DNA from: an uncultured Oscillospiraceae bacterium
GTDB taxonomy: Bacteria; Bacillota_A; Clostridia; Oscillospirales; Oscillospiraceae
Direction: 5' to 3'
DNA: 64,000 nucleotides
NCBI GenBank assembly: GCA_947631215.1
Contig: CANRKN010000001.1
Coordinates: forward strand, 1 to 64,000
The notes under the pieces were generated by a model. It was not told the origin of the DNA, did not search any database, and worked only from the letters and a program-made list of their open reading frames with translations. The position numbers were made by a program, and so were the translations under genes. Below, piece by piece: positions 1-64,000 of this stretch. Within the stretch, counting starts at the first letter, position 1, and every line of letters begins with the position of its first letter.

Positions 1-4
1 AAAG

Positions 5-28
5 CAGCCAGCAGTTTCCTGCTGGCTG
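5..28. terminator. Perfect hairpin at window start
   Basis: A perfect 10-bp inverted repeat, CAGCCAGCAG and CTGCTGGCTG, around a 4-base loop. It lies past the 3' end of the minus-strand gene that stops at 105 and may end transcription from either side. No strong T tract follows directly, so the terminator role is inferred. Confidence 0.4.
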
Positions 29-104
29 GGATAAATCCTTATTCTTTTTCATTGTTCTCTTGACGGGTCGCAGTTCACGGCCCGCCGGGCTTTTGGTATA
101 TGGT

Positions 105-1676
105 TCAGAGGCCGTCCATGTCTGCAATAAGGGTCTTGGCATAAGCCTCCAGCGTCTCCAGCGGCGCCTGCTCGCCGGATACGCACAGTTGGAACACAAG
201 GTCCCGCTCCCCGTCCAGCCACCAGAGCACGCTCTGCGGCTCCACGCCCCATTGCGACGGTGTGTACAGCGCCTGGCAGCCATTGAACTCAAAGACCGTC
301 CCCTCCGGGTTGGCCCGCTTGTTGTCCGCCATCTCCCAGGCGTTGACGCTCTCCGTCAGCGCCGTATCGGAAAACACCCGCTTGTAGATAAGGCTCAGCC
401 CCTTGCCCTCCGTCTGGCTGTAATAATAGCTGCTGACGTAGATGGCGTAAACGTCCGCGCTCGCCCCGTCCGGATGCCTTTCGCCGTCCGGCTGGCACAA
501 GCCCTTGCGCCAGACCTGGGAACAGCCCGCCGGGGGTGTCTTCCAGTCCCAGTCTCCCAGCTGTTCCAGCGCCCAGGTCAGGGCCTCGCCGTCATCGGCA
601 AACTGCGGCAGCGCGGCGCCCTCCGGGTGAGGGTCGTGGGCGGCTATATAATCCGCAAGCCACGCCTCGTATGCTTTGTCCATCTGCTCCATGCCGTCGG
701 TCAGGTCCAGGGGCGTGCCGTCGAACCGGGCTGCCAGGGCGTCGAAGTCCACGCAATCCGCCAGCTCCTCCAGTTCCTCCCGGCTGCCCGCGCCGCTGGA
801 CAGCTCCACATATGCCCCCGGCAGCTCCCCCAGGATGACGCCGCCGTTTTCCGACAGCGCCAGTGTCAGCTCCTGTCCGCCCGCGGTATAGCTCCACTGC
901 TCATATGCCGCGGGAAGATAGCCGGTGATGGTTGTGAAGGAACCCTTGGCGCTCAAAAACATGGTGAAGCACTCCGGCGCGTCCCACTCGTCACTTACGG
1001 ATGCCTCCAGCTTGAAGGAGCCGTCGTCGTAGACATAGCCGCCGTAGGCGTCGCAGGGGCCGTGGATGAAGATGTCCATGTCCAGGAGCCGGCACAGGCT
1101 CTCCAGAGCCAGCATGTCATAATCATCGCCCTCCCGCAGAAGGATGGACCGGTGCTGGTGCAGAGTCAGGCCGTACTTTTCCATGAGCGCGTCCAGCTCG
1201 TCTGCCTGCTCCCAGGTGTCGGCGCCATAATAGCCCCAGTAGTTTTCCGGCGTCTCGTGCCAACCGTCGTCCACGCCCTCCTGCTCCCAAAGGGCCTTCT
1301 TCTCCTCCCACCAGCGCTCCTGCATGGCGTCCCACTCCACGTAGGCCTGGTACTCCGGCGTGCCCTGATAGCCCACCAGGGAGATGCGGCTCTTCTCCCG
1401 CTCCTCCTGCGCCAAATCGAGCGGGTCCGCCGCTGGCTGGGCGATGACGTAATCCTCCACAAAATGCTGGTATACCCCGTAGGCGGTGACGCTCAGCAGG
1501 ACCGTTACCGCCGCCGCGATGAGAAGCATCCGCCCCAGCCGCCGTGGCCGCTTTCCCTGTCCGCCCCGTTCCCGGCAGAGTGCCAGGACGCGGTCCGGAC
1601 TGGCGGACGCGGGGCCGTACAGGGTCAGGGTCTCGTCGCCCAGCCCGTCCATCAGCTGGGAAATGTTAAGCGTCAT
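105..1676 (-). CDS. Membrane-anchored anti-sigma-like protein
   Basis: A 523-residue protein whose start overlaps the end of an ECF sigma factor gene by 11 bases, the usual layout of a sigma/anti-sigma pair. It has a short cytoplasmic N-terminus (about 47 residues), one transmembrane helix at about residues 48-68 after the basic stretch KRPRRLGR, and a large extracytoplasmic, acidic, Trp/Tyr-rich region. The outer region is not a family I recognise, and I see no clear zinc anti-sigma HxxxCxxC motif. The role as regulator of the neighbouring sigma factor is inferred from position and topology. It could instead be a sensor or effector membrane protein made with the sigma factor. Confidence 0.6.
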   Translation of the reverse strand: MTLNISQLMDGLGDETLTLYGPASASPDRVLALCRERGGQGKRPRRLGRMLLIAAAVTVLLSVTAYGVYQHFVEDYVIAQPAADPLDLAQEEREKSRISLVGYQGTPEYQAYVEWDAMQERWWEEKKALWEQEGVDDGWHETPENYWGYYGADTWEQADELDALMEKYGLTLHQHRSILLREGDDYDMLALESLCRLLDMDIFIHGPCDAYGGYVYDDGSFKLEASVSDEWDAPECFTMFLSAKGSFTTITGYLPAAYEQWSYTAGGQELTLALSENGGVILGELPGAYVELSSGAGSREELEELADCVDFDALAARFDGTPLDLTDGMEQMDKAYEAWLADYIAAHDPHPEGAALPQFADDGEALTWALEQLGDWDWKTPPAGCSQVWRKGLCQPDGERHPDGASADVYAIYVSSYYYSQTEGKGLSLIYKRVFSDTALTESVNAWEMADNKRANPEGTVFEFNGCQALYTPSQWGVEPQSVLWWLDGERDLVFQLCVSGEQAPLETLEAYAKTLIADMDGL

Positions 1677-2226
1677 ATTCGTCCTCTCCTTTCACCAATG
1701 TCCGGCGCAGGGCCTCCCGGCCCCGCTCCAGGCGCTTTCGCACGTTGGCGGCCGTCAGGCCCATGGCCGCCGCCACGGCCTGGCAGCTCTCGCCGTAATA
1801 GTAGTGGCGGATGAATATCTCCCGGTCCGGAGGACTCATGGCGTCCACCAGCCCCCGGACGGCCTGCCTTGCCTCCCGCTCCAATATCTCCCCCTCAGGG
1901 CCCTCGCAGGTAAGCTCCAGCTCGTCGTATTCCAGGGCCGTGGTCCGGCCCAGGCTCTTCAGCCTGTCGAAGGCCCTGCTCCTGGCCACGGCGGCCAGGT
2001 AGCCCTTCACCTTCCCGTCTCCCGGCTGGCCGCAGTACCGCCACAGGGAGAGGAATACGTCCGCGGTGATCTCCTCCGCGTCCTGGGCGGTGATGGCGTG
2101 GCCCGCCAGGTTCCACACGATGGCGGACACATAGGCCGTGTACCGCCGGATGAACCAGGCCAGGCCCTCCTCGTCGCCCCGGCGCATCTGCTCCAGGGCG
2201 GCCTGCTCGGTTTGTATCTCTGTCAT
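1666..2226 (-). CDS. ECF-type RNA polymerase sigma factor
   Basis: A 186-residue sigma-70 family protein. Region 2 lies at about residues 20-85 (EEITADVFLSLWRY, then AVARSRAFDRLK). Region 4 lies at about 125-175 and ends in a helix-turn-helix (ESCQAVAAAMGLTAANVRKR). The start at 2226 is chosen because a GGAGG ribosome-binding site lies a few bases upstream and the protein begins MTEIQTEQ, normal for the family. It redirects core RNA polymerase to stress or envelope promoters, and its targets cannot be read from the window. The adjacent overlapping membrane protein is its likely anti-sigma partner. Confidence 0.85.
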   Translation of the reverse strand: MTEIQTEQAALEQMRRGDEEGLAWFIRRYTAYVSAIVWNLAGHAITAQDAEEITADVFLSLWRYCGQPGDGKVKGYLAAVARSRAFDRLKSLGRTTALEYDELELTCEGPEGEILEREARQAVRGLVDAMSPPDREIFIRHYYYGESCQAVAAAMGLTAANVRKRLERGREALRRTLVKGEDEYDA

Positions 2227-2297
2227 GAAAGCCTCCTTTCCGCGCCCTCTGCCTTGATAGACAGCCGCCGCGGCAGAAATGTGACAGTCCAATATGC

Positions 2298-2325
2298 TTG
2301 TGCTTTGCGGAAAGTGTGCTATAAT
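2298..2325 (+). promoter_or_regulatory. Promoter of uvrB
   Basis: A vegetative-type promoter with -35 TTGTGC (2298-2303), a 16-base spacer and -10 TATAAT (2320-2325), plus an extended -10 TG. It is followed by AGGAGG about 7 bases before the uvrB ATG. No LexA box was recognised. Confidence 0.65.
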
Positions 2326-2356
2326 AATCTTTCAGTAAATTTCCAGGAGGCCCGCC

Positions 2357-4333
2357 ATGGACAGCAAGCCCTTCAAAGTCGTATCGCCCTATGAGCCCGC
2401 GGGGGACCAGCCCGAGGCCATCGCCGCCCTGGCCCAGGGCTTGGAGGCCGGCATCGACGAGCAGGTGCTCCTGGGCGTCACCGGCTCCGGCAAGACCTAC
2501 ACCATGGCGAAGGTGATAGAGCGTGTCCAGCGGCCCACCCTGGTCCTGGCCCACAACAAGACCCTGGCGGCCCAGCTGTACGCCGAGTTTCGGGAGTTCT
2601 TCCCGGACAACGCCGTGGAGTACTTCGTCAGCTACTACGACTACTACCAGCCGGAGGCCTACATCCCCCACACGGACACATTCATCGAGAAGGACGCCTC
2701 CATCAACGACGAGATAGACAGGCTCCGCCTCTCCGCCACCGCGTCGCTTTTGGAGCGGCGGGACGTCATCGTGGTCAGCTCCGTCTCCTGCATCTACGGC
2801 CTCGGCGAGCCGGATGACTTCGCCGCCATGATGGTGTCCCTGCGGGTGGGGATGGAGATCAAGATCGAGGAGCTCTCCCGGAAGCTCGTCAATATCCGCT
2901 ACGAGCGCAACGACGTCGCCTTCGAGCGCAACAAGTTCCGGGTCCGGGGGGACACAGTGGAGATATGGCCCGCCTACTGGAAGGACACCGCCCTGCGGGT
3001 GGAGTTTTTCGGCGACGAGATAGATAGGATAAGCGAGATCAACGCCGTCACCGGCGCGCCGGTGCGCCGTCTCACCAACATCCCCATCTGGCCCGCCAAC
3101 CATTACGTCACCACCAAGGAGAAGATGGAGGCGGCCATCGTCCAGATACGGCTGGAGCTGGCGGAACGCCTGGCCTGGTTCGAGGCCAACGGCCGGCTTT
3201 TGGAGGCCCAGCGGCTCAAGCAGCGGACAGAATACGACATCGAGATGATGCAGGAGCTGGGCTACTGCTCCGGCATCGAGAACTATTCCCGCATCATCTC
3301 CGGCCGGGCCCCGGGCAGCGCCCCCATGACATTGCTTGACTACTTCCCCAAGGACTTCGTCCTCTTCGTGGACGAGAGCCACGTCACCCTGCCCCAGGTC
3401 CGGGCCATGTACCGGGGGGACAGGAGCCGGAAGGAGACGCTGGTGGAGTACGGCTTCCGCCTGCCCTGCGCCTTCGATAACCGGCCCCTGATGTTCGACG
3501 AGTTCAACGAGCGGATAAACCAGGCCATATACGTCTCCGCCACCCCGGGGGAGTATGAGCGCAGCCGGGCCGGGCAGATGGCCGAGCAGGTGATACGGCC
3601 CACGGGGCTTTTGGACCCGGCCATCGAGGTGCGGCCCGTGGAGGGGCAGATAGACGACCTCATCGGCGAGATCAACGCCCGGGTGGAGAAGAACCAGCGC
3701 ACCCTGGTCACCACCCTCACGGTGAAGATGGCGGAGGACCTGACCGCCTACCTCACCGACGCGGGCATCCGCAGCCGGTACCTGCACCACAACATCAGCG
3801 CCATCGAGCGCATGGAGATCATCCGGGACATGCGCCTGGGCCACTTTGACGTGCTGGTTGGCATCAACCTCCTGCGGGAGGGCCTGGACCTGCCGGAGGT
3901 ATCCCTGGTAGCCATCCTGGACGCGGACAAGGAGGGCTTCCTCCGCTCCGAGACCAGCCTCATCCAGACCACGGGCCGGGCCGCCCGGAACGCGGAGGGC
4001 CTCGTCATCATGTATGCCGACACGGTGACGCCCTCCATGGCCGCGGCCATCCATGAGACGGAGCGCCGCCGGGCCAAGCAGAAGGCCTTCAACGAGGCCC
4101 ACGGCATCGTGCCCCGGACCATCATCAAGGACGTGAAGGACATGATGGAGGTCTACGGCGACGAGGAAAAGCCCGCGGTCCTGAACGAGTCCGGCGTGAA
4201 GATGACCGCCCGGGAGCGGCAGGCGGAGATAGAGAAGCTGGAAAAGCAGATGCGCAAGGCCGCCCAAATGCTGGAATTCGAGTACGCCGCCGTCCTCCGG
4301 GACCGGCTCATCAAGCTCCGGGGAGAAAAATGA
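2357..4333 (+). CDS. uvrB: Excinuclease ABC subunit B
   Basis: UvrB, 658 residues, full family length. It is the damage-verifying helicase-like subunit of nucleotide excision repair: it is loaded by UvrA, clamps the DNA and recruits UvrC. Visible features in order are the Walker A loop [12 protein letters not shown] near residue 40, the beta-hairpin signature [12 protein letters not shown] near residue 95, helicase motifs V and VI ([14 protein letters not shown] and QTTGRAARN) near residues 510-555, and a C-terminal UVR coiled-coil domain (about residues 620-655) that binds UvrC. It sits alone behind its own promoter with no uvrA or uvrC next to it. Confidence 0.98.
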
Positions 4334-4341
4334 CAGAGAAA

Positions 4342-4367
4342 CGCCCCCGTCCGGATGGACGGGGGCG
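4342..4367. terminator. Hairpin between convergent uvrB and degV-family gene
   Basis: A perfect inverted repeat, CGCCCCCGTCC and GGACGGGGGCG, with a GGAT loop, between the convergent ends of uvrB and the DegV gene. A bidirectional stop is likely, although no long T tract follows. Confidence 0.6.
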
Positions 4368-4381
4368 CGGTGCATATTGGC

Positions 4382-5236
4382 TCATCTGGCCGGGCCGCGG
4401 AAGAACAATGCCACAGTGCCGGGGCCCACGTGGGAGCCTGTGACGGGCTCGTAGCAGACCGTTAAGATCTCGCCGGTGCATCCGGCGGCCCGGAGCTTCT
4501 CCGCCACCAGGGCGGCGTCGGCGGGGCTGTCGCAGTGGGCCAGGCCCACGGGCGCGGATCTGTCGATGCAGTGCTCCCTGTAGTGGGCGGCCAGGGTGTC
4601 CAGGCTCCGGCGCCGGCCCACGTTCATGTTTTTCATCACGATGTGGCCGTCGGCGTCCCCCCAGAGGACGGGCTTCACGTTCAGCATGTTGCCCACCCGG
4701 GCCACGGCGCTGTGGAGCCGTCCGCCCCGGCGGAGATAGTCCAGGTCCTCCACGGTGAATATCTGGTAGACGTGGTCCCGGCCCTCCCGGGCGATGGCCA
4801 CGGCGGCGTCATAGTCCGCGCCCTCCGCCTGGGCTTTCGCGGCGGCGAGCACCTCCAGGCCCTCCCCCAGGGAGGCGGCCCGGGTGTCCACTACAGTTAT
4901 GTTCCGCTCCGGGAACTCCTCCGTAAGGTCCGCCGCCACGGTCCGGGCCAGGCCCACCGTGCCGCTGATACCGCTGGACATGCCGATGTAGAGGATGTCC
5001 TCGCCCCGCTCCAGCACGGGCCGGAAGGCGTCAATGAACACCGCCGGGGCGGGCATGCTGGTGCGGGTCTCGGCGCCGGAGCGCATGGCGGCGTAGAAGG
5101 CCGGGCCGTCGAAGCCCTTGGACACGTCCAGCACCTGGCCGTTCACCGAGCAGGAAATGACGACGATGCCTATGTGATACCGGTCCACCAGGTCCTCAGG
5201 GAGATTGGCGGCCAGGTCGGTGAATATCTGATACAT
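4382..5236 (-). CDS. DegV family fatty-acid-binding protein
   Basis: A 284-residue DegV/EDD-fold protein. The family binds a fatty acid and in Gram-positives acts as FakB, presenting the fatty acid to the kinase FakA for phosphorylation before phospholipid synthesis. Family features seen are the N-terminal TDLAANLPEDL (normally a TDS start), TSMPAPAVF, the ligand-loop segment YIGMSSGISGT, a central DTRAASLGEG, and the second-domain motif LDYLRRGGRLHSA. The neighbours are unrelated and no fakA is present, so the fatty-acid role rests on family knowledge. Confidence 0.88.
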   Translation of the reverse strand: MYQIFTDLAANLPEDLVDRYHIGIVVISCSVNGQVLDVSKGFDGPAFYAAMRSGAETRTSMPAPAVFIDAFRPVLERGEDILYIGMSSGISGTVGLARTVAADLTEEFPERNITVVDTRAASLGEGLEVLAAAKAQAEGADYDAAVAIAREGRDHVYQIFTVEDLDYLRRGGRLHSAVARVGNMLNVKPVLWGDADGHIVMKNMNVGRRRSLDTLAAHYREHCIDRSAPVGLAHCDSPADAALVAEKLRAAGCTGEILTVCYEPVTGSHVGPGTVALFFRGPAR

Positions 5237-5307
5237 GGCGATACCTCCCGCGCTTTCGCCCCTATGATACGCGCGGGCGGTCCGGGGAGCAATCCATGGA
5301 TGGGAAA

Positions 5308-5339
5308 GAGCCCTCTCCCAATCGTTCGGGGGAGAGCTC
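5308..5339 (-). terminator. Terminator after the nfo-orf71 unit
   Basis: A GC-rich inverted repeat (GAGCTCTCCCCC paired with GGGAGAGGGCTC, with wobble positions) followed on the minus strand by CTTTCCC. It lies downstream of the small minus-strand gene and upstream of the DegV gene. Confidence 0.5.
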
Positions 5340-5419
5340 TACGAATCGTAGAATGTCCTGTTTTCAAGGCTTTGCGGGCAAGAGAAGGGCCGGACGCCCG
5401 CAGGCGTCCGGCCAGTGTG

Positions 5420-5635
5420 TCAGCTCAGCTGGGCGGGGTCGATGCCCACCAGGGAGTTGACGTAGGCGCGCATCTCCGCCCTGGAGCCGATGCGGCGGGT
5501 CTTGCTCACTACCTGCCGGCGCTGTTCCTCGGTCAGGGCCGAGAACACGTCCATGGCGTCCGGATTCTGGGCCAGGGCCATGCCGAAGCCCAGGGGGATG
5601 CCGGGCCCGTCCACGAAGTTCTCTCTCAAATTCAT
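5420..5635 (-). CDS. Small conserved-type hypothetical protein
   Basis: A 71-residue protein lying 41 bases behind nfo in the same direction. It has a short Asn/Gly/Pro N-terminus, then LTEEQRRQVVSKTRRIGS and an amphipathic helix to the end, resembling the small helical tails seen in many Clostridia proteins. The ATG at 5635 is preferred to the adjacent GTG at 5638, but neither has a good Shine-Dalgarno site. Function unknown. Co-transcription with nfo is likely from the spacing and the shared downstream hairpin. Confidence 0.55.
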   Translation of the reverse strand: MNLRENFVDGPGIPLGFGMALAQNPDAMDVFSALTEEQRRQVVSKTRRIGSRAEMRAYVNSLVGIDPAQLS

Positions 5636-5676
5636 CACCGGCGTTAGTCTGTCCGGCGAGAGGGAAAAATATGTGT

Positions 5677-6507
5677 TCAGCCGTGAAGCTCCCGCACCAG
5701 TGCGATCTCGGCGGCGTAGCCCGCCTCGTCGTTGGGCGTCTCCAATATGAAGGGCAGCTTTTCCAGCACCGGGTGGGTGACGAAGCGCTTGACGGCCTCC
5801 AAAGGCATGCGGCCCTCGGTGAGCTTGGCGTGGCGGTCCTTGTGGGAGTCGGTGTCGTTGAGGCTGTTGTTGAGATGTACCGCCTTGATGCGGTCAAGGC
5901 CCACGATGCGGTCAAATTCCGCCAGTACCCCGTCCAGGTCGTTCACCACGTCGTAGCCCCCGTCCCAGACGTGGCATGTGTCGAAGCAGACGCCCAGCTT
6001 GTCCGAAAGCTGCACCCTATCGATGATGGCCCGCAGCTCCTCGAACCTGCCGCCCACCTCGCTGCCCTTGCCTGCCATGGTCTCCAAGAGGACCGTGGTG
6101 GTCATGTCCGGGAACATGACGGTGTTCAATACCTCGGCTATCTTCTCAATGCCCACGTCCGTGCCCTGGCCCACGTGGCTGCCGGGGTGGAAGTTATAGT
6201 ACTGGCCAGGGGTATATTCCATCCGCTGCAGGTCGTCGGCGAAGGCGGTGAGGGCAAACTGGCGCACGTTCTCCTTTTCCGCGCAGGGGTTCAGGGTATA
6301 GGGCGCGTGGGCCACCAGCCGGTCAATGTCTTTTTCCTTGCAGAAAGCAAGAAACCGCTTCACGTCCTCCGGGTCTATGTCCTTGGCCGCGCCGCCCCGG
6401 GGGTTGCGGGTGAAGAAGGCGAAGGTGTTGCCGCCCAGGGCGTCGATGCGATGGCCCATGGCCTCGTACCCGCCGGAGGCGGAGATATGGCATCCGATAC
6501 GAAACAT
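5677..6507 (-). CDS. nfo: Endonuclease IV (AP endonuclease)
   Basis: A 276-residue AP endonuclease family 2 enzyme that cuts the DNA backbone 5' to abasic sites in base excision repair. The TIM-barrel metal-site segments are all present: GCHISASGG near residue 5, YNFHPGSHVG near 105, LLETMAGKGSEVG near 142, CFDTCHVWDGGYD near 175, and VHLNNSLN...KDRHAKLTEG near 215-235. These carry the His, Glu and Asp residues that bind the three zinc ions. Length is normal. The start gives the expected MFRIGCHIS N-terminus. Confidence 0.96.
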   Translation of the reverse strand: MFRIGCHISASGGYEAMGHRIDALGGNTFAFFTRNPRGGAAKDIDPEDVKRFLAFCKEKDIDRLVAHAPYTLNPCAEKENVRQFALTAFADDLQRMEYTPGQYYNFHPGSHVGQGTDVGIEKIAEVLNTVMFPDMTTTVLLETMAGKGSEVGGRFEELRAIIDRVQLSDKLGVCFDTCHVWDGGYDVVNDLDGVLAEFDRIVGLDRIKAVHLNNSLNDTDSHKDRHAKLTEGRMPLEAVKRFVTHPVLEKLPFILETPNDEAGYAAEIALVRELHG

Positions 6508-6615
6508 ATGTGTACCTCTCTGTTGTTTTCTGGCCTTTATTGTAGCATAGTTTCCGGTAAAATGGAACCGGGAGAGGGGGAAGACAAGACAACGGAGAGA
6601 GCAACAGAATCGGCA

Positions 6616-6644
6616 TTGAAAAACATTGGCGGACAGCGTATAAT
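6616..6644 (+). promoter_or_regulatory. Promoter of small acidic gene
   Basis: -35 TTGAAA (6616-6621), 17-base spacer, -10 TATAAT (6639-6644). A near-consensus vegetative promoter 30 bases before the small gene at 6678. Confidence 0.75.
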
Positions 6645-6677
6645 TCTGAAAAATGAATGATTACGAAAGGGGAAACA

Positions 6678-6920
6678 ATGCAGACTTCATCTAGGGCAGA
6701 GGAGATAAAGGCAAGACTCTTGGAGTTTTGCACCTTGATGTCGTTTGAGTATCAGGGAGTATGTTGCGATATTGACCCCTTTAATCCTCATCTGTTTCAT
6801 ATCATGTGTGGGGATGAGGAGCGGGATGCTCACAGCATAGAGGAGGTCATGGAGGAGCCCTTATTTGTGGGGGAATGCCTGCGGGACATTGCCGACGAGA
6901 TAGAGATCATCGACTGGTGA
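6678..6920 (+). CDS. Small acidic hypothetical protein
   Basis: An 80-residue, strongly acidic protein (RAEEIKARLLEF, DEERDAHSIEEVMEE, ending ADEIEIIDW) with several cysteines and histidines. I do not recognise a family. The ATG at 6678 is chosen because GGGGAAAC lies just upstream; an earlier in-frame ATG at 6657 lies too close to the -10 element at 6639-6644. It is a stand-alone unit with its own near-consensus promoter and a terminator directly behind it, so it is probably a real, well-expressed gene. Confidence 0.65.
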   Translation: MQTSSRAEEIKARLLEFCTLMSFEYQGVCCDIDPFNPHLFHIMCGDEERDAHSIEEVMEEPLFVGECLRDIADEIEIIDW

Positions 6921-6935
6921 GTACAACTGAATCAT

Positions 6936-6967
6936 AAACGCACGATGCAAAACTGCACCGTGCGTTT
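6936..6967 (+). terminator. Terminator after small acidic gene
   Basis: Inverted repeat AAACGCACG and CGTGCGTTT followed by TTTC. A typical rho-independent terminator, also usable for the convergent csaB-like gene. Confidence 0.75.
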
Positions 6968-6976
6968 TTCTATTGC

Positions 6977-8032
6977 TCATTCTCCCGCCAGGAGCTCCGC
7001 GGCGGCGGAGAGGCTGGTCTGTTCCCGGGTGCGGAGGGTGCGGGCGGCGGCGGACAGGTGCTCCCCGTCCAGGTGCATGGCGAAGTCCGCAAGCTCCTTC
7101 AAATTCTCCGCCGTCACATCCTCCAGCGCCGCCATGGGCAGGCCCGCGTCGGCACAGAAGGCGTCCACCTTGGGGTCATAGCTTATCCCCCCGGCGGGCA
7201 CCGTGTCCCGCAGGGCGAACACCAGCCCGTGCAGGCGCATGGAGAGCACCAGGCTCATCCGGCCCACCCGTTTGGGGTCCGAGGAGACCTGATAAGGCAC
7301 GTCCCGCAGCGCCGCGGCCACAGGCCGCACGGCTTCCCTATCCCCGGGGGCCAGGCAGATGAACAGGGGTGAGAGCTTATACCGCTCCCAGACGTACCGG
7401 GCCGCCTCGGCGAAGTCGCCGGCATGAGCGTCGAAGCCTGGCCAGGGCCGGAGGATAAAGGCGGCCCGCCGCTCCCGCTCGCCCCCCACCGGGGGCAGGC
7501 CAAGCGCCGGGTCAGCGGACAGGAGCATCCGGGGCTTCGTCACGCCCCAGTTTTCCAGCGTTTTCAGCGCGGCCCCGTCCCGGGCGGCGATGAGGTCGGC
7601 ATAGTCGTTCAGATACCGGGCGGCCCTGTCCCGGGCCTTGTCGGAGCGGATGGGGCCCGCCCCGGCGCCGTAGAGCATCGTGGCGCAGCCCATGGCCTTG
7701 GCTGCCCGCAGGAGCAGCAGGTAGTACCACAGGCTCCGGCGGCTGGTCACGTCCTGCAAAAGGCTCCCGCCGCCTAAGATGAACAGCTTTGCCCGGCCCA
7801 TGGCCCCGAGCCAGCCCAGCACGTTCAGCCGCCCCACGCCGGCGGCCCGGACGGGCCGGGCGGTCTTTTGGGGGCGGCGGGAGATGACCGTGATGGGCAT
7901 GTCCCGTTCCAGCCGCCGCAGGGCGGCGGCGATGGCGGCGAGAGCAGCGTCGTCCCCGGCGTTGGACATGCCGTAGGCGCCGGCGAGCACGGCGCCTCTT
8001 CGCTGGTCGGATGGCTTTTTGAGCCAGGTCAT
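6977..8032 (-). CDS. csaB: CsaB-like polysaccharide pyruvyl transferase
   Basis: A 351-residue member of the polysaccharide pyruvyl transferase family. CsaB adds a pyruvate ketal to a cell-wall polysaccharide that anchors S-layer-homology-domain proteins. The start at 8032 follows GGAGG and gives MTWLKKPSDQ. Family features are the N-terminal AGAYGMSNAGDDAAL, the glycine loop LGGGSLLQD near residue 87, YGAGAGPI near residue 120, and the C-terminal RLHGLVFAL with its conserved His near residue 270. The gene stands alone between two terminators. The CsaB sub-assignment is by overall similarity; another pyruvyl transferase substrate is possible. Confidence 0.85.
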   Translation of the reverse strand: MTWLKKPSDQRRGAVLAGAYGMSNAGDDAALAAIAAALRRLERDMPITVISRRPQKTARPVRAAGVGRLNVLGWLGAMGRAKLFILGGGSLLQDVTSRRSLWYYLLLLRAAKAMGCATMLYGAGAGPIRSDKARDRAARYLNDYADLIAARDGAALKTLENWGVTKPRMLLSADPALGLPPVGGERERRAAFILRPWPGFDAHAGDFAEAARYVWERYKLSPLFICLAPGDREAVRPVAAALRDVPYQVSSDPKRVGRMSLVLSMRLHGLVFALRDTVPAGGISYDPKVDAFCADAGLPMAALEDVTAENLKELADFAMHLDGEHLSAAARTLRTREQTSLSAAAELLAGE

Positions 8033-8058
8033 GGCGGGCTTCCTCCCGGATGAAAAAT

Positions 8059-8083
8059 GGGGACGCGCGGAGAGCGCGTCCCC
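8059..8083 (-). terminator. Terminator of the hexuronate operon
   Basis: Perfect stem GGGGACGCGC and GCGCGTCCCC followed on the minus strand by ATTTTTC. It ends the six-gene minus-strand operon just after the HIT gene. Confidence 0.8.
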
Positions 8084-8100
8084 TTGGGTTTGATGTGGGT

Positions 8101-8520
8101 TCAGAGATTCGCCTTGATCTTCTCGATCATCTCCGCGTACTCGGCCTCGGTGAGGGTGGTCCGGCCGGGGTTCATCTGGAACACGCCGCCCCACTCGAAC
8201 TGGTCCTTGTACTTGGGCACCAGGTGGAAGTGGAGGTGGCAGCCCCCGTCGCCGTAGGCGCCGTAGTTCACCTTGTCGGGGTGGAAGGCCGCGTGGATGG
8301 CCTTGGAGGCCCGGGCCACGTCGGCGAAGAAGGCGGTGCGGTCCTCGTCGGAGATGTCCACGAGCTCGCTCACATGGTCCTTGTAGGCCACGATGCAGCG
8401 GCCGGGGTGGCTCTGCTCCTTAAAGAGGATAAGGGAGCTTACGGAGAGGTCGCAGATATAGATGCCGAAGGCGTCCAGAAGCTCGCCCCGCATGCAGTAG
8501 CCGCAGTTTTGGTCTTTCAT
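8101..8520 (-). CDS. HIT family nucleotide hydrolase/transferase
   Basis: A 139-residue histidine-triad protein. The catalytic motif HLHFHLVPK lies near residue 97, and NPGRTTL follows. A CGYC pair near the N-terminus may bind zinc, as in many Firmicute HIT proteins. The family hydrolyses purine nucleotide conjugates such as adenosine phosphoramidates. The gene begins 15 bases after uxaA and precedes the operon terminator, so it is probably co-transcribed with uronate catabolism, though a metabolic link is not evident. Confidence 0.9.
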   Translation of the reverse strand: MKDQNCGYCMRGELLDAFGIYICDLSVSSLILFKEQSHPGRCIVAYKDHVSELVDISDEDRTAFFADVARASKAIHAAFHPDKVNYGAYGDGGCHLHFHLVPKYKDQFEWGGVFQMNPGRTTLTEAEYAEMIEKIKANL

Positions 8521-8535
8521 ATCATGCTCCTTTTC

Positions 8536-10014
8536 TCAGAGGACGACGCCGTCCTTGAAGATGGATATCTCCCGGGCGCCGTGCTTTTCGGCCTTGGTCT
8601 GCTCACCGCTGGCCACGGCCAGCACGAAGTCCAGAAGGCGCTTGCCCGTCACGTCCAGGTCCTCGCCCTGGGCGGCGGTGCCGGCGTTGAAGTCGATCCA
8701 GTCCCGCTTTTTGTCGTACAGGGCGGTGTTGGTGGAGATCTTCACCGTGGGGGCGGGGGCGCCGAAGGGGGTGCCCCGGCCGGTGGTGAACAGGATGATG
8801 TGGGCGCCGGCGGCGGTGAGGGCCGTGGCGCTGACCAAGTCGTTGCCCGGGCCGGAGAGCATGTTGAGGCCCTTCTTCGTGACCGCCTCGCCGTAGCCCA
8901 GCACGTCCACCACCTGGGCGCTGCCGCCCTTCTGTACGCAGCCGCAGGACTTGTCCTCCAGCGTGGTAATGCCGCCGGCCTTGTTGCCGGGGCTGGGGTT
9001 TTCATAGACCACCTGGCCGTGGCTGGTGAAGTAGTGCTTGAAGTCCTCCACCATCTTCACGGCCTTGTCGAACACTTCTTTGCTCTCGCAGCGGTTGAAG
9101 AGGATGCTCTCCGCGCCGAACATCTCCGGCACCTCGGTGAGCACCGTGGAGCCGCCGGCGGCGATGAGAAGGTCGGAAAACCGGCCCACGGCGGGGTTCG
9201 CGGTGATGCCGGAAAGGCCGTCGGAGCCGCCGCACTTCATGCCGATGACCAGCTCCGAGGCGGAGATATCCTCCCGCTGGAAAGAGCCTACATAGTCGGC
9301 CAGCTCCTTCAAAAGGGCGGAGGCCGCGGCGATCTCGTCCGACTCTTCCTGGCAGATGAGGAACTTCACCCGCTTATCGTCCCATGTGCCCAGTTCCTGC
9401 TTGAACTGGTCCATGGTCAGGTTCTCACACCCCAGGCCCAGCACCAGCACGCCCCCCGCGTTGGGGTGGCGGGCCAGGGCGGCCAGGAGCTTTCTCGTCT
9501 GGGCGTGGTCGTCCCCCATCTGACTGCAGCCGAAGGGGTGGGGGAAGGTATAGAGCCCGTCGATGGAACCGGTGACCAGGTGCTGATTCTGCTCCACCAG
9601 CTGTTTCGCCACGCTGTTGACGCAGCCCACGGTGGGCAGGATCCATATCTCATTGCGCACCGCCGCCCGGCCGTCGGGCCGGCGGTAGCCCTTGAAGGTA
9701 TACTCCGCCTTCGGGGGCATGGGCAGCACTTTATGGTCGTAGGTATATTCCCCGTCCTCGGAAAGGCCGGTGCGGACGTTGTGGGTGTGGACCCACGCTC
9801 CGGCTGCGATGGGAGCCTTGGCCAGGCCGATGACGCAGCCGTACTTCACCACCTGCCCGCCCTCGGGGATGGGGGCCAGGGCCAGCTTATGGCCCCGCTT
9901 CACATCCTCGGCGGCGGTGACGGATATCCCCTGGACCTCCAGGGCTTCGCCCCTGGCTATGTCCTCCAGGGCCACCGCCACGTTGTCCGCGGGATGGATG
10001 CGGATGAGCTTCAT
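8536..10014 (-). CDS. uxaA: Altronate dehydratase
   Basis: A 492-residue full-length UxaA. It dehydrates D-altronate to 2-keto-3-deoxygluconate in galacturonate catabolism. The N-terminal SAF domain (about residues 1-95) carries DNVAVALEDIARGE and HTHNV. The large C-terminal domain carries FPHPFGCSQ, MKCGGSDGLSGI and SCGCVQKGG, with cysteines and histidines in the positions expected for the iron-dependent enzyme. The start overlaps the uxaB stop by 4 bases (ATGA), so the two are translationally coupled. Confidence 0.95.
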   Translation of the reverse strand: MKLIRIHPADNVAVALEDIARGEALEVQGISVTAAEDVKRGHKLALAPIPEGGQVVKYGCVIGLAKAPIAAGAWVHTHNVRTGLSEDGEYTYDHKVLPMPPKAEYTFKGYRRPDGRAAVRNEIWILPTVGCVNSVAKQLVEQNQHLVTGSIDGLYTFPHPFGCSQMGDDHAQTRKLLAALARHPNAGGVLVLGLGCENLTMDQFKQELGTWDDKRVKFLICQEESDEIAAASALLKELADYVGSFQREDISASELVIGMKCGGSDGLSGITANPAVGRFSDLLIAAGGSTVLTEVPEMFGAESILFNRCESKEVFDKAVKMVEDFKHYFTSHGQVVYENPSPGNKAGGITTLEDKSCGCVQKGGSAQVVDVLGYGEAVTKKGLNMLSGPGNDLVSATALTAAGAHIILFTTGRGTPFGAPAPTVKISTNTALYDKKRDWIDFNAGTAAQGEDLDVTGKRLLDFVLAVASGEQTKAEKHGAREISIFKDGVVL

Positions 10015-11489
10015 CCCTGGACCTCCTTCATGGCCTCATAGGGCCCCACAGCCTCGATGCGCTCCAGGGCCTTGGCCACGGCCTCCTCAAAACCGGGGAT
10101 GGCGGCCAGGACGCCGTCCCACATCTTCTCATTGTTCACCACGGCGTGGGTGATGGCCTTGGCGTCGTCGTCCCTGTGGTCGTAGTAGAAGTCCAGCACC
10201 CAGGCGTCGTCCTTCACGGCGTAGGTGTCCGCGCCCCGGATACCGGTGAGGCAGTTCTCGCCCCGCTCCTTTGCGTTGTGGTAGAAGGCGATGTAGGCGG
10301 CGAAGGAGAAGGTGATGCAGGGAGGCAGCTTGCCAACCCGCTTTACATACTCCGTGAGGCTCGGCATAACACGGGCCTTCCACTTGGCGGTGGAGTTCAG
10401 GGAGATGTCAAGCAATGCGTGGTCGATGTAGGGGTTATTGAACCGCTGGCTCACCGCCGCGGCGAAGTCCAGCAGGTCCTCGCGGGGCAAATCCAGGGTG
10501 GGGATGATCTCGTCGTAGATGGTCTTGTTCATGAACCCGTGGATGACCTCGTCCTCCATGCAGTTCCGCACGATGTTCTGCCCCGCCAGGTACGCGCCGA
10601 GAACCATGGTGGTGTGGGCGCCGTTCAGGATGCGGACCTTCCGCTGCTTATAGGGGGTGTGGTCGTCCACCACGATGATGGGCAGGCCGGCCTTTTCAAA
10701 GGGCAGCTCGTCCTTGATGGACTGGGGGCCCTCGATGACCCAGAAGCCGAACACCTCGCCGGTGTCGATGATGTTGTCCTGATAGCCCAGCTCCTCACAG
10801 ATGGCCGCGGCCTCCTTTTTGGGGTAGCCGGTGACGATGCGGTCCACCAGGGTGGAGCAGAAGAGGTTCTCGCCCATGGCCCAGGTCTTGAACTCCTCGC
10901 CCAGGCCCCACATGTCGATGTACTGGCCCACGCACTTTTTCAGCTCGTCGCCGTTGTGGTCGATGAGCTCGCAGGAGAGGATGATGAACCCGGGCAGGCC
11001 CAGCTTATGGCGCTCGAAGAGGAACTGGGTGAGCTTGCCGGGGAAGCTGGAAGCGGGCTTATCCTCGAACTTGCAGGCCGGGTCGAAGACGATGCCGGCC
11101 TCGGTGGTGTTGGACACCAGGAAGCGGAGGTCGGGGTTCTTGGCGCAGTCCAGAAGGGCCTGGAAGTCCTCGTAGGGGTTCAGGCACCGGCTGACGCAGG
11201 AGATGACCCGCTTGCGGTTGACCTGCTGGCCGTTTTCCCGGCCCCGGAGGAACAGGGTGTACAGCCCCTCCTGGTCGTTGATCATGGGGGCCAGGCCCGG
11301 GGCGATGGGCTGGGTCAGGACCACCTTGGCATTGAAGCCGGCGGTCTCGTTCATCACGTCGATGAAGTAGTCCACGAAGGCCCGCAGGAAGTTGCCCTCG
11401 CCGAACTGCAGCACCCGCTCGGGGGCCTCTTTCAGAAGATACCCGTCGTAGCCTTGGTCCGCAAGAGTTTTGTAGCTGAGCTTTTCCAT
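10011..11489 (-). CDS. uxaB: Tagaturonate reductase
   Basis: A 492-residue member of the mannitol dehydrogenase family that reduces D-tagaturonate to D-altronate with NADH. Family features are the N-terminal VLQFGEGNFLRAFVDYF (dinucleotide-binding region near residue 28), the GIVFDPACKFEDKPASSFPGKLTQ segment typical of tagaturonate reductases near residue 130, and VRILNGAHT near residue 287. It lies between the MFS gene and uxaA, which makes UxaB more likely than the related fructuronate reductase UxuB. Confidence 0.93.
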   Translation of the reverse strand: MEKLSYKTLADQGYDGYLLKEAPERVLQFGEGNFLRAFVDYFIDVMNETAGFNAKVVLTQPIAPGLAPMINDQEGLYTLFLRGRENGQQVNRKRVISCVSRCLNPYEDFQALLDCAKNPDLRFLVSNTTEAGIVFDPACKFEDKPASSFPGKLTQFLFERHKLGLPGFIILSCELIDHNGDELKKCVGQYIDMWGLGEEFKTWAMGENLFCSTLVDRIVTGYPKKEAAAICEELGYQDNIIDTGEVFGFWVIEGPQSIKDELPFEKAGLPIIVVDDHTPYKQRKVRILNGAHTTMVLGAYLAGQNIVRNCMEDEVIHGFMNKTIYDEIIPTLDLPREDLLDFAAAVSQRFNNPYIDHALLDISLNSTAKWKARVMPSLTEYVKRVGKLPPCITFSFAAYIAFYHNAKERGENCLTGIRGADTYAVKDDAWVLDFYYDHRDDDAKAITHAVVNNEKMWDGVLAAIPGFEEAVAKALERIEAVGPYEAMKEVQG

Positions 11490-11492
11490 GAT

Positions 11493-12674
11493 TTATACCC
11501 TTCCTTTTTTAGAATCGATTTTATAACTCCCGTAACTCAGGAGGATGGATACGAGCAGAAGCCCGGTGAACACCGCCACCAGGGTCATGCCGGCCCGGAT
11601 GCCCGCCCGCTCGGCGGCAAAGCCCACCAAGGCGGGGGTGATGACGCCGCCGATGGAGCCGGTGAGGATGAGGATGGAGCAGCCGAAGTCGTTTCCGCGG
11701 ATGCAGTCGGAGCCGAAGGCGAAGGCGCTGGGGTAGATGGTGGCCATGAAAAGCCCCGTGCCCATGAGCCCCGCCAGCACCAGGCCGCTTGTGCGGCTTA
11801 CAAGAAGCAGCAGGAAGCAGGCGAAGAGCCCTATCCCGTCCACCAGCAGCATGACGGGCCGGGGGACCTTTCCCGTGATGGCCGCGCCGATCATCCGGCC
11901 GAAGAAGATCACCAGCCACAGAAGGCTGTTCATCATCTGGGACATGTCGGCGCTCAATATGCCCGCGTCCTGGAAGTAGGTCACCAGCCACCCCACGATG
12001 GCGTACTCCGCGGAGATGTAGAAAAAGAGCATGGCGCTTCCAAGCCAGAACTGTTTCACCTTCAAAAAGCTCCTGTCCACGGTCCTGACGCCTTTGGTAT
12101 AATTTTCCGGAGGGAGGGGCATTTTGGCGTAGACAACGAGCTGCGCCAGGCACAGGACCATCAGAAGCCCCGCCACCAGCCGCCAGCCCATGGCCGGCCA
12201 CCGTCGGGAGAACACCACCAGGATGATGGGGCTCAAAAGCGCCCCCACGGCGAAGCAGCCGTGCAGCAGGTTATAGCCCCGTGCCGCCTTCTCCCCGGGC
12301 AGGGTGGAGACCATGGTGTTGGAGAAGTTGGAGTTGCCGCCCCGGGCCACGCCGGTCATGAAGAAGGCGGCGATCATGAAGATGGGCGCGCCCAGGCCGC
12401 TCAAAAAGATGAGGTAGGCCACGGCCATCCACACGGCCAGGGACAGGATGCTCTTCCGCCGGCCCAGGAGGGCGGGCAGCACGCCGGCGACGATGGTGGC
12501 CAGCATGTTGCCCGTGCTCTGGCAGCTCAGCAGCACCCCGGTCAGGTCGTAGCTGAACCCATAGGTCTCCCGCAGGAACGGGATGAAGGAGCCCAGGGGC
12601 TGGCTGGCAGCGCCGCTGGCGAAAAAGGCGAACAGGACGCAGTACAGAAGACGGTTTTGCTGTTTTTCTTCCAA
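11493..12674 (-). CDS. MFS transporter in the hexuronate operon
   Basis: A major facilitator superfamily protein of about 393 residues with some 12 hydrophobic segments. The loop between segments 2 and 3 reads GVLPALLGRRKSIL. It starts at or near the end of uxaC. I chose the TTG at 12674 because AAAAGGAAG lies 9 bases upstream; the earlier TTG at 12704 overlaps the uxaC stop but has no ribosome-binding site. Operon context suggests import of a hexuronate or its oligomer, in parallel with the divergent TRAP system. The substrate is inferred. Confidence 0.82.
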   Translation of the reverse strand: MEEKQQNRLLYCVLFAFFASGAASQPLGSFIPFLRETYGFSYDLTGVLLSCQSTGNMLATIVAGVLPALLGRRKSILSLAVWMAVAYLIFLSGLGAPIFMIAAFFMTGVARGGNSNFSNTMVSTLPGEKAARGYNLLHGCFAVGALLSPIILVVFSRRWPAMGWRLVAGLLMVLCLAQLVVYAKMPLPPENYTKGVRTVDRSFLKVKQFWLGSAMLFFYISAEYAIVGWLVTYFQDAGILSADMSQMMNSLLWLVIFFGRMIGAAITGKVPRPVMLLVDGIGLFACFLLLLVSRTSGLVLAGLMGTGLFMATIYPSAFAFGSDCIRGNDFGCSILILTGSIGGVITPALVGFAAERAGIRAGMTLVAVFTGLLLVSILLSYGSYKIDSKKGRV

Positions 12675-12693
12675 GGTCAGGTGCTTCCTTTTA

Positions 12694-14130
12694 TTACAGG
12701 TCAAAGTAACGCGCGGCGTTATAGTAGCATATACCCTCGACGATCTTCTTCAGGGCCGCGTCGTCGGCGGGATACTCGCCGTTCTCCACCCAGTGGCCGA
12801 TGAGGTTGCACAGGATGCGGCGGAAGTAGTCGTGGCGGGCATAGCTGAGGAAGGAGCGGGAGTCGGTGAGCATGCCCACGAAGTTGCCCAGCAGGCCAAG
12901 GTTGGCCAGGGACTTCATCTGGGCCTCCATGCCGCTCTTGGTGTCGTTGAACCACCAGGCGGAGCCGTGCTGGATCTTGCCGGGGATCTCGTCGGACTGG
13001 AAGCAGCCCAGCATGGTGCCCAGCTGCTCATTGTCGGCGGGGTTCAGGGAGTAGAGAATGGTCTTGGGGCACTTCCCCTCCATGTCCAGGGCGGACAGGA
13101 ACCGGGCGATGTCGCCGCCGCAGGTGTTCTGGGCGATCATGTCGAAGCCCGTGTCCGGGCCCATTTTGGCGTACATCCGCTCGTTCATGTTCCTGAGGCA
13201 GGAGTAGTGCAGCTGCATGGCGATGCCGAGACGGTGGTATTCCTTGCCCAGGTGCAGGAGGATGGCGGTCTGATAGCCCTCCGCCTGCTCCAGGGTGACC
13301 TCGCCGCCGTCCATGACCTTTTTGAAGGCCGCGTTGGCCGCCACGTCGCTCACTGGGCGGAAGGGAATGTAGTCCAGGCCGTGGTCGCTGGCCCGGCAGC
13401 CCAGCTTTTTGAAGAACTCCAGCCGCTCCGTCAGCGCGGCGCACACGTCGGCGACGCTGTCCAGGGACTTTTTGCCCACGCTGGCGGCCAGCTTGCCGAT
13501 GTACTCGGCGAAGCCGGGCTTATTGATGTTGATGGCCTTGTCGGGGCGGAAGGAGGGGCAGACCTTGAATTTGATGGTGGGGTCCGCGGCGATCTTCTCG
13601 TGCCATTCCAGGGTGTCGATGGGGTCGTCGGTGGTGCCGATGAAGGCCACGTTGGCCTGCTCGATGAGGCCCCGGACGGTCATCCTGGGGTCGTTCTGCA
13701 GCTTATCCTTCGCCATGTCCCAGACCTCGTCCACGGTCTCGGGGCAGAGGTACTTTTCGTAGCCGAAGAACTTGTGCAGCTCCAGGTTGCACCAGTGGTA
13801 CATGGGGTTGCCGATGGCCATGACCAGGGTCTCGGCGAACTTCTCAAGCCGCTCCTTGTTGGGCTTGTGGCCGGACACATAGTCCTCGTTCACGCCGTTG
13901 GAGCGCATCAGGCGCCACTTGTAGTGGTCGCCGAAGAAGCTGCCGTCCGGGTTCTCGCCCCCCAGCCACACCTGGGTCAGGTCCTCGAACTTCCGGTCCT
14001 CGTATATCTCCTGGGGCGGGATGTGGCAGTGGTAGTCCACCAGGGGCAGGGGCTCGGCGTAGTCGTGGAAAAGATGCTTCGCGGTCTCGGTCTCCAGAAG
14101 GAAATCCTTGTCCATAAATGCTTTTGCCAT
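12694..14130 (-). CDS. uxaC: Glucuronate/galacturonate isomerase
   Basis: A 478-residue uronate isomerase that converts D-galacturonate to D-tagaturonate and D-glucuronate to D-fructuronate. It is a member of the amidohydrolase superfamily: VDYHCHIPPQEI near residue 31 carries the metal-site HxH, and GTTDDP near residue 165 and the C-terminal LTDSRSFLSYARHDYFRR are family signatures. The start at 14130 has AAAGGAG upstream and gives MAKAFMDKDF. It is the first catabolic gene of the operon. Confidence 0.96.
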   Translation of the reverse strand: MAKAFMDKDFLLETETAKHLFHDYAEPLPLVDYHCHIPPQEIYEDRKFEDLTQVWLGGENPDGSFFGDHYKWRLMRSNGVNEDYVSGHKPNKERLEKFAETLVMAIGNPMYHWCNLELHKFFGYEKYLCPETVDEVWDMAKDKLQNDPRMTVRGLIEQANVAFIGTTDDPIDTLEWHEKIAADPTIKFKVCPSFRPDKAININKPGFAEYIGKLAASVGKKSLDSVADVCAALTERLEFFKKLGCRASDHGLDYIPFRPVSDVAANAAFKKVMDGGEVTLEQAEGYQTAILLHLGKEYHRLGIAMQLHYSCLRNMNERMYAKMGPDTGFDMIAQNTCGGDIARFLSALDMEGKCPKTILYSLNPADNEQLGTMLGCFQSDEIPGKIQHGSAWWFNDTKSGMEAQMKSLANLGLLGNFVGMLTDSRSFLSYARHDYFRRILCNLIGHWVENGEYPADDAALKKIVEGICYYNAARYFDL

Positions 14131-14149
14131 GATGCTTAACTCCTTTTCA

Positions 14150-14689
14150 TTATGTATTGCTGCCCCGCCGGTCCTTGCGCTTGGCCTCGGGGACGTGTGT
14201 ACATATAAAGGCCCACATCGGGCCGCTGCCCTCGCCGGGGTCGGGCAGGAGATAGGCCTGGTTGTCGCTGACATAGAGGGCCGTGCAGACCTTGAGGCGC
14301 ACGGCGAGATAGATGCTGTCCCACGGGTAATCCACGTGGTTTTCCCGCACCGTCACCTTCATCCCGGCGTCGGTCAGGTCCAGGGTGTAGGCCAGCGGGG
14401 CCGTGGAGAGCTTTAACTGCTTCGACTGGGCCCGGATGGAGAGGAAGAAGGCCAGAATGTACCATATGGGCAGCACCAGGCCAATGGTCAGCAGCACCGT
14501 GCCCAGCATCACCGCCCCCTGACGGATGGAGCGCATAGCAAAACACACCGCGGCGAAGGCGCACATGATGAGGGCGAAGAGGAGGGGGCCCTTCCAGCGC
14601 CGGCGGCGGACCAATACGTCATAGATGGAGAAGGAGCGGAACACCGCCGGGGTGATGCGCCCTTCGATATGGTATTCGTGCTTATCCAT
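14150..14689 (-). CDS. YcxB-like membrane protein
   Basis: A 179-residue protein with two adjacent transmembrane helices (about residues 36-80) and a C-terminal domain of the YcxB type, in which VDYPWDSIYLAVRLKVCTAL and LYVSDNQAYLLP are the conserved strands. The exact role of this family is unknown. It heads the hexuronate operon, 19 bases before uxaC, but family knowledge gives no tie to sugar use. MDKHEYHIEG at 14689 is taken as the start. Confidence 0.7.
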   Translation of the reverse strand: MDKHEYHIEGRITPAVFRSFSIYDVLVRRRRWKGPLLFALIMCAFAAVCFAMRSIRQGAVMLGTVLLTIGLVLPIWYILAFFLSIRAQSKQLKLSTAPLAYTLDLTDAGMKVTVRENHVDYPWDSIYLAVRLKVCTALYVSDNQAYLLPDPGEGSGPMWAFICTHVPEAKRKDRRGSNT

Positions 14690-14838
14690 GGGCATAGCCC
14701 CCCTATCATCCTAGTCATCCATGATCATATTTGCACAGCGAACAGTTTTTTGCAAGTCTCTCCCGCCAATTTTGTCGCTTTAAACAAAAAAATTGCCAAA
14801 ATTTCTTCAATCTGCGAATGGACCAGGCTGTGCATTTG

Positions 14839-14847
14839 TGCTATATT
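14839..14847 (+). promoter_or_regulatory. Probable extended -10 promoter of the TRAP operon
   Basis: TGCTATATT forms an extended -10 element. The matching -35 region (TGGACC, 14819-14824) is poor, as expected when the promoter depends on an activator or on the extended -10. Two palindromes lie 44-86 bases downstream, in the leader. Confidence 0.4.
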
Positions 14848-14890
14848 TTTTGTATTCAGAGTCGTTCTCTGGGCACAAATGAACATGGCG

Positions 14891-14910
14891 CAAAACGGGT
14901 ACCCGTTTTG
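14891..14910. promoter_or_regulatory. Perfect 20-bp palindrome, candidate operator
   Basis: CAAAACGGGT followed by its exact reverse complement ACCCGTTTTG, with no spacer. It lies in the divergent region between the hexuronate operon and the TRAP operon. The shape suits a dimeric regulator of the LacI or GntR type. No regulator gene is adjacent, so the cognate protein is unknown. Confidence 0.6.
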
Positions 14911-14933
14911 CATGGGATAGGCACTATCCCATG
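14911..14933. promoter_or_regulatory. Second perfect palindrome abutting the first
   Basis: Arms CATGGGATAG and CTATCCCATG with a GCA spacer, starting on the base after the first palindrome ends. It could be a second operator or an RNA hairpin in the dctP leader. The rest of the gene-free stretch 14690-15013 is AT-rich and holds nothing else clear. Confidence 0.55.
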
Positions 14934-15013
14934 ACGGGGCCCTCCAGAACGTGATCCCGGCCCGGGCGCGGGCCAAAAACATACAGTCAAATATTTTTTA
15001 GGAGGACCTGAAA

Positions 15014-16012
15014 ATGAAGAAACTTCTCTGCATGCTTTTGGCTGTCATGATGATCGCCAGCCTGGGCATGACCAGCGCCTTCGCGGCCGAGCCCGAGGTG
15101 ACCCTGGTCTATGCCGAGCTGAACCCCCTGGATTCCATCGTGGGCACCCTGGCCCAGGACTTCAAGGACAAGGTGGAAGAGATCTCCGGCGGCCAGATCG
15201 CCATCGACCTGCAGCCCAACGGCGTTCTGGGCAACGAAGCCCAGATCCTGGACGGCATCCTGGGCGGCAGCACGTCCGTTGACATCTGCCGTATCTCCGC
15301 TTTCGCGCTGAACGCTTACGGCTGCACCAAGGCCACCCTGCTGAGCCTGCCCTACACCTTCGTCTCCCGCGAGCACTTCTGGGCTTTCGCCAACAGCGAT
15401 CTGGCTGACGAGTTCCTGATGGAGCCCCAGGAGATCGGCCTGCCCCTGCGGGGCATCTGCTACGGCGAGGAGGGCTTCCGTCACTTCTTCACCAAGGACC
15501 CCGTTGAGAAGATCGAGGACCTGGCCGGCATGAAGCTGCGCGTGTCCGAGGACCCCGTTATGACCGGTCTGGTCAAGGGCCTGGGCGCCAGCCCCACCGT
15601 GGTGAACTTCAATGAGCTCTACTCCGCCCTGCAGACCGGCGTCTGCGACGGCGCTGAGCAGCCCATCGCCAACTACAAGTCCAACGCCTTCCAGGAAGTC
15701 GCCCCCAACCTGATCCTCGACGGCCACACGCTGGGCGCCGTGCAGCTGGTCATCACCGACACCGCCTGGAACAAGCTGACCGAGGAGCAGCAGGGCTGGA
15801 TCATGGAGGCTGCCGACTACGCTTCCAACAAGAACGCTGAGAATTCCCAGGCTGCTGAGGACGAGGTCCTGCAGGAGCTGAAGGACGAGGGCATCAATGT
15901 TGTCGAGGTCGAGGACAAGAGCGTTTGGGCTGACGCCTGCGCCGACGTCATCACTGCCAACATGAACGGCAACGACGAGCTCTATCAGCAGATCCTGGAC
16001 ATGGCTCCCTGA
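15014..16012 (+). CDS. dctP: TRAP transporter substrate-binding protein (DctP family)
   Basis: A 332-residue periplasmic-type binding protein. Residues 1-25 are a Sec signal peptide ending SAFAAE; there is no lipobox cysteine, so anchoring in this Gram-positive is unclear. DctP-family features are VLGNEAQILDGILGG, the binding-site arginine in GMKLRVSEDP near residue 175, and VNFNELYSALQTGVCDGAEQ near residue 197. It captures an organic acid, and the divergent uxa operon makes a hexuronate the best guess. AGGAGG lies just before the start. A hairpin between this gene and dctQ fits the usual excess of binding protein over membrane subunits. Confidence 0.93.
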   Translation: MKKLLCMLLAVMMIASLGMTSAFAAEPEVTLVYAELNPLDSIVGTLAQDFKDKVEEISGGQIAIDLQPNGVLGNEAQILDGILGGSTSVDICRISAFALNAYGCTKATLLSLPYTFVSREHFWAFANSDLADEFLMEPQEIGLPLRGICYGEEGFRHFFTKDPVEKIEDLAGMKLRVSEDPVMTGLVKGLGASPTVVNFNELYSALQTGVCDGAEQPIANYKSNAFQEVAPNLILDGHTLGAVQLVITDTAWNKLTEEQQGWIMEAADYASNKNAENSQAAEDEVLQELKDEGINVVEVEDKSVWADACADVITANMNGNDELYQQILDMAP

Positions 16013-16045
16013 GTCATTGCCCCTAAGAACTAAAACATAACTCCG

Positions 16046-16080
16046 CGGCGGGAGCGCAGGGTCCTCCTGTGCTCCCGCCG
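16046..16080 (+). terminator. Attenuator-like hairpin between dctP and dctQ
   Basis: Stem CGGCGGGAGCGCAGG and CCTGTGCTCCCGCCG with one G-T pair, followed by a weak T-rich stretch. It probably gives partial termination or mRNA stabilisation, setting binding-protein excess. Confidence 0.6.
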
Positions 16081-16116
16081 TTCGTTTCATGAAGAGGAAA
16101 GGAGCGGGCGTTACAT

Positions 16117-16656
16117 ATGCCGAAATTCTTCGTTACGCTCGACAAGATCCGTCCGGTCTATGACGTGGCCTACAAGGTGATCATGGTCATCTGCAAGCTG
16201 CTGCTGACCATCGACATCCTGGTCACGTCTTTCGCCGTGCTGGGCCGATATGTGCCCTTCATCCCCGACCCCGCCTGGACGGAGCAGGTCGTGCTCACCT
16301 GCATGGTCTATATGGCCGTGCTCTCCGCCACCCTTGCCATCCGCAAGGGGGCCCACATCCGCATGACGGCCCTGGACCGCTATCTGCCCGACAAGCTGAT
16401 CATGGTCCTGGACGTGCTTGCGGACCTGGCCGTGATGGCCCTGGGCATCATCTTCCTGTACTACGGCTGGCAGGTGTGCCAGTCCCCCCTGGCCAAGTTC
16501 GGCAAGTATGAGTCCATGCCCTGGCTGAGCCGGTTCTGGATGTACTTCCCCATCCCCGTGGCGGGCGTGGGCATGATCATCTTCGAGCTGGAAGCCGTCT
16601 ATAATCACATCAAGGCGTTCTTCGTGCCGGCGGAAAAGGAGGGGAAGAAAGTATGA
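16117..16656 (+). CDS. dctQ: TRAP transporter small permease (DctQ family)
   Basis: A 179-residue four-helix membrane protein of the DctQ family, with hydrophobic segments at about residues 20-42, 55-75, 95-118 and 135-158. The family feature TEQVVLTCMVYMAVLSATLAIRKGAHIRM is split between helix 2 and the following loop. It pairs with the large DctM subunit to form the sodium-driven channel. AAAGGAG precedes the ATG, and the 3' end overlaps dctM by 4 bases. Confidence 0.92.
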   Translation: MPKFFVTLDKIRPVYDVAYKVIMVICKLLLTIDILVTSFAVLGRYVPFIPDPAWTEQVVLTCMVYMAVLSATLAIRKGAHIRMTALDRYLPDKLIMVLDVLADLAVMALGIIFLYYGWQVCQSPLAKFGKYESMPWLSRFWMYFPIPVAGVGMIIFELEAVYNHIKAFFVPAEKEGKKV

Positions 16657-17948
16657 GTCCTGAGACCTTAGGTACTGTCGTTCTGCTGGGAAGTTTCCTG
16701 GTCATGATCTTTCTCCGCTTCCCCATCGCCTACGCGGTGGGCCTGTCCACAGTCCTGTGCCTGCTGACCCAGGGTCAGCAGCTTGTGGTCCTGCCCCAGC
16801 AGATGGTCCGGGGCGTGTGGAGCTACAGCCTGATGGCCGTGCCCTTCTTCATCACCATGGGCGTGCTCATGGGCACCGGCGGCATATCGGAAAAGCTCAT
16901 AGCATTGGCAAACTCCCTGGTGGGCTGGATGCGCGGGGGCCTGGCCATGGTGAACATCGTGGCCTCCTACTTCTTCGGCGGCATCTCCGGCTCCGCCTCC
17001 GCCGACACCGCCTCCCTGGGCTCCCTGCTCATCCCCATGATGGTCAACGAGGGCTATGACGCGGACTTCTCCACGGCGGTCACCATCACCTCCTCCTGCG
17101 AGGGCCTGCTGGTGCCCCCCAGCCACAACATGGTCATCTACGCCACCACCGCCGGCGGCATCAGCGTGGGCAGCCTCTTCCTGGCCGGCTACCTGCCCGG
17201 CGCCCTGCTGGCCGTGAGCCTGATGGTGGGCTCCTACATCATCTCCGTCAAGCGCCACTATCCCAAGGGAGATAAGTTCAGCATCAAGCGCTTTTTCAAG
17301 CAGCTGGCCACCTCCTTCTGGGCCCTGGCCGCCATCATCATCGTGGTGGTGGGCGTGGTCGGCGGCGTGTTCACCGCCACCGAGAGCGCCGCTATCGCGG
17401 TCATCTACTCGCTGATCGTCAGCGTGTTCATCTACAAGGGCCTGAACTGGAAGGGCGTGTGGCAGAGCCTGGAGCAGTGCATCAATACGCTGGCCATCGT
17501 GCTGATCTTGATCGCCACGTCCTCCGCCTTCGGCTTCTGCCTGACGCTGCTGCACGTGCCCGACACGGCCGCCCGGCTCATCACCAGCGTGTCCGACAAC
17601 CCCATCGTGATCGCCCTGATGCTGAACGTGATCCTGCTGGTGCTGGGCTGCATCATGGACATGGCCCCCATCATCCTGATCGCCACGCCCATCCTCCTGC
17701 CCATCGCCACCTCCATCGGCATCGACCCCATCCAGTTCGGCATCATGGTCATCCTCAACTGCGGCATCGGCCTGCTGACGCCGCCTGTGGGCGCGGTGCT
17801 GTTCATCGGCTCCGCCGTGGGCAAGACGCCCATGGAAAAGGTGGTCAAGGCCACCCTGCCCTTCTACCTGTGCATGCTGATCGCGCTGCTGCTCATCACC
17901 TTCGTGCCCCAGATCAGCCTGCTTGTCCCCAACCTGCTGGCGAAATAA
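16653..17948 (+). CDS. dctM: TRAP transporter large permease (DctM family)
   Basis: A 431-residue, roughly 12-helix DctM subunit that carries the substrate with Na+. Typical features are FFGGISGSASADTASLGSLLIPMM near residue 108 with the conserved GxSGSA turn, TPPVGAVLFIGSAVGKT near residue 370, and an all-hydrophobic C-terminus. The start overlaps dctQ by ATGA, so the subunits are made in step. A strong hairpin follows. Confidence 0.95.
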   Translation: MSPETLGTVVLLGSFLVMIFLRFPIAYAVGLSTVLCLLTQGQQLVVLPQQMVRGVWSYSLMAVPFFITMGVLMGTGGISEKLIALANSLVGWMRGGLAMVNIVASYFFGGISGSASADTASLGSLLIPMMVNEGYDADFSTAVTITSSCEGLLVPPSHNMVIYATTAGGISVGSLFLAGYLPGALLAVSLMVGSYIISVKRHYPKGDKFSIKRFFKQLATSFWALAAIIIVVVGVVGGVFTATESAAIAVIYSLIVSVFIYKGLNWKGVWQSLEQCINTLAIVLILIATSSAFGFCLTLLHVPDTAARLITSVSDNPIVIALMLNVILLVLGCIMDMAPIILIATPILLPIATSIGIDPIQFGIMVILNCGIGLLTPPVGAVLFIGSAVGKTPMEKVVKATLPFYLCMLIALLLITFVPQISLLVPNLLAK

Positions 17949-17967
17949 GACAGTCGCAAAAACAAAG

Positions 17968-17999
17968 GGAGGCAAATACCCCCAGGGGTGTTTGCCTCC
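17968..17999 (+). terminator. Hairpin after dctM
   Basis: A 15-bp stem, GGAGGCAAATACCCC and GGGGTGTTTGCCTCC, one mismatch. It ends the TRAP operon or attenuates into the cupin gene, whose start is 25 bases further on. Confidence 0.7.
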
Positions 18000-18023
18000 T
18001 CTTGCGGAAAGGAGTATAATATC

Positions 18024-18374
18024 ATGCTGAGCTATCCCGAGAAAAAACAGCGCTGGGTGGAGTACGCCAAGTGCGTCCCCACATCCGGCGGCGAGGGCGT
18101 GACCCGCCGGGTCCTGGCCTTCACGGACAACGTCATGTGCGTGGAGAACCGCTTTGAAAAGGGCGCCGTGGGCTCCCTGCACAGCCACCCCCACACCCAG
18201 ATCACCTACGTGGTCAGCGGCGCCTTCTCCTTCACCATCGACGGCGAGACCCGCACGGTCCGGGCGGGGGACACCCTCCTCAAGGAGGACGGCGTGCCCC
18301 ACGGGTGCGTGTGCCTGGAGGCGGGCGTGCTGCTGGACGTGTTCTCTCCCATGCGGGAGGACTTCGTTAATTAA
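18024..18374 (+). CDS. kdgF: KdgF-like cupin protein
   Basis: A 116-residue single-domain cupin. The metal-binding motif HSHPHTQITYVVSG (His, His, Gln, with a further His in GVPHGC) and the ending LDVFSPMREDFVN match KdgF, which speeds ring opening of unsaturated uronates from pectin or alginate breakdown. Position behind the TRAP operon and near uxaABC supports that role. The ATG at 18024 is set by GGAAAGGAG upstream. Other small cupins share this fold, so the precise reaction is probable rather than certain. Confidence 0.75.
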   Translation: MLSYPEKKQRWVEYAKCVPTSGGEGVTRRVLAFTDNVMCVENRFEKGAVGSLHSHPHTQITYVVSGAFSFTIDGETRTVRAGDTLLKEDGVPHGCVCLEAGVLLDVFSPMREDFVN

Positions 18375-18419
18375 CATAATTCAATTTACATAATACTATC
18401 GGCGCCACAGGAGGCAGCG

Positions 18420-19571
18420 ATGACCAGGTTCTATCTCATACGCCACGCGGAGGCGGAGGGCAACCTCTACCGCCGGGCCCAGGGACAGTATGACTCCAAT
18501 ATCACCATGCTGGGCCGCCGGCAGGTGGCCGCCCTGGCGGAGCGGTTCAAAACGGAACATATTGACGCCCTGTGGGCCAGCGACCTCATCCGCACCCAGT
18601 CCACCGCCAGCGCCATTTTGAAGTACCACCCCGAGCTTGCGATGCACACGGATAAAAATCTCCGGGAGGTGGACGTGGGCTGCTGGGAGGACCATACCTG
18701 GGGGGAGGTCGGCCGGGACTTTACCGAGCAGTACTGGAACTTCACCCATGACCCGGCTAAGTGGCATGTGCCCGGCAGCGAGGACTACGCCGCGCTGTTG
18801 GCCCGGCTCAAGGGGGCCCTGCTGGGCCTGGCGGAGGCATATCCCGGCAAGACCGTGGCGGCGGTGAGCCACGCCTTCGCCATCCGGTCCCTGGCCTCGG
18901 ACCTGTCCGGCACCCCCTTCGGGGAGATGCCCTTCGGGGACAACACCGCCGTCACCACCATAGAGGCGGAGGGCGGCGCCCTGCGGCTGACCGCCTACGG
19001 CGACGGATCCCACCTGGGGGAACTGAGCACCTTCGCCCGGCAGGGCCTGGCGGCGGACCACCGGGGCAAAAAGGCGGACGGGACCTTCGCGCCCCTGGAC
19101 CCGCGGACCGAGAGCGGGCTATACACCCGTGCCTACCGGGAGACGTGGCAGGCAAGCCACGGGAGCCTCGCGGGCTTCGTGCCCACGCTGTACCTCACCG
19201 AGGCCGCCCGTCGGGCGGCGGAGGACCCCCGGTGCCTGGTGAAAATATCCTATGATAGCGCCCTGGCCGGGCTCATCGAGCTGGACCCGGACAGGGGCGG
19301 GGAGGCCGGCGCCGGCTGGATCAGCCTCATCTGGGTGGAGCAGGCCATGCGCCAGCGCCGGTTCGGCGCCCAGCTCCTGGGCCATGCGGTGAGCTATTTC
19401 CGCCATAGGGGCCGGGACAAGCTGCGGCTGCACGTGTCCCAGACCAACGACGACGCCCTGCGGTTTTATGAGGCCGTGGGCTTTCGGAAGACCGGCACGG
19501 CCCGGGGCGTGGGCGGGCCGCTCTACCTCATGGAGATGGACATCGCCCCCCGGGTATGGCGCCTGCCATGA
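18420..19571 (+). CDS. Histidine phosphatase-GNAT acetyltransferase fusion
   Basis: A 383-residue two-domain protein. Residues 1-205 form a phosphoglycerate-mutase-like histidine phosphatase: LIRHAEAEGN holds the catalytic RHA, and VSHAFAIRSL near residue 145 holds the second catalytic His. Residues about 225-375 form a GNAT acetyltransferase with the acetyl-CoA loop RQRRFGAQLLGHAV and the C-terminal NDDALRFYEAVGFRKTG. The fusion couples a phosphatase to an acetyltransferase, and neither substrate can be told from sequence. The gene ends overlapping the metallophosphatase start by 4 bases. Confidence 0.88.
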   Translation: MTRFYLIRHAEAEGNLYRRAQGQYDSNITMLGRRQVAALAERFKTEHIDALWASDLIRTQSTASAILKYHPELAMHTDKNLREVDVGCWEDHTWGEVGRDFTEQYWNFTHDPAKWHVPGSEDYAALLARLKGALLGLAEAYPGKTVAAVSHAFAIRSLASDLSGTPFGEMPFGDNTAVTTIEAEGGALRLTAYGDGSHLGELSTFARQGLAADHRGKKADGTFAPLDPRTESGLYTRAYRETWQASHGSLAGFVPTLYLTEAARRAAEDPRCLVKISYDSALAGLIELDPDRGGEAGAGWISLIWVEQAMRQRRFGAQLLGHAVSYFRHRGRDKLRLHVSQTNDDALRFYEAVGFRKTGTARGVGGPLYLMEMDIAPRVWRLP

Positions 19572-20677
19572 GGCCGTCGCCGCTGTATCTGGACGCCCCG
19601 CCCAAGGTGGAGCGGGTGCACATAGGCCGGGACCGGCGCATCGTGTGCGTGTCGGATATCCACGGGGATTTGGCCTGCTTGAAGGGGCTGCTGGAAAAGT
19701 GCGCCCTGACGGATAGGGACGTGCTCATGCTGGTGGGGGACATCCTGGAAAAGGGGCCCGACTCCCTGGGCACGCTGCGGTATGTGATGGCGCTCTCCCG
19801 GGAGCGGGAGGTGCACGCCGTGTGCGGCAACTGCGACTTCTGGCAGAACTTCTGCGACTACCCCGAGGACCCAGGCCAGAACGCCTTTTACCTGCAATAT
19901 CTCGTGGGCCGCAACCGGGGCTGGGGCGACGGGCTCATCGCCCAGATGCTCCGTGAGCAGGGGATAGCCATCCGCCCGGACATGGACCTTTCCGCCGCGA
20001 AGGCGGCGGTGCGGGACAATTATGGGCCCGAGCTGGACTTTCTCCGGGCCCTGCCCCACATCATCGAGACGGAGGACTATACCTTCGTCCATGGCGGCCT
20101 GGCGCCGGAAAAGGGCGCCTTCGCCTGTATGAAGCTGGACGCCTACCGCTCTGTGGCGCGGCCCCATGAGAAGTGGACCGTGGTGGGCCACTGGCCGCTG
20201 GTGCTGTACCATGAGGACGTGGTGGACGCCCGGCCCATCGTGGACGGGGACCTGAAGCTCATCAGCATCGACGGCGGGCGGGTATTGAAGGACGACGGGC
20301 AGCTGAACGCATTCTTCCTGCCGGACATGACGTGGACGAGCTATGATGGCTTTCCCACGGCGCGGGTGAAAACTGCCCAACAGGCCAACGAGCGGCACTG
20401 GTACATCCGCTACGGGGATAACGCCGTCCAGATCCTGGACGAGACGGACGGCTTCTGCCGGGTGCGGCATATCCGCACAGGGTACGTGATGGAGAACGTC
20501 CCCGCGGACCACATCCTGACCCGGGAGGGCGACAAAGCGACCATCAACGACATCACCGACTACCGCCTGCCCCTGAACGCGGGGGACGAGATCAGCGTGG
20601 TGCGCAAAACGCCCCGGGGCATCATGTGTAAAAAGGACGGCGTCTCCGGGTGGTACTATGGGGAGATAGAGGAATAA
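19568..20677 (+). CDS. Calcineurin-like metallophosphatase
   Basis: A 369-residue protein. The N-terminal 230 residues are a metallophosphoesterase with VSDIHGD, VGDILEKGPDS, GNCD, HGG and GHWP, the five metal-site motifs of the PPP/Ser-Thr phosphatase-like branch. The C-terminal ~110 residues (from about HWYIRYGDNA) contain two SH3-like beta segments. The ATG at 19568 overlaps the previous stop (ATGA), so it is translated with the phosphatase-GNAT gene. Together they suggest a small regulatory dephosphorylation unit; substrates are unknown. Confidence 0.85.
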   Translation: MRPSPLYLDAPPKVERVHIGRDRRIVCVSDIHGDLACLKGLLEKCALTDRDVLMLVGDILEKGPDSLGTLRYVMALSREREVHAVCGNCDFWQNFCDYPEDPGQNAFYLQYLVGRNRGWGDGLIAQMLREQGIAIRPDMDLSAAKAAVRDNYGPELDFLRALPHIIETEDYTFVHGGLAPEKGAFACMKLDAYRSVARPHEKWTVVGHWPLVLYHEDVVDARPIVDGDLKLISIDGGRVLKDDGQLNAFFLPDMTWTSYDGFPTARVKTAQQANERHWYIRYGDNAVQILDETDGFCRVRHIRTGYVMENVPADHILTREGDKATINDITDYRLPLNAGDEISVVRKTPRGIMCKKDGVSGWYYGEIEE

Positions 20678-20682
20678 TGGAT

Positions 20683-20718
20683 GCGCCCCGGGGTCATCCC
20701 CGGGGCGCGGTTTATTTT
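20683..20718 (+). terminator. Strong terminator after metallophosphatase
   Basis: Perfect stem GCGCCCCGGGG and CCCCGGGGCGC with a TCAT loop, followed by GGTTTATTTT. A nearly identical hairpin occurs at 22292. Confidence 0.8.
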
Positions 20719-20726
20719 GGAATGGC

Positions 20727-21029
20727 TTATACTGATGCGGACTGGAACGGGCGGATGTCCTGTATCTCTTTGGCCATGCTGGCCTTCAGCTCCCGCAGGT
20801 CGATGTCGTTCTGCATATCCAGAAAATAGCGGTCCGAGACGCCGAAATACTTTGCCAGGCGCAGAGAGGTGTCCGCCGTGATCTTCCGCCGGTCGTGAAG
20901 AATGTCCTGGATGCGGGATGTGGGAACATGGATGGCCTGGGCCAGCTTATAGGCCGACACGCCCAGCGGCTCCATAAATTCCTCCCACAGTATCTCGCTC
21001 ATCTTGGGGGTAGGTATCGTGTCAGGCAT
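20727..21029 (-). CDS. higA: HigA-type antitoxin (XRE/AddB family)
   Basis: A 100-residue helix-turn-helix protein of the HigA/VapI type. The HTH covers about residues 24-66 (SAYKLAQAIHVPTSRIQDIL, then TADTSLRLAKYFGVS), and the C-terminal helix is acidic. It follows the HigB toxin gene after 39 bases, in the reversed toxin-first order typical of higBA. It should neutralise the toxin and repress the palindromic operator in front of higB. Confidence 0.9.
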   Translation of the reverse strand: MPDTIPTPKMSEILWEEFMEPLGVSAYKLAQAIHVPTSRIQDILHDRRKITADTSLRLAKYFGVSDRYFLDMQNDIDLRELKASMAKEIQDIRPFQSASV

Positions 21030-21068
21030 TGGGATCCTCCATTCTGGTCATAATATGCCTCTGTACTG

Positions 21069-21350
21069 TCAGTGATAATCGACGATCTCAACGTTGCAAA
21101 AATCGTTGCCATCCACAGCGAAACATATGCGGTACCGGTCATTGACCCGGATGCTGTATTGTCCCGCTCTGTCGCCGGAAAGCCGCTCCAAACGGTTTCC
21201 GGGCGGAACGCGCAGATCCTCCAAACATCCTGCATCGTCGATCATGATCAGCTTGCGAAGCGCTGTTCGCTGAACGGCCTGGGGGAGCTTGGAGGAAAAA
21301 ATCTGACGGTAGACCTTTTCCGTTTCCCGGTCCGCAAAGCTCTTTATCAT
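21069..21350 (-). CDS. higB: HigB-type mRNA interferase toxin (RelE superfamily)
   Basis: A 93-residue RelE-fold toxin: MIKSFADRETEKVY, then KLIMIDDAGCLEDLRVPPGNRLERLSGDRAGQYSIRVNDRYRICFAVD, the standard HigB core ending VEIVDYH. The family cleaves mRNA on the ribosome. The start at 21350 gives the family N-terminus. It coincides with the expected transcription start of a perfect-consensus promoter, so the message would be leaderless. Confidence 0.92.
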   Translation of the reverse strand: MIKSFADRETEKVYRQIFSSKLPQAVQRTALRKLIMIDDAGCLEDLRVPPGNRLERLSGDRAGQYSIRVNDRYRICFAVDGNDFCNVEIVDYH

Positions 21351-21356
21351 GACAGC

Positions 21357-21394
21357 ATTATACCCGCTTAACGTGTATATGTCAAGCGGGTATA
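21357..21394 (-). promoter_or_regulatory. higBA promoter embedded in its operator
   Basis: On the minus strand, -35 TTGACA (21380-21385), exactly 17 bases, then -10 TATAAT (21357-21362), a perfect consensus promoter. An 11-bp inverted repeat, TATACCCGCTT (21359-21369) and AAGCGGGTATA (21384-21394), overlaps both boxes, so antitoxin binding would block polymerase. Confidence 0.85.
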
Positions 21395-21417
21395 TTCGAT
21401 GAAGAGTAGTCCCGCCC

Positions 21418-21446
21418 TTGTAGTTCAGGGGGAGCGGGGTTATAAT
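21418..21446 (+). promoter_or_regulatory. Promoter of the MBL-fold gene
   Basis: -35 TTGTAG (21418-21423), 17-base spacer, -10 TATAAT (21441-21446), reading into the gene at 21493, divergent from higBA. Confidence 0.65.
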
Positions 21447-21492
21447 CATGGCAAACGGGGCCCCAAATCGGGGCTACCGAGGAGAAACATAT

Positions 21493-22257
21493 ATGACTGA
21501 CTGGTTTACCGTTGAGAAAATTGACGCTCAGACATTCGCGATCAGCGAATACAAACATTGGGAAGAAACACATTGTTATCTGTTATGCGGGCAAGAAAAA
21601 GCGCTTTTGATCGATACGGGCTTGGGCGTCTCTGATATCAGGAAAATCGTGGACAGCTTGACAGAATTGCCTGTTTTGGCAGTTACTACCCATGTTCATT
21701 GGGACCACATCGGCGGGCACCGGTATTTTGGTAACATAGCTGTGCATGAACTGGAGAAAGAATGGCTCTCTGTTAATTTTCCGATACCTCTGCAAGTTGT
21801 CAAAAATAATTTAACAAAATTCCCTTGTGATTTCCCGGCAGAATTTGATATTGATGCCTATCGCATTTTTCAAGGTATACCGCAAAGAATTTTGCATGAT
21901 GGGGACTGGCTGGATTTGGGCAATCGGAAGATTCAGGTCGTTCACACACCGGGACACTCTCCTGGACACTGCTGTTTCTATGAGCCAGGGAGAGCGTATC
22001 TGTTTTCCGGGGATTTGATTTATAGAGGTTGTCTTTACGCGTTTTATCCGACGACCGACCCGCGGCTTTTCTATCACTCCGTAAAGCGCGTACAGAACTA
22101 TAAAATTACAAAAATCTTACCTGGTCATCATCAGTTAAGCATCCCTGTTTCCATGATAGACGAAATTGAAACTGGGTTTGCACAAATAGAGAAGAACGGC
22201 AAACTCAAACAAGGGAATGGATTATTTGAGTTTGGAGATTTCCAGATCCAAATCTGA
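21493..22257 (+). CDS. Metallo-beta-lactamase-fold hydrolase
   Basis: A 254-residue MBL-fold protein. Metal ligands are in THVHWDHIGGH (HxHxDH, near residue 72), HTPGHSPGHCCF near residue 153, the aspartate in LFSGDLI near residue 175, and LPGHHQL near residue 214. This is the glyoxalase II-like or general MBL hydrolase layout, with no lactamase-specific features. The gene is clearly more AT-rich than its surroundings, and with higBA it forms an AT-rich patch between two near-identical GC hairpins, suggesting acquisition by transfer. Confidence 0.85.
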   Translation: MTDWFTVEKIDAQTFAISEYKHWEETHCYLLCGQEKALLIDTGLGVSDIRKIVDSLTELPVLAVTTHVHWDHIGGHRYFGNIAVHELEKEWLSVNFPIPLQVVKNNLTKFPCDFPAEFDIDAYRIFQGIPQRILHDGDWLDLGNRKIQVVHTPGHSPGHCCFYEPGRAYLFSGDLIYRGCLYAFYPTTDPRLFYHSVKRVQNYKITKILPGHHQLSIPVSMIDEIETGFAQIEKNGKLKQGNGLFEFGDFQIQI

Positions 22258-22291
22258 ACTGCAGATTCCTGTATAACGAAGAATCAACTGA

Positions 22292-22316
22292 GCGCCCCGG
22301 GGACGACCCCGGGGCG
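22292..22316. terminator. Bidirectional terminator between MBL gene and prfC
   Basis: Stem GCGCCCCGGGG and CCCCGGGGCG with an ACGA loop, between convergent genes. It nearly repeats the hairpin at 20683. Confidence 0.75.
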
Positions 22317-22324
22317 TAACCATT

Positions 22325-23917
22325 TTAATTCTGTTTAAATTCCCTTAATACCAGCCCCGGGTTCTTCTCTTCGGCCCAGCGGATGGACCACTGGCCGCCG
22401 AAGACCAGAAGGTCGTTGCCGCGGAAGTCCTGGACCCAGCGGCTGTCGGTGCCCAGGTTGAGGCGGCTCAGGTCCATGTCCTTATTCTCCACCCAGCGGA
22501 CGAACTGATAGGGCAGGCCCCGGCGGCGCACCTCCACGCCGTACTCGGTCTTGAGTCGGTATTCCAATACTTCCAATTGCAGCACGCCCACCACGCCCAC
22601 GATGACCTCCTCCAGGCCGGCGCCGGGAGCGTGGAATATCTGGATGGCGCCCTCCTGGGCGATCTCCATCATGCCCTTTTCAAACTGCTTGCGCTTCATG
22701 GTGTCGATGCGCTCCACGGCGGCGAATATCTCCGGGGCGAAGGTGGGGATGCCCTCGAAGGTGACCTTTTTCGCCTTGTCGCACACCGTGTCGCCGATGG
22801 CGAAGATGCCGGGGTCAAAGATGCCGATGATGTCGCCGGCATAGGCCTCGTCGATGATCTGGCGGCTGTCCGCCATCATCTGCTGGGGCTGGGCCAGGCG
22901 CAGGGTCTTGCCCCCCTGGACGTGCAGGTATTCCTTGTCCCGCTCGAATTTGCCCGACACCACCCGCATGAAGGCGATGCGGTCCCGGTGGGCCTTGTTC
23001 ATATTGGCCTGTATCTTGAAGACGAACGCGGAAAAATGCTCGTCAAAGGGGTCCACGGTGCCTTCCGCGGCCTCCCGGGGCAGTGGCGGGGGCGTCAGGG
23101 CCAGAAAGCTCTTCAAAAAGGGCTCCACGCCGAAGTTGGTGAGGGCCGAGCCGAAGAACACCGGGCTCAGCTGCCCCTTGTGGACCTGGTCCAGGTCGAA
23201 CTCATAGCCTGCCCCGTCCAGAAGCTCCACGTCCGCCTCCAGGGTCTCCCGTAAGGTGGTGCCCAAGAGGGCGTCCAGGGCGGCGGTGTCCTCCAGGGTA
23301 TGCTCCTCTGCCTGGATGCGGCTGGCGCCCCGATGGGCGTCGCCGAAGGAGAGTATCTTGCCGCTCTGGCGGTCATAGACCCCCTTGAAATCCCGGCCGC
23401 AGCCGATGGGCCAGTTCATGGGGTAGGTGCCGATGCCGAACTCCTGCTCCAGCTGCTCCATGAGATCATAGGGGCTGCGGGCCTCCCGGTCCAGCTTGTT
23501 GATGAAGGTGAAGATGGGGATATGGCGCATGGCGCAGACCTTGAAGAGCTTCCTGGTCTGGGGCTCGATGCCCTTGGCCGCGTCGATGACCATCACGGCG
23601 CTGTCCGCCGCCATCAGGGTGCGGTAGGTGTCCTCGGAGAAGTCCTGGTGGCCCGGGGTGTCCAGGATGTTGATGCAGCAGCCGTCATACTCGAACTGCA
23701 TGACGGAGGAGGTGATGGAGATGCCCCGCTGCTTTTCAAGCTCCATCCAGTCCGATACCGCGTGGCGGGCGGAGGCCTTGCCCTTCACCGCCCCGGCGAG
23801 CTGTATGGCGCCTCCGTAGAGGAGGAGCTTTTCCGTGAGCGTGGTCTTGCCCGCGTCCGGGTGGGAGATGATGGCGAAGGTCCGCCGGCGGTGGATCTCG
23901 TTTTTCAAGTCGGCCAT
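22325..23917 (-). CDS. prfC: Peptide chain release factor 3
   Basis: RF3, 530 residues, a translational GTPase that removes RF1/RF2 from the ribosome after termination. G1 is SHPDAGKTTLTEKLLL near residue 18. The RF3-type switch segment is GAIQLAGAVKG, G3 is DTPGHQDFSEDTYRTL near residue 86, and G4 is INKLDREARSPYDLMEQ. The C-terminal domain ends WSIRWAEEKNPGLVLREF, an RF3 hallmark. Length is normal, and the gene stands alone on the minus strand. Confidence 0.97.
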   Translation of the reverse strand: MADLKNEIHRRRTFAIISHPDAGKTTLTEKLLLYGGAIQLAGAVKGKASARHAVSDWMELEKQRGISITSSVMQFEYDGCCINILDTPGHQDFSEDTYRTLMAADSAVMVIDAAKGIEPQTRKLFKVCAMRHIPIFTFINKLDREARSPYDLMEQLEQEFGIGTYPMNWPIGCGRDFKGVYDRQSGKILSFGDAHRGASRIQAEEHTLEDTAALDALLGTTLRETLEADVELLDGAGYEFDLDQVHKGQLSPVFFGSALTNFGVEPFLKSFLALTPPPLPREAAEGTVDPFDEHFSAFVFKIQANMNKAHRDRIAFMRVVSGKFERDKEYLHVQGGKTLRLAQPQQMMADSRQIIDEAYAGDIIGIFDPGIFAIGDTVCDKAKKVTFEGIPTFAPEIFAAVERIDTMKRKQFEKGMMEIAQEGAIQIFHAPGAGLEEVIVGVVGVLQLEVLEYRLKTEYGVEVRRRGLPYQFVRWVENKDMDLSRLNLGTDSRWVQDFRGNDLLVFGGQWSIRWAEEKNPGLVLREFKQN

Positions 23918-24091
23918 GATAGTACCTGCCTCAATAGACTCATGTAATCTGTAATATTATCATCCCGGCAAGAGAAAATCAATTCCCGCCTGGCCCGGTC
24001 CGGGAATTTTTTTACTTTCCCGACGGCGTCCGCCCCCTTTCGACAGGCACTTTGGACCATGCTAGGGGCATACGGAGAGGGGGCGGGCATT

Positions 24092-25246
24092 ATGCGGCGC
24101 GTGATACTTACACTTTTGGCGGCGGCGCTGGCTATCATCATATCCCTGCGGGTGGAGCAGGAGCCTGCGGCGGTATCGGCCCTGGCGCCGGTGCGCTGGG
24201 ATGGGGAACGCTATAACGTGATGGCGGAGCCCTACGGCGACGGGGAGCTTCAGACCCCCGGCAGCGGGGCCAGGGCGGAGATAGAGAGCTGGTATCTTGG
24301 GCGGGTCCCCACCCTGAAAAACGGCTGCACCGGCCTGCTGGCGGGGCAGAACGTGGTACTTGTTCTCGCGCCGGACTGGCGGGCGGATGAGAGTTCCCCG
24401 ACGCTGGACAGGCTCTCCGCCGAGGGGGCGCGGTTCACCGACGTATACGCCCCGGACTGGTACCAGGGGCCGGATGGGCGGGAGTTCGCGCTGCTGGCGG
24501 GCATGACGCCGGTCACCGTCCAGGAGCGGACCGCCCTGGCCTGGACCGGCGGGCAGGGGATATGCCTGCCCTTCGCCCTGGCCCAAAGCATGGGCCGGGC
24601 GGGGTATGAGACATGTGCCTTCCCCGCCCGGGCGGGGTATGAAAATGCCTACAGTGCCCTGGGCTTCGGCCATATCCTGCCGCCGGCCACGGCCCTCTCC
24701 GACAGTCTGGATGACCTGGGCGCGGGGCCGTGGCTGGCATACTGGGTCCTGCCGGGGGAAGGGGAGGGGGCGCTCACACCCCTCATAACGGCGCTGGAGA
24801 GCCGGGGCCTTGCCCGGAACACGGCGATGTGCGTTCTTACCGGGAGCGCCGAGTCCTTGCGGGGGCATATGTTCCTATGGGGCGATGGACTCTCCGGCCT
24901 CACCGTGGACATGCCCTGCTCGGAGCTGGATATCGCGCCCACGCTTTTAAATCTGCTGGGGGTGGAAATGGACAGCCGTTTCTTCTCCGGCCGGGACCTG
25001 TTCGCCCCGGCCGGGGAGGAGAGTGACCATCCGGTGGGCCTCTACGGCAGCGCTTTCTCCGACTGGGTGACGGAGAAGGGGCGCTATGAGGCGGTCCGGG
25101 ACCAATTCGTCCCGGGGCCGGGGGTGAGCATGAGCCAGACGGAGCGGGAGCGGTATGTGTCCCGGATGCGGACGGAGATATACGAGCGGTATGTGTACGC
25201 TGGGCGGGTGCTGCAGACGGACCACTTCCGGGCGGCCCGGGGGTGA
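24092..25246 (+). CDS. Membrane-anchored sulfatase/LtaS-like protein, probably inactive
   Basis: A 384-residue protein with an N-terminal signal anchor (about residues 2-20) and an alkaline-phosphatase-superfamily domain. It shows the core strand QNVVLVLAPDW, LDRLSAEGARFTDVYAP and the C-terminal SELDIAPTLLNLLGV, as in lipoteichoic acid synthases and related phosphoglycerol transferases. The nucleophile segment that reads TSDxEF in LtaS is here PDGREF, with no Thr or Ser at the expected place, so catalysis is doubtful. The start at 24092 follows GGAGAGGGGG. Product and substrate are unknown. Confidence 0.65.
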   Translation: MRRVILTLLAAALAIIISLRVEQEPAAVSALAPVRWDGERYNVMAEPYGDGELQTPGSGARAEIESWYLGRVPTLKNGCTGLLAGQNVVLVLAPDWRADESSPTLDRLSAEGARFTDVYAPDWYQGPDGREFALLAGMTPVTVQERTALAWTGGQGICLPFALAQSMGRAGYETCAFPARAGYENAYSALGFGHILPPATALSDSLDDLGAGPWLAYWVLPGEGEGALTPLITALESRGLARNTAMCVLTGSAESLRGHMFLWGDGLSGLTVDMPCSELDIAPTLLNLLGVEMDSRFFSGRDLFAPAGEESDHPVGLYGSAFSDWVTEKGRYEAVRDQFVPGPGVSMSQTERERYVSRMRTEIYERYVYAGRVLQTDHFRAARG

Positions 25247-25256
25247 AGAAACGCTG

Positions 25257-25285
25257 TTGCGTTTGGGGAAAGACTGATGTATAAT
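25257..25285 (+). promoter_or_regulatory. Promoter of the proline-rich exported protein gene
   Basis: -35 TTGCGT (25257-25262), 17-base spacer, -10 TATAAT (25280-25285). Confidence 0.6.
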
Positions 25286-25347
25286 ACAGATAAGTATGGA
25301 CTTGCGCACCTGCGTGCGCTTTCTATAACAGGGGGAGGGATGGTATC

Positions 25348-26073
25348 ATGAAGACAAAGCGTGTTGCGATCGTACTGCTGGTGCTGGCACTGGTGGTCGG
25401 CGCGGAAGCGCTCCTCATGAGCAGCCTTACCGGGAACGGGGGCGGCGGCCCCGCGGCCACGCCGCAGCCCTCAGTCAGCCCGGAGCCCACAGATGTGCCC
25501 GCCGCCGTCACGCCTACGGCGCCGCCGGCCATGACGAACACGTTCCGGCCCGGCTTCACCAGCCCGCCCAACAACGTGGGCGCCGACAACAATAATTCCA
25601 GCCCCACCCGGGCCCCGTCGCCGACCAATGCGCCTGAGCCCACCAGGGCGCCGGCCACTGCCACGCCCAAGCCCACCGCGCCTCCCACGGAGCCGCCTCC
25701 GGTGGAGAGCGTGACGGCCTCCAACAGCTTCAGCTCCTATACCGGCGTGGGCCTCAACATGTCCGTGAGCTGGACGGCCACAGACCTGGGCGACGGCACC
25801 ACACGCCTCAGTATCAACGGCACCGTCAACTCCTACGCCCTGGAGGTGATGAGCCTGCCGGTATCCATCAGCTTCAGCGGCTATACCCGCTCCCTCATGG
25901 GCAACAGCATCAGCGCGGGAGACGGCCTGCACTCCAACGGCCTGTTCTCCACCAGCATGGATGTGCCCACCGGCACCTCCGGCACCATGACGGTCACCTG
26001 GAGCTACAACGGCACCTACAGCGGTACGGAGATATCCGACGTCACCGCCTCCGATTTCGTCTATACCAACTGA
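25348..26073 (+). CDS. Exported protein with Pro/Thr linker and beta domain
   Basis: A 241-residue protein with an N-terminal signal or anchor helix (residues 5-25). It continues with a Pro/Thr/Ala-rich low-complexity stalk from about residue 35 to 120 (PAATPQPSVSPEPT, TRAPSPTNAPEPT) and a C-terminal ~120-residue beta-rich domain beginning SVTASNSFSSYTG. The stalk looks like a cell-wall-spanning spacer presenting the end domain outside. I do not recognise the end domain; its alternating pattern suggests an Ig-like or carbohydrate-facing fold, but this is a guess. Confidence 0.7.
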   Translation: MKTKRVAIVLLVLALVVGAEALLMSSLTGNGGGGPAATPQPSVSPEPTDVPAAVTPTAPPAMTNTFRPGFTSPPNNVGADNNNSSPTRAPSPTNAPEPTRAPATATPKPTAPPTEPPPVESVTASNSFSSYTGVGLNMSVSWTATDLGDGTTRLSINGTVNSYALEVMSLPVSISFSGYTRSLMGNSISAGDGLHSNGLFSTSMDVPTGTSGTMTVTWSYNGTYSGTEISDVTASDFVYTN

Positions 26074-26140
26074 TACGCGCTTCACGGCCCCGGTACGGTG
26101 TGCCGGGGCCTTATTTTGTGAACAAGACAGGGGAGAGAGG

Positions 26141-27499
26141 ATGAAACGAGAGACGTTTGGCTCCCGGCTGGGCTTCCTGCTGGTGAGCGCCGGGTGCGCC
26201 ATCGGCATCGGGAACGTGTGGCGGTTCCCCTATGTGGCCGGCCAGAACGGCGGAGGGCTGTTCGTGCTGTTTTACCTCCTGTTCCTGTTCATCATGGGCG
26301 TGCCTGTGCTGACCATGGAGCTGGCCGTGGGCCGGGCGGGGCGGAAGAGCGCCCTGCGGGCCTACCAGGCGCTGGAGCCCAGGGGGACCAAGTGGCACAT
26401 CCACGGCGTGGTGTGCATGATCGGCAACTACATCCTCATGATGTACTACACCACCGTGTCCGGCTGGATGCTGGGCTATTTCGTCAAGTTCCTTACCGGG
26501 ACTTTCAATGGCATGGACGCCGGGGCGGTGGACGGGGTGTTCTCGGCCCTGATGGCGAGCCCCACGGAGATGACCCTATGGATGGCCATAGTGGTGCTCT
26601 TCGGCTTTCTGGTGGTGAGCCTGGGCCTGCAGGGCGGATTGGAGCGCATCAGCAAGGTGCTCATGAGCGCCCTTCTGGTGCTCATCGTGGTGCTGGCCGT
26701 GCACTCCCTCCTCCTGCCCGGAGCGGGAGAGGGACTTACATTCTACCTGGTGCCCCACCTGGGCCAGGCTATGGAGATGGGCCTGGGGAAGGTCATCACC
26801 GCGGCCATGAACCAGGCGTTCTTCACCCTGGGCCTCGGCATCGCGTCCATGGAGATATTCGGAAGCTATATGTCCAGGGACAACACCCTTGCCGGCGAGG
26901 CGGTGCGCATCAGCGGGCTGGACACCTTCGTGGCCCTTTCCAGCGGCCTCATCATCTTCCCGGCCTGCTTTGCCTTCGGCGTGGAGCCCGCGGCGGGCCC
27001 GCCTCTCATCTTCCTCACTCTGCCCAAGGTGTTCGTGAATATGGCCGGAGGCCGGCTGTGGGGGACGCTGTTCTTCCTCTTCATGACCTTCGCCAGCTTC
27101 TCCACGGTCATCGCCGTGTTTGAGAATATCATTGCCGCCTGCATCGACAACCTGGGCTGGAGCCGGAAAAAGGCGGTGCTTGTAAACGCGGTGTTCGTGC
27201 TCATTGCGAGCCTGCCATGTGTGCTGGGCTTCAATGTGTGGAGCGATGTGCGCCTGATAGGGGGCCGGGACGTGCTGGACACGGAGGACTTCCTTGTCAG
27301 CAATCTGCTGGCGCCCATCGGCTCGCTCATATACCTTCTCTTCTGCGTGAGCAAGTGGGGCTGGGGCTACGACAAGTACATGGCCGAGGCCAACACCGGC
27401 GCGGGCCTGCGCCTGCCGGAGGGGAAATGCATGAAGTTCTACCTGCGGTTCATCCTGCCGGTGCTCATCCTCATTATCCTGATACAGGGTCTCGTCTGA
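26141..27499 (+). CDS. Sodium-dependent transporter, NSS/SNF family
   Basis: A 452-residue neurotransmitter:sodium symporter family protein with 11-12 helices. The N-terminal signature GCAIGIGNVWRFPYVAGQNG (TM1, sodium and substrate site) and the following GGGLFVLFYLLFLFIMGVP are classic for bacterial NSS members, which usually import amino acids such as Trp, Tyr, Leu or Ala. TM6 (ITAAMNQAFFTLGLGIASME) carries the expected helix break. Substrate is not predictable here. The next gene, a lipoprotein, begins 16 bases later. Confidence 0.92.
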   Translation: MKRETFGSRLGFLLVSAGCAIGIGNVWRFPYVAGQNGGGLFVLFYLLFLFIMGVPVLTMELAVGRAGRKSALRAYQALEPRGTKWHIHGVVCMIGNYILMMYYTTVSGWMLGYFVKFLTGTFNGMDAGAVDGVFSALMASPTEMTLWMAIVVLFGFLVVSLGLQGGLERISKVLMSALLVLIVVLAVHSLLLPGAGEGLTFYLVPHLGQAMEMGLGKVITAAMNQAFFTLGLGIASMEIFGSYMSRDNTLAGEAVRISGLDTFVALSSGLIIFPACFAFGVEPAAGPPLIFLTLPKVFVNMAGGRLWGTLFFLFMTFASFSTVIAVFENIIAACIDNLGWSRKKAVLVNAVFVLIASLPCVLGFNVWSDVRLIGGRDVLDTEDFLVSNLLAPIGSLIYLLFCVSKWGWGYDKYMAEANTGAGLRLPEGKCMKFYLRFILPVLILIILIQGLV

Positions 27500-27515
27500 C
27501 GAAAGGAGAAATGAC

Positions 27516-28559
27516 ATGAAAAAGATAGCTATCCTGTTCCTGTGCCTCATGACGCTGCTGTCCGGCTGTGCCGCGTCCGTCATCGCCCCGGGCGAGGCGG
27601 GGGTGCGCTACGGCTTCGGCGGCCTGTCGGCGGCCCTGGACGGGGAGAGCTTGGACCTCTCCGGCCTGAACGCGGTGCTGGAGGTGGCGGAGAACGACGA
27701 CACTAGGGGCGCCCGGCTCTATTTGGAGAACGAGGGCCAGATCTACGCCGAGTTCATCGTCACCATCACCGGCGATGAGGTGGCCGTCGCGGCCAACGGC
27801 CAATCCAGCGGCTCCCGCGTCTATACCGTCACGGACCCGGACACCGCCGAGGCGGTGTACCACGGCATAGGCGACTTCATCATGCCGGACTTTGAGAACA
27901 TGACCGACGAGGAGATGGAGGCCTACATGGCCCAGCTGGAGGAGAGGCTGGGCGAGCTGGACGTGCCGGAGCTGACCGAGGAGGAGATACAGGCGTCCGC
28001 GGAGCAGGCCCAGGCGTATGCCGACCTCATGGGGCGGTGCCTCACCGAGGCGGAGCCCATGGAGCTGGAGGGCATGACCTATACCGGCATGACCCTCAAC
28101 GTCACCGAGGCGGACGTGGCCGAGCTTCTTCGCATCCGCGGCCTCACCGGCGCGGCCCAGTCCCTGGAGGACGGGGGCCTGGCCCTGGGGATGACGGGGG
28201 ACTTCCGCGTCAGTGAGGACGGGCAGAAGAGCTATACCGACCTGACCATCAACATCGCCATGCCCGGGCAGGACACCTACAGCTTCCTGATCGTCGCCGA
28301 CGGCGCCGAGACCGGCAAGACGGGCCTGGACGTCACCGCGCTGGAGGACGGCAAAGAGCTGGGCACGGTCCATCTGGACCTGCTGGGCGGCGGCGTGGCC
28401 GAGGCCCCCTGGCTGGATGTGGACACTTCCGAGGCCACGGACCTCACCGGGATGACCGGGGAGGAGCTGGAAAACGAGCTGGTCATGGCCCTGGGCAGCC
28501 TGGGCGGACAGGCTATGGCGGGCCTCGCCATCGCGGCGGCCAACGCCGCTGTGGACTAA
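27516..28559 (+). CDS. Lipoprotein of unknown function
   Basis: A 347-residue predicted lipoprotein. The signal ends in the lipobox LLSGC, with the lipid-modified Cys at about residue 18. The mature part is acidic and rich in Glu/Asp/Gly, with a helical Glu-rich middle (EEMEAYMAQLEERLGELDVPELTEEEIQA) between beta-type segments. I do not recognise a family. It sits between the NSS transporter and a ClC channel gene on one strand with short gaps, so the three may form an operon. Confidence 0.75.
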   Translation: MKKIAILFLCLMTLLSGCAASVIAPGEAGVRYGFGGLSAALDGESLDLSGLNAVLEVAENDDTRGARLYLENEGQIYAEFIVTITGDEVAVAANGQSSGSRVYTVTDPDTAEAVYHGIGDFIMPDFENMTDEEMEAYMAQLEERLGELDVPELTEEEIQASAEQAQAYADLMGRCLTEAEPMELEGMTYTGMTLNVTEADVAELLRIRGLTGAAQSLEDGGLALGMTGDFRVSEDGQKSYTDLTINIAMPGQDTYSFLIVADGAETGKTGLDVTALEDGKELGTVHLDLLGGGVAEAPWLDVDTSEATDLTGMTGEELENELVMALGSLGGQAMAGLAIAAANAAVD

Positions 28560-28592
28560 AAATATAGCAAGCAAAGCCTCCGGGAGGACAAG

Positions 28593-29852
28593 TTGGAGCA
28601 GTTCAAGCAAGACATAAAGCGCATCGTCTATGAGTGGGGCGCGTTTGTGCGCTGGGCGGTGCTGGCGGCGCTGACCGGCGCGGTCGTGGGTGGGGCGGCA
28701 GTGGCCTTTCACTGGTGCATCGGCACGGTCACGGCCCTTCGCAGCATGGAGCCCCGGCTCATATGGCTGCTGCCCATTGCCGGCGCCCTCATCGCCCTGG
28801 CGTACAAGCTCTGCGGCATGGAGCAGGACAAGGGCACCAACCAGATCCTCCTGGCGGTCCGGGACAACGAGCCGGTGAAGCTGCGGATGGCGCCGCTCAT
28901 CTTCTTCGCCACCGTGGCCACCCACCTGGCCGGCGGCTCCGCCGGGCGGGAGGGGGCGGCCCTGCAGCTGGGCGGCTCCATCGCCTCCTGGACGGGGCAG
29001 AAGCTCAAATTGGACGGAAGAGACAGGCGCATCCTGGTCATGTGCGGCATGGCCGCGGCGTTCTCGTCCCTTTTTGGCACGCCCATCACCGCGGCGGTGT
29101 TCGCCATCGAGGTGGCCAGCGTGGGGGTCATGTACTACGCCGCCATCGTGCCCTGTCTGGTGTCCTCGGTCAGCGGCTTCATCCTGGCCCGTGCCCTGGG
29201 CCTGCACGGCCTGGTGGGCTACAACGCCGGGACGGTACCGGCCCTGTCCGCCGCCAGCATGTGGCAGACGGTGGTGCTGGGTATCGCCTGCGCGGCGGTG
29301 GCCATCCTCTTCTGCGTGGCCATGCACCAGGGCCATAAACTTTACGAGACCTACATAAAAAACAGCGTGCTCCGGGCCGCCGTGGGCGGATGCGTGGTGC
29401 TGGCGCTGACGCTGCTCTGGGGCAGCCAGGACTATTCCGGCGCCGGGGACGAGCTCATCCGGCAGATGCTGAACGGCCGCAGCGCCTGGTACATGTTCCT
29501 TTTAAAAATACTCTTCACGGCCCTGACCATGGGGGCGGGGTTCCGGGGCGGCGAGATCGTGCCCGCGCTGTGCGTGGGCTGCGCCTTTGGCACCTGGATG
29601 GGCCCCCTGCTGGGCCTGCCCCAGGGTTTTTCCGGGGCGCTGGGCATGGCGGCGGTGTTCTGCGGCGCCACCAACTGTCCGGTGACCAGCTTCCTGCTGG
29701 CCTTTGAGCTGTTCGGCGGCCAGGGCATGATCCTCTACGCCCTGGGCTGCGCGGTGAGCTATATGCTGTCCGGGTACTATGGGCTCTACAGCGCCCAGAA
29801 GCTGGTATTTTCCAAATTCCGCCCGGAACAGGTGGACAGACCGGCGCACTGA
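28593..29852 (+). CDS. ClC family chloride/fluoride channel or antiporter
   Basis: A 419-residue, roughly 10-helix ClC protein. The selectivity motif GGSAGREGAALQLGGS near residue 125 keeps the gating glutamate (GREG), which favours H+-coupled exchange over a pure channel. GTPITAAVFAIEV near residue 160 and a C-terminal GAGFRGGEIVPALCVG near residue 308 are further ClC motifs. There is no CBS domain. The gene starts at TTG 28593 behind GGGAGG. It may export fluoride or chloride, and the ion cannot be settled by eye. Confidence 0.9.
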   Translation: MEQFKQDIKRIVYEWGAFVRWAVLAALTGAVVGGAAVAFHWCIGTVTALRSMEPRLIWLLPIAGALIALAYKLCGMEQDKGTNQILLAVRDNEPVKLRMAPLIFFATVATHLAGGSAGREGAALQLGGSIASWTGQKLKLDGRDRRILVMCGMAAAFSSLFGTPITAAVFAIEVASVGVMYYAAIVPCLVSSVSGFILARALGLHGLVGYNAGTVPALSAASMWQTVVLGIACAAVAILFCVAMHQGHKLYETYIKNSVLRAAVGGCVVLALTLLWGSQDYSGAGDELIRQMLNGRSAWYMFLLKILFTALTMGAGFRGGEIVPALCVGCAFGTWMGPLLGLPQGFSGALGMAAVFCGATNCPVTSFLLAFELFGGQGMILYALGCAVSYMLSGYYGLYSAQKLVFSKFRPEQVDRPAH

Positions 29853-29880
29853 CGCGCCGTTGGAATAAGGAGAGAAAGCT

Positions 29881-31071
29881 ATGAATTTCGTTTTTATTTC
29901 CCCCAACTTCCCCAAGACCTACTGGAACTTCTGCGACCGGCTCCGCCGGGACGGGGTCAATGTGCTGGGCGTGGGCGACTGCGCCTATGAGGACCTGGAG
30001 CCGGGCCTGCGGCAGGCCCTCACCGAGTATTACCGGGTGGGGACGCTGGAGGACTACGAGCAGGTGTTCCAGGCGGTGGCGTATTTCACCTACCGCTACG
30101 GGAAGATCGACTGGCTGGAGAGCAACAACGAGTACTGGCTGGAGCAGGATGCCCGCCTGCGCACGGATTTTCACATCACCACCGGCGTGGACACCCAGGG
30201 CGTGGCGGCCTTCAAGAGCAAGTCCGGCATGAAGCACTATTACGCCAAGGCCGGCGTACCCACCGCCCGCTGCCACAAGGTCTCCACCAAGACCGCGGCC
30301 AAGACCTTCATCAAAAAGGTGGGCTGGCCCGTCATCGCCAAGCCCGACATCGGCGTGGGCGCCAGCCACACCTGGAAGCTGGAAAATGAGCAGGACCTGG
30401 ACTGGTTCTTTAATGAGAAGCCGGACGTGCCCTACGTGATGGAGGAGTTCATCTGGGGCGCCATCCGCTCCTACGACGCCATCATGGACTCCCACTGCGA
30501 GCCGCTGATCGAGTCCTCGGCGGTGTTCCCGCCCTCCATCGCGGACATCGTCAACGACCAGGGGGACCTGTGCTACTACGTGGTGGACAAGGTGCCGGAG
30601 GCTCTGGCGGACATGGGCCGGCGGACGGCCAAGTCTTTCGGGGCCAAGAGCCGGTTTGTGCATTTTGAGTTCTTTGAGCTCACCAAGGCCAAGCCCGGCC
30701 TGGGGGAGATAGGGGACTTCGTGGGCCTGGAGGTCAACATGCGCCCGGCGGGCGGCTACACCCCGGACATGATAAACTTCGCCCACAGCACGGACGTGTA
30801 CCAGATATGGGCGGACATGGCGGCCTTTGACGAAAGCCACGTGACCCCGGGCGGGCCGGACCACTTCTGCGCCTACGCCAGCCGCCGGGACCAGACCGTC
30901 TACAGGCACAGCCATGAGGACATCATAGACCGCTGGGGCGGGCAGATGGCCATGTGCGAGCGCATGCCGGACGCTCTGTCCGACGCCATGGGCAACCAGA
31001 TGTACACCATCCACGCATCCAGCGAGGATGAGGCAAAGGAATTCATCCGCTTCGTGTCGGAGCGGGCCTGA
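29881..31071 (+). CDS. ATP-grasp carboxylate-amine ligase
   Basis: A 396-residue ATP-grasp protein. The N-terminal preATP-grasp fold covers about residues 1-105. The ATP-binding lysine segment is WPVIAKPDIGVGAS near residue 150, and the magnesium-site motif VGLEVNMRPAGGYTPDM lies near residue 280. Such enzymes join a carboxylate to an amine or thiol via an acyl-phosphate. The product is unknown. It is 14 bases from the esterase gene that follows, suggesting a paired pathway that makes and trims an amide- or ester-type metabolite. Confidence 0.85.
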   Translation: MNFVFISPNFPKTYWNFCDRLRRDGVNVLGVGDCAYEDLEPGLRQALTEYYRVGTLEDYEQVFQAVAYFTYRYGKIDWLESNNEYWLEQDARLRTDFHITTGVDTQGVAAFKSKSGMKHYYAKAGVPTARCHKVSTKTAAKTFIKKVGWPVIAKPDIGVGASHTWKLENEQDLDWFFNEKPDVPYVMEEFIWGAIRSYDAIMDSHCEPLIESSAVFPPSIADIVNDQGDLCYYVVDKVPEALADMGRRTAKSFGAKSRFVHFEFFELTKAKPGLGEIGDFVGLEVNMRPAGGYTPDMINFAHSTDVYQIWADMAAFDESHVTPGGPDHFCAYASRRDQTVYRHSHEDIIDRWGGQMAMCERMPDALSDAMGNQMYTIHASSEDEAKEFIRFVSERA

Positions 31072-31085
31072 TATAAGGAGGACAT

Positions 31086-31826
31086 ATGACCACACGTTAT
31101 TTCAAGGAGTACAGCCATATCCTGGGCCGGGACATGGAGTTCAAGATCTACGGCGAGGGCGGCAAGCTGTGCCTGTCCTTCCCGCCCCAGAACGGCCGGT
31201 TCTACGACTTTGAGAACTACGGCATGGTGGACACCATCGCCCCCTGGGTGGAGGAGGGCCGCGTCATGGTCGCGGGCGTGGACGCCATCGACGGGGAGAC
31301 CTGGTCCGCTGAGGGGAGCGACCCCCGGGCAAGGCTGGAACTGCAGGAGCGGTGGTTCGCCTACGTGACCGACGAGCTCATCCCCCGGCTCCATGAGCTG
31401 GGCTGCGACGACCGCAAGGCCATCACCACCGGCTGCAGCATGGGTGCGCTCCATGCGGCCAACTTCTTCTTCCGCCGGCCGGACCTCATCGATACCGTCG
31501 TGTCCCTGAGCGGGCTTTTCGACGCCAACTTCTTCTTCGGCGACTACCACGACGATCTGACCTACGCCAATTCGCCGCTGCAGTTCCTGCCCAATATGCC
31601 GGAGGACCACCCCTACATCCAGCTCTACCGGGAGAGCAACATCGTCCTCTGCTCCGGCCAGGGCGCCTGGGACGAGGAGATGATGGCCCATGAGCGTCGG
31701 CTGGAGTCCATCCTGCACGTGAAGGGCATCCCCGTCTGGGCGGACTACTGGGGCTACGATGTGTGCCACGACTGGCCCTGGTGGCGCAAGCAGCTGCCCT
31801 ATTTCTTCTCCCATCTGCCTATCTGA
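31086..31826 (+). CDS. Alpha/beta-hydrolase esterase
   Basis: A 246-residue esterase of the putative-esterase (D-type) group. The nucleophile elbow is TTGCSMGALHAANF near residue 118 (GxSxG variant GCSMG), with a following DANFFFGDY and a catalytic His likely in GYDVCHDWPWW near residue 228. It lies immediately downstream of the ATP-grasp gene with its own AAGGAGG. Substrate unknown. A GC hairpin (31836-31857) follows. Confidence 0.85.
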   Translation: MTTRYFKEYSHILGRDMEFKIYGEGGKLCLSFPPQNGRFYDFENYGMVDTIAPWVEEGRVMVAGVDAIDGETWSAEGSDPRARLELQERWFAYVTDELIPRLHELGCDDRKAITTGCSMGALHAANFFFRRPDLIDTVVSLSGLFDANFFFGDYHDDLTYANSPLQFLPNMPEDHPYIQLYRESNIVLCSGQGAWDEEMMAHERRLESILHVKGIPVWADYWGYDVCHDWPWWRKQLPYFFSHLPI

Positions 31827-31835
31827 GCAAAAGCG

Positions 31836-31857
31836 AGGCCGGCCGTCTGGCCGGCCT
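31836..31857 (+). terminator. Hairpin after esterase gene
   Basis: Perfect stem AGGCCGGCC and GGCCGGCCT with a GTCT loop, between the esterase and pepT. The T tract is short, so read-through into pepT is possible. Confidence 0.55.
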
Positions 31858-31885
31858 TATCTATAACAAAAGGAGCGATAATGCC

Positions 31886-33100
31886 ATGAGCGCCACGGAA
31901 CGGTTTTTGCGCTACGCCAAAATACACACCACCTCGGATGAGACGTCGGGGGTCACACCGTCCTCCGCCTGCCAGTGGGACCTGGCAAAGGTGCTGGTGC
32001 GGGAGCTGGAGGACCTGGGGCTGGAGAGTCCCACAGTGGATGAAAACTGCATCGTCACCGCCTTTATCCCGGCGACAACCGGCTATGAGGATGCCCCGGC
32101 CATCGGCTTTCTGGCCCATATGGACACAGCTTCGTTCCCCGGGAAGAACGTGCAGCCTATTCTCCACGAGCATTACGATGGCGGCGACGTGGCTCTGCCC
32201 AAAGAGGGACGGGTCATCCGGGTCGCCGACTTCCCATTCCTGCCCTCTCTCGCCGGGAAGACCCTCATCACCGCCAGCGGCGACACGCTCCTGGGGGCGG
32301 ACGACAAGGCGGGCGTCGCCGAGATCGTGGAGATGTGTGCCCGGCTCATGGCGGGGGACATCCCCCACGGGCGGATATGCGTGGCCTTCACCCCCGACGA
32401 GGAGATAGGTCAGGGGCCGGACCATTTTGACGTGGCCACCTTTGGGGCGAAGTACGCCTACACCGTGGACGGCGGCGCGGCGGGCAGCATCGAATACGAG
32501 AACTTCAACGCCGCCAGCGTGGCCGTCTCCATCCAGGGCGTGTCCGTCCACCCCGGCTCCGCCAAGGGCGTCATGGAAAACGCCCTGCTCATCGCCCAGG
32601 AGATCAATGCCCTCCTCCCGCCGGCGGATATCCCCGCCCGGACCGAGGGCTACCAGGGCTTCTTCCACCTGGACGGGCTCAGGGGCACCGCCACTGCCGC
32701 CCAGATGGGCTATATCATCCGGGACCACGACAGGGAGAAGTTTGAACAGCGCAAGGCCATGATGGAGAAGGCGTGCAAAACGGTGGCCGCAGCCCATCCA
32801 ACGGCAAAGATAGAGCTGGATATGAAGGACAGCTACTACAACATGCGGGAGAAGATAGAGCCCTGCATGCACCTCATCGACAACGCCAAAAAGGCGGCGG
32901 AGATGGCCGGGGTGGCGCCCACGGTGGAGCCCATCCGGGGCGGCACCGACGGGGCCCGCCTCAGCTTCATGGGCTTACCGTGCCCCAACCTGGGCACCGG
33001 CGGCTTCAACTTCCACGGTCCGGCGGAGTGCGTCTGCGCCGAGGACATGGAGACCGTGGTGGAGATACTGCTGAATATCGTGAAGCTGTACAGCGAGTGA
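31886..33100 (+). CDS. pepT: Peptidase T (tripeptide aminopeptidase)
   Basis: PepT, 404 residues, an M20 zinc aminopeptidase that removes the N-terminal residue of tripeptides in the cytoplasm. Metal-site segments are GFLAHMDTASF near residue 76 (HxD), GDTLLGADDKAGVAEI near residue 133, FTPDEEIGQG near residue 170 (the catalytic and ligand Glu pair), TVDGG near residue 193 and GTGGFNFHGPAE near residue 370. The ATG at 31886 is behind AAAAGGAG and gives MSATERFLRYAKIHT, the normal PepT start. Confidence 0.96.
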   Translation: MSATERFLRYAKIHTTSDETSGVTPSSACQWDLAKVLVRELEDLGLESPTVDENCIVTAFIPATTGYEDAPAIGFLAHMDTASFPGKNVQPILHEHYDGGDVALPKEGRVIRVADFPFLPSLAGKTLITASGDTLLGADDKAGVAEIVEMCARLMAGDIPHGRICVAFTPDEEIGQGPDHFDVATFGAKYAYTVDGGAAGSIEYENFNAASVAVSIQGVSVHPGSAKGVMENALLIAQEINALLPPADIPARTEGYQGFFHLDGLRGTATAAQMGYIIRDHDREKFEQRKAMMEKACKTVAAAHPTAKIELDMKDSYYNMREKIEPCMHLIDNAKKAAEMAGVAPTVEPIRGGTDGARLSFMGLPCPNLGTGGFNFHGPAECVCAEDMETVVEILLNIVKLYSE

Positions 33101-33113
33101 AATAAGATATACC

Positions 33114-33142
33114 AAGCCCCCGGGCCAGCGGCCCGGGGGCTT
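33114..33142. terminator. Bidirectional terminator, pepT / radical SAM gene
   Basis: Perfect 13-bp stem AAGCCCCCGGGCC and GGCCCGGGGGCTT with an AGC loop between two convergent genes. Confidence 0.8.
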
Positions 33143-33159
33143 GAACTATATATGCTATC

Positions 33160-34038
33160 TTAGCACTTCTCTATCCAGTGCTGGTCGTCGGGCTCAAAGA
33201 CCACCTTTTCGTAGGCGGGCACGTCCATCGGCACGCCCGTCCAGTCGGAGTGGATATCCCCGTTCTGCTTGATGATGACGTCGTAGAGGATGTCGTAGGT
33301 GACCCCGTCGGGGCCGGTCTCAACGATGGTGGAGTAGGGCAGGGTCTTGTGGTAGGTGATGTCCACGCCGTCGTACTCAAAATGGTAGCCGTTTCGCATG
33401 CGGCAGCCCTCCAGGCCCTTGTAGGTGAAGTACTTCTTCAGGTCCCGCAGGATGTTGTCGCCCTCCTCCCGGTACAGGTTCTCCGGGGTGGTGTCGGTAT
33501 AGTCATACCGGAACTGGATGGATACATGCCGGCCCTTCCACCGCTCCACGAAGGCGGGCAGGTTTTGGGCGGGGTAGTTCTTCCACAGCACGCAGTTGAC
33601 CCGGGCGGGCACCGGCAGCCGCCCGATGAGCTCGTCGGGGGACTCCTCCACGTATTTTTGCATATGCCGGGAGATGTTGACGCAGGTGATTTTGCCCTGG
33701 TTGCGCCGGAAGAAGCTCAATACGTCCTCCTCCGTCTCCCCCTCGAACACGGGGAGTGTGGTATTGATGAACACCCGGTGGGTGGTTGGGATGCAGTCCA
33801 GCATGACCTGCAGGCTCTCCAGATTGGCCATGGGCTCGCCGCCGGTGAACACGAAGTCGCACCGGGGGGTGATGGCGTCCATGCGCCGGATGCTCTGGCA
33901 TATCTTCTCCAGGCTGAAGCCCGACATGTCGGCGTACTCCTGCTTGTTGATGCAGAACGGGCAGTGGTTGCGGCAGTCATAGGGCACGAACACGGTGACG
34001 GTGGCGCCGCCTTCCCGCGTCTTGTAGGGATGGGCCAT
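33160..34038 (-). CDS. Radical SAM protein
   Basis: A 292-residue radical SAM enzyme. The 4Fe-4S cluster motif is YDCRNHCPFC (CxxxCxxC) near residue 22, and the SAM-binding GGEP appears in FVFTGGEPMAN near residue 65. The C-terminal half has no second cluster motif and ends with a WTGVPMDVPAYEKVVFEP segment. The reaction is unknown. The ATG at 34038 has GAGGA 9 bases upstream. It is divergent from sigG; no partner gene is next to it. Confidence 0.85.
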   Translation of the reverse strand: MAHPYKTREGGATVTVFVPYDCRNHCPFCINKQEYADMSGFSLEKICQSIRRMDAITPRCDFVFTGGEPMANLESLQVMLDCIPTTHRVFINTTLPVFEGETEEDVLSFFRRNQGKITCVNISRHMQKYVEESPDELIGRLPVPARVNCVLWKNYPAQNLPAFVERWKGRHVSIQFRYDYTDTTPENLYREEGDNILRDLKKYFTYKGLEGCRMRNGYHFEYDGVDITYHKTLPYSTIVETGPDGVTYDILYDVIIKQNGDIHSDWTGVPMDVPAYEKVVFEPDDQHWIEKC

Positions 34039-34229
34039 AGGCGTGTTTCCTCGGTTTTCAGCAGATTTTGGCATCGCTGTGCCGACAAACGGCATAATAT
34101 TCTACCATATTATCATCAAAAAGGAAAGAGGCGGCGCCGTTTTTTCTCCCTCTCTGGGCCGGTGAATCAAATCTTCCTCCGCTGGCAACACTATCTTCGC
34201 CTGACGAGAGTACGAGAGGGGATAGTCCG

Positions 34230-34526
34230 TTGCAATGCAAAGTGGAGATCTGTGGCGTGAACACGGCCAGGCTGAAGGTACTGAAAAACGAGGAGACGAG
34301 GGCCCTGCTGGTGAGGGCCAAGGCGGGGGATATGGCCGCCCGGGAGGAACTCATATCCGGCAACCTGCGGCTGGTGCTGAGCGTGATACAGAAATTTGCT
34401 GGCCGGGGGGAGAACGTGGACGACCTCTTCCAGGTGGGCTGCATCGGCCTCATCAAGGCCATCGACAATTTTGACATCACCCAGGACGTGAAGTTTTCCA
34501 CCTACGGGGTGCCGCCCGATGGTTGA
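34230..34526 (+). CDS. sigG: SigG, N-terminal half, interrupted by the insertion
   Basis: The first 93 codons (34230-34508) encode the N-terminus of the forespore sigma factor SigG, ending at KFSTYG in region 2. After that the frame runs into the insertion (VPPDG) and stops. KVEICGV, EELISGNLRLVLSVIQ and DDLFQVGCIGLIKAIDNFD match B. subtilis SigG almost residue for residue. The start is TTG at 34230 behind GAGAGGGGATAG. The fragment lacks the promoter-binding regions 2.4 and 4, so it cannot work alone. Joined at GGTGCC to the half at 51389 it gives a 259-residue SigG. A GTGAATCAA...CAACACTATC stretch at about 34161-34194 is only loosely like a SigF/SigG promoter. Confidence 0.93.
   Translation: MQCKVEICGVNTARLKVLKNEETRALLVRAKAGDMAAREELISGNLRLVLSVIQKFAGRGENVDDLFQVGCIGLIKAIDNFDITQDVKFSTYGVPPDG
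34508..34513 (+). repeat. attL core GGTGCC
   Basis: A 6-base direct repeat at the left junction, in the Gly-Val-Pro codons of sigG (GGG GTG CC). The identical hexamer occurs at 51388-51393 in the same reading phase. Serine recombinases cross over at a central dinucleotide inside such a short core. Confidence 0.85.
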
Positions 34527-34567
34527 GGGTGAAAAAATACGGAGAAAAAGCCCTGAAACCCTTGGTA

Positions 34568-35986
34568 TCAGGCGCTTTTTTGCTGTCCGCCGCTCTCCTT
34601 GAAGGTGTAGAATATCTGCACTCTCTCGTTGGTGATGACGATCCGGCTCACGCAGTCCCGGATCATGGTCTGCTTCTGCAGGTCGGTCAGATAGGGCCAT
34701 GTCTCCGCGATGCCGGCCACCTGGTCCCGGATGAGGGCCAGCCGTCGGGCGCTGGCCTGGTCCTCTTTCTCCTGCTCATACTGAGCCTGGAGAGTGACCA
34801 GAGCCTGCTTGGTGTCCTCGATGACCTTGAGGAGCGTATCGTCCGTTCCCTCGGCGTACAGGGTATAGAGCCGCTCCAGTTTGTTCTCCGTCTGGCGGAT
34901 GCGGTTTTTCAGCTCTGCCACCGGGTCGATGACCGCCAGGGCGTCGGTTTCCTTGCCGGACCGCATATCGGCGGAGATGTTGAACAGGTCGCCCAGGACG
35001 GTGCTCTCGATCTGGTGGGACCAGACCGGCTCATAGGCGCAATCCGGGTCCCTGACCATGTGGGCCTTGGCTGGGTCGTGGGAGTAGCAGACCAGCTTGA
35101 AGCCCGCCTTGCCCCACTTCTGATACCGGAGCCGTCCGCCGCAGCAGCCGCAGTAGATGAGCCCGGTGAGCAGGTGGGAGGCCTTGACGGGGGCGTGGGC
35201 AACGGAGCGTTCATGCATCTTCCGCACGGCCAGATTATAGGTATCCTCGCTGAGGATAGCCTCGTGGCAGCCAGGAAACTCCTGGCCCTTGTAGGTCACC
35301 AAGCCCAGATAGCATCGGCGCCCCAGCACGTTCGACACCAGCCGCTCGTGCAGCAGCCCCAGGATACCGGCGATCTTTCTGGTGGAGTAGCCCTGGATGT
35401 AGAGATCGTATATCCTGCGGACGGTCTCCGCGTCCTGGTTGGGCACCAGGATGCCCTGCTGCTGGTCGTAGTCGTAGCCGAAGGGGACGTTGCCCCCGCC
35501 CCGCCAGAGGCCCTGCTTGACCCGCTCCAGCATCCCCATCCGGGTGCGGAGGTAGATGTTCTCACGCTCCAGCTGGGCGAAAACGGAGAGGATGCCGATC
35601 ATGGCCCGGCCGAAGGGCGTCGTGGTGTCGAAGTTTTCGTTGATGGACACGAAGCCCACCTCGTTGGGCAGGAACACGTCCTCAATGAGATAGAGGGTGT
35701 CCTTCTGGCTTCGGGACAGACGGTCCAGCTTGTAGACCGCCACGTTCTCCAGCCTGCCGGCCTGGGCGTCGGCGATGAGCCGCTGGATCTCCGGCCGGTT
35801 CAGATTGCTGCCGCTGTATCCGCCGTCCACATAGAGGTCGAACCGCTTCCAGCCCTTTACGGCGCAGTAGGCCTCCAGCTTCTCGGTCTGGGCGGGGATG
35901 CTGTAGCCCTCCTCCGCCTGGGCGTCGGTGGACACACGGATATACAGGGCGCAGATCTTTTCCTCGTTGGGGTTATTGCTGTTCAT
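34568..35986 (-). CDS. Large serine recombinase of the sigG element
   Basis: A 472-residue site-specific recombinase of the resolvase/integrase large serine family, close in length and layout to SpoIVCA/CisA. The catalytic Ser is residue 19 in ALYIRVSTDAQ. VYKLDRLSRSQKD supplies catalytic arginines, and NENFDTTTPFGRAMIGI and QLERENIYLRTRMGM belong to the catalytic domain. A recombinase domain begins at VPFGYDYD (about residue 165), followed by a zinc ribbon (YCGCCGGRLRY with two more Cys) and a Glu/Lys-rich coiled coil at about residues 365-410. It should integrate and, with a directionality factor, excise the element at GGTGCC. AAAGGAG precedes the start. Confidence 0.93.
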   Translation of the reverse strand: MNSNNPNEEKICALYIRVSTDAQAEEGYSIPAQTEKLEAYCAVKGWKRFDLYVDGGYSGSNLNRPEIQRLIADAQAGRLENVAVYKLDRLSRSQKDTLYLIEDVFLPNEVGFVSINENFDTTTPFGRAMIGILSVFAQLERENIYLRTRMGMLERVKQGLWRGGGNVPFGYDYDQQQGILVPNQDAETVRRIYDLYIQGYSTRKIAGILGLLHERLVSNVLGRRCYLGLVTYKGQEFPGCHEAILSEDTYNLAVRKMHERSVAHAPVKASHLLTGLIYCGCCGGRLRYQKWGKAGFKLVCYSHDPAKAHMVRDPDCAYEPVWSHQIESTVLGDLFNISADMRSGKETDALAVIDPVAELKNRIRQTENKLERLYTLYAEGTDDTLLKVIEDTKQALVTLQAQYEQEKEDQASARRLALIRDQVAGIAETWPYLTDLQKQTMIRDCVSRIVITNERVQIFYTFKESGGQQKSA

Positions 35987-36030
35987 AACACTCCTTTCCT
36001 CGATGATCGAACTCCACCAAGTTCATACCC

Positions 36031-36059
36031 AGTATAATTCCGGCAAATGCCAAATGCAA
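36031..36059 (-). promoter_or_regulatory. Vegetative-type promoter of the recombinase
   Basis: On the minus strand, -35 TTGCAT (36054-36059), 17 bases, -10 TATACT (36031-36036). It looks SigA-type rather than SigE, SigF or SigG-type, so recombinase supply may not be limited to sporulation. Confidence 0.65.
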
Positions 36060-36067
36060 ATGTGCAA

Positions 36068-36107
36068 AGCAGGTAAATGGTGGAGGGAAAGGAAGATTTA
36101 ACCTGCT
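36068..36107 (-). terminator. Hairpin between small ORF and recombinase
   Basis: Arms AGCAGGTAAAT and ATTTAACCTGCT (one bulged base). It overlaps the stop codon of the upstream small gene and separates it from the recombinase promoter. Confidence 0.45.
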
Positions 36108-36271
36108 ATGGGAGATGTTTCCTGCTGAGGCTCGTCTTTGGGCGGCTGCGGCTGGGCCTGGACCGCCCGGGACTGCACCTCGCGGATGAGTTGGATGACG
36201 CCCTCGTTGGCGACCTTCATGGGCGGGATCGCGCTGACGGGCTGTTCGTTTATGAATCTGATGACTTCCAT
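36098..36271 (-). CDS. Small protein upstream of the recombinase
   Basis: A 57-residue protein starting MEVIRFINEQPVSAIPP and ending in a Gln/Pro-rich tail (QAQPQPPKDEPQQE). GAGG lies 7 bases before the ATG at 36271. No family is recognised. Its place just upstream of the large serine recombinase makes it a candidate directionality factor, since such factors are small, poorly conserved and encoded nearby. That is inference from position only. Confidence 0.5.
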   Translation of the reverse strand: MEVIRFINEQPVSAIPPMKVANEGVIQLIREVQSRAVQAQPQPPKDEPQQETSPIAG

Positions 36272-36936
36272 GGCGGGCCTCACAAGCGGCAAAAATGGGG
36301 ACTGCTGGTGAAATCATAGCCACGGAAGGTGTTTTTTAGTAAGGGCGGCGTTTTCATGGTGCCGCGCCTCCTTCCTGGTCCCATGAAAGCCCAAAGCGGG
36401 CTTTCATGGGGGTTATAGGAACATTCACCGGACGGTCGGCGGCTTGCCGGCTCCACGGGCGTCTCACCCCCGCGTGGTTCTCACGCGGCCGCCCCCATTG
36501 CCTGAGACGGGTCTGGGCTTGCCAAGCGAAGAGGGCCGCCGACTGTGGCTGGACGGGAGTATCATTGTCCCCATTGCCTGTCATCGCCGCGCCGGGTGCC
36601 GTCCGGCGCTCTCAGCGGGCCGTCTGTCGCTCTCTGCCGATGGCTGGTCATGGCGCGGCCGCTGAAGTGGCTTATGCTCATCGCAATAACAATGGGAATG
36701 TGTCTGTTGAATGGGCTATTCGGTTGTCATGGCAGCCCCGCACGGTTCGCGCACCCGCCGGGGTTCTCTTTGGCATGAACTAATTGTAGCATGAGGAAAT
36801 AGCCTTGGGCGGTCAGGATTGGCAAGGTTTTTGGTTGGTTTTCCGACCAAAATGACTTATTTCATAAAACCATGCTGGTCGGTCGTCTGTCTCTCGCGCT
36901 AGCGATCGTGCTGTTTCTGGTAATAACCGTAGCGTG
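36272..36936. other. Gene-free stretch with a perfect palindrome
   Basis: About 660 bases without a supportable gene. It holds a perfect hairpin at 36381-36409 (CCATGAAAGCCC and GGGCTTTCATGG around AAAGC) and a GC-rich middle. A possible 42-residue hydrophobic ORF at 36650 has no ribosome-binding site. The composition shifts to AT-rich toward hsdR. Confidence 0.5.
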
Positions 36937-36964
36937 AAAAACTCGGCCCGCTTGGGCCGAGTTT
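36937..36964. terminator. Terminator after hsdR
   Basis: Perfect 12-bp stem AAAACTCGGCCC and GGGCCGAGTTTT with a GCTT loop; A and T runs on both sides make it work in either direction. It lies past the end of the minus-strand restriction operon. Confidence 0.85.
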
Positions 36965-37042
36965 TCTTAATTTCGGGTGAGATGAAGACAATTTGTCTTA
37001 ATTCTATAAACTATGGAAATAGACAATACACTTACCCATTGC

Positions 37043-40000
37043 TTAATTATTCTCTTCGAAATTTTCGACTTGCTCCATGACTTTGCGGAAAACCTCAGGG
37101 CTGTACTGGGGCGGGTAGCCATTTTTGATGAGGCAAACCTTAATGTCAAATTTCAGTTGATCCCGGATGATTTGATTGTTGAGCCAGTCTGCGAACGACG
37201 ATTTGGTGTCGATTATTTCCTTGATCTTTTTTGCCAGAGACTTGCATTTCTCGTTGACGGTGACACCGTTTACGACCTTGTCTTCGCCATATTCGAAGTT
37301 GTACTGATCTCGCAGCGCCATCAAAATGTCATAAAATGCCTTCTCCTCAAAGGTCAATCCGACTTTGCGGAAGCTTTCCCGGTCGGCCTGCATCTCTTTG
37401 AGAATCTGCAATGCCTGCTCTGTGGCGTTCTTTATGATCTCATCGGCGGTCTGCTCCTGTGCAACTCCGGCTTCTTCAGCGGTGAGGTGCTTGCGCCGCT
37501 CATGGTATTGTTTGATAGTGTCCTCAAGCATTTCCTGAAACTTCTTGGCCGCTATCTGATTAACTTTTCCGTATTCCCTGATCTGCTTGCGAAGCATCTT
37601 GACCAGCAGTTCCAATTTGGACGCAGGCATTTTCACATCGGACAGCTTTTCATAATACTCCGGGCTGAAAATGTCCTCCTGCTCACCATTTTCGAGAATG
37701 CTTTCTACCTCGTTATACTTTAATGCCTCTTCGACCATTTTTGCTACATTGCGATTCATGGTCTCGGTGTCAATTTCGCTGGTGCCGCTCATCTTGCGGA
37801 CGAACCCGGCAATTGCCATAAAGCACTGTGCGAGAGAAGATTCTTCCTCGCTCAGTTCCCCGGAGGGCTGGCAGATATCATAGGCGGCGCGCATTCTCTT
37901 GACGGTATTCAGAAAATATGTCTTGAAGGATACCTTCTGAACGCGTTTTCCATCTTCGCTTTCTTCATTCATCGCCTGCGCAGAGATGAATACATATTCC
38001 GCCGCCTTTGCCAGAAGCCTGTACCGTTCTGCCGGGTCACCGTTCGGGTCAAGAAACGGAGCTAAGTCGTACCCTGTAAAGAGGTCCTTCAAGATCTGCA
38101 GCTTTTCCCGGAACACATCGGTCGCAAGCTCAATATCGTCGGCGGTGGGGGCGATGGAATTGTCCCCGCCATATATTTTCAGAGCTTCGCGCATATTGTC
38201 GCGGATGCCGATGTAATCAACGATCAGGCCGTGGTCCTTTCCAGGATATTTTCGATTCACGCGGCTTATGGTCTGGATCAGCATATGCTTTTTCAGGGGC
38301 TTGTCGTTGTACATGTAGGTGAGGGAAGGAACGTCAAACCCGGTGATCCACATATCCACAACGATGGCTATGCAGAAATTGGACTTATCCTGTTTGAATG
38401 CGGCGGCGAGATCGCTGGAACGTTTATCGTTCTTCAAACCGCCGAGATAATTGTACATATCCGGGTTGTCGTTTTTGCCCACGCTTGCCACCAGGGCCAT
38501 AAACGGCATTGGGGTCAATTCCCGCAATTCTTCCTCTGCTGGCTTTACCCCGTCGGGGGCTTTCTTTTCTACGAACCACTCCGGATAGAGTGCTTGAAAC
38601 TTTTTCAGCAAATCAAAGGCGATCTTCCTGTTTGAGCAGACGACCATGGCTTTCTGGACCCTATCTGGATCGTTGGCGCAGGAGGAAACATAGTGGTCAT
38701 GGATGTCGACTGCAAGACGCTCCAGCCGGGACGGCTCTCCCAAAATGACCTCCATGGAGCTCATGGCCTTCTTGCTTGCCTCGATGTCCTCTTCTGTCGC
38801 GCCGTCATCCGCGCACTGTTTGTAATAATCCTCGATTTGTCTGACCTTTTCCTGATCCAGCAGCACTTTGGCTATGCGCGGGTGATACTTTATGCGCACG
38901 GTGATCCCGTCGGCAACGGCCTGATCCATCGTATATCGGTCGATCTCGTCGCCAAAGGTCTGGTATGTCTCGTCGATGGGTGTGCCAGTGAAGCCGACGA
39001 AGGTCGCATGAGGGAACGCCTCACGCAGAACTTTTGCGTATGGCTTGGACACCAGAGCTTGCATATTTTTGTCCGCGTCTTTGGTAAATTTGATCCTTCG
39101 TGCGTGGTCAAGCTGTGTCCTGTGAGCCTCGTCGGAGAAGCAGATAATGTCCGCCCGGTCGTTGATCAGACCGATCTTATCCTCTTTTCTGTCACAAAAC
39201 TTCTGGATCGTGCAGATATAAAAACCTCCTGTCCCTCTGGCTCGAAGCTCGGTCCTGAGGTGGTTGCGGTCCTTGACAACGCTGACTTCGCCCAGGCTCA
39301 AAAATTCTGTGCTCTTTGTGAAAAGCTTTGCCCCTTGTGTCTGGAGGTCATCCCGGTCGACGATCATGACAACGGTCGGCGAACCCATTCCCGGCACATC
39401 TTTGCACCGCAAGGCGAGCTGGCGAGCAAGAAATGCCATGGTATAGGTCTTGCCGCATCCGGTGGCACCGAAATATGTGCCGCCCTTGCCGCTCTTGGCA
39501 ATGACCGACTTCACGATGCTCTGCTTCAACAGCCGCACAGCAAAAAACTGCGGATACCGACACACGATCTCCCGTTTTTCTTGGTCATACTCGCTGTCCT
39601 GAAAATATATGTAATCCCGAAATATCTCCAGGAAACGGCTGGGGCTGTATACGCCCTTTATCATCGTTTGTACTTCGTCAAAGGGAAGGGAAGAGACCTT
39701 GTCTCCCTCGTTCACACGCCGCCATGCATAGAAGTGCTCATAGGGGGTGTGAACAGTTCCGAGGCGCGTTTTAACGCCGTCAGAAATACAGGCGAGGGGA
39801 CAGTATTGCAGCAGGTGGGGAATATCCCGCCAGTAGCGGCCGTTGATCTGCTCCCAGGCGGTATATATCGTGGCTTTGGGATCAGAGGGGTTCTTCAGTT
39901 CGATCACGCACAGAGGCATTCCGTTGACGAACAGGAGAATATCCGGCCGGCGGGTCTGCTTTTGTCCGTTGTTGGTGTACTCAACTGTGAACTGATTGAC

Positions 40001-40372
40001 GGCGCGGAAAAGATTATTTTCCGGGTGTTCAAAGTCGATCAGCGCGACCATCCTGGCCAGACCGCTCTGGGGCATGAACTGAAGTCCGTTGACCATCCAG
40101 CCGTAGACCTTGTGAAGCGTTGCGAAGGGGCTGTCCGCGCCGACGAGCCTGACCGTATCCATAATCTGGCGAATGTCCTCCGCCGTCAGGTCGGAATTGG
40201 TCTTGCACAGGAACTGCTCCATATCGTCCAAATACAGAACATCCCTTTGGGAACTGCGGGGGATACTGCCGCCGGGCAGGTACTGCCAGCCTTCCTCCTC
40301 CAGATAGGACAGGAAGGCATACTCGAATTCCCACTCGCAGTAGCGGCCATTGTAGTTCTGTAGTTTCGACAT
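37043..40372 (-). CDS. hsdR: Type I restriction enzyme, R subunit
   Basis: HsdR, 1109 residues, the translocating and cleaving subunit of a type I restriction enzyme. The N-terminal nuclease has a PD-ExK layout (RRPDILLFVNGMPLCVIELKNP, near residue 145-165). Walker A is GATGCGKTYTMAF near residue 305, and the DEAD-type motif is FSDEAHRTQ near residue 415. GFTGTPIDE, WITGFDVPSLTYMYNDKPL and TISRVNRKYPGKD are further helicase motifs. The C-terminal half is helical and should bind the methylase core. The gene is intact. It is last in the operon hsdM-hsdS-orf314-hsdR. Confidence 0.96.
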   Translation of the reverse strand: MSKLQNYNGRYCEWEFEYAFLSYLEEEGWQYLPGGSIPRSSQRDVLYLDDMEQFLCKTNSDLTAEDIRQIMDTVRLVGADSPFATLHKVYGWMVNGLQFMPQSGLARMVALIDFEHPENNLFRAVNQFTVEYTNNGQKQTRRPDILLFVNGMPLCVIELKNPSDPKATIYTAWEQINGRYWRDIPHLLQYCPLACISDGVKTRLGTVHTPYEHFYAWRRVNEGDKVSSLPFDEVQTMIKGVYSPSRFLEIFRDYIYFQDSEYDQEKREIVCRYPQFFAVRLLKQSIVKSVIAKSGKGGTYFGATGCGKTYTMAFLARQLALRCKDVPGMGSPTVVMIVDRDDLQTQGAKLFTKSTEFLSLGEVSVVKDRNHLRTELRARGTGGFYICTIQKFCDRKEDKIGLINDRADIICFSDEAHRTQLDHARRIKFTKDADKNMQALVSKPYAKVLREAFPHATFVGFTGTPIDETYQTFGDEIDRYTMDQAVADGITVRIKYHPRIAKVLLDQEKVRQIEDYYKQCADDGATEEDIEASKKAMSSMEVILGEPSRLERLAVDIHDHYVSSCANDPDRVQKAMVVCSNRKIAFDLLKKFQALYPEWFVEKKAPDGVKPAEEELRELTPMPFMALVASVGKNDNPDMYNYLGGLKNDKRSSDLAAAFKQDKSNFCIAIVVDMWITGFDVPSLTYMYNDKPLKKHMLIQTISRVNRKYPGKDHGLIVDYIGIRDNMREALKIYGGDNSIAPTADDIELATDVFREKLQILKDLFTGYDLAPFLDPNGDPAERYRLLAKAAEYVFISAQAMNEESEDGKRVQKVSFKTYFLNTVKRMRAAYDICQPSGELSEEESSLAQCFMAIAGFVRKMSGTSEIDTETMNRNVAKMVEEALKYNEVESILENGEQEDIFSPEYYEKLSDVKMPASKLELLVKMLRKQIREYGKVNQIAAKKFQEMLEDTIKQYHERRKHLTAEEAGVAQEQTADEIIKNATEQALQILKEMQADRESFRKVGLTFEEKAFYDILMALRDQYNFEYGEDKVVNGVTVNEKCKSLAKKIKEIIDTKSSFADWLNNQIIRDQLKFDIKVCLIKNGYPPQYSPEVFRKVMEQVENFEENN

Positions 40373-40400
40373 GGCTTTGATCCTCCGGCGTCACAAGAGA

Positions 40401-41345
40401 TCAAGAATTGTCATTAGTTGAGTTTTGTTTTAAGTAAAGGATTGCTGTGGCAATCAAGGAGAGACATCGATTAAAGAAATAGTCATAATGTCGAATATCT
40501 ACAATATCAATCTTATTGGTCTCGTGATGACGAATCCGAAAACTATTCCCGATAGTAGTTAATGCGCGGAATTCTGCATCAAACAAATCCATATATTCAG
40601 GTACGCCGCCGGACATATCATCAATAATCTGGGCTGCGGACCCCTTCTTGTCCAAATTTTGGTAATACGTTTTCAACCGTTCAAAAGCATCCCATATTTT
40701 TTCTACAGCATATTTTTGATCATCTGGATGTGGGGACGTATGTTTTTGGATAGCAGTTGTTAATAGTTCTTTAATACCATTTTCGTCGATTTTAGCTATA
40801 TTATCTGCAATTTTATCTGACAGGACAGAAACTTCCTCAATGCGCTCAACCTCCAGGTTTGCTGTTAAGTGATATAGCAATCCTGTCTTTTGAAAAATAT
40901 CGTTGATTTCTTCCACGAACGTTTGCGCAATGTTATTGGTGGAGCCAAAGATTAGGTGATTATGCCGAAAGAAGCTGTGATAATTCCTCGACTTTATATC
41001 CCGGACGTTTTGCGCGACAAACTCAATCAAATCAAAGAGCGCATATTGGTCGTACTTATCGCTTGTTTCCTCATGCCCAAATACGTTATGTGTAGACCGT
41101 GGTTTAGCAATGCTACCGGAACGTCTGAACAGCGCGGGAATTTCAAATTGCATATTTTCATTGAATTTCTCATAGTCCATGCCACAGCAGCCACACCCAT
41201 CTGGACATTCTTCAGGATACTTCCAAGCCAGGTATTCAAAATACTCTGAGCAACAGTCATACAGGAGCGAATATGTTGTTATAGTTATCACATCGGTTTT
41301 TTCTATTGGCGTACGCATCCCGTGCCGTTCAGTATATAAACTCAT
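40401..41345 (-). CDS. Unknown protein inside the type I RM operon
   Basis: A 314-residue AT-rich gene between hsdS and hsdR. It overlaps the hsdS end by 17 bases, and GGAGGAA sits 8 bases before its ATG, so it is coupled to hsdS. A Cys cluster near residue 46 (CPDGCGCCGMD) may bind zinc. The C-terminal helical half includes IGNSFRIRHHETNKIDI followed by a hydrophobic helix ending in ILYL. I recall similar Arg/His segments in abortive-infection-type proteins but cannot assign a family. It may be an accessory anti-phage or regulatory subunit. Confidence 0.8.
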   Translation of the reverse strand: MSLYTERHGMRTPIEKTDVITITTYSLLYDCCSEYFEYLAWKYPEECPDGCGCCGMDYEKFNENMQFEIPALFRRSGSIAKPRSTHNVFGHEETSDKYDQYALFDLIEFVAQNVRDIKSRNYHSFFRHNHLIFGSTNNIAQTFVEEINDIFQKTGLLYHLTANLEVERIEEVSVLSDKIADNIAKIDENGIKELLTTAIQKHTSPHPDDQKYAVEKIWDAFERLKTYYQNLDKKGSAAQIIDDMSGGVPEYMDLFDAEFRALTTIGNSFRIRHHETNKIDIVDIRHYDYFFNRCLSLIATAILYLKQNSTNDNS

Positions 41346-42441
41346 CTGATTGTTCCTCCAACGATCCCTTGATCAGAATTGGACAGATATTTTTAAGCCT
41401 TGCTTTGAGGTTGTTATTAATCTCACGACGGGTTATGTATGTATCATATATCTCTACAATCGCTTTCTGCTCTGGCAGCGGCGGCACAGGTATTTCAATT
41501 TCATAGAATCTGGGCAGATCAAGATTTGTCCTGATACTGGCGTCGCTCATGAACCACCCGCGGCGGTCACTCTCTTTCCGTAAAAACCACATCATTATGT
41601 ATTCAGGAAGGACCTCTTCATCAATGACCTGCATCACAGAATAGGCGGGTGAAATGATAGCGGGTTCGTTGTCAGTATAGAGCGCTATCCTTATGCACTC
41701 ATCCCGACCGGTCTGCATCCCCGAATAAGCGAACTGTCCCTTTTTGACTACCTTGTATTTCTTCAGATCAACATCGGTCATATTTGCTACGGATGGCATG
41801 AATTGTTTGTCTATGTTAATTCCTTGGACGTTGGAAACCGCACCACTGTCATTTTGTGTGTTGATTTCCTGAAAAACTTGTCCCAACGGCTTTGTGGGAG
41901 AGGAATTCTTTTGTCTATCCAACAAAATGTCAAAGGCCAATTTCAAATCGTCTAGCCCACATTCATAGCTCTGTTGGTTAGCTAGTATTGCATCATAAAT
42001 ATCGACATATTTTCGCTGCGTTGTTATACTTGGAAGTTGAATCTCGAATTCTGACAACGCCGGAACGCGAAAATAATTTCTTGCGGAGCCTACCGCTTCA
42101 AACCAGCATTTCCTGGCAAACTCCTCCCGCTTAATAAATAAATTCAGATACTCGGGCAAAACAATGTCTTTCCTTGTGATATAGAATATTTCATATAATG
42201 ATGAACACATTGCTTTATCAAATGTGTTATTGAAAGCAATAGAGTTTAGCTCCATCCTGGCTGGGTTAAAAACAAAGTCATTCCTGTAAAAAATGTTATA
42301 TATTGAAGTGTCTGCATCAACTTGCTTAGGAGGGATGAAACCATCTTGAGAAACTCCACATATTGGCAGCAGTTCATTACCGGAATATTTTTCTCTTCTC
42401 TGCTTTATTAAGTCTCCAAATCTAAATTTAGTCAATGCCAT
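41329..42441 (-). CDS. hsdS: Type I restriction enzyme, specificity subunit
   Basis: HsdS, 370 residues, with two target-recognition domains. The first covers about residues 1-130 and ends with VPALSEFEIQLPSITTQRKYVDIYDAI, and the second ends with IEIPVPPLPEQKAIVEIYDTYI; these two conserved helical spacers are the HsdS hallmark. It directs HsdM and HsdR to a split DNA sequence. Its start overlaps the hsdM end by 14 bases. The recognition domains look intact, and the DNA target cannot be read from sequence alone. Confidence 0.93.
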   Translation of the reverse strand: MALTKFRFGDLIKQRREKYSGNELLPICGVSQDGFIPPKQVDADTSIYNIFYRNDFVFNPARMELNSIAFNNTFDKAMCSSLYEIFYITRKDIVLPEYLNLFIKREEFARKCWFEAVGSARNYFRVPALSEFEIQLPSITTQRKYVDIYDAILANQQSYECGLDDLKLAFDILLDRQKNSSPTKPLGQVFQEINTQNDSGAVSNVQGINIDKQFMPSVANMTDVDLKKYKVVKKGQFAYSGMQTGRDECIRIALYTDNEPAIISPAYSVMQVIDEEVLPEYIMMWFLRKESDRRGWFMSDASIRTNLDLPRFYEIEIPVPPLPEQKAIVEIYDTYITRREINNNLKARLKNICPILIKGSLEEQSDEFIY

Positions 42442-44035
42442 AGCCTATCCCCTTAAACGCTTCTTCGAGCATCTTTTGCGACTGCTTTTCGGCGGCCATG
42501 ATGGCTTTCACCTCTTCTTGGATACGTGCCATTTCTTTCGGAAAGTCGATATCCAAGTCGTGATCGACAAACTCGATATACTTGCTGGGCACAAGGGACC
42601 AACCGTTTTTCTCGATCTCGTCTATACCCACGCTGCGGTAAAGCTCCGGCACCTCATATTTCGTGCCGTCAGTTCCTTCACTCTGCCAGGTGTGATAGAT
42701 GTCCGCTGCTCTCTGGATCTGCTCGGTGATCAAACGCACTTTCTTCTTGTTTTCACCCTTTACCGGATTTTCCGTCCAGGTACGCAGATCCATGAAGAGA
42801 AACTCATGCTCGCGGTCGCGCAGATTTCTCCCGTGATAGGAGCCGCCTTTTTTATTCTGATTCAGTATCCAGAGCGTAACGCTGATGTCTGTCGTGATAA
42901 AGAGTTCCCGTGGAAGGATAATAATGGCTTCGACCTTGTCCTTTTGTATAAGTTTCTTCCGTATCTCCAATGTGTCGCTGTCGCCCAAAGCGCCGTTTGC
43001 CAGAAGGAAGCCGGCAACGCCGTCGAGAGGCTTCAAATGCGAGAGGATGTGCAATATCCAAGCATAGTTGGCATTGCTCTCCGGCGGCGTCGTATAATCC
43101 GCCCAGCGGGGATCGTACTTTAGGTTTTCATTATACCAGCCTTTCAGATTGAAAGGCGGATTGGCCATGATGTAATTGAAATACAGCCCCCTGTGAAGGT
43201 CGTGGGTAAAGGAAGAATCGCTCATCTCGCCCAGGTTGTGGCTGATGTTGCGCAGGACCAGATTCATCTTGGCCAGCCGATAGGTCGCTGGCTCTTTCTC
43301 CTGGCCGTACACATTGATGCGGCTGATGTCGCCACGTTTTTCCCGGACGAGTTCTGCGCTCTGAATGAACATGCCGCCTGAGCCGCAGCAGGGGTCATAC
43401 AGCGTCCCGTCATAGGGTTCGATCATGGCGGCGATCAGCTGGACCACGTCATGGGGCGTGTAGTACTCGCCCTCTTCCTTCGTCGCGTTTACGGCAAACT
43501 CTTTCAGGAAGTATTCATATACGCGGCCGATCAGGTCTTTTTCCTCGCCGAACGCCTTGTGACTGATCTTATTGACCTCGTCGACGATTTTTTTAATGTC
43601 GTTCGGGGCAAGGTTCCGCGTGGTAAACGTCCCCTCCACAAAACATCCCTTTAGTTTGTCATTGCTGGCAGCCATGCTGTGCAGGGCGGTATCCAGCGCC
43701 ACATTGAGGTCCGGCGCAGGCGTGTTGATGATCGTTGGAGACCAGCGGGCTTCTATTGGCAGGTTGTACGTTCCATCCGTAAAGGTCGGGTCATCAAAAA
43801 ACGCCGCTTTGATCTCCTCGTCCTCGGGGTCAAGGCCCTGGGCAATCAGGTCTTGCTTGAGCCGTTCAATGCCGTCCTCGAATTTTTCTCCGATGAAACG
43901 CAGAAAAACAAGCGTGAGCATCATGTCGCGCTTTTCAAAGAATGAACCGGAATTGCGCGCCTGACGCAGAATATCACGGCATTTGAACAGGATGGCATCC
44001 AAATTCATTTTTCCTTCTGTCTTTTTCTTTGCCAT
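42428..44035 (-). CDS. hsdM: Type I restriction enzyme, adenine methylase subunit
   Basis: HsdM, 535 residues, an N6-adenine methyltransferase. The N-terminal helical domain covers about residues 8-160. The AdoMet site is LYDPCCGSGGMFI near residue 217, and the catalytic motif IV is ANPPFNLKGW near residue 295. It protects host DNA and forms the M2S core. It is the first gene of the minus-strand operon, with GGAAGG upstream of its ATG and a promoter about 140 bases further upstream. Confidence 0.96.
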   Translation of the reverse strand: MAKKKTEGKMNLDAILFKCRDILRQARNSGSFFEKRDMMLTLVFLRFIGEKFEDGIERLKQDLIAQGLDPEDEEIKAAFFDDPTFTDGTYNLPIEARWSPTIINTPAPDLNVALDTALHSMAASNDKLKGCFVEGTFTTRNLAPNDIKKIVDEVNKISHKAFGEEKDLIGRVYEYFLKEFAVNATKEEGEYYTPHDVVQLIAAMIEPYDGTLYDPCCGSGGMFIQSAELVREKRGDISRINVYGQEKEPATYRLAKMNLVLRNISHNLGEMSDSSFTHDLHRGLYFNYIMANPPFNLKGWYNENLKYDPRWADYTTPPESNANYAWILHILSHLKPLDGVAGFLLANGALGDSDTLEIRKKLIQKDKVEAIIILPRELFITTDISVTLWILNQNKKGGSYHGRNLRDREHEFLFMDLRTWTENPVKGENKKKVRLITEQIQRAADIYHTWQSEGTDGTKYEVPELYRSVGIDEIEKNGWSLVPSKYIEFVDHDLDIDFPKEMARIQEEVKAIMAAEKQSQKMLEEAFKGIGYGID

Positions 44036-44158
44036 CGGAATTGACCTTCCATTTCTGTTTTTCAGACTGCCCGGCTGGAACGCTGGGGTAGAGGGTATAT
44101 CCTACTTATATATCATGTTGCGCGGTTCCGGTGTTGGCCGTGAGCGTGACTGACATAT

Positions 44159-44195
44159 TGTGGTATAATAACGATTTTGCCACTATTATACCACA
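44159..44195. promoter_or_regulatory. Perfect 12-bp inverted repeat spanning the hsdM promoter
   Basis: Arms TGTGGTATAATA (44159-44170) and TATTATACCACA (44184-44195), 13-base spacer. On the minus strand the second arm supplies a -10 TATAAT (44185-44190), 17 bases from TTGTGA (44208-44213), a good hsdM promoter. The symmetry suggests an operator controlling restriction gene expression. Confidence 0.7.
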
Positions 44196-44263
44196 GACAT
44201 ATTCCTCTCACAAACTGTTTTTGATGCTTGTTGGAGCCGAAGTGTGCAGCCAAAAGAAACGTG

Positions 44264-44292
44264 TTGAGTTTTGCCACCCGGTAGGATATAAT
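44264..44292 (+). promoter_or_regulatory. Promoter of mntA-hepT
   Basis: -35 TTGAGT (44264-44269), 17-base spacer, -10 TATAAT (44287-44292), with GGAAGGAGGG between it and the mntA ATG. Confidence 0.7.
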
Positions 44293-44322
44293 GAATTACA
44301 AGACAGGGAAGGAGGGAGAACG

Positions 44323-44625
44323 ATGGCTCAGGCCCCTCAGATCGCCGACATACAGAGAACTGTGGCAGATTTGGGAAAACAGTATGGTGCCGAACGGATA
44401 TTTCTTTTCGGCTCGTTTGCCCGCGGAGATGCTGCGGCTGACAGCGATATAGACCTTCGGATCGACAAGGGTAAGATACGCGGCCTGTTTGCCCTGTCCG
44501 GCCTCCACCTTGCCCTGGAGGAGCGTTTGGGCAGAAAGGTGGATCTTCTCACCTCTGACAGCCTGGACGCAGAATTCCTTGCCAACATCCGCCCGGAGGA
44601 GGTGTTGCTCTATGACCATGAGTGA
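44323..44625 (+). CDS. mntA: MntA-type nucleotidyltransferase antitoxin
   Basis: A 100-residue minimal nucleotidyltransferase. The motif GSFARGDAAADSDIDL (GSx10DxD) near residue 30 is complete, and a later acidic residue lies in KVDLLTSDS. In MntA-HepT systems this enzyme adds AMP groups to the HepT toxin and silences it. The ATG at 44323 is set by GGAAGGAGGG. The stop overlaps the start of hepT, so the pair is translationally coupled. Confidence 0.93.
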   Translation: MAQAPQIADIQRTVADLGKQYGAERIFLFGSFARGDAAADSDIDLRIDKGKIRGLFALSGLHLALEERLGRKVDLLTSDSLDAEFLANIRPEEVLLYDHE

Positions 44626-44959
44626 GCGCGACAGATCGATCCTCCGGCATATCATCTCCTACTGCGAGGACATAGAAAAGGCAAACGAGCGGTTTGGGAA
44701 CAGCCTTGAGGCATTCAAGGCCGACAAGGACTATCGAAACAGCTGTGCGATGTGCATCCTGCAGATAGGGGAGCTGGGCGGCCATCTGAGCCCGGAATTC
44801 CGGTCGGCGCACAGGGAAATGCCGTGGAATGAAATACGCGGGATGCGCAATGTGATGGCCCACGCTTATGGCAGCATCAGCGTGCAGACTACGTGGGAGA
44901 CGATCGAGCAGGACATTCCTCTTCTCAGGGAGTTCTGCGACCGGGTTCTGGCAGAGTAG
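44618..44959 (+). CDS. hepT: HepT-type HEPN ribonuclease toxin
   Basis: A 113-residue HEPN toxin. The RNase and AMPylation motif Rx4HxY is present as RNVMAHAYG near residue 80, so both the catalytic Arg/His and the target Tyr are intact. It begins MSERDRSILRHI at 44618, overlapping mntA; an ATG two codons earlier is also possible. Its end overlaps the convergent mobC gene by 35 bases, an unusual tail-to-tail arrangement. Confidence 0.93.
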   Translation: MSERDRSILRHIISYCEDIEKANERFGNSLEAFKADKDYRNSCAMCILQIGELGGHLSPEFRSAHREMPWNEIRGMRNVMAHAYGSISVQTTWETIEQDIPLLREFCDRVLAE

Positions 44960-45302
44960 CAGGGACGTCATCCTCGCTCATTCTCTTAGGCAGGATCGTG
45001 GCTTTGGTGATAGCCCTGACCGCCTCCTCGAATTGACGGACGCCGGCGTCATACCGTTGCACGTCTATCACATTCAGCACATGGGCTTTCTGCGCTATTT
45101 GGTTGAGGGTATTGCCGATGCGGTATAGCGGCTTCATCATGGCGTAGTAATCCGGCGGAGGAGCGTCCCGGGGGATATAGCCCCTGATGAGCTGACGGAT
45201 ATAGGCCGCCCTTGTAAGGCGGCTCCGCTGTGCTTTCCTGTCCAGGATCGCCAGTTCCTTTTCGCTTACCCAGACTTGGAGCCGGATGTTTCGTGTTCTC
45301 AT
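44925..45302 (-). CDS. mobC: MobC-like relaxosome accessory protein
   Basis: A 125-residue MobC family protein. The N-terminal ribbon-helix-helix (NIRLQVWVSEKELAILDRKA) is followed by the family signature SRLTRAAYIRQLIRG and a helical tail with IGNTLNQIAQKAHV. MobC helps open the oriT region for a relaxase. No relaxase gene is present in the element, so this is a mobilisation remnant or relies on a helper. The start at 45302 lies directly beside the oriT-like hairpins. Confidence 0.88.
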   Translation of the reverse strand: MRTRNIRLQVWVSEKELAILDRKAQRSRLTRAAYIRQLIRGYIPRDAPPPDYYAMMKPLYRIGNTLNQIAQKAHVLNVIDVQRYDAGVRQFEEAVRAITKATILPKRMSEDDVPATLPEPGRRTP

Positions 45303-45338
45303 AAAAGTGCTCCTTTTTTCAGTAGGTGAGTGGGGGTC

Positions 45339-45384
45339 ACAGGGGCTCGCCCCTGTAAAAATGTGTTTGTGGGAGTACAAACAC
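45339..45384. other. oriT-like region upstream of mobC
   Basis: Two perfect inverted repeats, ACAGGGGC/GCCCCTGT (45339-45356) and GTGTTTGT/ACAAACAC (45363-45384), 36 bases upstream of mobC. Paired hairpins flanking a nick site next to mobC are typical of transfer origins. The same structure is kept in the second copy at 63552-63598. No nick consensus is claimed. Confidence 0.6.
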
Positions 45385-45462
45385 GATGCTTGTTGGTATA
45401 TTGCATTTGACCGCACGGCTTGACAGCCCTGCGAGGGATCACTGCCTGAAAGAGAAACACAA

Positions 45463-45494
45463 AAAAGCAGCCTGCGTTCAAGCAAGCTGCTTTT
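45463..45494 (-). terminator. Terminator of the HTH-HipA gene
   Basis: AAAAGCAGC and GCTGCTTTT enclosing a smaller GC/GC stem, just past the 3' end of the minus-strand gene. The minus-strand T tract makes it a standard terminator. It is kept in the second copy at about 63672-63705. Confidence 0.75.
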
Positions 45495-45510
45495 CGTGTT
45501 TTTCCCTGAT

Positions 45511-46884
45511 TTATTTCCCTCTGGTGGGGATCGCCAGAAGCTGCCGGACGCGAAGCTCCAACAGCCGCTCCAGCGCCCGCAAATGCTCCTCTGGCAGGTT
45601 GATGCTGGGATGGCGATGGAAGGTGAAACCGATCATCCGGCGAAGCTGCTGCTTCTGCTTCGCCCCCATCACGGCGGCGCATACCTCCTCGTAGGACAGT
45701 CGGTAGGGGTTCATCCTGGTCCCGGCGTATTCCTTCAGCTTCTCAAAATCCTCAAGTTCCTCCCGTCCCGCGTAGCACAGCAGGGACAGGCCGTTGTCGA
45801 AGATGGGAGCGGGAGCAATGATCCTGCCGGTGTGATTATCCCGCAGGACGCCGAAGTTCCCGAGGTGCCGGTCCTCGTTGTAGATGAGCGCGTCAAAGAC
45901 CAGCATACTCCGGAGCTGCTCTCCAAACGCCGGGCCGAGGGCGTCAAAGTATTCCAGGCACCCCTGGATGCCACCGGACTTCACCAGGCTGCCGATGGGG
46001 ATATACGAGGTGTCCACATCGGTGAACAGCGCGCACTTGGAGGCGGTGATGCCCTTCCAGTTCTCCAGGTCATAATGGACTGCGTTCAGCCGCATGGTCT
46101 GGGCGATCTGGGAGGCATAGTATTCGCAGTAGGGCTCCCGCCCGGCGTTGTGGGCGCCGCTGGAGCCGCCTTTGTAGAGGTAGATGCCGTCGTTTTCGAT
46201 GAAACGCCATGCCTTGGGCAGCATACCGTTGGTGGTGAGCTCCGGGGAGGTTGTGAACGCCTCCCGGCTCTGGCCCGCGCCGGTATAGGCCACCAGCGCC
46301 AGCATCTCCGAAAAGCGGTTCTCATAGAGGTTGTAGTCGGCAAACTTCCCCTCAAAGCCGTCCGGCACGATCCAATAGCTGTCGTTGAGGGACAGCCCCT
46401 TGCACACGTCGATGATGCCTTTCGTGTCGTTCTGGCTCAGCCCCAGCGTCTTCAGTATCTCGTCCACGAAGGCACGATTCTTGGGGATCACGCGCCGGCC
46501 CAGCCACTTGACGACGCCCTCGCCGGTGCAGGCCATGTCCAGCGGGAGCAGATGGCGGGCGTCCTCGTTGACGGACAAGACCTCTGCCACCAGCCCCTCC
46601 AGACCGCGCTTTTCCAGGGTGAATTTCATGAGTTCCGTATCATAAATGCGGAGGCTGTAAACGCTTGATGCCATTTCTTCTTGCTCCTCCAAGGACAGCG
46701 ATACCGTCTTGCCCAGGGCGGCGGCGATCTTCAGGACCATATCCAGAGTCAGGTTCTGCCCGCCGCTCTCCAGCCGGCAGATGCTGGACCGCTGGGTGCC
46801 GATCATCCGGGCCAGCTCCGCCTGCGATATGCCCTTTTCCAGCCGCGCTGCCACAAGCTGCGCGATGATATCCTGTCTGCGCAT
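45511..46884 (-). CDS. HTH-HipA fusion: one-gene kinase toxin-antitoxin
   Basis: A 457-residue protein that joins an XRE helix-turn-helix (residues 6-67, with GISQAELARMIGTQRSSICRLE) to a HipA-type serine/threonine kinase. The kinase catalytic loop NEDRHLGNFG lies at about 336-345, and the metal-binding APIFDNGLSLL follows. In classic hipBA the HTH antitoxin (HipB) and kinase (HipA) are separate proteins, so here repressor and toxin are one chain. A near-palindrome upstream (46917-46936) is a likely self-repression site. A second copy starts at the window's right edge. Confidence 0.88.
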   Translation of the reverse strand: MRRQDIIAQLVAARLEKGISQAELARMIGTQRSSICRLESGGQNLTLDMVLKIAAALGKTVSLSLEEQEEMASSVYSLRIYDTELMKFTLEKRGLEGLVAEVLSVNEDARHLLPLDMACTGEGVVKWLGRRVIPKNRAFVDEILKTLGLSQNDTKGIIDVCKGLSLNDSYWIVPDGFEGKFADYNLYENRFSEMLALVAYTGAGQSREAFTTSPELTTNGMLPKAWRFIENDGIYLYKGGSSGAHNAGREPYCEYYASQIAQTMRLNAVHYDLENWKGITASKCALFTDVDTSYIPIGSLVKSGGIQGCLEYFDALGPAFGEQLRSMLVFDALIYNEDRHLGNFGVLRDNHTGRIIAPAPIFDNGLSLLCYAGREELEDFEKLKEYAGTRMNPYRLSYEEVCAAVMGAKQKQQLRRMIGFTFHRHPSINLPEEHLRALERLLELRVRQLLAIPTRGK

Positions 46885-46916
46885 GGTGCTCCCTCATATC
46901 TCTGGTCTGATCGATA

Positions 46917-46936
46917 TGTTACCATATATGATAACA
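46917..46936. promoter_or_regulatory. Candidate operator of the HTH-HipA gene
   Basis: TGTTACCATATATGATAACA, a 20-base palindrome with one mismatched pair, 33 bases before the HTH-HipA start. Its HTH domain is the natural candidate to bind it. Confidence 0.55.
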
Positions 46937-46991
46937 CTTTGCAAGGGGAACTGTGCAACTTTATGGGCTTTTGTGTTTCCTGCGGCCATAT

Positions 46992-47031
46992 GCAAAGCCG
47001 GGAGCGGGTTTGAGCCCGTTCCCGGCTTTGC
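46992..47031 (-). terminator. Strong terminator after tnpV
   Basis: A 17-bp stem, GCAAAGCCGGGAGCGGG and CCCGTTCCCGGCTTTGC, with one mismatch, ending 4 bases from the tnpV stop. Confidence 0.75.
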
Positions 47032-47034
47032 GGT

Positions 47035-47388
47035 TCAGACGTAGATGAGTTCGTTCAAAACAATTTCCTCGGCGGCGCTGCGAATGTTGTTCATGAGTCC
47101 TACCCAGCGCATCTGGTCTGTCGCTTTCAGTTCCTCCGTGACGCCTTGTGAGCTGGCCATCTCAGCGGTGAGCCGCTCCATCCTGGCGCGGGCCTCCTGT
47201 TCCACCTGCAGCAGGTGCGGATTCAGACCGCCGGATGTCAACAGATTGGTGAATGTCCCTGGCCGGTAGTGCATGAGAAACCTCCGGCGCAGCAGGGCGT
47301 ATTTTCCCAGGTGGATCTCCGGCTCTTGGTGGGGGAGAAGGTTGGGGATGCGATAGCCGTTCACCATGGTGTAGCCGATCTCGTTCAT
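47035..47388 (-). CDS. tnpV: TnpV family transposon-encoded protein
   Basis: A 117-residue TnpV-type protein, as carried by Tn4451-like clostridial mobilisable transposons. Family features are NGYRIPNLLPHQEPEIHLGKYALLRRRFL near the start, YNSLL-like TFTNLLTSGGLNPHLLQVEQEA, and the ending EELKATDQMRWVGLMNNIRSAAEEIVLNELIYV. The start at 47388 is chosen because AAGGAGG lies 8 bases upstream; a second ATG at 47394 would be only 2 bases from it. The role is unknown. It marks the ancestry of the element as a Tn4451-like mobilisable transposon. Confidence 0.9.
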   Translation of the reverse strand: MNEIGYTMVNGYRIPNLLPHQEPEIHLGKYALLRRRFLMHYRPGTFTNLLTSGGLNPHLLQVEQEARARMERLTAEMASSQGVTEELKATDQMRWVGLMNNIRSAAEEIVLNELIYV

Positions 47389-47591
47389 GTTCATGTCCTC
47401 CTTTTGCTCCATTGTAGGGCGTATGGAGAATAACTGCAAATGTGCGAATCACCGGAAGTTTTCTTTTTTCGGGTAGTACAGGCAGTAAACAGGGGTGGGG
47501 TGTGGGGAGGGGGAACGCGGCGGCAAAACTGTCACGGGCCAATGGGTATGGTGCGCCCTTGTGAGTAGGGCATTCTCTTTTTCAATTTTGC

Positions 47592-48518
47592 CTATCTTTC
47601 CTGCCCCCGCTGTAAACTGCGGTAGTATTCCAGGGCTTTGACGATGGTGTCCTCTATCACTTCATTGGGGGTATCCGGCTTGAAATAGCTGGCTACACGG
47701 GATTTGGAGAAGCTCAAATACTTGTTCTTCTCCCCTCTTTCTTCCCGTATGATGGAGAGAATGACCTCCGGGGACAGGCGGCCCTCCTGGGAGAATTTAC
47801 GCATCTTTACGGCATGGACATTGGATGGAGTGCGGTTCTCGCTCACCATGGTCTCATAGAGCGATGCCTGTTCCCGCTGGGTGAGATAGGACAATTCCAC
47901 GGCGGGCCGCATGGCGATCTTGCCGTCGTCCACCAGCTTCAGCAGCTCCGGGATGAGGCTGGTCAGGCGGATATAGCGGTGTATTTGCCGGGCACTGTCC
48001 TCCTCGCTTTTGCTCAGTTTTGCAACGCTGGTCAACTTCTCGCCCACTGGGGCACAAATTAAATCGGTCCGTTTGCCCTGCCGTTTCATGGCGTCCAGCT
48101 TCATTTTGTAGGCAAACGCCTTTTCGCTGGGCAGTATCTTCTCCCGCTGAAGATTGCTGTCCACCATAACGATGGTCGCTTCCTCGTCGGTCAGGTCACG
48201 GACGATACATGGGAGCGCCTCCGCGCCTGTAAGCTCCGCGGCGGCCATGCGCCGGTGGCCGGCTACCATCTGATAGCCGTCGCCCAGGGGCCGTACCAGC
48301 GCGGGAACGAGTATGCCGCGCTCCCGGATGCTGTCCGCGAGGGCCGCCAGGTCCCCGTCTGCCTTTACCTTGAACGGGTGGCCGGGGAAGGGGCTGATTT
48401 GTTCCAGCGGGATCTCGAGGATGGGTTCCAGCTTAGCTTCGTCCCGCTCGGCCTGGGTGGTGAACAGGTCGTCCAGCGAGGTCAGCAGGGATGCTGCACT
48501 GGGTCTTGCTTTTGACAT
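47592..48518 (-). CDS. parB: ParB/Spo0J-family partition protein (orphan)
   Basis: A 308-residue ParB-family protein. The N-terminal CTP-binding domain contains GILVPALVRPLGDGYQMVAGHRR (GHRR box near residue 93) and DSNLQREKILPSEKA near residue 122. The HTH region around VAKLSKSEEDSARQIHRYIRLT and LVDDGKIAMRPAVELSYL covers about residues 165-215. There is no parA in the element. Such orphans occur on integrative elements and may stabilise an excised circle or act in regulation. AGGAGG precedes the ATG. Confidence 0.9.
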   Translation of the reverse strand: MSKARPSAASLLTSLDDLFTTQAERDEAKLEPILEIPLEQISPFPGHPFKVKADGDLAALADSIRERGILVPALVRPLGDGYQMVAGHRRMAAAELTGAEALPCIVRDLTDEEATIVMVDSNLQREKILPSEKAFAYKMKLDAMKRQGKRTDLICAPVGEKLTSVAKLSKSEEDSARQIHRYIRLTSLIPELLKLVDDGKIAMRPAVELSYLTQREQASLYETMVSENRTPSNVHAVKMRKFSQEGRLSPEVILSIIREERGEKNKYLSFSKSRVASYFKPDTPNEVIEDTIVKALEYYRSLQRGQER

Positions 48519-48606
48519 CGTTTATTCCTCCTAGATATAAATTTAGCCGCCCACGAAAATGTGGACGGCTATTGAGACAATAGATATTCTGTTGCTTTTA
48601 TTATAG

Positions 48607-49341
48607 CTACGTAGAACTGCCTGTAGAAACTTTCACGAGAGGATACTCTTTGTAATACTCCCCATCTAGCATGCTCCCCGCTTGATTGTGGTGAAAACCA
48701 CCCCATTGCTTAAAAAAGAAAGCGGTATTATTCGCTCTGGCTAAATCACGTAATTCAACGACCCACTGCTTTTCTAGAGGCCTACAACCTGCTCCGGATT
48801 CTCCGCCGACTATAAGCCAGTCGATACCATTTAAGTCTATTTCACCAATAGACTCCAACAACGGCTCTGCAGAAATGAATTTTACTTTTGCGTCACTCAG
48901 TTTAAGACTTTCACACCGACTTAGGGTAGCCTTATTTTCAATTGATACACCCATCCAAATGTTATCTGACCAATTGATCCTAGGAGAAAGAGAAACTAAT
49001 CTATCAGCGCGCTTTGTCAAAATTTGAAAAGTATGCCAATGCGCTTTGTTCATTGTGTCAAACAGTGAGAGAATGTCCTCGTCTGATACACGTTCATGGA
49101 ACAAGTCTGACATTGAGTTGACAAAGATCATTCGGGGCTTTTTCCATTCAAGAGGACGTAAGAACAAGTCTTTATGAACAGTCACATCGAATCCATTTTT
49201 ATAACGTTTGTTCCCCATTGCTTTAAGTCTACGAGCTAGTGTTGCCGCATAGCAATGCTCACAGCCAGACGAACACTTTGTGCATCCTGTGATAGGATTC
49301 CACGTTGACTCTGTCCATTCAATTTTTGATGATATAGACAT
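48607..49341 (-). CDS. Phage Gp37/Gp68 family three-Cys-motif protein
   Basis: A 244-residue member of the phage Gp37/Gp68 (DUF5131) family. The cysteine cluster GCTKCSSGCEHCYA near residue 20 (C, C, C, C spaced 2, 3, 2) resembles a radical SAM-type or metal site. FHERVSDEDI, FQILTKRADRL, WMGVSIEN and LIVGGESGAGCRP are family-conserved segments. Its biochemical role is unknown. It starts 12 bases after the tcmP stop, forming a two-gene unit that is found in mobile elements across bacteria. The pair is distinctly AT-rich. Confidence 0.9.
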   Translation of the reverse strand: MSISSKIEWTESTWNPITGCTKCSSGCEHCYAATLARRLKAMGNKRYKNGFDVTVHKDLFLRPLEWKKPRMIFVNSMSDLFHERVSDEDILSLFDTMNKAHWHTFQILTKRADRLVSLSPRINWSDNIWMGVSIENKATLSRCESLKLSDAKVKFISAEPLLESIGEIDLNGIDWLIVGGESGAGCRPLEKQWVVELRDLARANNTAFFFKQWGGFHHNQAGSMLDGEYYKEYPLVKVSTGSST

Positions 49342-49353
49342 ATGCTCTCCTAA

Positions 49354-50478
49354 TCAAATAAACTCAATTACTGCGCCATCAGGCATGGTCAACTTGCCAC
49401 TTCTATATTTACACTTACGACCAGAGAGTACACGTATTTTATCTTCTTCCTCTAGCATTCGCAGTGCGTCTTTCACATTTTTGCCAATATAATGGCTGGA
49501 GAAATCGCAATCTTCTTTATCACAAAGAGCTTTAACCGTCATTCGCTTGCCCCAATTAGACTTAAGGAGTCTCTCTTTCAACTCCTGTATTGGCCCTGTA
49601 AAAAGAGATAATTGATCAAACTCTGAATCAAAGTTTCTACTATCTTCAAAAGAAAACGTCGCTACCCCATCTGAATCCTTCGCGCTATTTGTATACATTA
49701 TTTGTTTCATGATGCTGCATGCAACAGGGTGCTTGGTGACAAAGACAATGAAATGGCTCGTTCTTAATTGCTCTTTTCCATAAAATTTGAAAGGAAGAAC
49801 GTAATTACTCGTGTTCCTTGTCAAGGACTTAATTAATGCATTCAGAACAGCTGGTTCTCTTTTTTCAGGAGGCAAATCTGCCAGATGTTCTTTTAGTGTT
49901 GCAACTTGGTTCTCTCCAAATATATTATTGAGGTGTTCATCAAATTTGGTGTTGCTACTAAGGGCCATATTTATGCGATTATAATTGAAAAAGAAAACAC
50001 AGTCTGATCCACTATTTCTAATCAACAAATCGATTAAATCAATGGTCAAACCTTTATATCCAAATGGGTCAACAAACGACAGAATAGGCATATTATCTGG
50101 AATCTGTATTTTGTCATGGAAGCCACTATCAACAGTTTCAGAATAGAACTTTATTCTATCTGCAAGTAATGACTTCTCATCGATACTTGCTATTTCTTTA
50201 CGCAAGGACATAATGTTGTTTTCATCGTTATCGTTAAAGAGGAACTGCATTTTATCAATGAGCCCCGAGTCGTTTAATGTGCTTTGAATAATCTGCACAG
50301 GTGCCGATGGGCTGTTATCGCCATATCTACCAGGCCCACAAAACAAGTCTACATATCCCATTGGGACATTCCATTTTTTGATAACACGAGCCCAAGCAAC
50401 AAAGTAATCGGATACTATTTTCGCTTTGACTGCCGATTGCTCGGTCTGATCTTTAAAGAATTCTGTGGTAGCTGCCAA
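49354..50478 (-). CDS. tcmP: Three-Cys-motif partner protein TcmP
   Basis: A 374-residue TcmP-family protein, defined by being encoded next to the three-Cys-motif Gp37/Gp68 protein, as here. The N-terminal half resembles a methyltransferase fold (YVDLFCGPGRYG near residue 43, then FLFNDND and LSFVDPFGYKG near residue 132). The C-terminal half carries a winged-helix-like segment (NWGKRMTVKALCDKEDCDF). It starts at TTG 50478 behind GGGGGA. The pair's function is undetermined; nucleic-acid modification or phage defence is a reasonable guess from fold and context. Confidence 0.9.
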   Translation of the reverse strand: MAATTEFFKDQTEQSAVKAKIVSDYFVAWARVIKKWNVPMGYVDLFCGPGRYGDNSPSAPVQIIQSTLNDSGLIDKMQFLFNDNDENNIMSLRKEIASIDEKSLLADRIKFYSETVDSGFHDKIQIPDNMPILSFVDPFGYKGLTIDLIDLLIRNSGSDCVFFFNYNRINMALSSNTKFDEHLNNIFGENQVATLKEHLADLPPEKREPAVLNALIKSLTRNTSNYVLPFKFYGKEQLRTSHFIVFVTKHPVACSIMKQIMYTNSAKDSDGVATFSFEDSRNFDSEFDQLSLFTGPIQELKERLLKSNWGKRMTVKALCDKEDCDFSSHYIGKNVKDALRMLEEEDKIRVLSGRKCKYRSGKLTMPDGAVIEFI

Positions 50479-50548
50479 TGTGAGTGTCCCCCAATCGCGA
50501 TTGCGCAGTGCATATGTTCAGAGGTTGCCCCGTCCTATTTCTAAGAAC

Positions 50549-50577
50549 ATTATATATCAAACTGAATTGTGATGCAA
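50549..50577 (-). promoter_or_regulatory. Promoter of the tcmP-Gp37/Gp68 unit
   Basis: On the minus strand, -35 TTGCAT (50572-50577), 17 bases, -10 TATAAT (50549-50554). A strong stand-alone promoter, so this pair is independent of the genes to its right. Confidence 0.75.
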
Positions 50578-50610
50578 TCTCTTCCCCCTAATAATGAGGT
50601 TATGAAACTC

Positions 50611-50643
50611 AAAGCGACGGAGCATGATCTGCTCCGCCGCTTT
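50611..50643 (-). terminator. Terminator of the right-end gene
   Basis: AAAGCGACGGAGCA and TGCTCCGCCGCTTT with one mismatch and a TGATC loop, 18 bases past the stop of the minus-strand gene at 50662. Confidence 0.65.
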
Positions 50644-50661
50644 GGCCTGTGTTCGGTCCCT

Positions 50662-51267
50662 CTACCGTATCTGATACACCTGCTGGTCATGCAATGGGCC
50701 GCAGATGAGCTGGATGCTGGATTCTACCGTGAAGCTGCGTTCGCGGCTTTTGGGCACATCCAGTTCCTTCTCACACATATGTATCAGCTCGCTCCAGAGG
50801 CGGCAGCCCAGCATCTTGGCGGTGTGTTGCCAGGCGGGATAGCGTGGGTCCCGCTTGCGGTTATACTCCAGGCAGGAATGAGGGTGGATGCGGTTATACT
50901 CGCTGACGAACACGGCCCGGTATTCCTCCGGCGTGTGGTCCTCGGCGCGGTATTTGTACCACAGCTGGTCCTTGCTGGGGTAGTTCTCCCGGAGCCACTG
51001 AGCCGCCTTCATGTCAAATTCCAGCTCCACGCACCGATGACTGGGAAGCTCGGGGAGGGCGTCCAGTTCTTTGGTCGTTGGCGGTCTGCCGTGGTCCGCG
51101 ATGAAGCTTTCCACAGCCGCGCAGATGGAGCGGTCGTCCCACTTCTTGCCGGGGTAGTCTGACAGCAGATCATCGAGTACATCTTTTGCCTGGTGGAGGC
51201 TGTCGCTGAGACCCTCGACGGTATCCAGATAGTGGACGATCAGTCGAAATGCCTTTGCAGTCGTCAT
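50662..51267 (-). CDS. Unknown protein at the right end of the element
   Basis: A 201-residue protein taken from MTTAKAFRLIVHYL at 51267; the open frame extends up to 51366 with no better ribosome-binding site. It contains HGRPPTTKELDALPELPSHRCVE, which recalls the GRPPT...LPSH pattern of HNH-associated repeats in homing-type proteins, followed by a Trp/Tyr-rich C-terminal half with HMCEKELDVPKSRE. No catalytic motif is clear. It is the gene closest to the right junction (121 bases). Confidence 0.65.
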   Translation of the reverse strand: MTTAKAFRLIVHYLDTVEGLSDSLHQAKDVLDDLLSDYPGKKWDDRSICAAVESFIADHGRPPTTKELDALPELPSHRCVELEFDMKAAQWLRENYPSKDQLWYKYRAEDHTPEEYRAVFVSEYNRIHPHSCLEYNRKRDPRYPAWQHTAKMLGCRLWSELIHMCEKELDVPKSRERSFTVESSIQLICGPLHDQQVYQIR

Positions 51268-51387
51268 GTTTTTTGTCGCCGCCTTTCTTTTTTGTCTACG
51301 ACACGTCATCGTTCGACGGTAATCTACAGGGGAGAGAAAACCCGCAAACCCTTGGAAATAGGGCATTCCATTTCCACTTTAGATAAC

Positions 51388-51393
51388 GGTGCC
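51388..51393 (+). repeat. attR core GGTGCC
   Basis: Matches the hexamer at 34508-34513, in the same SigG codon phase. It is preceded by element sequence (ATAAC) and followed by CATGATATCCGG of sigG. Confidence 0.85.
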
Positions 51394-51889
51394 CATGATA
51401 TCCGGGGAGATACGGCGGTATCTCCGGGACAACAGCGCTGTGCGGGTGAGCCGGTCCCTGCGGGACACGGCCTACCGGGCCATGCAGGCCAAGGAGGCCT
51501 TTTTGACGGAGCACCAGCGGGAGCCCTCGGTGGAGGACATCGCGAAGATGCTGGGGCTGGAGCCGGGAGAGGTGGTCATGGCCATGGACGCCATCTCGGA
51601 CCCGGTGAGCCTCTTCGAGCCGGTATACAACGACGGCGGGGAGAGCGTGGCGGTCATGGACCAGATCGGCGACAGCCGCAACACGGACGCGGCGTGGCTG
51701 GAGCGCATCGCCCTCACGGAGGCGGTGGACAAGCTGGCGGAGCGGGAAAAGCGTATATTGTCCATGCGTTTTTTCGACGGCCGGACTCAGATGGAGGTGG
51801 CCGCGGCCATCGGCATCAGCCAGGCCCAGGTGTCCCGCCTTGAGAAAAACGCCGTGGGCCAAATCAAAAAGGCGTTGTTCCCGGCGTAG
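51389..51889 (+). CDS. sigG: SigG, C-terminal half, interrupted by the insertion
   Basis: 166 codons that continue SigG from the exact residue where the first half ends: VPMISGEIRRYLRDNSAVRVSRSLRDTAYRA (regions 2.3-3), DPVSLFEPVYNDGG, and region 4 with the helix-turn-helix TQMEVAAAIGISQAQVSRLEK. Length and motifs match B. subtilis SigG to the end (KKALFPA). A GTG at 51389 could nominally start translation, but no ribosome-binding site or promoter precedes it, so this half is probably silent until excision joins it to 34230-34508. Confidence 0.94.
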   Translation: MPMISGEIRRYLRDNSAVRVSRSLRDTAYRAMQAKEAFLTEHQREPSVEDIAKMLGLEPGEVVMAMDAISDPVSLFEPVYNDGGESVAVMDQIGDSRNTDAAWLERIALTEAVDKLAEREKRILSMRFFDGRTQMEVAAAIGISQAQVSRLEKNAVGQIKKALFPA

Positions 51890-51923
51890 GGTCTTGCAGA
51901 ATAACGGCCCGATCAAAATGAAG

Positions 51924-51957
51924 ACGCCTGTCACTTCCGCATAGGAGAGACAGGCGT
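51924..51957 (+). terminator. Terminator after sigG
   Basis: ACGCCTGTC and GACAGGCGT with a 16-base loop followed by TCT, 34 bases past the sigG stop. Confidence 0.55.
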
Positions 51958-51975
51958 TCTGACATCGGGGAATAT

Positions 51976-52050
51976 TTATTCGTCAAGACCCAGGAAAAAC
52001 TCGTCATAGGAGCAGCCATATATTTTCCGCAATTCTATGATATTGATCGT
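51976..52050 (-). pseudogene. Remnant of an XRE-type regulator C-terminus
   Basis: Reading the minus strand from 52050 to 51976 gives 24 codons (TINIIELRKIYGCSYDEFFLG and three more) and a stop, preceded by an in-frame stop at 52051-52053. The IYGCSxDEFF pattern is the usual end of a small HTH regulator. No start remains, so it is a decayed fragment beside sigG. Confidence 0.4.
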
Positions 52051-52069
52051 CTATGGCCATGGAGTGTTA

Positions 52070-52093
52070 AAAATCACGATACCGTGATTTTTT
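52070..52093. terminator. Bidirectional hairpin, sigG side / GH13 gene end
   Basis: AAAATCACG and CGTGATTTT around ATAC, followed by more T. It overlaps the stop of the GH13 gene. Confidence 0.7.
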
Positions 52094-53918
52094 GCTTGAA
52101 GGAGGTGATTATATACTGATACGGCGCCAGGGTCCGGCGGTCACAGCGGGCCGTTTCGCCGGTGACGAGATCGGTATACTCTCCCGGCAGGGCATTCAAA
52201 GATATGCTCTGCTCCTCGCCGGTGAAGTTGAAAAGGCACACCAGCGTCTCGCCGTCCGTCCTCCGCACCAGGGCCAGCACATGGTCATTGTGGGCGTCCC
52301 AGGTGGTGACCCAGGCATCCGGGCCGAAGCAGGGGTCCGCGGACCGGATATGCTCCAGCTGCCGCAGTCCGTCCCAGACGCGCTGCTGCACTGTGCCCGG
52401 CCGGGTCCGTCTGGCGGCATTTTCCCAGTTGAAAGCGGTCCGGTGCAGGTTTCGGCTGTCCTCTCGCCGGTCTGGGTCGTTATGGTAATCGTAGCCGTTG
52501 AGCTGACCGATCTCGTCCCCGCTGGAGAGCATGGGGAACCCCGCCATAGCCATCATCGCCGCGTGCATCATCAGGTCTCTCTGTATACCCAGCGCTATCT
52601 GCGCCCCGTCGTTTTCGTCCAGTCCCTTTTCTATGCCGCACAGGCTGGCGGTGGTGCCGCAGGTGCGGGCGTCCTGCGTGACAGGGTCATAGTTATACCG
52701 CTCGCCTCTGGCCCAGCTGCCGGGGAAGCTGCCCTCATAAAACTCATAAAGATACTTTTTATGCAGCAGCGCGTCCTGGCCGATGGAATATCCGAACGCC
52801 TCGTTCAGGCCCCAGCCGATGTCGTCGTGGCAGCGCAGGTAGTTGACGAACACGCAGTGCTTCGGCAGGGCATGCAGCTCGTCCAGTTGGTGCTTCAGCT
52901 GCCGCGTATCCCCGCTGGCCAGGGCGCTCCACTGGGTGCACATGGTGGAGCTGTTGTAGAGGATGTGGCACTCTGGCCGTCCCGCCGAGCCGAAATAGGG
53001 CGCCAGCTCCTTCGGCGCCATGACCACCTCTCCCTTGAGGATCACGCTGGGGCAGACGCACTCGGTGATGATCCGCACCATGCGCATGATGGTGTGCACC
53101 TGGGGCAGGTTCCGGCAGGTGGTGCCCATTTCCTTCCAGAGGTAAGGGGTGGCGTCCACCCGCAGCACCTCCACCCCCATATTCGCCAGCGTCAGCATGG
53201 CAGACACCATGTCATTGAACACGGCGGGGTTTTTGTAGTTCAGGTCCCACTGGTATGGGTGGAAGGAGGAGCAGATGTATTTTCCCATCTCCGGCACGTA
53301 AATAAAGCTGCCGGGGGCCGTGGCGGGGAACACGTCCGGGATGGTCTTTTCCATCTCCCTGGGGATGTCCGGGCTGTCAAAACAGATATACCGGTCTATG
53401 TACGCCTGTTCGCCCGCCTTGGCCCGCACGGCCCATTCATGGCTGTCGGCGGTGTGGTTCATCACGAAATCCAGGCACAGACTCATGCCCCGCCGGCGCA
53501 TGGCCGCCGCCAGGCGCGCCAGGTCCTCGTTTGTCCCCAGCGCCGGGTCCACCTGGGTGAAGTCCTCCACGGCATAGCCCCCGTCGTTGTCGGGGTGGGG
53601 CATTTTGAGCAGCGGCATCAGATGCAGATAGGTGATCCCCTGCTCCGCCAGATACCCCAGCCGCCTCTCCAGACCCCGCAGATCGCCGGCGAACAGGTCC
53701 GTATACATGGTCATGCCCAGCATATTCCCCCGGCGGTACCAGTCCGGGTCACGCTCCCGGCGGCCGTCCAGCCGCTTGAGAGCCATGGACCGGGCGGCGC
53801 AGGCGTCGGCCATGACCCGCTCCAGGGCCGCCAGCATTTCCCGGTCCCCGTAGAGGGACAAATAAAGCCCCTCCAGCTCTTCCCGGCGTACAGCCAGGCG
53901 TCGTTCAAATGCCGTCAT
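52074..53918 (-). CDS. Amylosucrase-type GH13 glycosidase
   Basis: A 614-residue GH13 enzyme with amylosucrase (GH13_4) hallmarks. These are YLHLMPLLKMPHPDNDGGYAVEDF near residue 97, DFVMNHT near residue 150, the nucleophile region EVLRVDATPYLWKEMGTTCRNLPQVH near residue 250 (Asp in RVDA), the acid/base Glu in ILKGEVVMAP near residue 295, and the stabilising Asp in YLRCHDDIGW near residue 365. Family enzymes cleave sucrose and either build alpha-glucan or release hexoses. There is no signal peptide, so it acts inside the cell. The start overlaps the kinase gene by 14 bases. Confidence 0.88.
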   Translation of the reverse strand: MTAFERRLAVRREELEGLYLSLYGDREMLAALERVMADACAARSMALKRLDGRRERDPDWYRRGNMLGMTMYTDLFAGDLRGLERRLGYLAEQGITYLHLMPLLKMPHPDNDGGYAVEDFTQVDPALGTNEDLARLAAAMRRRGMSLCLDFVMNHTADSHEWAVRAKAGEQAYIDRYICFDSPDIPREMEKTIPDVFPATAPGSFIYVPEMGKYICSSFHPYQWDLNYKNPAVFNDMVSAMLTLANMGVEVLRVDATPYLWKEMGTTCRNLPQVHTIMRMVRIITECVCPSVILKGEVVMAPKELAPYFGSAGRPECHILYNSSTMCTQWSALASGDTRQLKHQLDELHALPKHCVFVNYLRCHDDIGWGLNEAFGYSIGQDALLHKKYLYEFYEGSFPGSWARGERYNYDPVTQDARTCGTTASLCGIEKGLDENDGAQIALGIQRDLMMHAAMMAMAGFPMLSSGDEIGQLNGYDYHNDPDRREDSRNLHRTAFNWENAARRTRPGTVQQRVWDGLRQLEHIRSADPCFGPDAWVTTWDAHNDHVLALVRRTDGETLVCLFNFTGEEQSISLNALPGEYTDLVTGETARCDRRTLAPYQYIITSFKQKITVS

Positions 53919-54885
53919 GCTGTTTCTCCAGCAGCGCCATCACCTGTTCCCGCTCCGGCATGGAGCGGATGGCGCCCTTTTTCGTGGTGACAAGATACGC
54001 CGCCCCATTGGCAAAGCGCAGCATCTCCGTGAGCTCGTCCGCCGTCAGACCGTCCAGCCCCCGGTCCAGAATGTAGTTCAGCACCGAGGCGCAGAAGGTG
54101 TCCCCCGCGCCGGTGGTCTCGATGGTGCCGCCCAGCCGGAAGGCCGGGACGAACACCCGCTGGCTGCCGGCGTAGGCATAGCTGCCGTCGGCGCCGGCCG
54201 TGACGCACAGCAGCCGGATGTTGGGATATTCCTCCAGGAGCATGGCCGCGCCGGCGTCAAAATCGGTCTTGCCGGTCATGAACGCCAGTTCGTTGTCCGC
54301 GATCTTCACCACGTCCGCCTGGGCAAGGCCCCAGGCGATCATGGCCTTGGCCACGTACATGTCCCGCCACAGGGGCGGGCGCAGGTTGGGGTCGAAGGAG
54401 ATCACCGCTCCCGCTTTCCGCGCCAGGGCCACCGCCTTTACCGTGGCGGCCCGGACCGGCTCGCTGGTCAGGGACAGCGTGCCAAAATGGAAGATCTTTG
54501 TGTTCTTGATGAGTGCGGCGGGCACCTCCCCGGGCTCCAGCATCATGTCCGCGCCCGGGTCCCGATAGAAGGAGAAGTCCCGGTCCCCGTCCGGGGCCGT
54601 CTGGACGAAGGCCAGGGTGGTATGTACGCGCTCGTCCTCCGCCAGGGCCGCCATGTCGATGCCGGCGCTCTCGCCTACCTGCCGCAGCATGCGCCCAAAG
54701 CCGTCATTGCCCACCTTCCCGATGAAGGCCGTCTTACGGCCCAGCTTCTGCAGCATGGCCAGCACGTTGCAGGGAGCCCCGCCGGGGTTGGCCTCAAAGA
54801 GGGGATTGCCCTGGCCGCTCACGCCGTTTTCCGTGAAGTCGATGAGCATCTCGCCCAGGGCCACCACGTCATACATCCGCTCCAT
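53905..54885 (-). CDS. PfkB family sugar kinase, probable fructokinase
   Basis: A 326-residue ribokinase/PfkB kinase. MYDVVALGEMLIDFT and GGAPCNVLAMLQKLG are the N-terminal PfkB box. The catalytic signature TIETTGAGDTFCASVLNYIL near residue 245 carries the base Asp in GAGD. Between a GH32 and an amylosucrase gene it most likely phosphorylates fructose to fructose-6-phosphate. The ATG at 54885 is chosen because GGAGG lies 7 bases upstream; a GTG at 54891 would be too close to it. Confidence 0.9.
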   Translation of the reverse strand: MERMYDVVALGEMLIDFTENGVSGQGNPLFEANPGGAPCNVLAMLQKLGRKTAFIGKVGNDGFGRMLRQVGESAGIDMAALAEDERVHTTLAFVQTAPDGDRDFSFYRDPGADMMLEPGEVPAALIKNTKIFHFGTLSLTSEPVRAATVKAVALARKAGAVISFDPNLRPPLWRDMYVAKAMIAWGLAQADVVKIADNELAFMTGKTDFDAGAAMLLEEYPNIRLLCVTAGADGSYAYAGSQRVFVPAFRLGGTIETTGAGDTFCASVLNYILDRGLDGLTADELTEMLRFANGAAYLVTTKKGAIRSMPEREQVMALLEKQHDGI

Positions 54886-54887
54886 CC

Positions 54888-56378
54888 TCACGCCTCCTTG
54901 TCAAGGTCCAGCTCGTACTTTTCCACATCCACCAGCACCGCGCCGCCCTCGGCCTGGAAGCTGATGGAGTCCGCCGTCTCCGGCGTGTAGATGATGAAGG
55001 TGGCCGCCTGCTCTCCGTCGTTGACGAAAAGCTCCAGGCTGTGCCGGTCCATCACCAGCCGCAGCTTGATCCCGCCGTTCCGGGGCCGGACCTGGAACTC
55101 CCGCACATGGACCACGTCGTAGCGGATGCCGCAGCGGCTCCGGTCCACGCGCAGCACGTTCATCTCCGGCTTATAGCGGATATAGGTCACGTGCTCCCCG
55201 TCCTTGGCCACATTCAGCCGGAAGGCATGGTAGGCGTTCCCCACGGGGCGGACGGTGACAGTCATATCCAGGATGCGGCCGCTGACCCCCGGCAGATTCG
55301 TCTCGCCGGTGATGAGCACGTCGCTGTAGGCCACCCTGTGGCCGTGGTAATGCTCCAGCTCCCGCACCGGGTTCTGGATGAGCCGGCCATTTCGGATGGT
55401 GAGCTCTCTCGGCAGGGTCATCTCCCCGAATATCCGGGCGTTCAGGGGCTGGCAGTTGGAGGTGGCCCAGTTCTGCATCCAGGCGATCATGACCCGCCGC
55501 CCGTCGTAGGTCTCCATGGTCTGGGCGGCGTAGAAATCGATGCCGTAGTCGATGGACTGCACCCTCTCCCGGGTGAACCGATCATGTTCCCAGGAGCCCA
55601 AAAAGGCGATGTTGCCGTTGCCCGCGTGGAACTCCAGGCCCAGGGCCAGCATGTCCTGGGGGCTGACCACCAGCACCAGCTTCCCGTCCAGGGGGAAGAA
55701 GTCGGGGCACTCCCACATCAGGCCGTACTCGTTCCGGCAGGCGTCCACCACGGTGACGAACCGCCAGTGGAAGCCGTCCTCGCTTTTGTACATCAGCACG
55801 GCGCCGCTGCCGTCGGCGGTGCGGTTGCCCACCACCGCCCGGTAGGTGCCGTCCGGCTCCCGCCAGAGCTTGGGGTCCCGGAAATCCAGGGGGCTGTTTC
55901 CCTCGGGGATGTCCGCGCCGGTGAGGACGGGGTTGCCCTCGTACTTCTCATAGTCCACCCCGTCGCCTACGGCGATGCACTGGGTCTGGTACTCCTCCAG
56001 CAGGCCGTCCTCCCGGCGCTTGCGCTGCACGCCGGTGTACATGAGAAGCTGCCGGCCGTCCGGCATCTCCACGGCGCCGCCGGAGAAGCAGCCGTCCCGG
56101 TCGTACTCCTGGTCCGGGGCCAGGGCCACGGGCAGCCGCTCCCAGCGGATGAAGTCCCGGGTCTTGACGTGGCCCCAGTGCATGCTGTTCCACTTGGTGG
56201 AATAGGGGTGGTACTGATAAAACAGGTGGTACTCCCCCTTATAGCAGGAAAAGCCGTTGGGGTCGTTGATCCAGCCGATACCACCCGTCACATGAAACAG
56301 CGGCCGCTCGCTGTCCGGGATGAAGGGCACATACTGGGCCTCAAAATCCCGCGCCTGCTGTAATTTCTCACTGGTCAT
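54888..56378 (-). CDS. GH32 sucrose/fructan hydrolase
   Basis: A 496-residue intracellular GH32 enzyme. The nucleophile motif is GWINDPNGFS near residue 33, the transition-state stabiliser is DFRDPKLW near residue 162, and the acid/base Glu is in MWECPDFFPL near residue 215. A C-terminal beta-sandwich domain follows (about residues 350-490). It cleaves the fructosyl bond of sucrose, sucrose-6-phosphate or short fructans. No signal peptide is present. It is followed directly by the kinase gene. Confidence 0.94.
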   Translation of the reverse strand: MTSEKLQQARDFEAQYVPFIPDSERPLFHVTGGIGWINDPNGFSCYKGEYHLFYQYHPYSTKWNSMHWGHVKTRDFIRWERLPVALAPDQEYDRDGCFSGGAVEMPDGRQLLMYTGVQRKRREDGLLEEYQTQCIAVGDGVDYEKYEGNPVLTGADIPEGNSPLDFRDPKLWREPDGTYRAVVGNRTADGSGAVLMYKSEDGFHWRFVTVVDACRNEYGLMWECPDFFPLDGKLVLVVSPQDMLALGLEFHAGNGNIAFLGSWEHDRFTRERVQSIDYGIDFYAAQTMETYDGRRVMIAWMQNWATSNCQPLNARIFGEMTLPRELTIRNGRLIQNPVRELEHYHGHRVAYSDVLITGETNLPGVSGRILDMTVTVRPVGNAYHAFRLNVAKDGEHVTYIRYKPEMNVLRVDRSRCGIRYDVVHVREFQVRPRNGGIKLRLVMDRHSLELFVNDGEQAATFIIYTPETADSISFQAEGGAVLVDVEKYELDLDKEA

Positions 56379-56409
56379 AAGGGGTCTCCCTTCCGAAATA
56401 GCACTCAAT

Positions 56410-56437
56410 GCCGCCCGCCCCCGAAGGAGCGGGCGGC
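56410..56437 (-). terminator. Hairpin between binding protein and GH32 genes
   Basis: Stem GCCGCCCGC and GCGGGCGGC with a 10-base loop, between the solute-binding gene and the enzyme genes. It probably lowers enzyme expression relative to the binding protein. Confidence 0.6.
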
Positions 56438-56460
56438 AATATATGGATCGGGTTTAAGAT

Positions 56461-58086
56461 TTACTCAGCCTGGGCCGCGGCATAGCGGTCATAAGCGTCC
56501 TGGTAGACCTGCAGCAGTTCGTCCATGCCGCAGGAGTCGCTGAGCATCTCCTTGTAGGACTCCCAGCTATCGTCGGTGATGCCGCCGTCGCGGAGCCACA
56601 GGCCCTCCTGCTCGGCCACCATGGACTCAAAATCAGCCTTGTAAAGGTCGATGGTCTCCAGCTCCTCCGGTGTGAACACGCAGTCAACGGGGTACACGCT
56701 GGTGTCGTCCACAAAGGGCATCCAGTAATCATACAGGTCGGTCAGCCGCTCGATGGCCCGGTCCTCCATGGCGAAGGTGTCGCTGTAATACTCAGAGAGG
56801 ATCAGCTTGGGACCGGCCACCTCGTTGGCCATCTTCAGCTCGCCGGCGCCCTTGCCGAACATCTCCTGAGACTGCTCCTCGGTGATGGACTGCCAGATAC
56901 CGTTTTCGTCCTGCTCCAGGAAGTAGGTGCCGATGGGGCCGTACTGCAGCTGCATGACGATCTCGCCGTCGTACCACTGGTCAAAGAACTTCAGCAGGGT
57001 GGCGGGGTCCTCGCAGGCGGAGGTGATGGAGAGCTGGCCGGCGTTGGTGGCGCCGCCGGTGCGGACGGTCACGTTATGGGTGCCGTCGGGGCCGTCCAGA
57101 ACGGGCAGGAACACATAGTCGTCGGCGTAGTCGCCCATGAGCTCCTCAATGTACCACCAGGTGGACACGCCCACATAGCCCTGCTGGCACTTGGCCATCA
57201 GCTGGGTGTCGGACTGGGAGAACATCTCCACGTCCATCAGGCCCTCGGCGTACCAGTCGTGGAAATAGGTCAGCGCCTCGCGGTAGCGGTCGTCCACGCA
57301 CACGAAGCTGACCTTGCCGTCCTTATCCAGCACCAGGTCGTTACACACGTCGTTGATCCAGTTGGTGAAGCCGAAGCCGGCGTAAAAGATATTCTGGCCC
57401 CAGCACCACTGGTCGAAGCCGGTGGACATGGGCAGGGTGCTGCCGGGAGCGGCGCCGTACATCTTGGCGGCCATGTCGTTCTCCTTGAAGGCCACCAGCA
57501 CGTCGTGCAGCTCATCCAGGGTGGTGGGCACCTCCAGGCCCAGATCGTCCAGCCACGCCTTGTTGATCATGGAGAATTGAGGAATGGTATAGATGGAGTA
57601 GTCCTCCGGTTTGCCGATGCCGGCGGTGCCCATCTGCTCGGCGGCGGGCAGGCCGTAGATCTTGCCGTCGGACATGGTGATGGCGGAGCGGATACCGGGA
57701 TGCTCTTCCAGAATGGCGGAGAGGTTGGGCATGATCTCCGGGGTGATATAGGGAGTCAGGTCGATGAAGGTCTCGTCCTCGCCGTACCGCATCAGGTCAT
57801 AGTTGGAGAAGCCCACGCCCATGAAGGCGTCAGGGTAGTCGCCGCCGGCGATACGGATGTTCACCTGTTCGGCCAGGGAGTCGCTCATGGTATCCCAGGT
57901 GATGTGGATGCCCAGGTTGTCCTGGAGCTGGTTGAGCACTACATTGTCGTCATAGCCGGGACTCAGGGCGGACATGCCGCCCATGATCTCGAACTCGGTC
58001 TGGGTCGCGTCTTCGGCGGCAAAGGCGGTCGCGCTCATGGTGAACGCCAGGCACAGGGCCAGCACAACAGCGATGATCCTTTTCAT
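56461..58086 (-). CDS. ABC transporter sugar-binding protein (LplA/DUF3502 type)
   Basis: A 541-residue extracellular solute-binding protein with a Sec signal (residues 1-23, ending SATAFAAED) and no lipobox Cys. The fold pattern is that of the long LplA-type proteins that work with LplB/LplC permeases (INKAWLDDLGLEVPTTLDELHDVLVAFKEND, near residue 185). It is first after the two permeases in a unit with GH32 and amylosucrase, so sucrose or a fructo-oligosaccharide is the likely ligand. No ATP-binding subunit is encoded here; a shared MsmK-type ATPase elsewhere is expected. Confidence 0.9.
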   Translation of the reverse strand: MKRIIAVVLALCLAFTMSATAFAAEDATQTEFEIMGGMSALSPGYDDNVVLNQLQDNLGIHITWDTMSDSLAEQVNIRIAGGDYPDAFMGVGFSNYDLMRYGEDETFIDLTPYITPEIMPNLSAILEEHPGIRSAITMSDGKIYGLPAAEQMGTAGIGKPEDYSIYTIPQFSMINKAWLDDLGLEVPTTLDELHDVLVAFKENDMAAKMYGAAPGSTLPMSTGFDQWCWGQNIFYAGFGFTNWINDVCNDLVLDKDGKVSFVCVDDRYREALTYFHDWYAEGLMDVEMFSQSDTQLMAKCQQGYVGVSTWWYIEELMGDYADDYVFLPVLDGPDGTHNVTVRTGGATNAGQLSITSACEDPATLLKFFDQWYDGEIVMQLQYGPIGTYFLEQDENGIWQSITEEQSQEMFGKGAGELKMANEVAGPKLILSEYYSDTFAMEDRAIERLTDLYDYWMPFVDDTSVYPVDCVFTPEELETIDLYKADFESMVAEQEGLWLRDGGITDDSWESYKEMLSDSCGMDELLQVYQDAYDRYAAAQAE

Positions 58087-58128
58087 GTTTTACTCTCCTT
58101 TTTAAAAATTTTCAAGTTCGGTCCGTGA

Positions 58129-59016
58129 TCAGCCTTTCACGGCACCGGCCATAAAGCCTTTTTCAAAGTATTTCTGCACGAAGGGGTAGATGATGAGCAT
58201 GGGAGCGGCCGCCACGATCATGGAGGAGAACTTCAGCATCTCGGTCAGCTTGTTCAGCTCGGCGTAGCCGCCGGAGATGGTGCTGGCCTGACTGGCGCTG
58301 GCGGAGCTCTTGATGAGGATGTTGCGGATGACCAGAGGCATGGGCGCCTGGTTGGCCTTCAGATAGATCAGGGCGGTGAACCAGTCGTTCCAGTAGGCCA
58401 CCATGGAGAACACCACCATGACCGCCAGAATGGGCTTGGACAGGGGGATGACGATGCGCAGGAAGGTGCGCATCTTGGAGCAGCCGTCTATTTCCGCCGC
58501 CTCAATCAGATCGTGGGGTATGTTGTTCTGGAAATAGTTGCGGACGATGATCATGTTGCCCACGGCCACGCCGCCGGGCAGAAACAGCGCCCACATGTTG
58601 TACAAAAGGCCCGTCTGCTTCACCACCAGGTAGGTGGGGACCAGACCGCCGCCGAAGTACATGGTGATGAGGAAGAACACGCTGAAGAATTTGCGGCCGG
58701 GCAGATCCTTCTGGGCCAGGGGATAGGCAGTGATGTACAGCATCACCACGGAGAAGATGGTGCCGATGACGGTGTATTTGACGGAGTTGATGAAGCCCCG
58801 CAGCAGGCTGTCGTCCGCAAACACCGCCGTATAGCCCTTGAGGGTGAACTCGCTGGGGAACAGGAAGGTCTTGCCGGCATACACGTCGTAGGGGTTGGAC
58901 ACGGAGGCCACCAATACATAGTAGAGCGGATAAGCCACCAGCAGCATGATGATGGTGCAGAACACGACCAGGATAACGTCGCTGGTCTTATCGGAAAGTC
59001 CGCGCGTCTTTTTCAC
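58129..59016 (-). CDS. ABC transporter permease, LplC type
   Basis: A 295-residue six-helix permease. The EAA loop reads EAAEIDGCSKMRTFLRIVIPLSKPI near residue 180 and contacts the ATPase. Typical LplC features are the FLFPSEFTLKGYTAVF segment near residue 48 and FVQKYFEKGFMAGAVKG at the C-terminus. It starts 13 bases after the partner permease. Confidence 0.94.
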   Translation of the reverse strand: MKKTRGLSDKTSDVILVVFCTIIMLLVAYPLYYVLVASVSNPYDVYAGKTFLFPSEFTLKGYTAVFADDSLLRGFINSVKYTVIGTIFSVVMLYITAYPLAQKDLPGRKFFSVFFLITMYFGGGLVPTYLVVKQTGLLYNMWALFLPGGVAVGNMIIVRNYFQNNIPHDLIEAAEIDGCSKMRTFLRIVIPLSKPILAVMVVFSMVAYWNDWFTALIYLKANQAPMPLVIRNILIKSSASASQASTISGGYAELNKLTEMLKFSSMIVAAAPMLIIYPFVQKYFEKGFMAGAVKG

Positions 59017-59029
59017 AGCGTCCGCCTCC

Positions 59030-59959
59030 TTACACGATGCCCACGTCCGAGGTCTTGGACGCGATCTTGTTGACGATGATCAGCAGCACCAGGTTGATGA
59101 CCGTGTTGAACAGGCCCACGGCGGTGGAGTAGCTGTACTTGGCGTTTTCGATGCCCTGCTGGTACACATACACCGCGATAACGTCGCTGGTGGCCTTGTT
59201 CAGATCGGTCTGCAGCAGCCACACCTTCTCAAAGCCCACGTTCATCAGCGAGCCCGCGCTCATGATGAGGTTCAGGATGGCCATGGGCAGCAGCGCCGGC
59301 ACGTCCACGTTCATGATCCGCTGGAACACGCTGGCCCCGTCCACCTTGGCCGCCTCGTACAGGCTGGTGTCCACGTTGGACAGCGTTGCCAGATAGATGA
59401 TGCAGCCCCAGCCCGCGTCCTGCCAGATGCCGGAGGCTATGTAGATGGTCCGGAACGCGGAGGATTGTATAAGGAAATCCACCTGGGTGCCCAGAAGCAG
59501 GTTGATGAGGCCGCCGGAGGGGCTCAGGAAGATGCGCAGCATACCGCAGATGACCATGGTGGAAATAAAGTGCGGCGCGTACAGCACGGTCTGCACGATC
59601 CGCTGGTAGCGCTTGAACCGCAGCTGGTTGATGCACAGGGACAGGATGATGGGCACCGGGAAACTCCACAGCAGACTGTAAAAGCTGAGCAGGATGGTGT
59701 TTTTGATCATCCGCCCAAAGGTGGGCGCGTTAAAGAAGCGCCGGAACCAGTCCAGGCCCACCCATTCGCTGCCAAGATACCCCCGATTGGCCTTGTAATC
59801 CCGGAAGGCGATCTGGATGCCGTACATGGGGATGTACTTGTAAACAAACGTGATGACCACCGGGATCAGCAGCAGAAGATAAAGCTGCCAGTTGTTCAGC
59901 AAGCGCGTCTTCAGCGGCTTGCCCACGCGAACAGGTTTTTTGCTGATCGCTTCGTTCAT
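59030..59959 (-). CDS. ABC transporter permease, LplB type
   Basis: A 309-residue six-helix permease of the LplB group. The first helix (LYLLLLIPVVITFVYKYIPMYG) is followed by FRDYKANRGYLGSEWVGLDWF, and the EAA loop is EAAKVDGASVFQRIMNVDVPALLP near residue 217. The start at 59959 (MNEAISKKP) has GGAG 7 bases upstream; an earlier frame start would sit inside the operator. It is the first gene of the sugar operon behind a promoter with LacI-type operators. Confidence 0.93.
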   Translation of the reverse strand: MNEAISKKPVRVGKPLKTRLLNNWQLYLLLLIPVVITFVYKYIPMYGIQIAFRDYKANRGYLGSEWVGLDWFRRFFNAPTFGRMIKNTILLSFYSLLWSFPVPIILSLCINQLRFKRYQRIVQTVLYAPHFISTMVICGMLRIFLSPSGGLINLLLGTQVDFLIQSSAFRTIYIASGIWQDAGWGCIIYLATLSNVDTSLYEAAKVDGASVFQRIMNVDVPALLPMAILNLIMSAGSLMNVGFEKVWLLQTDLNKATSDVIAVYVYQQGIENAKYSYSTAVGLFNTVINLVLLIIVNKIASKTSDVGIV

Positions 59960-59979
59960 TGTCTGCTCCACTCCTTTTG

Positions 59980-59991
59980 TGTAACGTTTCA
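59980..59991. promoter_or_regulatory. LacI-type operator 1
   Basis: TGTAACGTTTCA, 21 bases before the start of the permease operon. One of four similar sites in this divergent region, matching the TGAAACGTTTCA-like pattern of LacI-family operators. Confidence 0.7.
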
Positions 59992-60036
59992 TGCCGCGGT
60001 ACGAAAAAATCCGCCGAAGCGCGGGCTTTGTCGTCG

Positions 60037-60048
60037 TGAAACGTTACA
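60037..60048. promoter_or_regulatory. LacI-type operator 2
   Basis: TGAAACGTTACA, just downstream of the minus-strand -10 of the sugar operon, well placed to block transcription. It is the exact reverse complement of operator 1. Confidence 0.75.
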
Positions 60049-60064
60049 TCATTAAGATAAGCCT

Positions 60065-60094
60065 ATAATATGCCCACATCTGGCGCGCTGTCAA
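60065..60094 (-). promoter_or_regulatory. Promoter of the sucrose/fructoside operon
   Basis: On the minus strand, -35 TTGACA (60089-60094), 18-base spacer, -10 TATTAT (60065-60070). Confidence 0.7.
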
Positions 60095-60204
60095 GATAAT
60101 ATTTTGTGCGGTTTTACTGTTTTCCCTATTCACCAAAAACTGCTTTTTCTTTTTGTGCAACCCGCCGTATCGTGGTGGAATTCCTGCTTTTTTGCGTTTT
60201 CCGC

Positions 60205-60233
60205 TTGCAAAATAACGTTTCATAAGTTATTCT
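60205..60233 (+). promoter_or_regulatory. Promoter of lacI-type gene with operator 3
   Basis: -35 TTGCAA (60205-60210), 17 bases, -10 TATTCT (60228-60233). The spacer contains ATAACGTTTCAT (60212-60223), a third LacI-type site, so the regulator probably represses itself. Confidence 0.6.
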
Positions 60234-60257
60234 GTGAACAAGGAACGCAAAATTCCA

Positions 60258-60269
60258 TGAAACATTTCA
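60258..60269. promoter_or_regulatory. LacI-type operator 4
   Basis: TGAAACATTTCA, 20 bases before the lacI-type start codon. It supports autoregulation. The rest of the gene-free stretch 59960-60288 holds only the two divergent promoters and the other operators. Confidence 0.6.
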
Positions 60270-60288
60270 CACAACAAGGAGCGGCTGT

Positions 60289-61278
60289 ATGAAGCGTGGA
60301 ACGATGCCTACCATGAAAGATGTGGCCAAAGAGGCGGGCGTGGCCCTGGGGACGGTGTCCAAGGTGTTCAACGACATCCCTGTGGGCGAGGACTATCGCC
60401 GGCGGGTGCTGGACGCGGCCCAAAAGCTGGGCTACCAGGTCAACAGCTATGCCCGGGGCCTCAAGGCCGGCAGGACCGGAACCGTGGCCCTGATCCTGCC
60501 CAACGCCTATGACCCCTATTTCGCCGCTCTGGCGGACAGTGTCTGCCAGACCCTCGCCCGGCGTGGCTGCCGTATGCTGATGGCGGTCACCGGTTCGGAC
60601 CCGGACGCGGAGCAGCAGTGCATCCGCATGGTGGAACAGAATAAGGTGGACGGCATCATCGGCCTGACCTACAACCCGGCGCTGGAGATCCCCGCCTCCA
60701 TCCCCTTCGTCAGCATCGACCGGTATTTCAACCCGGCGGTGCCCTGCGTGGCGTCGGACAACTTCGGCGGCGGCCAGCTCGCGGTGGAGAAGCTGGCGGA
60801 GCGAGGCTGCCGGCGGCTGCTGTTTCTGCGCATCGGCGCGGATGTGCCCGGCGAACCGGACAAGCGCATGGGCGGCTTTCAGGCCGCCTGTCAGGCCCGG
60901 GGACTTGAGCATGAGGCCCTGGCCCTGAACGACAGGGACGGCTATGAGCCCTTCCGCGTCTTTCTCCGGTCCCATGTGGAGGGCGGCAGGCTTTCCTACG
61001 ACGGCATCTTCTGCAACACGGACCGGCTGGCCTTCTATGTACAGAACATGCTGGCCGAACTGGGTCTGCGGGTCCCGGAGGATGTGCAGCTGGTGGGCTT
61101 CGACGGCGTGCGCCGGTTCGGGAACGACGGCTACTACTGCTCCACCATCGTCCAGCCCGTTGGGCAGCTGGCGGAGACCAGCGTGAACATCCTGCTGGAG
61201 GAGGACCGCTCCGCCCTGCCCAGCCTCATCTGCCTGCCGGTGAGCTATGCCCCCGGGGGCACGACTCTGGACGGCTGA
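60289..61278 (+). CDS. LacI family transcriptional regulator
   Basis: A 329-residue LacI/GalR regulator. The N-terminal HTH reads TMKDVAKEAGVALGTVSKVFND, with a hinge helix (YARGLKAGRTG) and a periplasmic-binding-protein-like effector domain (about residues 62-325, with ALILPNAYDPYFAAL and GFDGVRRFGNDGYYCSTIVQP). It is divergent from the sucrose/fructoside operon and flanked by four matching operators, so it is the likely repressor of both. The inducer is probably a sugar from that pathway. The next gene starts 2 bases after its stop. Confidence 0.94.
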   Translation: MKRGTMPTMKDVAKEAGVALGTVSKVFNDIPVGEDYRRRVLDAAQKLGYQVNSYARGLKAGRTGTVALILPNAYDPYFAALADSVCQTLARRGCRMLMAVTGSDPDAEQQCIRMVEQNKVDGIIGLTYNPALEIPASIPFVSIDRYFNPAVPCVASDNFGGGQLAVEKLAERGCRRLLFLRIGADVPGEPDKRMGGFQAACQARGLEHEALALNDRDGYEPFRVFLRSHVEGGRLSYDGIFCNTDRLAFYVQNMLAELGLRVPEDVQLVGFDGVRRFGNDGYYCSTIVQPVGQLAETSVNILLEEDRSALPSLICLPVSYAPGGTTLDG

Positions 61279-61280
61279 CC

Positions 61281-62006
61281 ATGGCCAGCGAGTACCTGAA
61301 ATGGAAATATCGGGACGTGAAGCCCGACGAAAAGCCCGCGCCCCTCACCGGCCGGGCCAAGCGGGCCAACTGGTGGCATTACCACAAATGGCTGGTGCTG
61401 GGCGGCATCGTCCTGGCGCTGGCGCTGGGGGACATCCTCTGGCACGCGCTGGGCATCGGCCAGGTGCGGCCTGACTACGAGATCGCCTATGTGGGCGCCG
61501 ACCCGCTGCCGGAGGACACCGCCGCCGCGGTGGAAAATGCTCTGGCCGGTCTGGGCCAGGACTGCAACGGGGACGGCCGGACCGTGGTGCGGCTCAATCA
61601 GTATGTCTCCGGCGGGGAGGGCAGCGCCGACTACGCCTATGCCTCCGCCACCCGGCTCATGGGGGACATGGAGGACTGCGAGAGCTATTTCTTCCTGCTG
61701 GACGATCCGGACAGGTTCCAGCGGGAGCATCAGATCCTCCGGCTTCTGGACGGGACGCTGCCCGACGAAGGGAGCGGGGACGACAGGCCCTTTGCCCTGG
61801 CCTGGGCGGACTGCCCCGTGCTGGCCAGCCTTGATCTTGGGTCCTATACCCAGACGGTCCTGGGCGAGCATGTCACCGGAGACAGCCAGACGCTGATGGC
61901 CGGGCTGTACATCGCCCGGCGTGGTTTCTGGACGGAAAAGACCGCCGCTTTCCTGCCGGAATGCGACGGCCTGTGGGAACTTCTCACGGAGGGTGCCGAC
62001 TTATGA
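61281..62006 (+). CDS. Membrane-anchored protein of unknown function
   Basis: A 241-residue protein with a charged N-terminus, one transmembrane helix (about residues 37-57, WLVLGGIVLALALGDIL) and an acidic outer domain (DGDDRPF-, GGEGS- type loops). No family is recognised. It begins 2 bases after lacI, and its end overlaps the next gene by 4 bases, so lacI and the three downstream genes look like one operon. Confidence 0.7.
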   Translation: MASEYLKWKYRDVKPDEKPAPLTGRAKRANWWHYHKWLVLGGIVLALALGDILWHALGIGQVRPDYEIAYVGADPLPEDTAAAVENALAGLGQDCNGDGRTVVRLNQYVSGGEGSADYAYASATRLMGDMEDCESYFFLLDDPDRFQREHQILRLLDGTLPDEGSGDDRPFALAWADCPVLASLDLGSYTQTVLGEHVTGDSQTLMAGLYIARRGFWTEKTAAFLPECDGLWELLTEGADL

Positions 62007-62626
62007 AAAAACGCACGATGATCCTTCTGCTGACAGCGCTGATCCTGGTCATAGCCGTGGCGGCGGCGGTGTATTTCACGGCGGGCAGCCGCTACCCCTC
62101 CCGGGCGGCGGACGGCGCGGCCTGGGACGAGAGCTGGGAGATGCTGGGGCCCGTGCTGGGCGTGGAGGAGCCGGGCAGCGGTCTGACTCTGCTCAATAAC
62201 AGCGCCATCCTCACCGCCGACGATATCTTTTACGCCACCTGGACCGCCGGGGACAGCGTGAAATTCACCAACGAGGACGGGGACGAGGTGGACGTATACG
62301 ACGCCCAGCTCTATATGCTGGCGGTGGGCTGCGCCGACGAAGAAAACGCCGCCAAAGCCGTGCAGGAGTGGACGGACTGGGAAACGGACGCCAACGCTGT
62401 CCGCGAGACTGGTTCGGCGGTCTGTAACGGCCAGGAGTACGAGATGCTCTATTATGACTGCGTCTCCGACACCAACCCTTACCAGCGGGGCGTGACCGCC
62501 TTCACGGTGTACGGCAATTATGCCGTCAGCGCGGAGCTGACCTGCCGGGAGGGTTATCAGGGCGACGAGGCCGCCATCCTGGCCGACGTGCTCAGCCGCT
62601 GCCATTACAGCGCCGATATCTCATAA
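62003..62626 (+). CDS. Exported or anchored protein of unknown function
   Basis: A 207-residue protein with an N-terminal signal-anchor helix (residues 5-27) and no lipobox. The outer part is acidic with several aromatic residues (ADDIFYATWTAGDSVKF, AVCNGQEYEMLYYDCV). Family unknown. The ATG at 62003 overlaps the previous stop (ATGA). Confidence 0.7.
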   Translation: MKKRTMILLLTALILVIAVAAAVYFTAGSRYPSRAADGAAWDESWEMLGPVLGVEEPGSGLTLLNNSAILTADDIFYATWTAGDSVKFTNEDGDEVDVYDAQLYMLAVGCADEENAAKAVQEWTDWETDANAVRETGSAVCNGQEYEMLYYDCVSDTNPYQRGVTAFTVYGNYAVSAELTCREGYQGDEAAILADVLSRCHYSADIS

Positions 62627-62639
62627 GGAGGCCATCGCC

Positions 62640-63398
62640 ATGGGACTATTCACACCGGACGACCCCAGCTATGACGAGAGCGTGCGCCAGACCGGCTTCA
62701 ACCGGTATAAGCAGCTGATCAGCTTTCACTGGACAGACTGGGCCAAGGTCAATTTCCTCACCATTCTGGGGGCGCTGCCCCTGGCCTTCGCCGTCAGCGC
62801 GTCCATCGTGGCCTCCAGCGTGGCGGTGCTGCTGCCGGCCTCCATCGTGGGCGGGATGATCTTCGGGCCCTTCCTGGCGGGGCTTTACGACGCCGTATAC
62901 CGGGGCCTGCGGGACGCGCCCGGCAAATGGTGGCCGGCCTGGAAGAAGAGCTGGCGGCAGAATTGGAAGGACAGCCTGCTGCCCGGCGCCCTGACCGGCC
63001 TTTTCCTGGGCGTGTTCTCCTTTATGACCGCCCTGTTCTGGTGGGCGCAGGTACCGCCCTCCGCCGGGACCGTGGCGCTGTACCTGTTTGCAGGATTCCT
63101 GTTCCTGCTCCTGAGCACCCTTTACTGGCCCCAGCTGGTGCTCTTCCGCCAGACGGCGGCGGGCCGGCTGCGCAATATCATCCTGTTCACGTCCAAATAC
63201 CTCTGGCGTGTGCTGGGCGTCGCGGCTCTCCAGGCCGCCTATTGGGCCATATACATCCTTTTCGCGCCCTTCACTTTGGTCTTGGTCCCCTTTCTCGGCT
63301 TTTGGTATATCACTTTCCTGGCCCAGCTGCTGCTATATAGCCGCCTGGATCTGGAACTGCAGATCGAGAAGCAGCTGGAAGAAAAAGAACACCCATAA
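62640..63398 (+). CDS. DUF624/YesL-type membrane protein
   Basis: A 252-residue, roughly six-helix membrane protein of the YesL/DUF624 family, which is commonly found beside LplB/LplC-type sugar transporters. NFLTILGALPLAFAVSASIV near the N-terminus, the glycine-rich GGMIFGPFLAGLYDAVYRGLRD, and FTSKYLWRVLGVAALQAAYW are typical. The role is unknown; association with carbohydrate ABC systems is established by genome context. AAGGAGG precedes the ATG. Confidence 0.85.
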   Translation: MGLFTPDDPSYDESVRQTGFNRYKQLISFHWTDWAKVNFLTILGALPLAFAVSASIVASSVAVLLPASIVGGMIFGPFLAGLYDAVYRGLRDAPGKWWPAWKKSWRQNWKDSLLPGALTGLFLGVFSFMTALFWWAQVPPSAGTVALYLFAGFLFLLLSTLYWPQLVLFRQTAAGRLRNIILFTSKYLWRVLGVAALQAAYWAIYILFAPFTLVLVPFLGFWYITFLAQLLLYSRLDLELQIEKQLEEKEHP

Positions 63399-63419
63399 GC
63401 GCAAAGCAAACTCCTCGCT

Positions 63420-63722
63420 TCCACATCGGAGGAGGTTCTTCTCTATGCCCATGAGTGAGAGGGACATCTTCTCCGCTCATTCTCCTGGGCAGGATTGTGG
63501 CCTTGGTGATGGTTCTGACCGCTTCCTTTTTTCAGTAGGTGAGTGGGGGTCACAGGTGCTCGCCCCTGTAAAAATGTGTTTGTGGGAGTACAAACGTGAT
63601 GCTTGCGGGTATATTGCATTTAATTGCACGGTTTTACATCCCCCGCGGGGGTTACTGCCCGAAAGAGAAACACAAAATAGCAGCCTGCGTTCGAGCAAGC
63701 TGCTTTTCGTGTTTTTCCTGAT
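63420..63722 (-). repeat. Decayed second copy of the mntA-hepT-mobC-oriT segment
   Basis: This stretch repeats pieces of 44590-45510 in order: the end of mntA and the first codons of hepT (CGGAGGAGGT...CCATGAGTGAG), then the 3' end of mobC (GGGACATC...GACCGC), then the oriT-like hairpins and the hipA terminator. The bodies of hepT (about 330 bases) and mobC (about 290 bases) are missing. It carries no intact gene. Confidence 0.8.
63552..63598. other. oriT-like hairpins, second copy
   Basis: ACAGGTGC/GCCCCTGT and GTGTTTGT/ACAAACGT, matching 45339-45384 with one or two changes. The structure has survived although mobC next to it is deleted. Confidence 0.5.
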
Positions 63723-64000
63723 TTATTTCCCTCTGGTGGGGATTGCCAGAAGCTGCCGGACACGCAGTTCCAACAGCCGCTCCAGCGCCTGTAGATGTTC
63801 CTCCGGCAGGTTGATGCTGGGATGACGCCGGAAGGTGAAGCCGATCATCCGGCGGAGCTGCTGCTTCTGCTTCGCGCCTATCACGGCGGCGCATACCTCC
63901 TCGTAGGACAGCCGGTAAGGGTTCATCCGCGTTCCGGCGTATTCCTTCAGCTTCTCAAAATCCCTGATCTCTTCTTGCCCCACATAGCGCAGCAGGGACA
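63723..64000 (-). CDS. HTH-HipA fusion, second copy (C-terminal part, runs off window)
   Basis: The last ~92 codons of a second HTH-HipA protein, starting beyond the right edge. The readable part (FEKLKEYAGTRMNPYRLSYEEVCAAV to LLAIPTRGK) differs from the copy at 45511-46884 at only a few residues, mainly ...RYVGQEEIRD versus ...CYAGREELED. The frame is open throughout, so this gene may be intact outside the window. It is diverged enough at the DNA level not to be a recent duplicate. Confidence 0.85.
   Translation of the reverse strand, partial: SLLRYVGQEEIRDFEKLKEYAGTRMNPYRLSYEEVCAAVIGAKQKQQLRRMIGFTFRRHPSINLPEEHLQALERLLELRVRQLLAIPTRGK

Follow-up and report, generated by a model that had tools for sequence, protein, structure and literature searches.

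Whether sigG, the gene of a forespore-type sigma factor, is truly split in this genome, and whether the DNA between its halves could be removed to restore the gene, are the questions raised by one locus in the 64,000-nucleotide stretch of DNA analysed here, which we call the window.

A 16,880-bp element interrupts sigG in frame

An earlier note, made from the letters of the window alone, had claimed that sigG is halved on one strand with GGTGCC shared at the break. Matches to the NCBIfam SigG profile (TIGR02850) bore this out, the N-half (34230-34508, + strand) covering profile positions 2-90 and the C-half (51389-51889, + strand) positions 92-253. GGTGCC lies at 34508-34513 and is repeated at 51388-51393, a spacing of 16,880 bp. 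When the halves were joined in silico at this core, the 259-residue SigG expected from the note was obtained in frame and with no stop. The break point falls within region 2 (Pfam Sigma70_r2), of whose 71 positions the N-half covers 1-52. The features of the split gene are as follows.

34162..34196, + strand: promoter-like stretch of sigG (TGAATCA ... GGCAACACTAT), kept in relatives
34230..34508, + strand: sigG N-terminal half, codons 1-93 (TIGR02850, Pfam Sigma70_r2), with the ribosome-site motif GAGG upstream
34508..34513, + strand: left core GGTGCC (attL), with the predicted crossover dinucleotide CC at 34512-34513
34508..51387: whole element, 16,880 bp, delimited by the join and by empty sites in relatives
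51388..51393, + strand: right core GGTGCC (attR), with a left attP-like arm from about 51368
51389..51889, + strand: sigG C-terminal half (TIGR02850), with no ribosome-site motif before the first ATG

The right arm of the attP-like inverted repeat follows the left core and extends to about 34537. The promoter-like stretch, putatively of the sigma-F type, is kept both in 7 intact members of the genus and in 10 split rows, the window among them.

Uninterrupted alleles, which the note had proposed to look for, were found in two relatives. G232 and G310 carry the exact empty site, with 0 bases missing or extra compared with the window, at 92.6-95.6% nucleotide identity when both flanks are aligned. 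Misassembly that placed a mobile element into sigG, an error the note itself had considered, draws some credence from the fact that the named relatives are metagenome bins, but we regard it as next to impossible in view of the identical base in other loci, the attP-like arms and the exactness of the empty sites. Because the same break was present in 41 locus sets besides the window and the empty sites in the two relatives are gapless, chance and assembly error are excluded. The split of sigG in the window is confirmed as genuine.

The element encodes a large serine recombinase and defence-like cargo

The proteins of the element were annotated with PADLOC, Pfam, NCBIfam and PHROGs.

34568..35986, - strand: large serine recombinase, 472 aa, catalytic motif ...YIRVST (Pfam Resolvase, Recombinase, Zn_ribbon_recom)
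36031..36060, - strand: sigma-70 type promoter-like site 5' of the recombinase (TTTGCA-18-TATACT; 1 found, 0.1 expected)
37043..40372, - strand: HsdR, type I restriction enzyme subunit, cargo (Pfam, PADLOC)
40401..41345, - strand: AbiJ_NTD4 / PADLOC PDC-S32 candidate defence protein, cargo
41329..42441, - strand: HsdS, type I specificity subunit, cargo
42428..44035, - strand: HsdM, type I methyltransferase, cargo (Pfam)
44311..44625, + strand: MntA-like nucleotidyltransferase (PADLOC PDC-S09), cargo; NCBIfam MntA match below cut-off
44925..45485, - strand: NikA-like mobilisation protein, in the block common to sibling elements
45511..46884, - strand: HTH protein with a weak HipA_C match (below cut-off), sibling-shared block
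47035..47439, - strand: TnpV family protein, sibling-shared block
47592..48518, - strand: ParB-like protein, sibling-shared block
48607..49341, - strand: DUF5131 protein, PADLOC candidate, cargo (Pfam, PADLOC)
49354..50478, - strand: PADLOC PDC-M30A protein adjoining DUF5131, cargo
50662..51267, - strand: candidate recombination directionality factor, 201 aa, at the element end opposite the recombinase

The recombinase gene lies near the left junction as the note had described, its stop (34568) being 55 bases from the left core. The protein has the resolvase domain with catalytic serine, the recombinase domain and the zinc ribbon of a large serine recombinase; it matched a PHROG integrase at 6e-114, and its top match among solved structures was the TP901-1 integrase domain. 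RVST was present in 17 of the 19 recombinase frames extracted from 27 match rows, the other two beginning at a contig end. The promoter-like site before the gene is kept in three siblings.

Interruption of a sporulation coding sequence, a short core that would restore the frame and a site-specific recombinase of its own are traits that this DNA has in common with sporulation gene-intervening elements. A PHROGs comparison of 10 proteins of the element, made without HsdR, HsdS, HsdM and the MntA-like protein, returned no phage structural protein, the mark of a prophage. For mobilisation the element has a NikA-like accessory protein; Pfam scans of its proteins, which took in part of the small frames, detected no relaxase. 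The cargo varies between sibling elements and resembles defence genes.

The same base of sigG is cut in many relatives

Splitting of sigG at the same site was observed in 54 other genomes, 40 of which were verified to the base. In the family sample, at least 21 of 300 genomes have a split sigG; relatives of the window recombinase (E <= 1e-85) occur in 15 of the 300, and all 15 are split (association, P 7e-21). In the class sample, 10 of 391 genomes carry the recombinase; G002 apart, every one of the other nine has a split sigG and lacks an intact copy. Of 17 genomes found by way of recombinase relatives, 16 had a split SigG and no intact gene, only one half being found in some of them; sigG is intact in G017, reached by a partial 44% match. 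One of the 16, G001, has an extra SigG C-terminal fragment that runs off a contig end (C93) and may represent a second copy of the gene, and G339 and G340 have a divergent intact sigG alongside the split halves. Of 24 genomes followed up, G018, G147, G152, G284 and G293, with truncated or overlapping pieces, and G155, a frameshift-like case, were not counted as split.

The core reads GTnCC on 33 of 33 N sides and CC on 39 of 39 C sides, and in each of the 30 rows where both halves are aligned the join keeps the frame and meets no premature stop (window included in each count). Inverted-repeat arms centre on the CC and match each other within one genome: of 24 positions, 15.2 pair when both arms come from one genome, compared with 10.8 across clades, and 0 of 20,000 permutations reached the within-genome value. 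For the window itself the count is 11 of 24 in the ungapped register used, which does not exceed the mean across clades. A second recombinase type, 33% identical to that of the window, uses the same base. The sigG site has been used repeatedly, by at least two recombinase types.

Halves of an old split are under constraint

The SigG of the window nests in the tree within the genus of G002, in which 13 members are split and 17 intact out of 35, and in which element ends reassort between species. This patchy presence, together with the reassorting ends and the sibling-variable, defence-like cargo, is typical of a mobile island and is what would be expected of an element that merely parasitises the genome with sigG as its landing site, whose carriers lose sporulation and whose excision is rare and random; life in the gut without spores is possible. 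The state of the halves elsewhere speaks against such a parasite. G020, G189, G239 and G279, four species of one clade, have the split in common and agree in gene order on both sides; the N halves are 93-98% and the C halves 90-95% identical, and dN/dS of the halves, which are open, is 0.01-0.04 where dS, near saturation, could be estimated. The recombinase of these species gave 0.04-0.06. Split halves were found in all 10 members of the G189 genus with SigG data (11 searched), and from these sequence comparisons the split in that genus is judged to be old and under strong constraint. A match to SpoIVB, a sporulation protein that depends on sigma-G, is kept by 26 of the 27 split genomes examined for it, some of these matches falling short of the curated cut-off. 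The parasite reading is weakened by the presence, in a different genus, of an old split under constraint, and we consider it improbable.

The window's own element is young, with intact relatives at 93-95% identity, and constraint on its halves since insertion is for that reason not measurable. Genus-wide dN/dS, which includes time before insertion, was 0.092 in split versus 0.094 in intact genes for the N part and 0.177 versus 0.161 for the C part. Long SigG branches in some split lineages (G274, 1.05; G013, 0.51; G007, 0.42; G205, 0.41) may reflect decay.

Sigma-G is likely made by way of rejoined DNA

In several genomes the sigG halves lie on different contigs and are nevertheless conserved, with core genes around them where inspected. 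A giant excisable element between such distant halves is unlikely, because sigF and ribonuclease HII (G189) or sigF (G007) lie on the inner side. Sigma factors made of two polypeptides are known, and the conservation of separated halves would suit a SigG whose halves are made separately and then assembled. A Shine-Dalgarno-like motif before the first ATG, however, is present in only 1 of 39 C-halves versus 31 of 33 N-halves, the cut falls inside Pfam region 2, and the att arms are kept, so that we give assembly of two pieces very little chance. Since nearly all C-halves are without ribosome sites, sigma-G is likely to be made after the DNA has been rejoined.

A candidate directionality factor lies behind the sigG N-half in six other genomes

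The 201-residue protein, whose start at 51267 was picked from conservation in siblings, is homologous (29%, 1e-18) to genes at the sigG junction of elements with the other recombinase type, and it is the likely candidate for the directionality factor of excision. It lies at the C-half end in the window-type element, and 3' of the sigG N-half on the same strand in six other genomes. With the latter placement, transcription from sigG's forespore promoter would yield the very factor that rejoins the gene. A homologue was not found in 12 of 15 recombinase-positive genomes of the family sample. Weak, partial matches in G285 and G303 (6-7e-9) were not counted as family, sigG being intact there. The predicted fold is helical (model pTM 0.41), and nothing in the PDB matched it at E <= 0.001; sigma factors made up several of the matches short of significance, and no conclusion was drawn from them.

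Upstream of the window's candidate factor no promoter was recognised, and the site before the recombinase is of vegetative type. Both observations would fit bet-hedging through reversible integration, in which a small excised subpopulation is always present among growing cells and spores are finished by those cells alone, with no developmental control. The six genomes in which the factor is readable from the sigG promoter point instead to developmental timing there, and we hold bet-hedging to be doubtful.

Proposed mechanism

We consider it probable that the element is excised precisely during sporulation by the recombinase together with an element-encoded directionality factor, yielding the 259-residue sigma-G. 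In growing cells the recombinase alone would integrate the element and split sigG; at the onset of sporulation the factor would reverse the integration. Where the factor lies behind the N-half, sigG's own promoter would drive it and so rejoin sigG. As sigG is cut repeatedly at the same base in relatives, cells likely must rejoin the DNA to finish a spore. The note's proposal that an excised element controls SigG is supported in part, in that the split, the recombinase, the empty site and the constraint in relatives support a need for its removal. A search of viral contigs for the excised junction gave 0 matches to the attP pattern.

Rejoining would probably take place in the cell destined to become the spore. 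With sigma-G active in the forespore, the spore would inherit the rejoined chromosome, and the element would be lost from it unless the circle were kept and reintegrated after germination; alternatively, an inversion would lose nothing, as the layout in G287 suggests. We tentatively raise the further possibility, somewhat short of an even chance, of a programmed germ-line rearrangement, in which the sigG promoter would drive the factor, the factor would rejoin sigG, and the integrase would split it again after germination. In some lineages the switch would then be fully domesticated, with a stand-alone recombinase beside comEC and the halves at two further loci, joined by a chromosome-scale inversion without loss of DNA.

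Comparison with known systems

Like skin in sigK of Bacillus subtilis and Clostridioides difficile, the window element splits a sporulation sigma gene in frame and encodes a large serine recombinase. Excision of skin takes place in the mother cell only. According to PMC5025042, a constitutive recombinase and a stage-specific directionality factor restore sigK in C. difficile. The label skin-like given by the earlier note thus fits the way of working; it fits neither the content, given the absence of phage structural proteins from the 10 scanned, nor the cell type, the target being sigG, whose transcription in C. difficile is confined to the forespore (PMC3789829).

PMC5595907 describes gin, which splits gerE of Bacillus cereus ATCC10987, as a non-phage island that carries restriction-modification and serine recombinase genes. 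The window element shares these traits in splitting a sporulation gene, but differs in its target, gerE being a mother-cell regulator, and gin has three serine recombinase genes. Sporulation genes are likewise split by the SP-beta prophage in spsM, vfbin in spoVFB, vrin in spoVR and yin in yabG (PMC4191935 and PMC10747680). The spsM excision occurs in the mother cell, spoVFB and spoVR are mother-cell genes, and mother-cell confinement is said to explain how the spore genome retains the element (PMC4191935); in C. difficile, production of YabG is under the control of mother-cell regulators (PMC10681294). In contrast to these mother-cell genes, the window has a forespore-type sigma gene.

SCC elements are defence-carrying islands moved by large serine recombinases. 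The window element is similar in its serine recombinase at one end and in restriction-modification and defence-like cargo that varies between siblings; it differs in landing within sigG and in matches to the Ccr models far below curated cut-offs.

In the printed cases named here, removal of an element that splits a sporulation gene is limited to the mother cell, a cell that dies, and the spore keeps the element. With a split sigG the change would be placed in the future spore cell, so that a step of differentiation would edit the germ line, and that edit would have to be either reversed or survived. C. difficile and other Clostridia lack the anti-sigma-G factor CsfB, as stated in PMC3789829, and a gene in pieces would be another possible way to hold sigma-G off until the right time. 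Predictions of spore formation from metagenome bins could score sigG as missing where it is kept and merely split. The target sigG, a forespore-type gene, sets the element apart from the printed mother-cell cases.

Split sigG and its empty site

Re-reading of the window sequence bore out the earlier note's description of sigG, the gene of the forespore sigma factor SigG, as two halves that have GGTGCC in common and lie 16,880 bp apart. Joining them gave an in-frame SigG of 259 residues, as had been claimed; the SigG family model was matched at positions 2-90 by the N-half and at 92-253 by the C-half. A recombinase gene does end 55 bases from the left junction. The uninterrupted alleles that the note had suggested seeking in relatives were present in G232 and G310, whose intact genes align over the site at 92.6-95.6% nucleotide identity and gap-free, and the empty site is therefore exact. 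The original observation is right, and is one case of a widespread, repeated phenomenon.

Features of the element inserted in sigG
34568-35986, minus strand: large serine recombinase, all three domains matched, stop 55 bases from the left core
50662-51267, minus strand: right-end gene of the element, candidate directionality factor

The closest solved relative of the recombinase was the TP901-1 integrase domain. Three blocks are common to sibling elements: element bases 1-2258 (the recombinase end), 9604-14064 (NikA-like, HTH/HipA_C, TnpV and ParB-like genes) and 16104-16880 (the right end). The variable slots between them hold a cargo of type I restriction-modification, AbiJ-like and MntA-like genes, along with a DUF5131 pair. 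End types reassort among species, as expected for a moving island. A PHROGs scan of 10 element reading frames found no phage structural proteins, and none of the element proteins compared with Pfam matched a relaxase. By eye, an apparent type I-C CRISPR-Cas operon, with repeats after it, lies between the sigG halves of G128 (L135, 6330-13499). The 6.4-kb interval in G039 (L133) and G198 (L130) showed no typical mobile cargo by eye; the genes recognised there include an aldehyde ferredoxin oxidoreductase and, in G039, an iron alcohol dehydrogenase.

Recurrent use of one site

A scan of GTDB genomes yielded 18 loci matching the window's recombinase. A sigG half lay nearby in 13 of them, the N-half in L001-L007 and L017 and the C-half in L008, L011, L012, L014 and L015. 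SigG was split without an intact gene in 16 of the 17 genomes searched whole, some with only one half found. G001 (L038) carries an extra SigG fragment at a contig end beside its split sigG, which could stem from contamination, from mixed strains or from a second copy of the gene.

In a 300-genome sample of one family, at least 21 genomes were split at the site (G002, G014, G254 and 18 of 24 follow-ups chosen by best E-value), a lower bound as genomes with the N-half alone could escape. The window's recombinase type occurred in 15 of the 300, all 15 split (hypergeometric P = 7e-21, with 21 split). A class-wide sample had this type in 10 of 391 genomes; besides G002, the other nine were all split, with 0 intact copies. 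The genus of G002, within which the window's SigG nests in the SigG tree, comprised 35 genomes, of which 13 had a split gene (with one half or both located), 17 an intact one and 1 a partial one; 4 had no SigG call. The total, which takes in this genus and that of G189, was 54 genomes with split sigG, to which locus L012 and the window are to be added; both halves were located in 39 of the 54.

Base-level reading of the junction covered 42 rows (40 genomes, L012 and the window); in the other 14 split genomes the break position comes from model coordinates only. The core GTnCC was present in 33/33 N sides, and CC in 39/39 C sides. A second type of recombinase, which shares about 31-36% identity with members of the first and 33% with the window's, is found at this very base in G021, G139 (partial), G190, G206 and G322, the last a member of the G002 genus. 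On a SigG tree with 30 split rows and 47 intact ones, a quick method required at least 15 state changes, 7 of them forced by well-supported branches.

Element-side arms, rebuilt from both junctions in 30 rows and paired over 24 positions, formed inverted repeats centred on CC. Pairing within a genome averaged 15.2 of 24 positions; the 756 cross-clade pairings averaged 10.8, and the random level is 6.0. None of 20,000 permutations reached the within-genome value, nor did any of 5,000 restricted to a single row from each clade. In rows with their halves on different contigs the arms paired in a similar range (for instance G009, 17; G012, 16; G020, 20), but those of G189 at 12. The window's own arms paired at only 11, and its siblings' at 11-14.

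Constraint on the split gene

In the G002 genus, dN/dS, which here spans pre-insertion time too, was much alike in split and intact alleles: 0.092 for split N-halves (45 pairs) and 0.094 for intact ones (120 pairs), and 0.177 and 0.161, respectively, for C-halves; the 13 split rows (window included, G322 excluded) gave 10 usable N-halves and 10 usable C-halves. The clade of G020, G189, G239 and G279 is a stronger test of constraint. There the N-half adjoins birA, the C-half adjoins ylmC and pyruvate carboxylase, all these gene names having been assigned by eye, and immediately before the C-half comes the recombinase. With dS above 1.1 or beyond estimation, the N-halves remain 93-98% and the C-halves 90-95% identical, and dN/dS was 0.01-0.04 where estimable. 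All 10 genomes with SigG data, among 11 in the G189 genus, had split halves.

G339 (L217) and G340 (L218) have a divergent intact sigG besides the halves, which may be contamination, strain mixture or a paralogue or second sigG. Split SigG of G274 (L196, L195) sits on a very long branch; the system is possibly decaying, yet its recombinase frame is open.

Split genomes keep a sigG promoter-like stretch. SpoIVB was matched in 26 of 27 split genomes (G004 being the exception) and 8 of 8 intact ones, 29 of the 35 above the curated cut-off. A ribosome-site motif preceded the first ATG in 31 of 33 N-halves versus 1 of 39 C-halves, which makes separate translation of the C-half unlikely.

A candidate directionality factor

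The window's candidate is 29% identical (E 1e-18) to genes found at sigG junctions where the element has the second type of recombinase, and recombinase and candidate occupy opposite element ends wherever both could be placed. The candidate lies behind the N-half, and on its strand, in G190, G021, G322, G013, G254 and G128 (divergent partial match); in G322 the two are in frame. A profile search gave 211 relatives; among the best 120 of these, 22 carried a sigma region-2 domain. All eight of the region-2 relatives that were read run from the SigG N-half start through the break and on into the candidate. P0174, named a sigma-70 factor by its source, P0123, P0129 and other public proteins are such fusions of SigG N-half and candidate.

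Matches occurred in 9 of the 300 family-sample genomes, seven split and two intact with weak partial matches; in the split genome G139 the match is fragmentary and lies on a separate contig. Neither the G189-type and G039-type genomes of this sample nor the examined flanks of the G012 group yielded a homologue. The structure model is helical, and no match among solved structures was found. From its place and conservation, we infer that the protein is a directionality factor.

By analogy with the C. difficile skin element, the recombinase acting by itself is predicted to leave sigG in two pieces, and the candidate factor to bring about their rejoining. In elements that carry the factor behind the N-half, the sigG promoter would drive it and restrict it to the place and stage at which sigG is due to be expressed; in C. 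difficile, sigG transcription is forespore-only (excerpts of PMC3789829). No recognisable promoter precedes the candidate in the window. A vegetative-type promoter-like site precedes the window's recombinase, resembling the C. difficile skin element, whose recombinase is made constantly and whose excision is triggered by a stage-specific factor (excerpts of PMC5025042).

Germ line and distant halves

The excisions reviewed in excerpts of PMC4191935 are confined to the mother cell, so the spore genome keeps the element, whereas a change in sigG would fall in the forespore. Two ways out of this puzzle fit the data: the excised circle may persist and then reintegrate, or the rearrangement may be an inversion. 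The element's ParB-like gene fits circle persistence. As to inversion, the N-half of G287 is reversed, and flipping the stretch between the cores restores the full SigG frame. Other genomes have their halves on separate contigs; those of G189 are at least 300 kb apart if one chromosome holds both, with sigF and ribonuclease HII on their inner side.

In G009, G010, G012 and G015 a recombinase stands alone beside comEC, away from both sigG halves; its neighbourhood is kept between G012 and G015, and it looks domesticated.

Stand-alone recombinases of the same family beside comEC, with sigG split elsewhere (four genomes)
L010, 9992-11386
L013, 9995-11359
L016, 9998-11362
L009, at the start of the locus

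In further genomes (L238/L239 and L242/L243) the recombinase is also apart from both halves, and its surroundings are common to two relatives in each case; by eye, its neighbour is a transporter gene in one context and thrS in the other.

Comparison with known elements

Among the matches listed in the open-access literature, which leaves most subscription papers and preprints outside and novelty unproven, no title or abstract opening described an interrupted sigG. Excision, its timing in sporulation and the candidate factor's role are predictions from sequence. Compared with excerpts of five papers (PMC5595907, PMC4191935, PMC10747680, PMC5025042 and PMC3789829), the element has features undescribed there for sporulation gene-intervening elements. 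It is like these known elements in its predicted working, and differs from them in that its target is a forespore gene.
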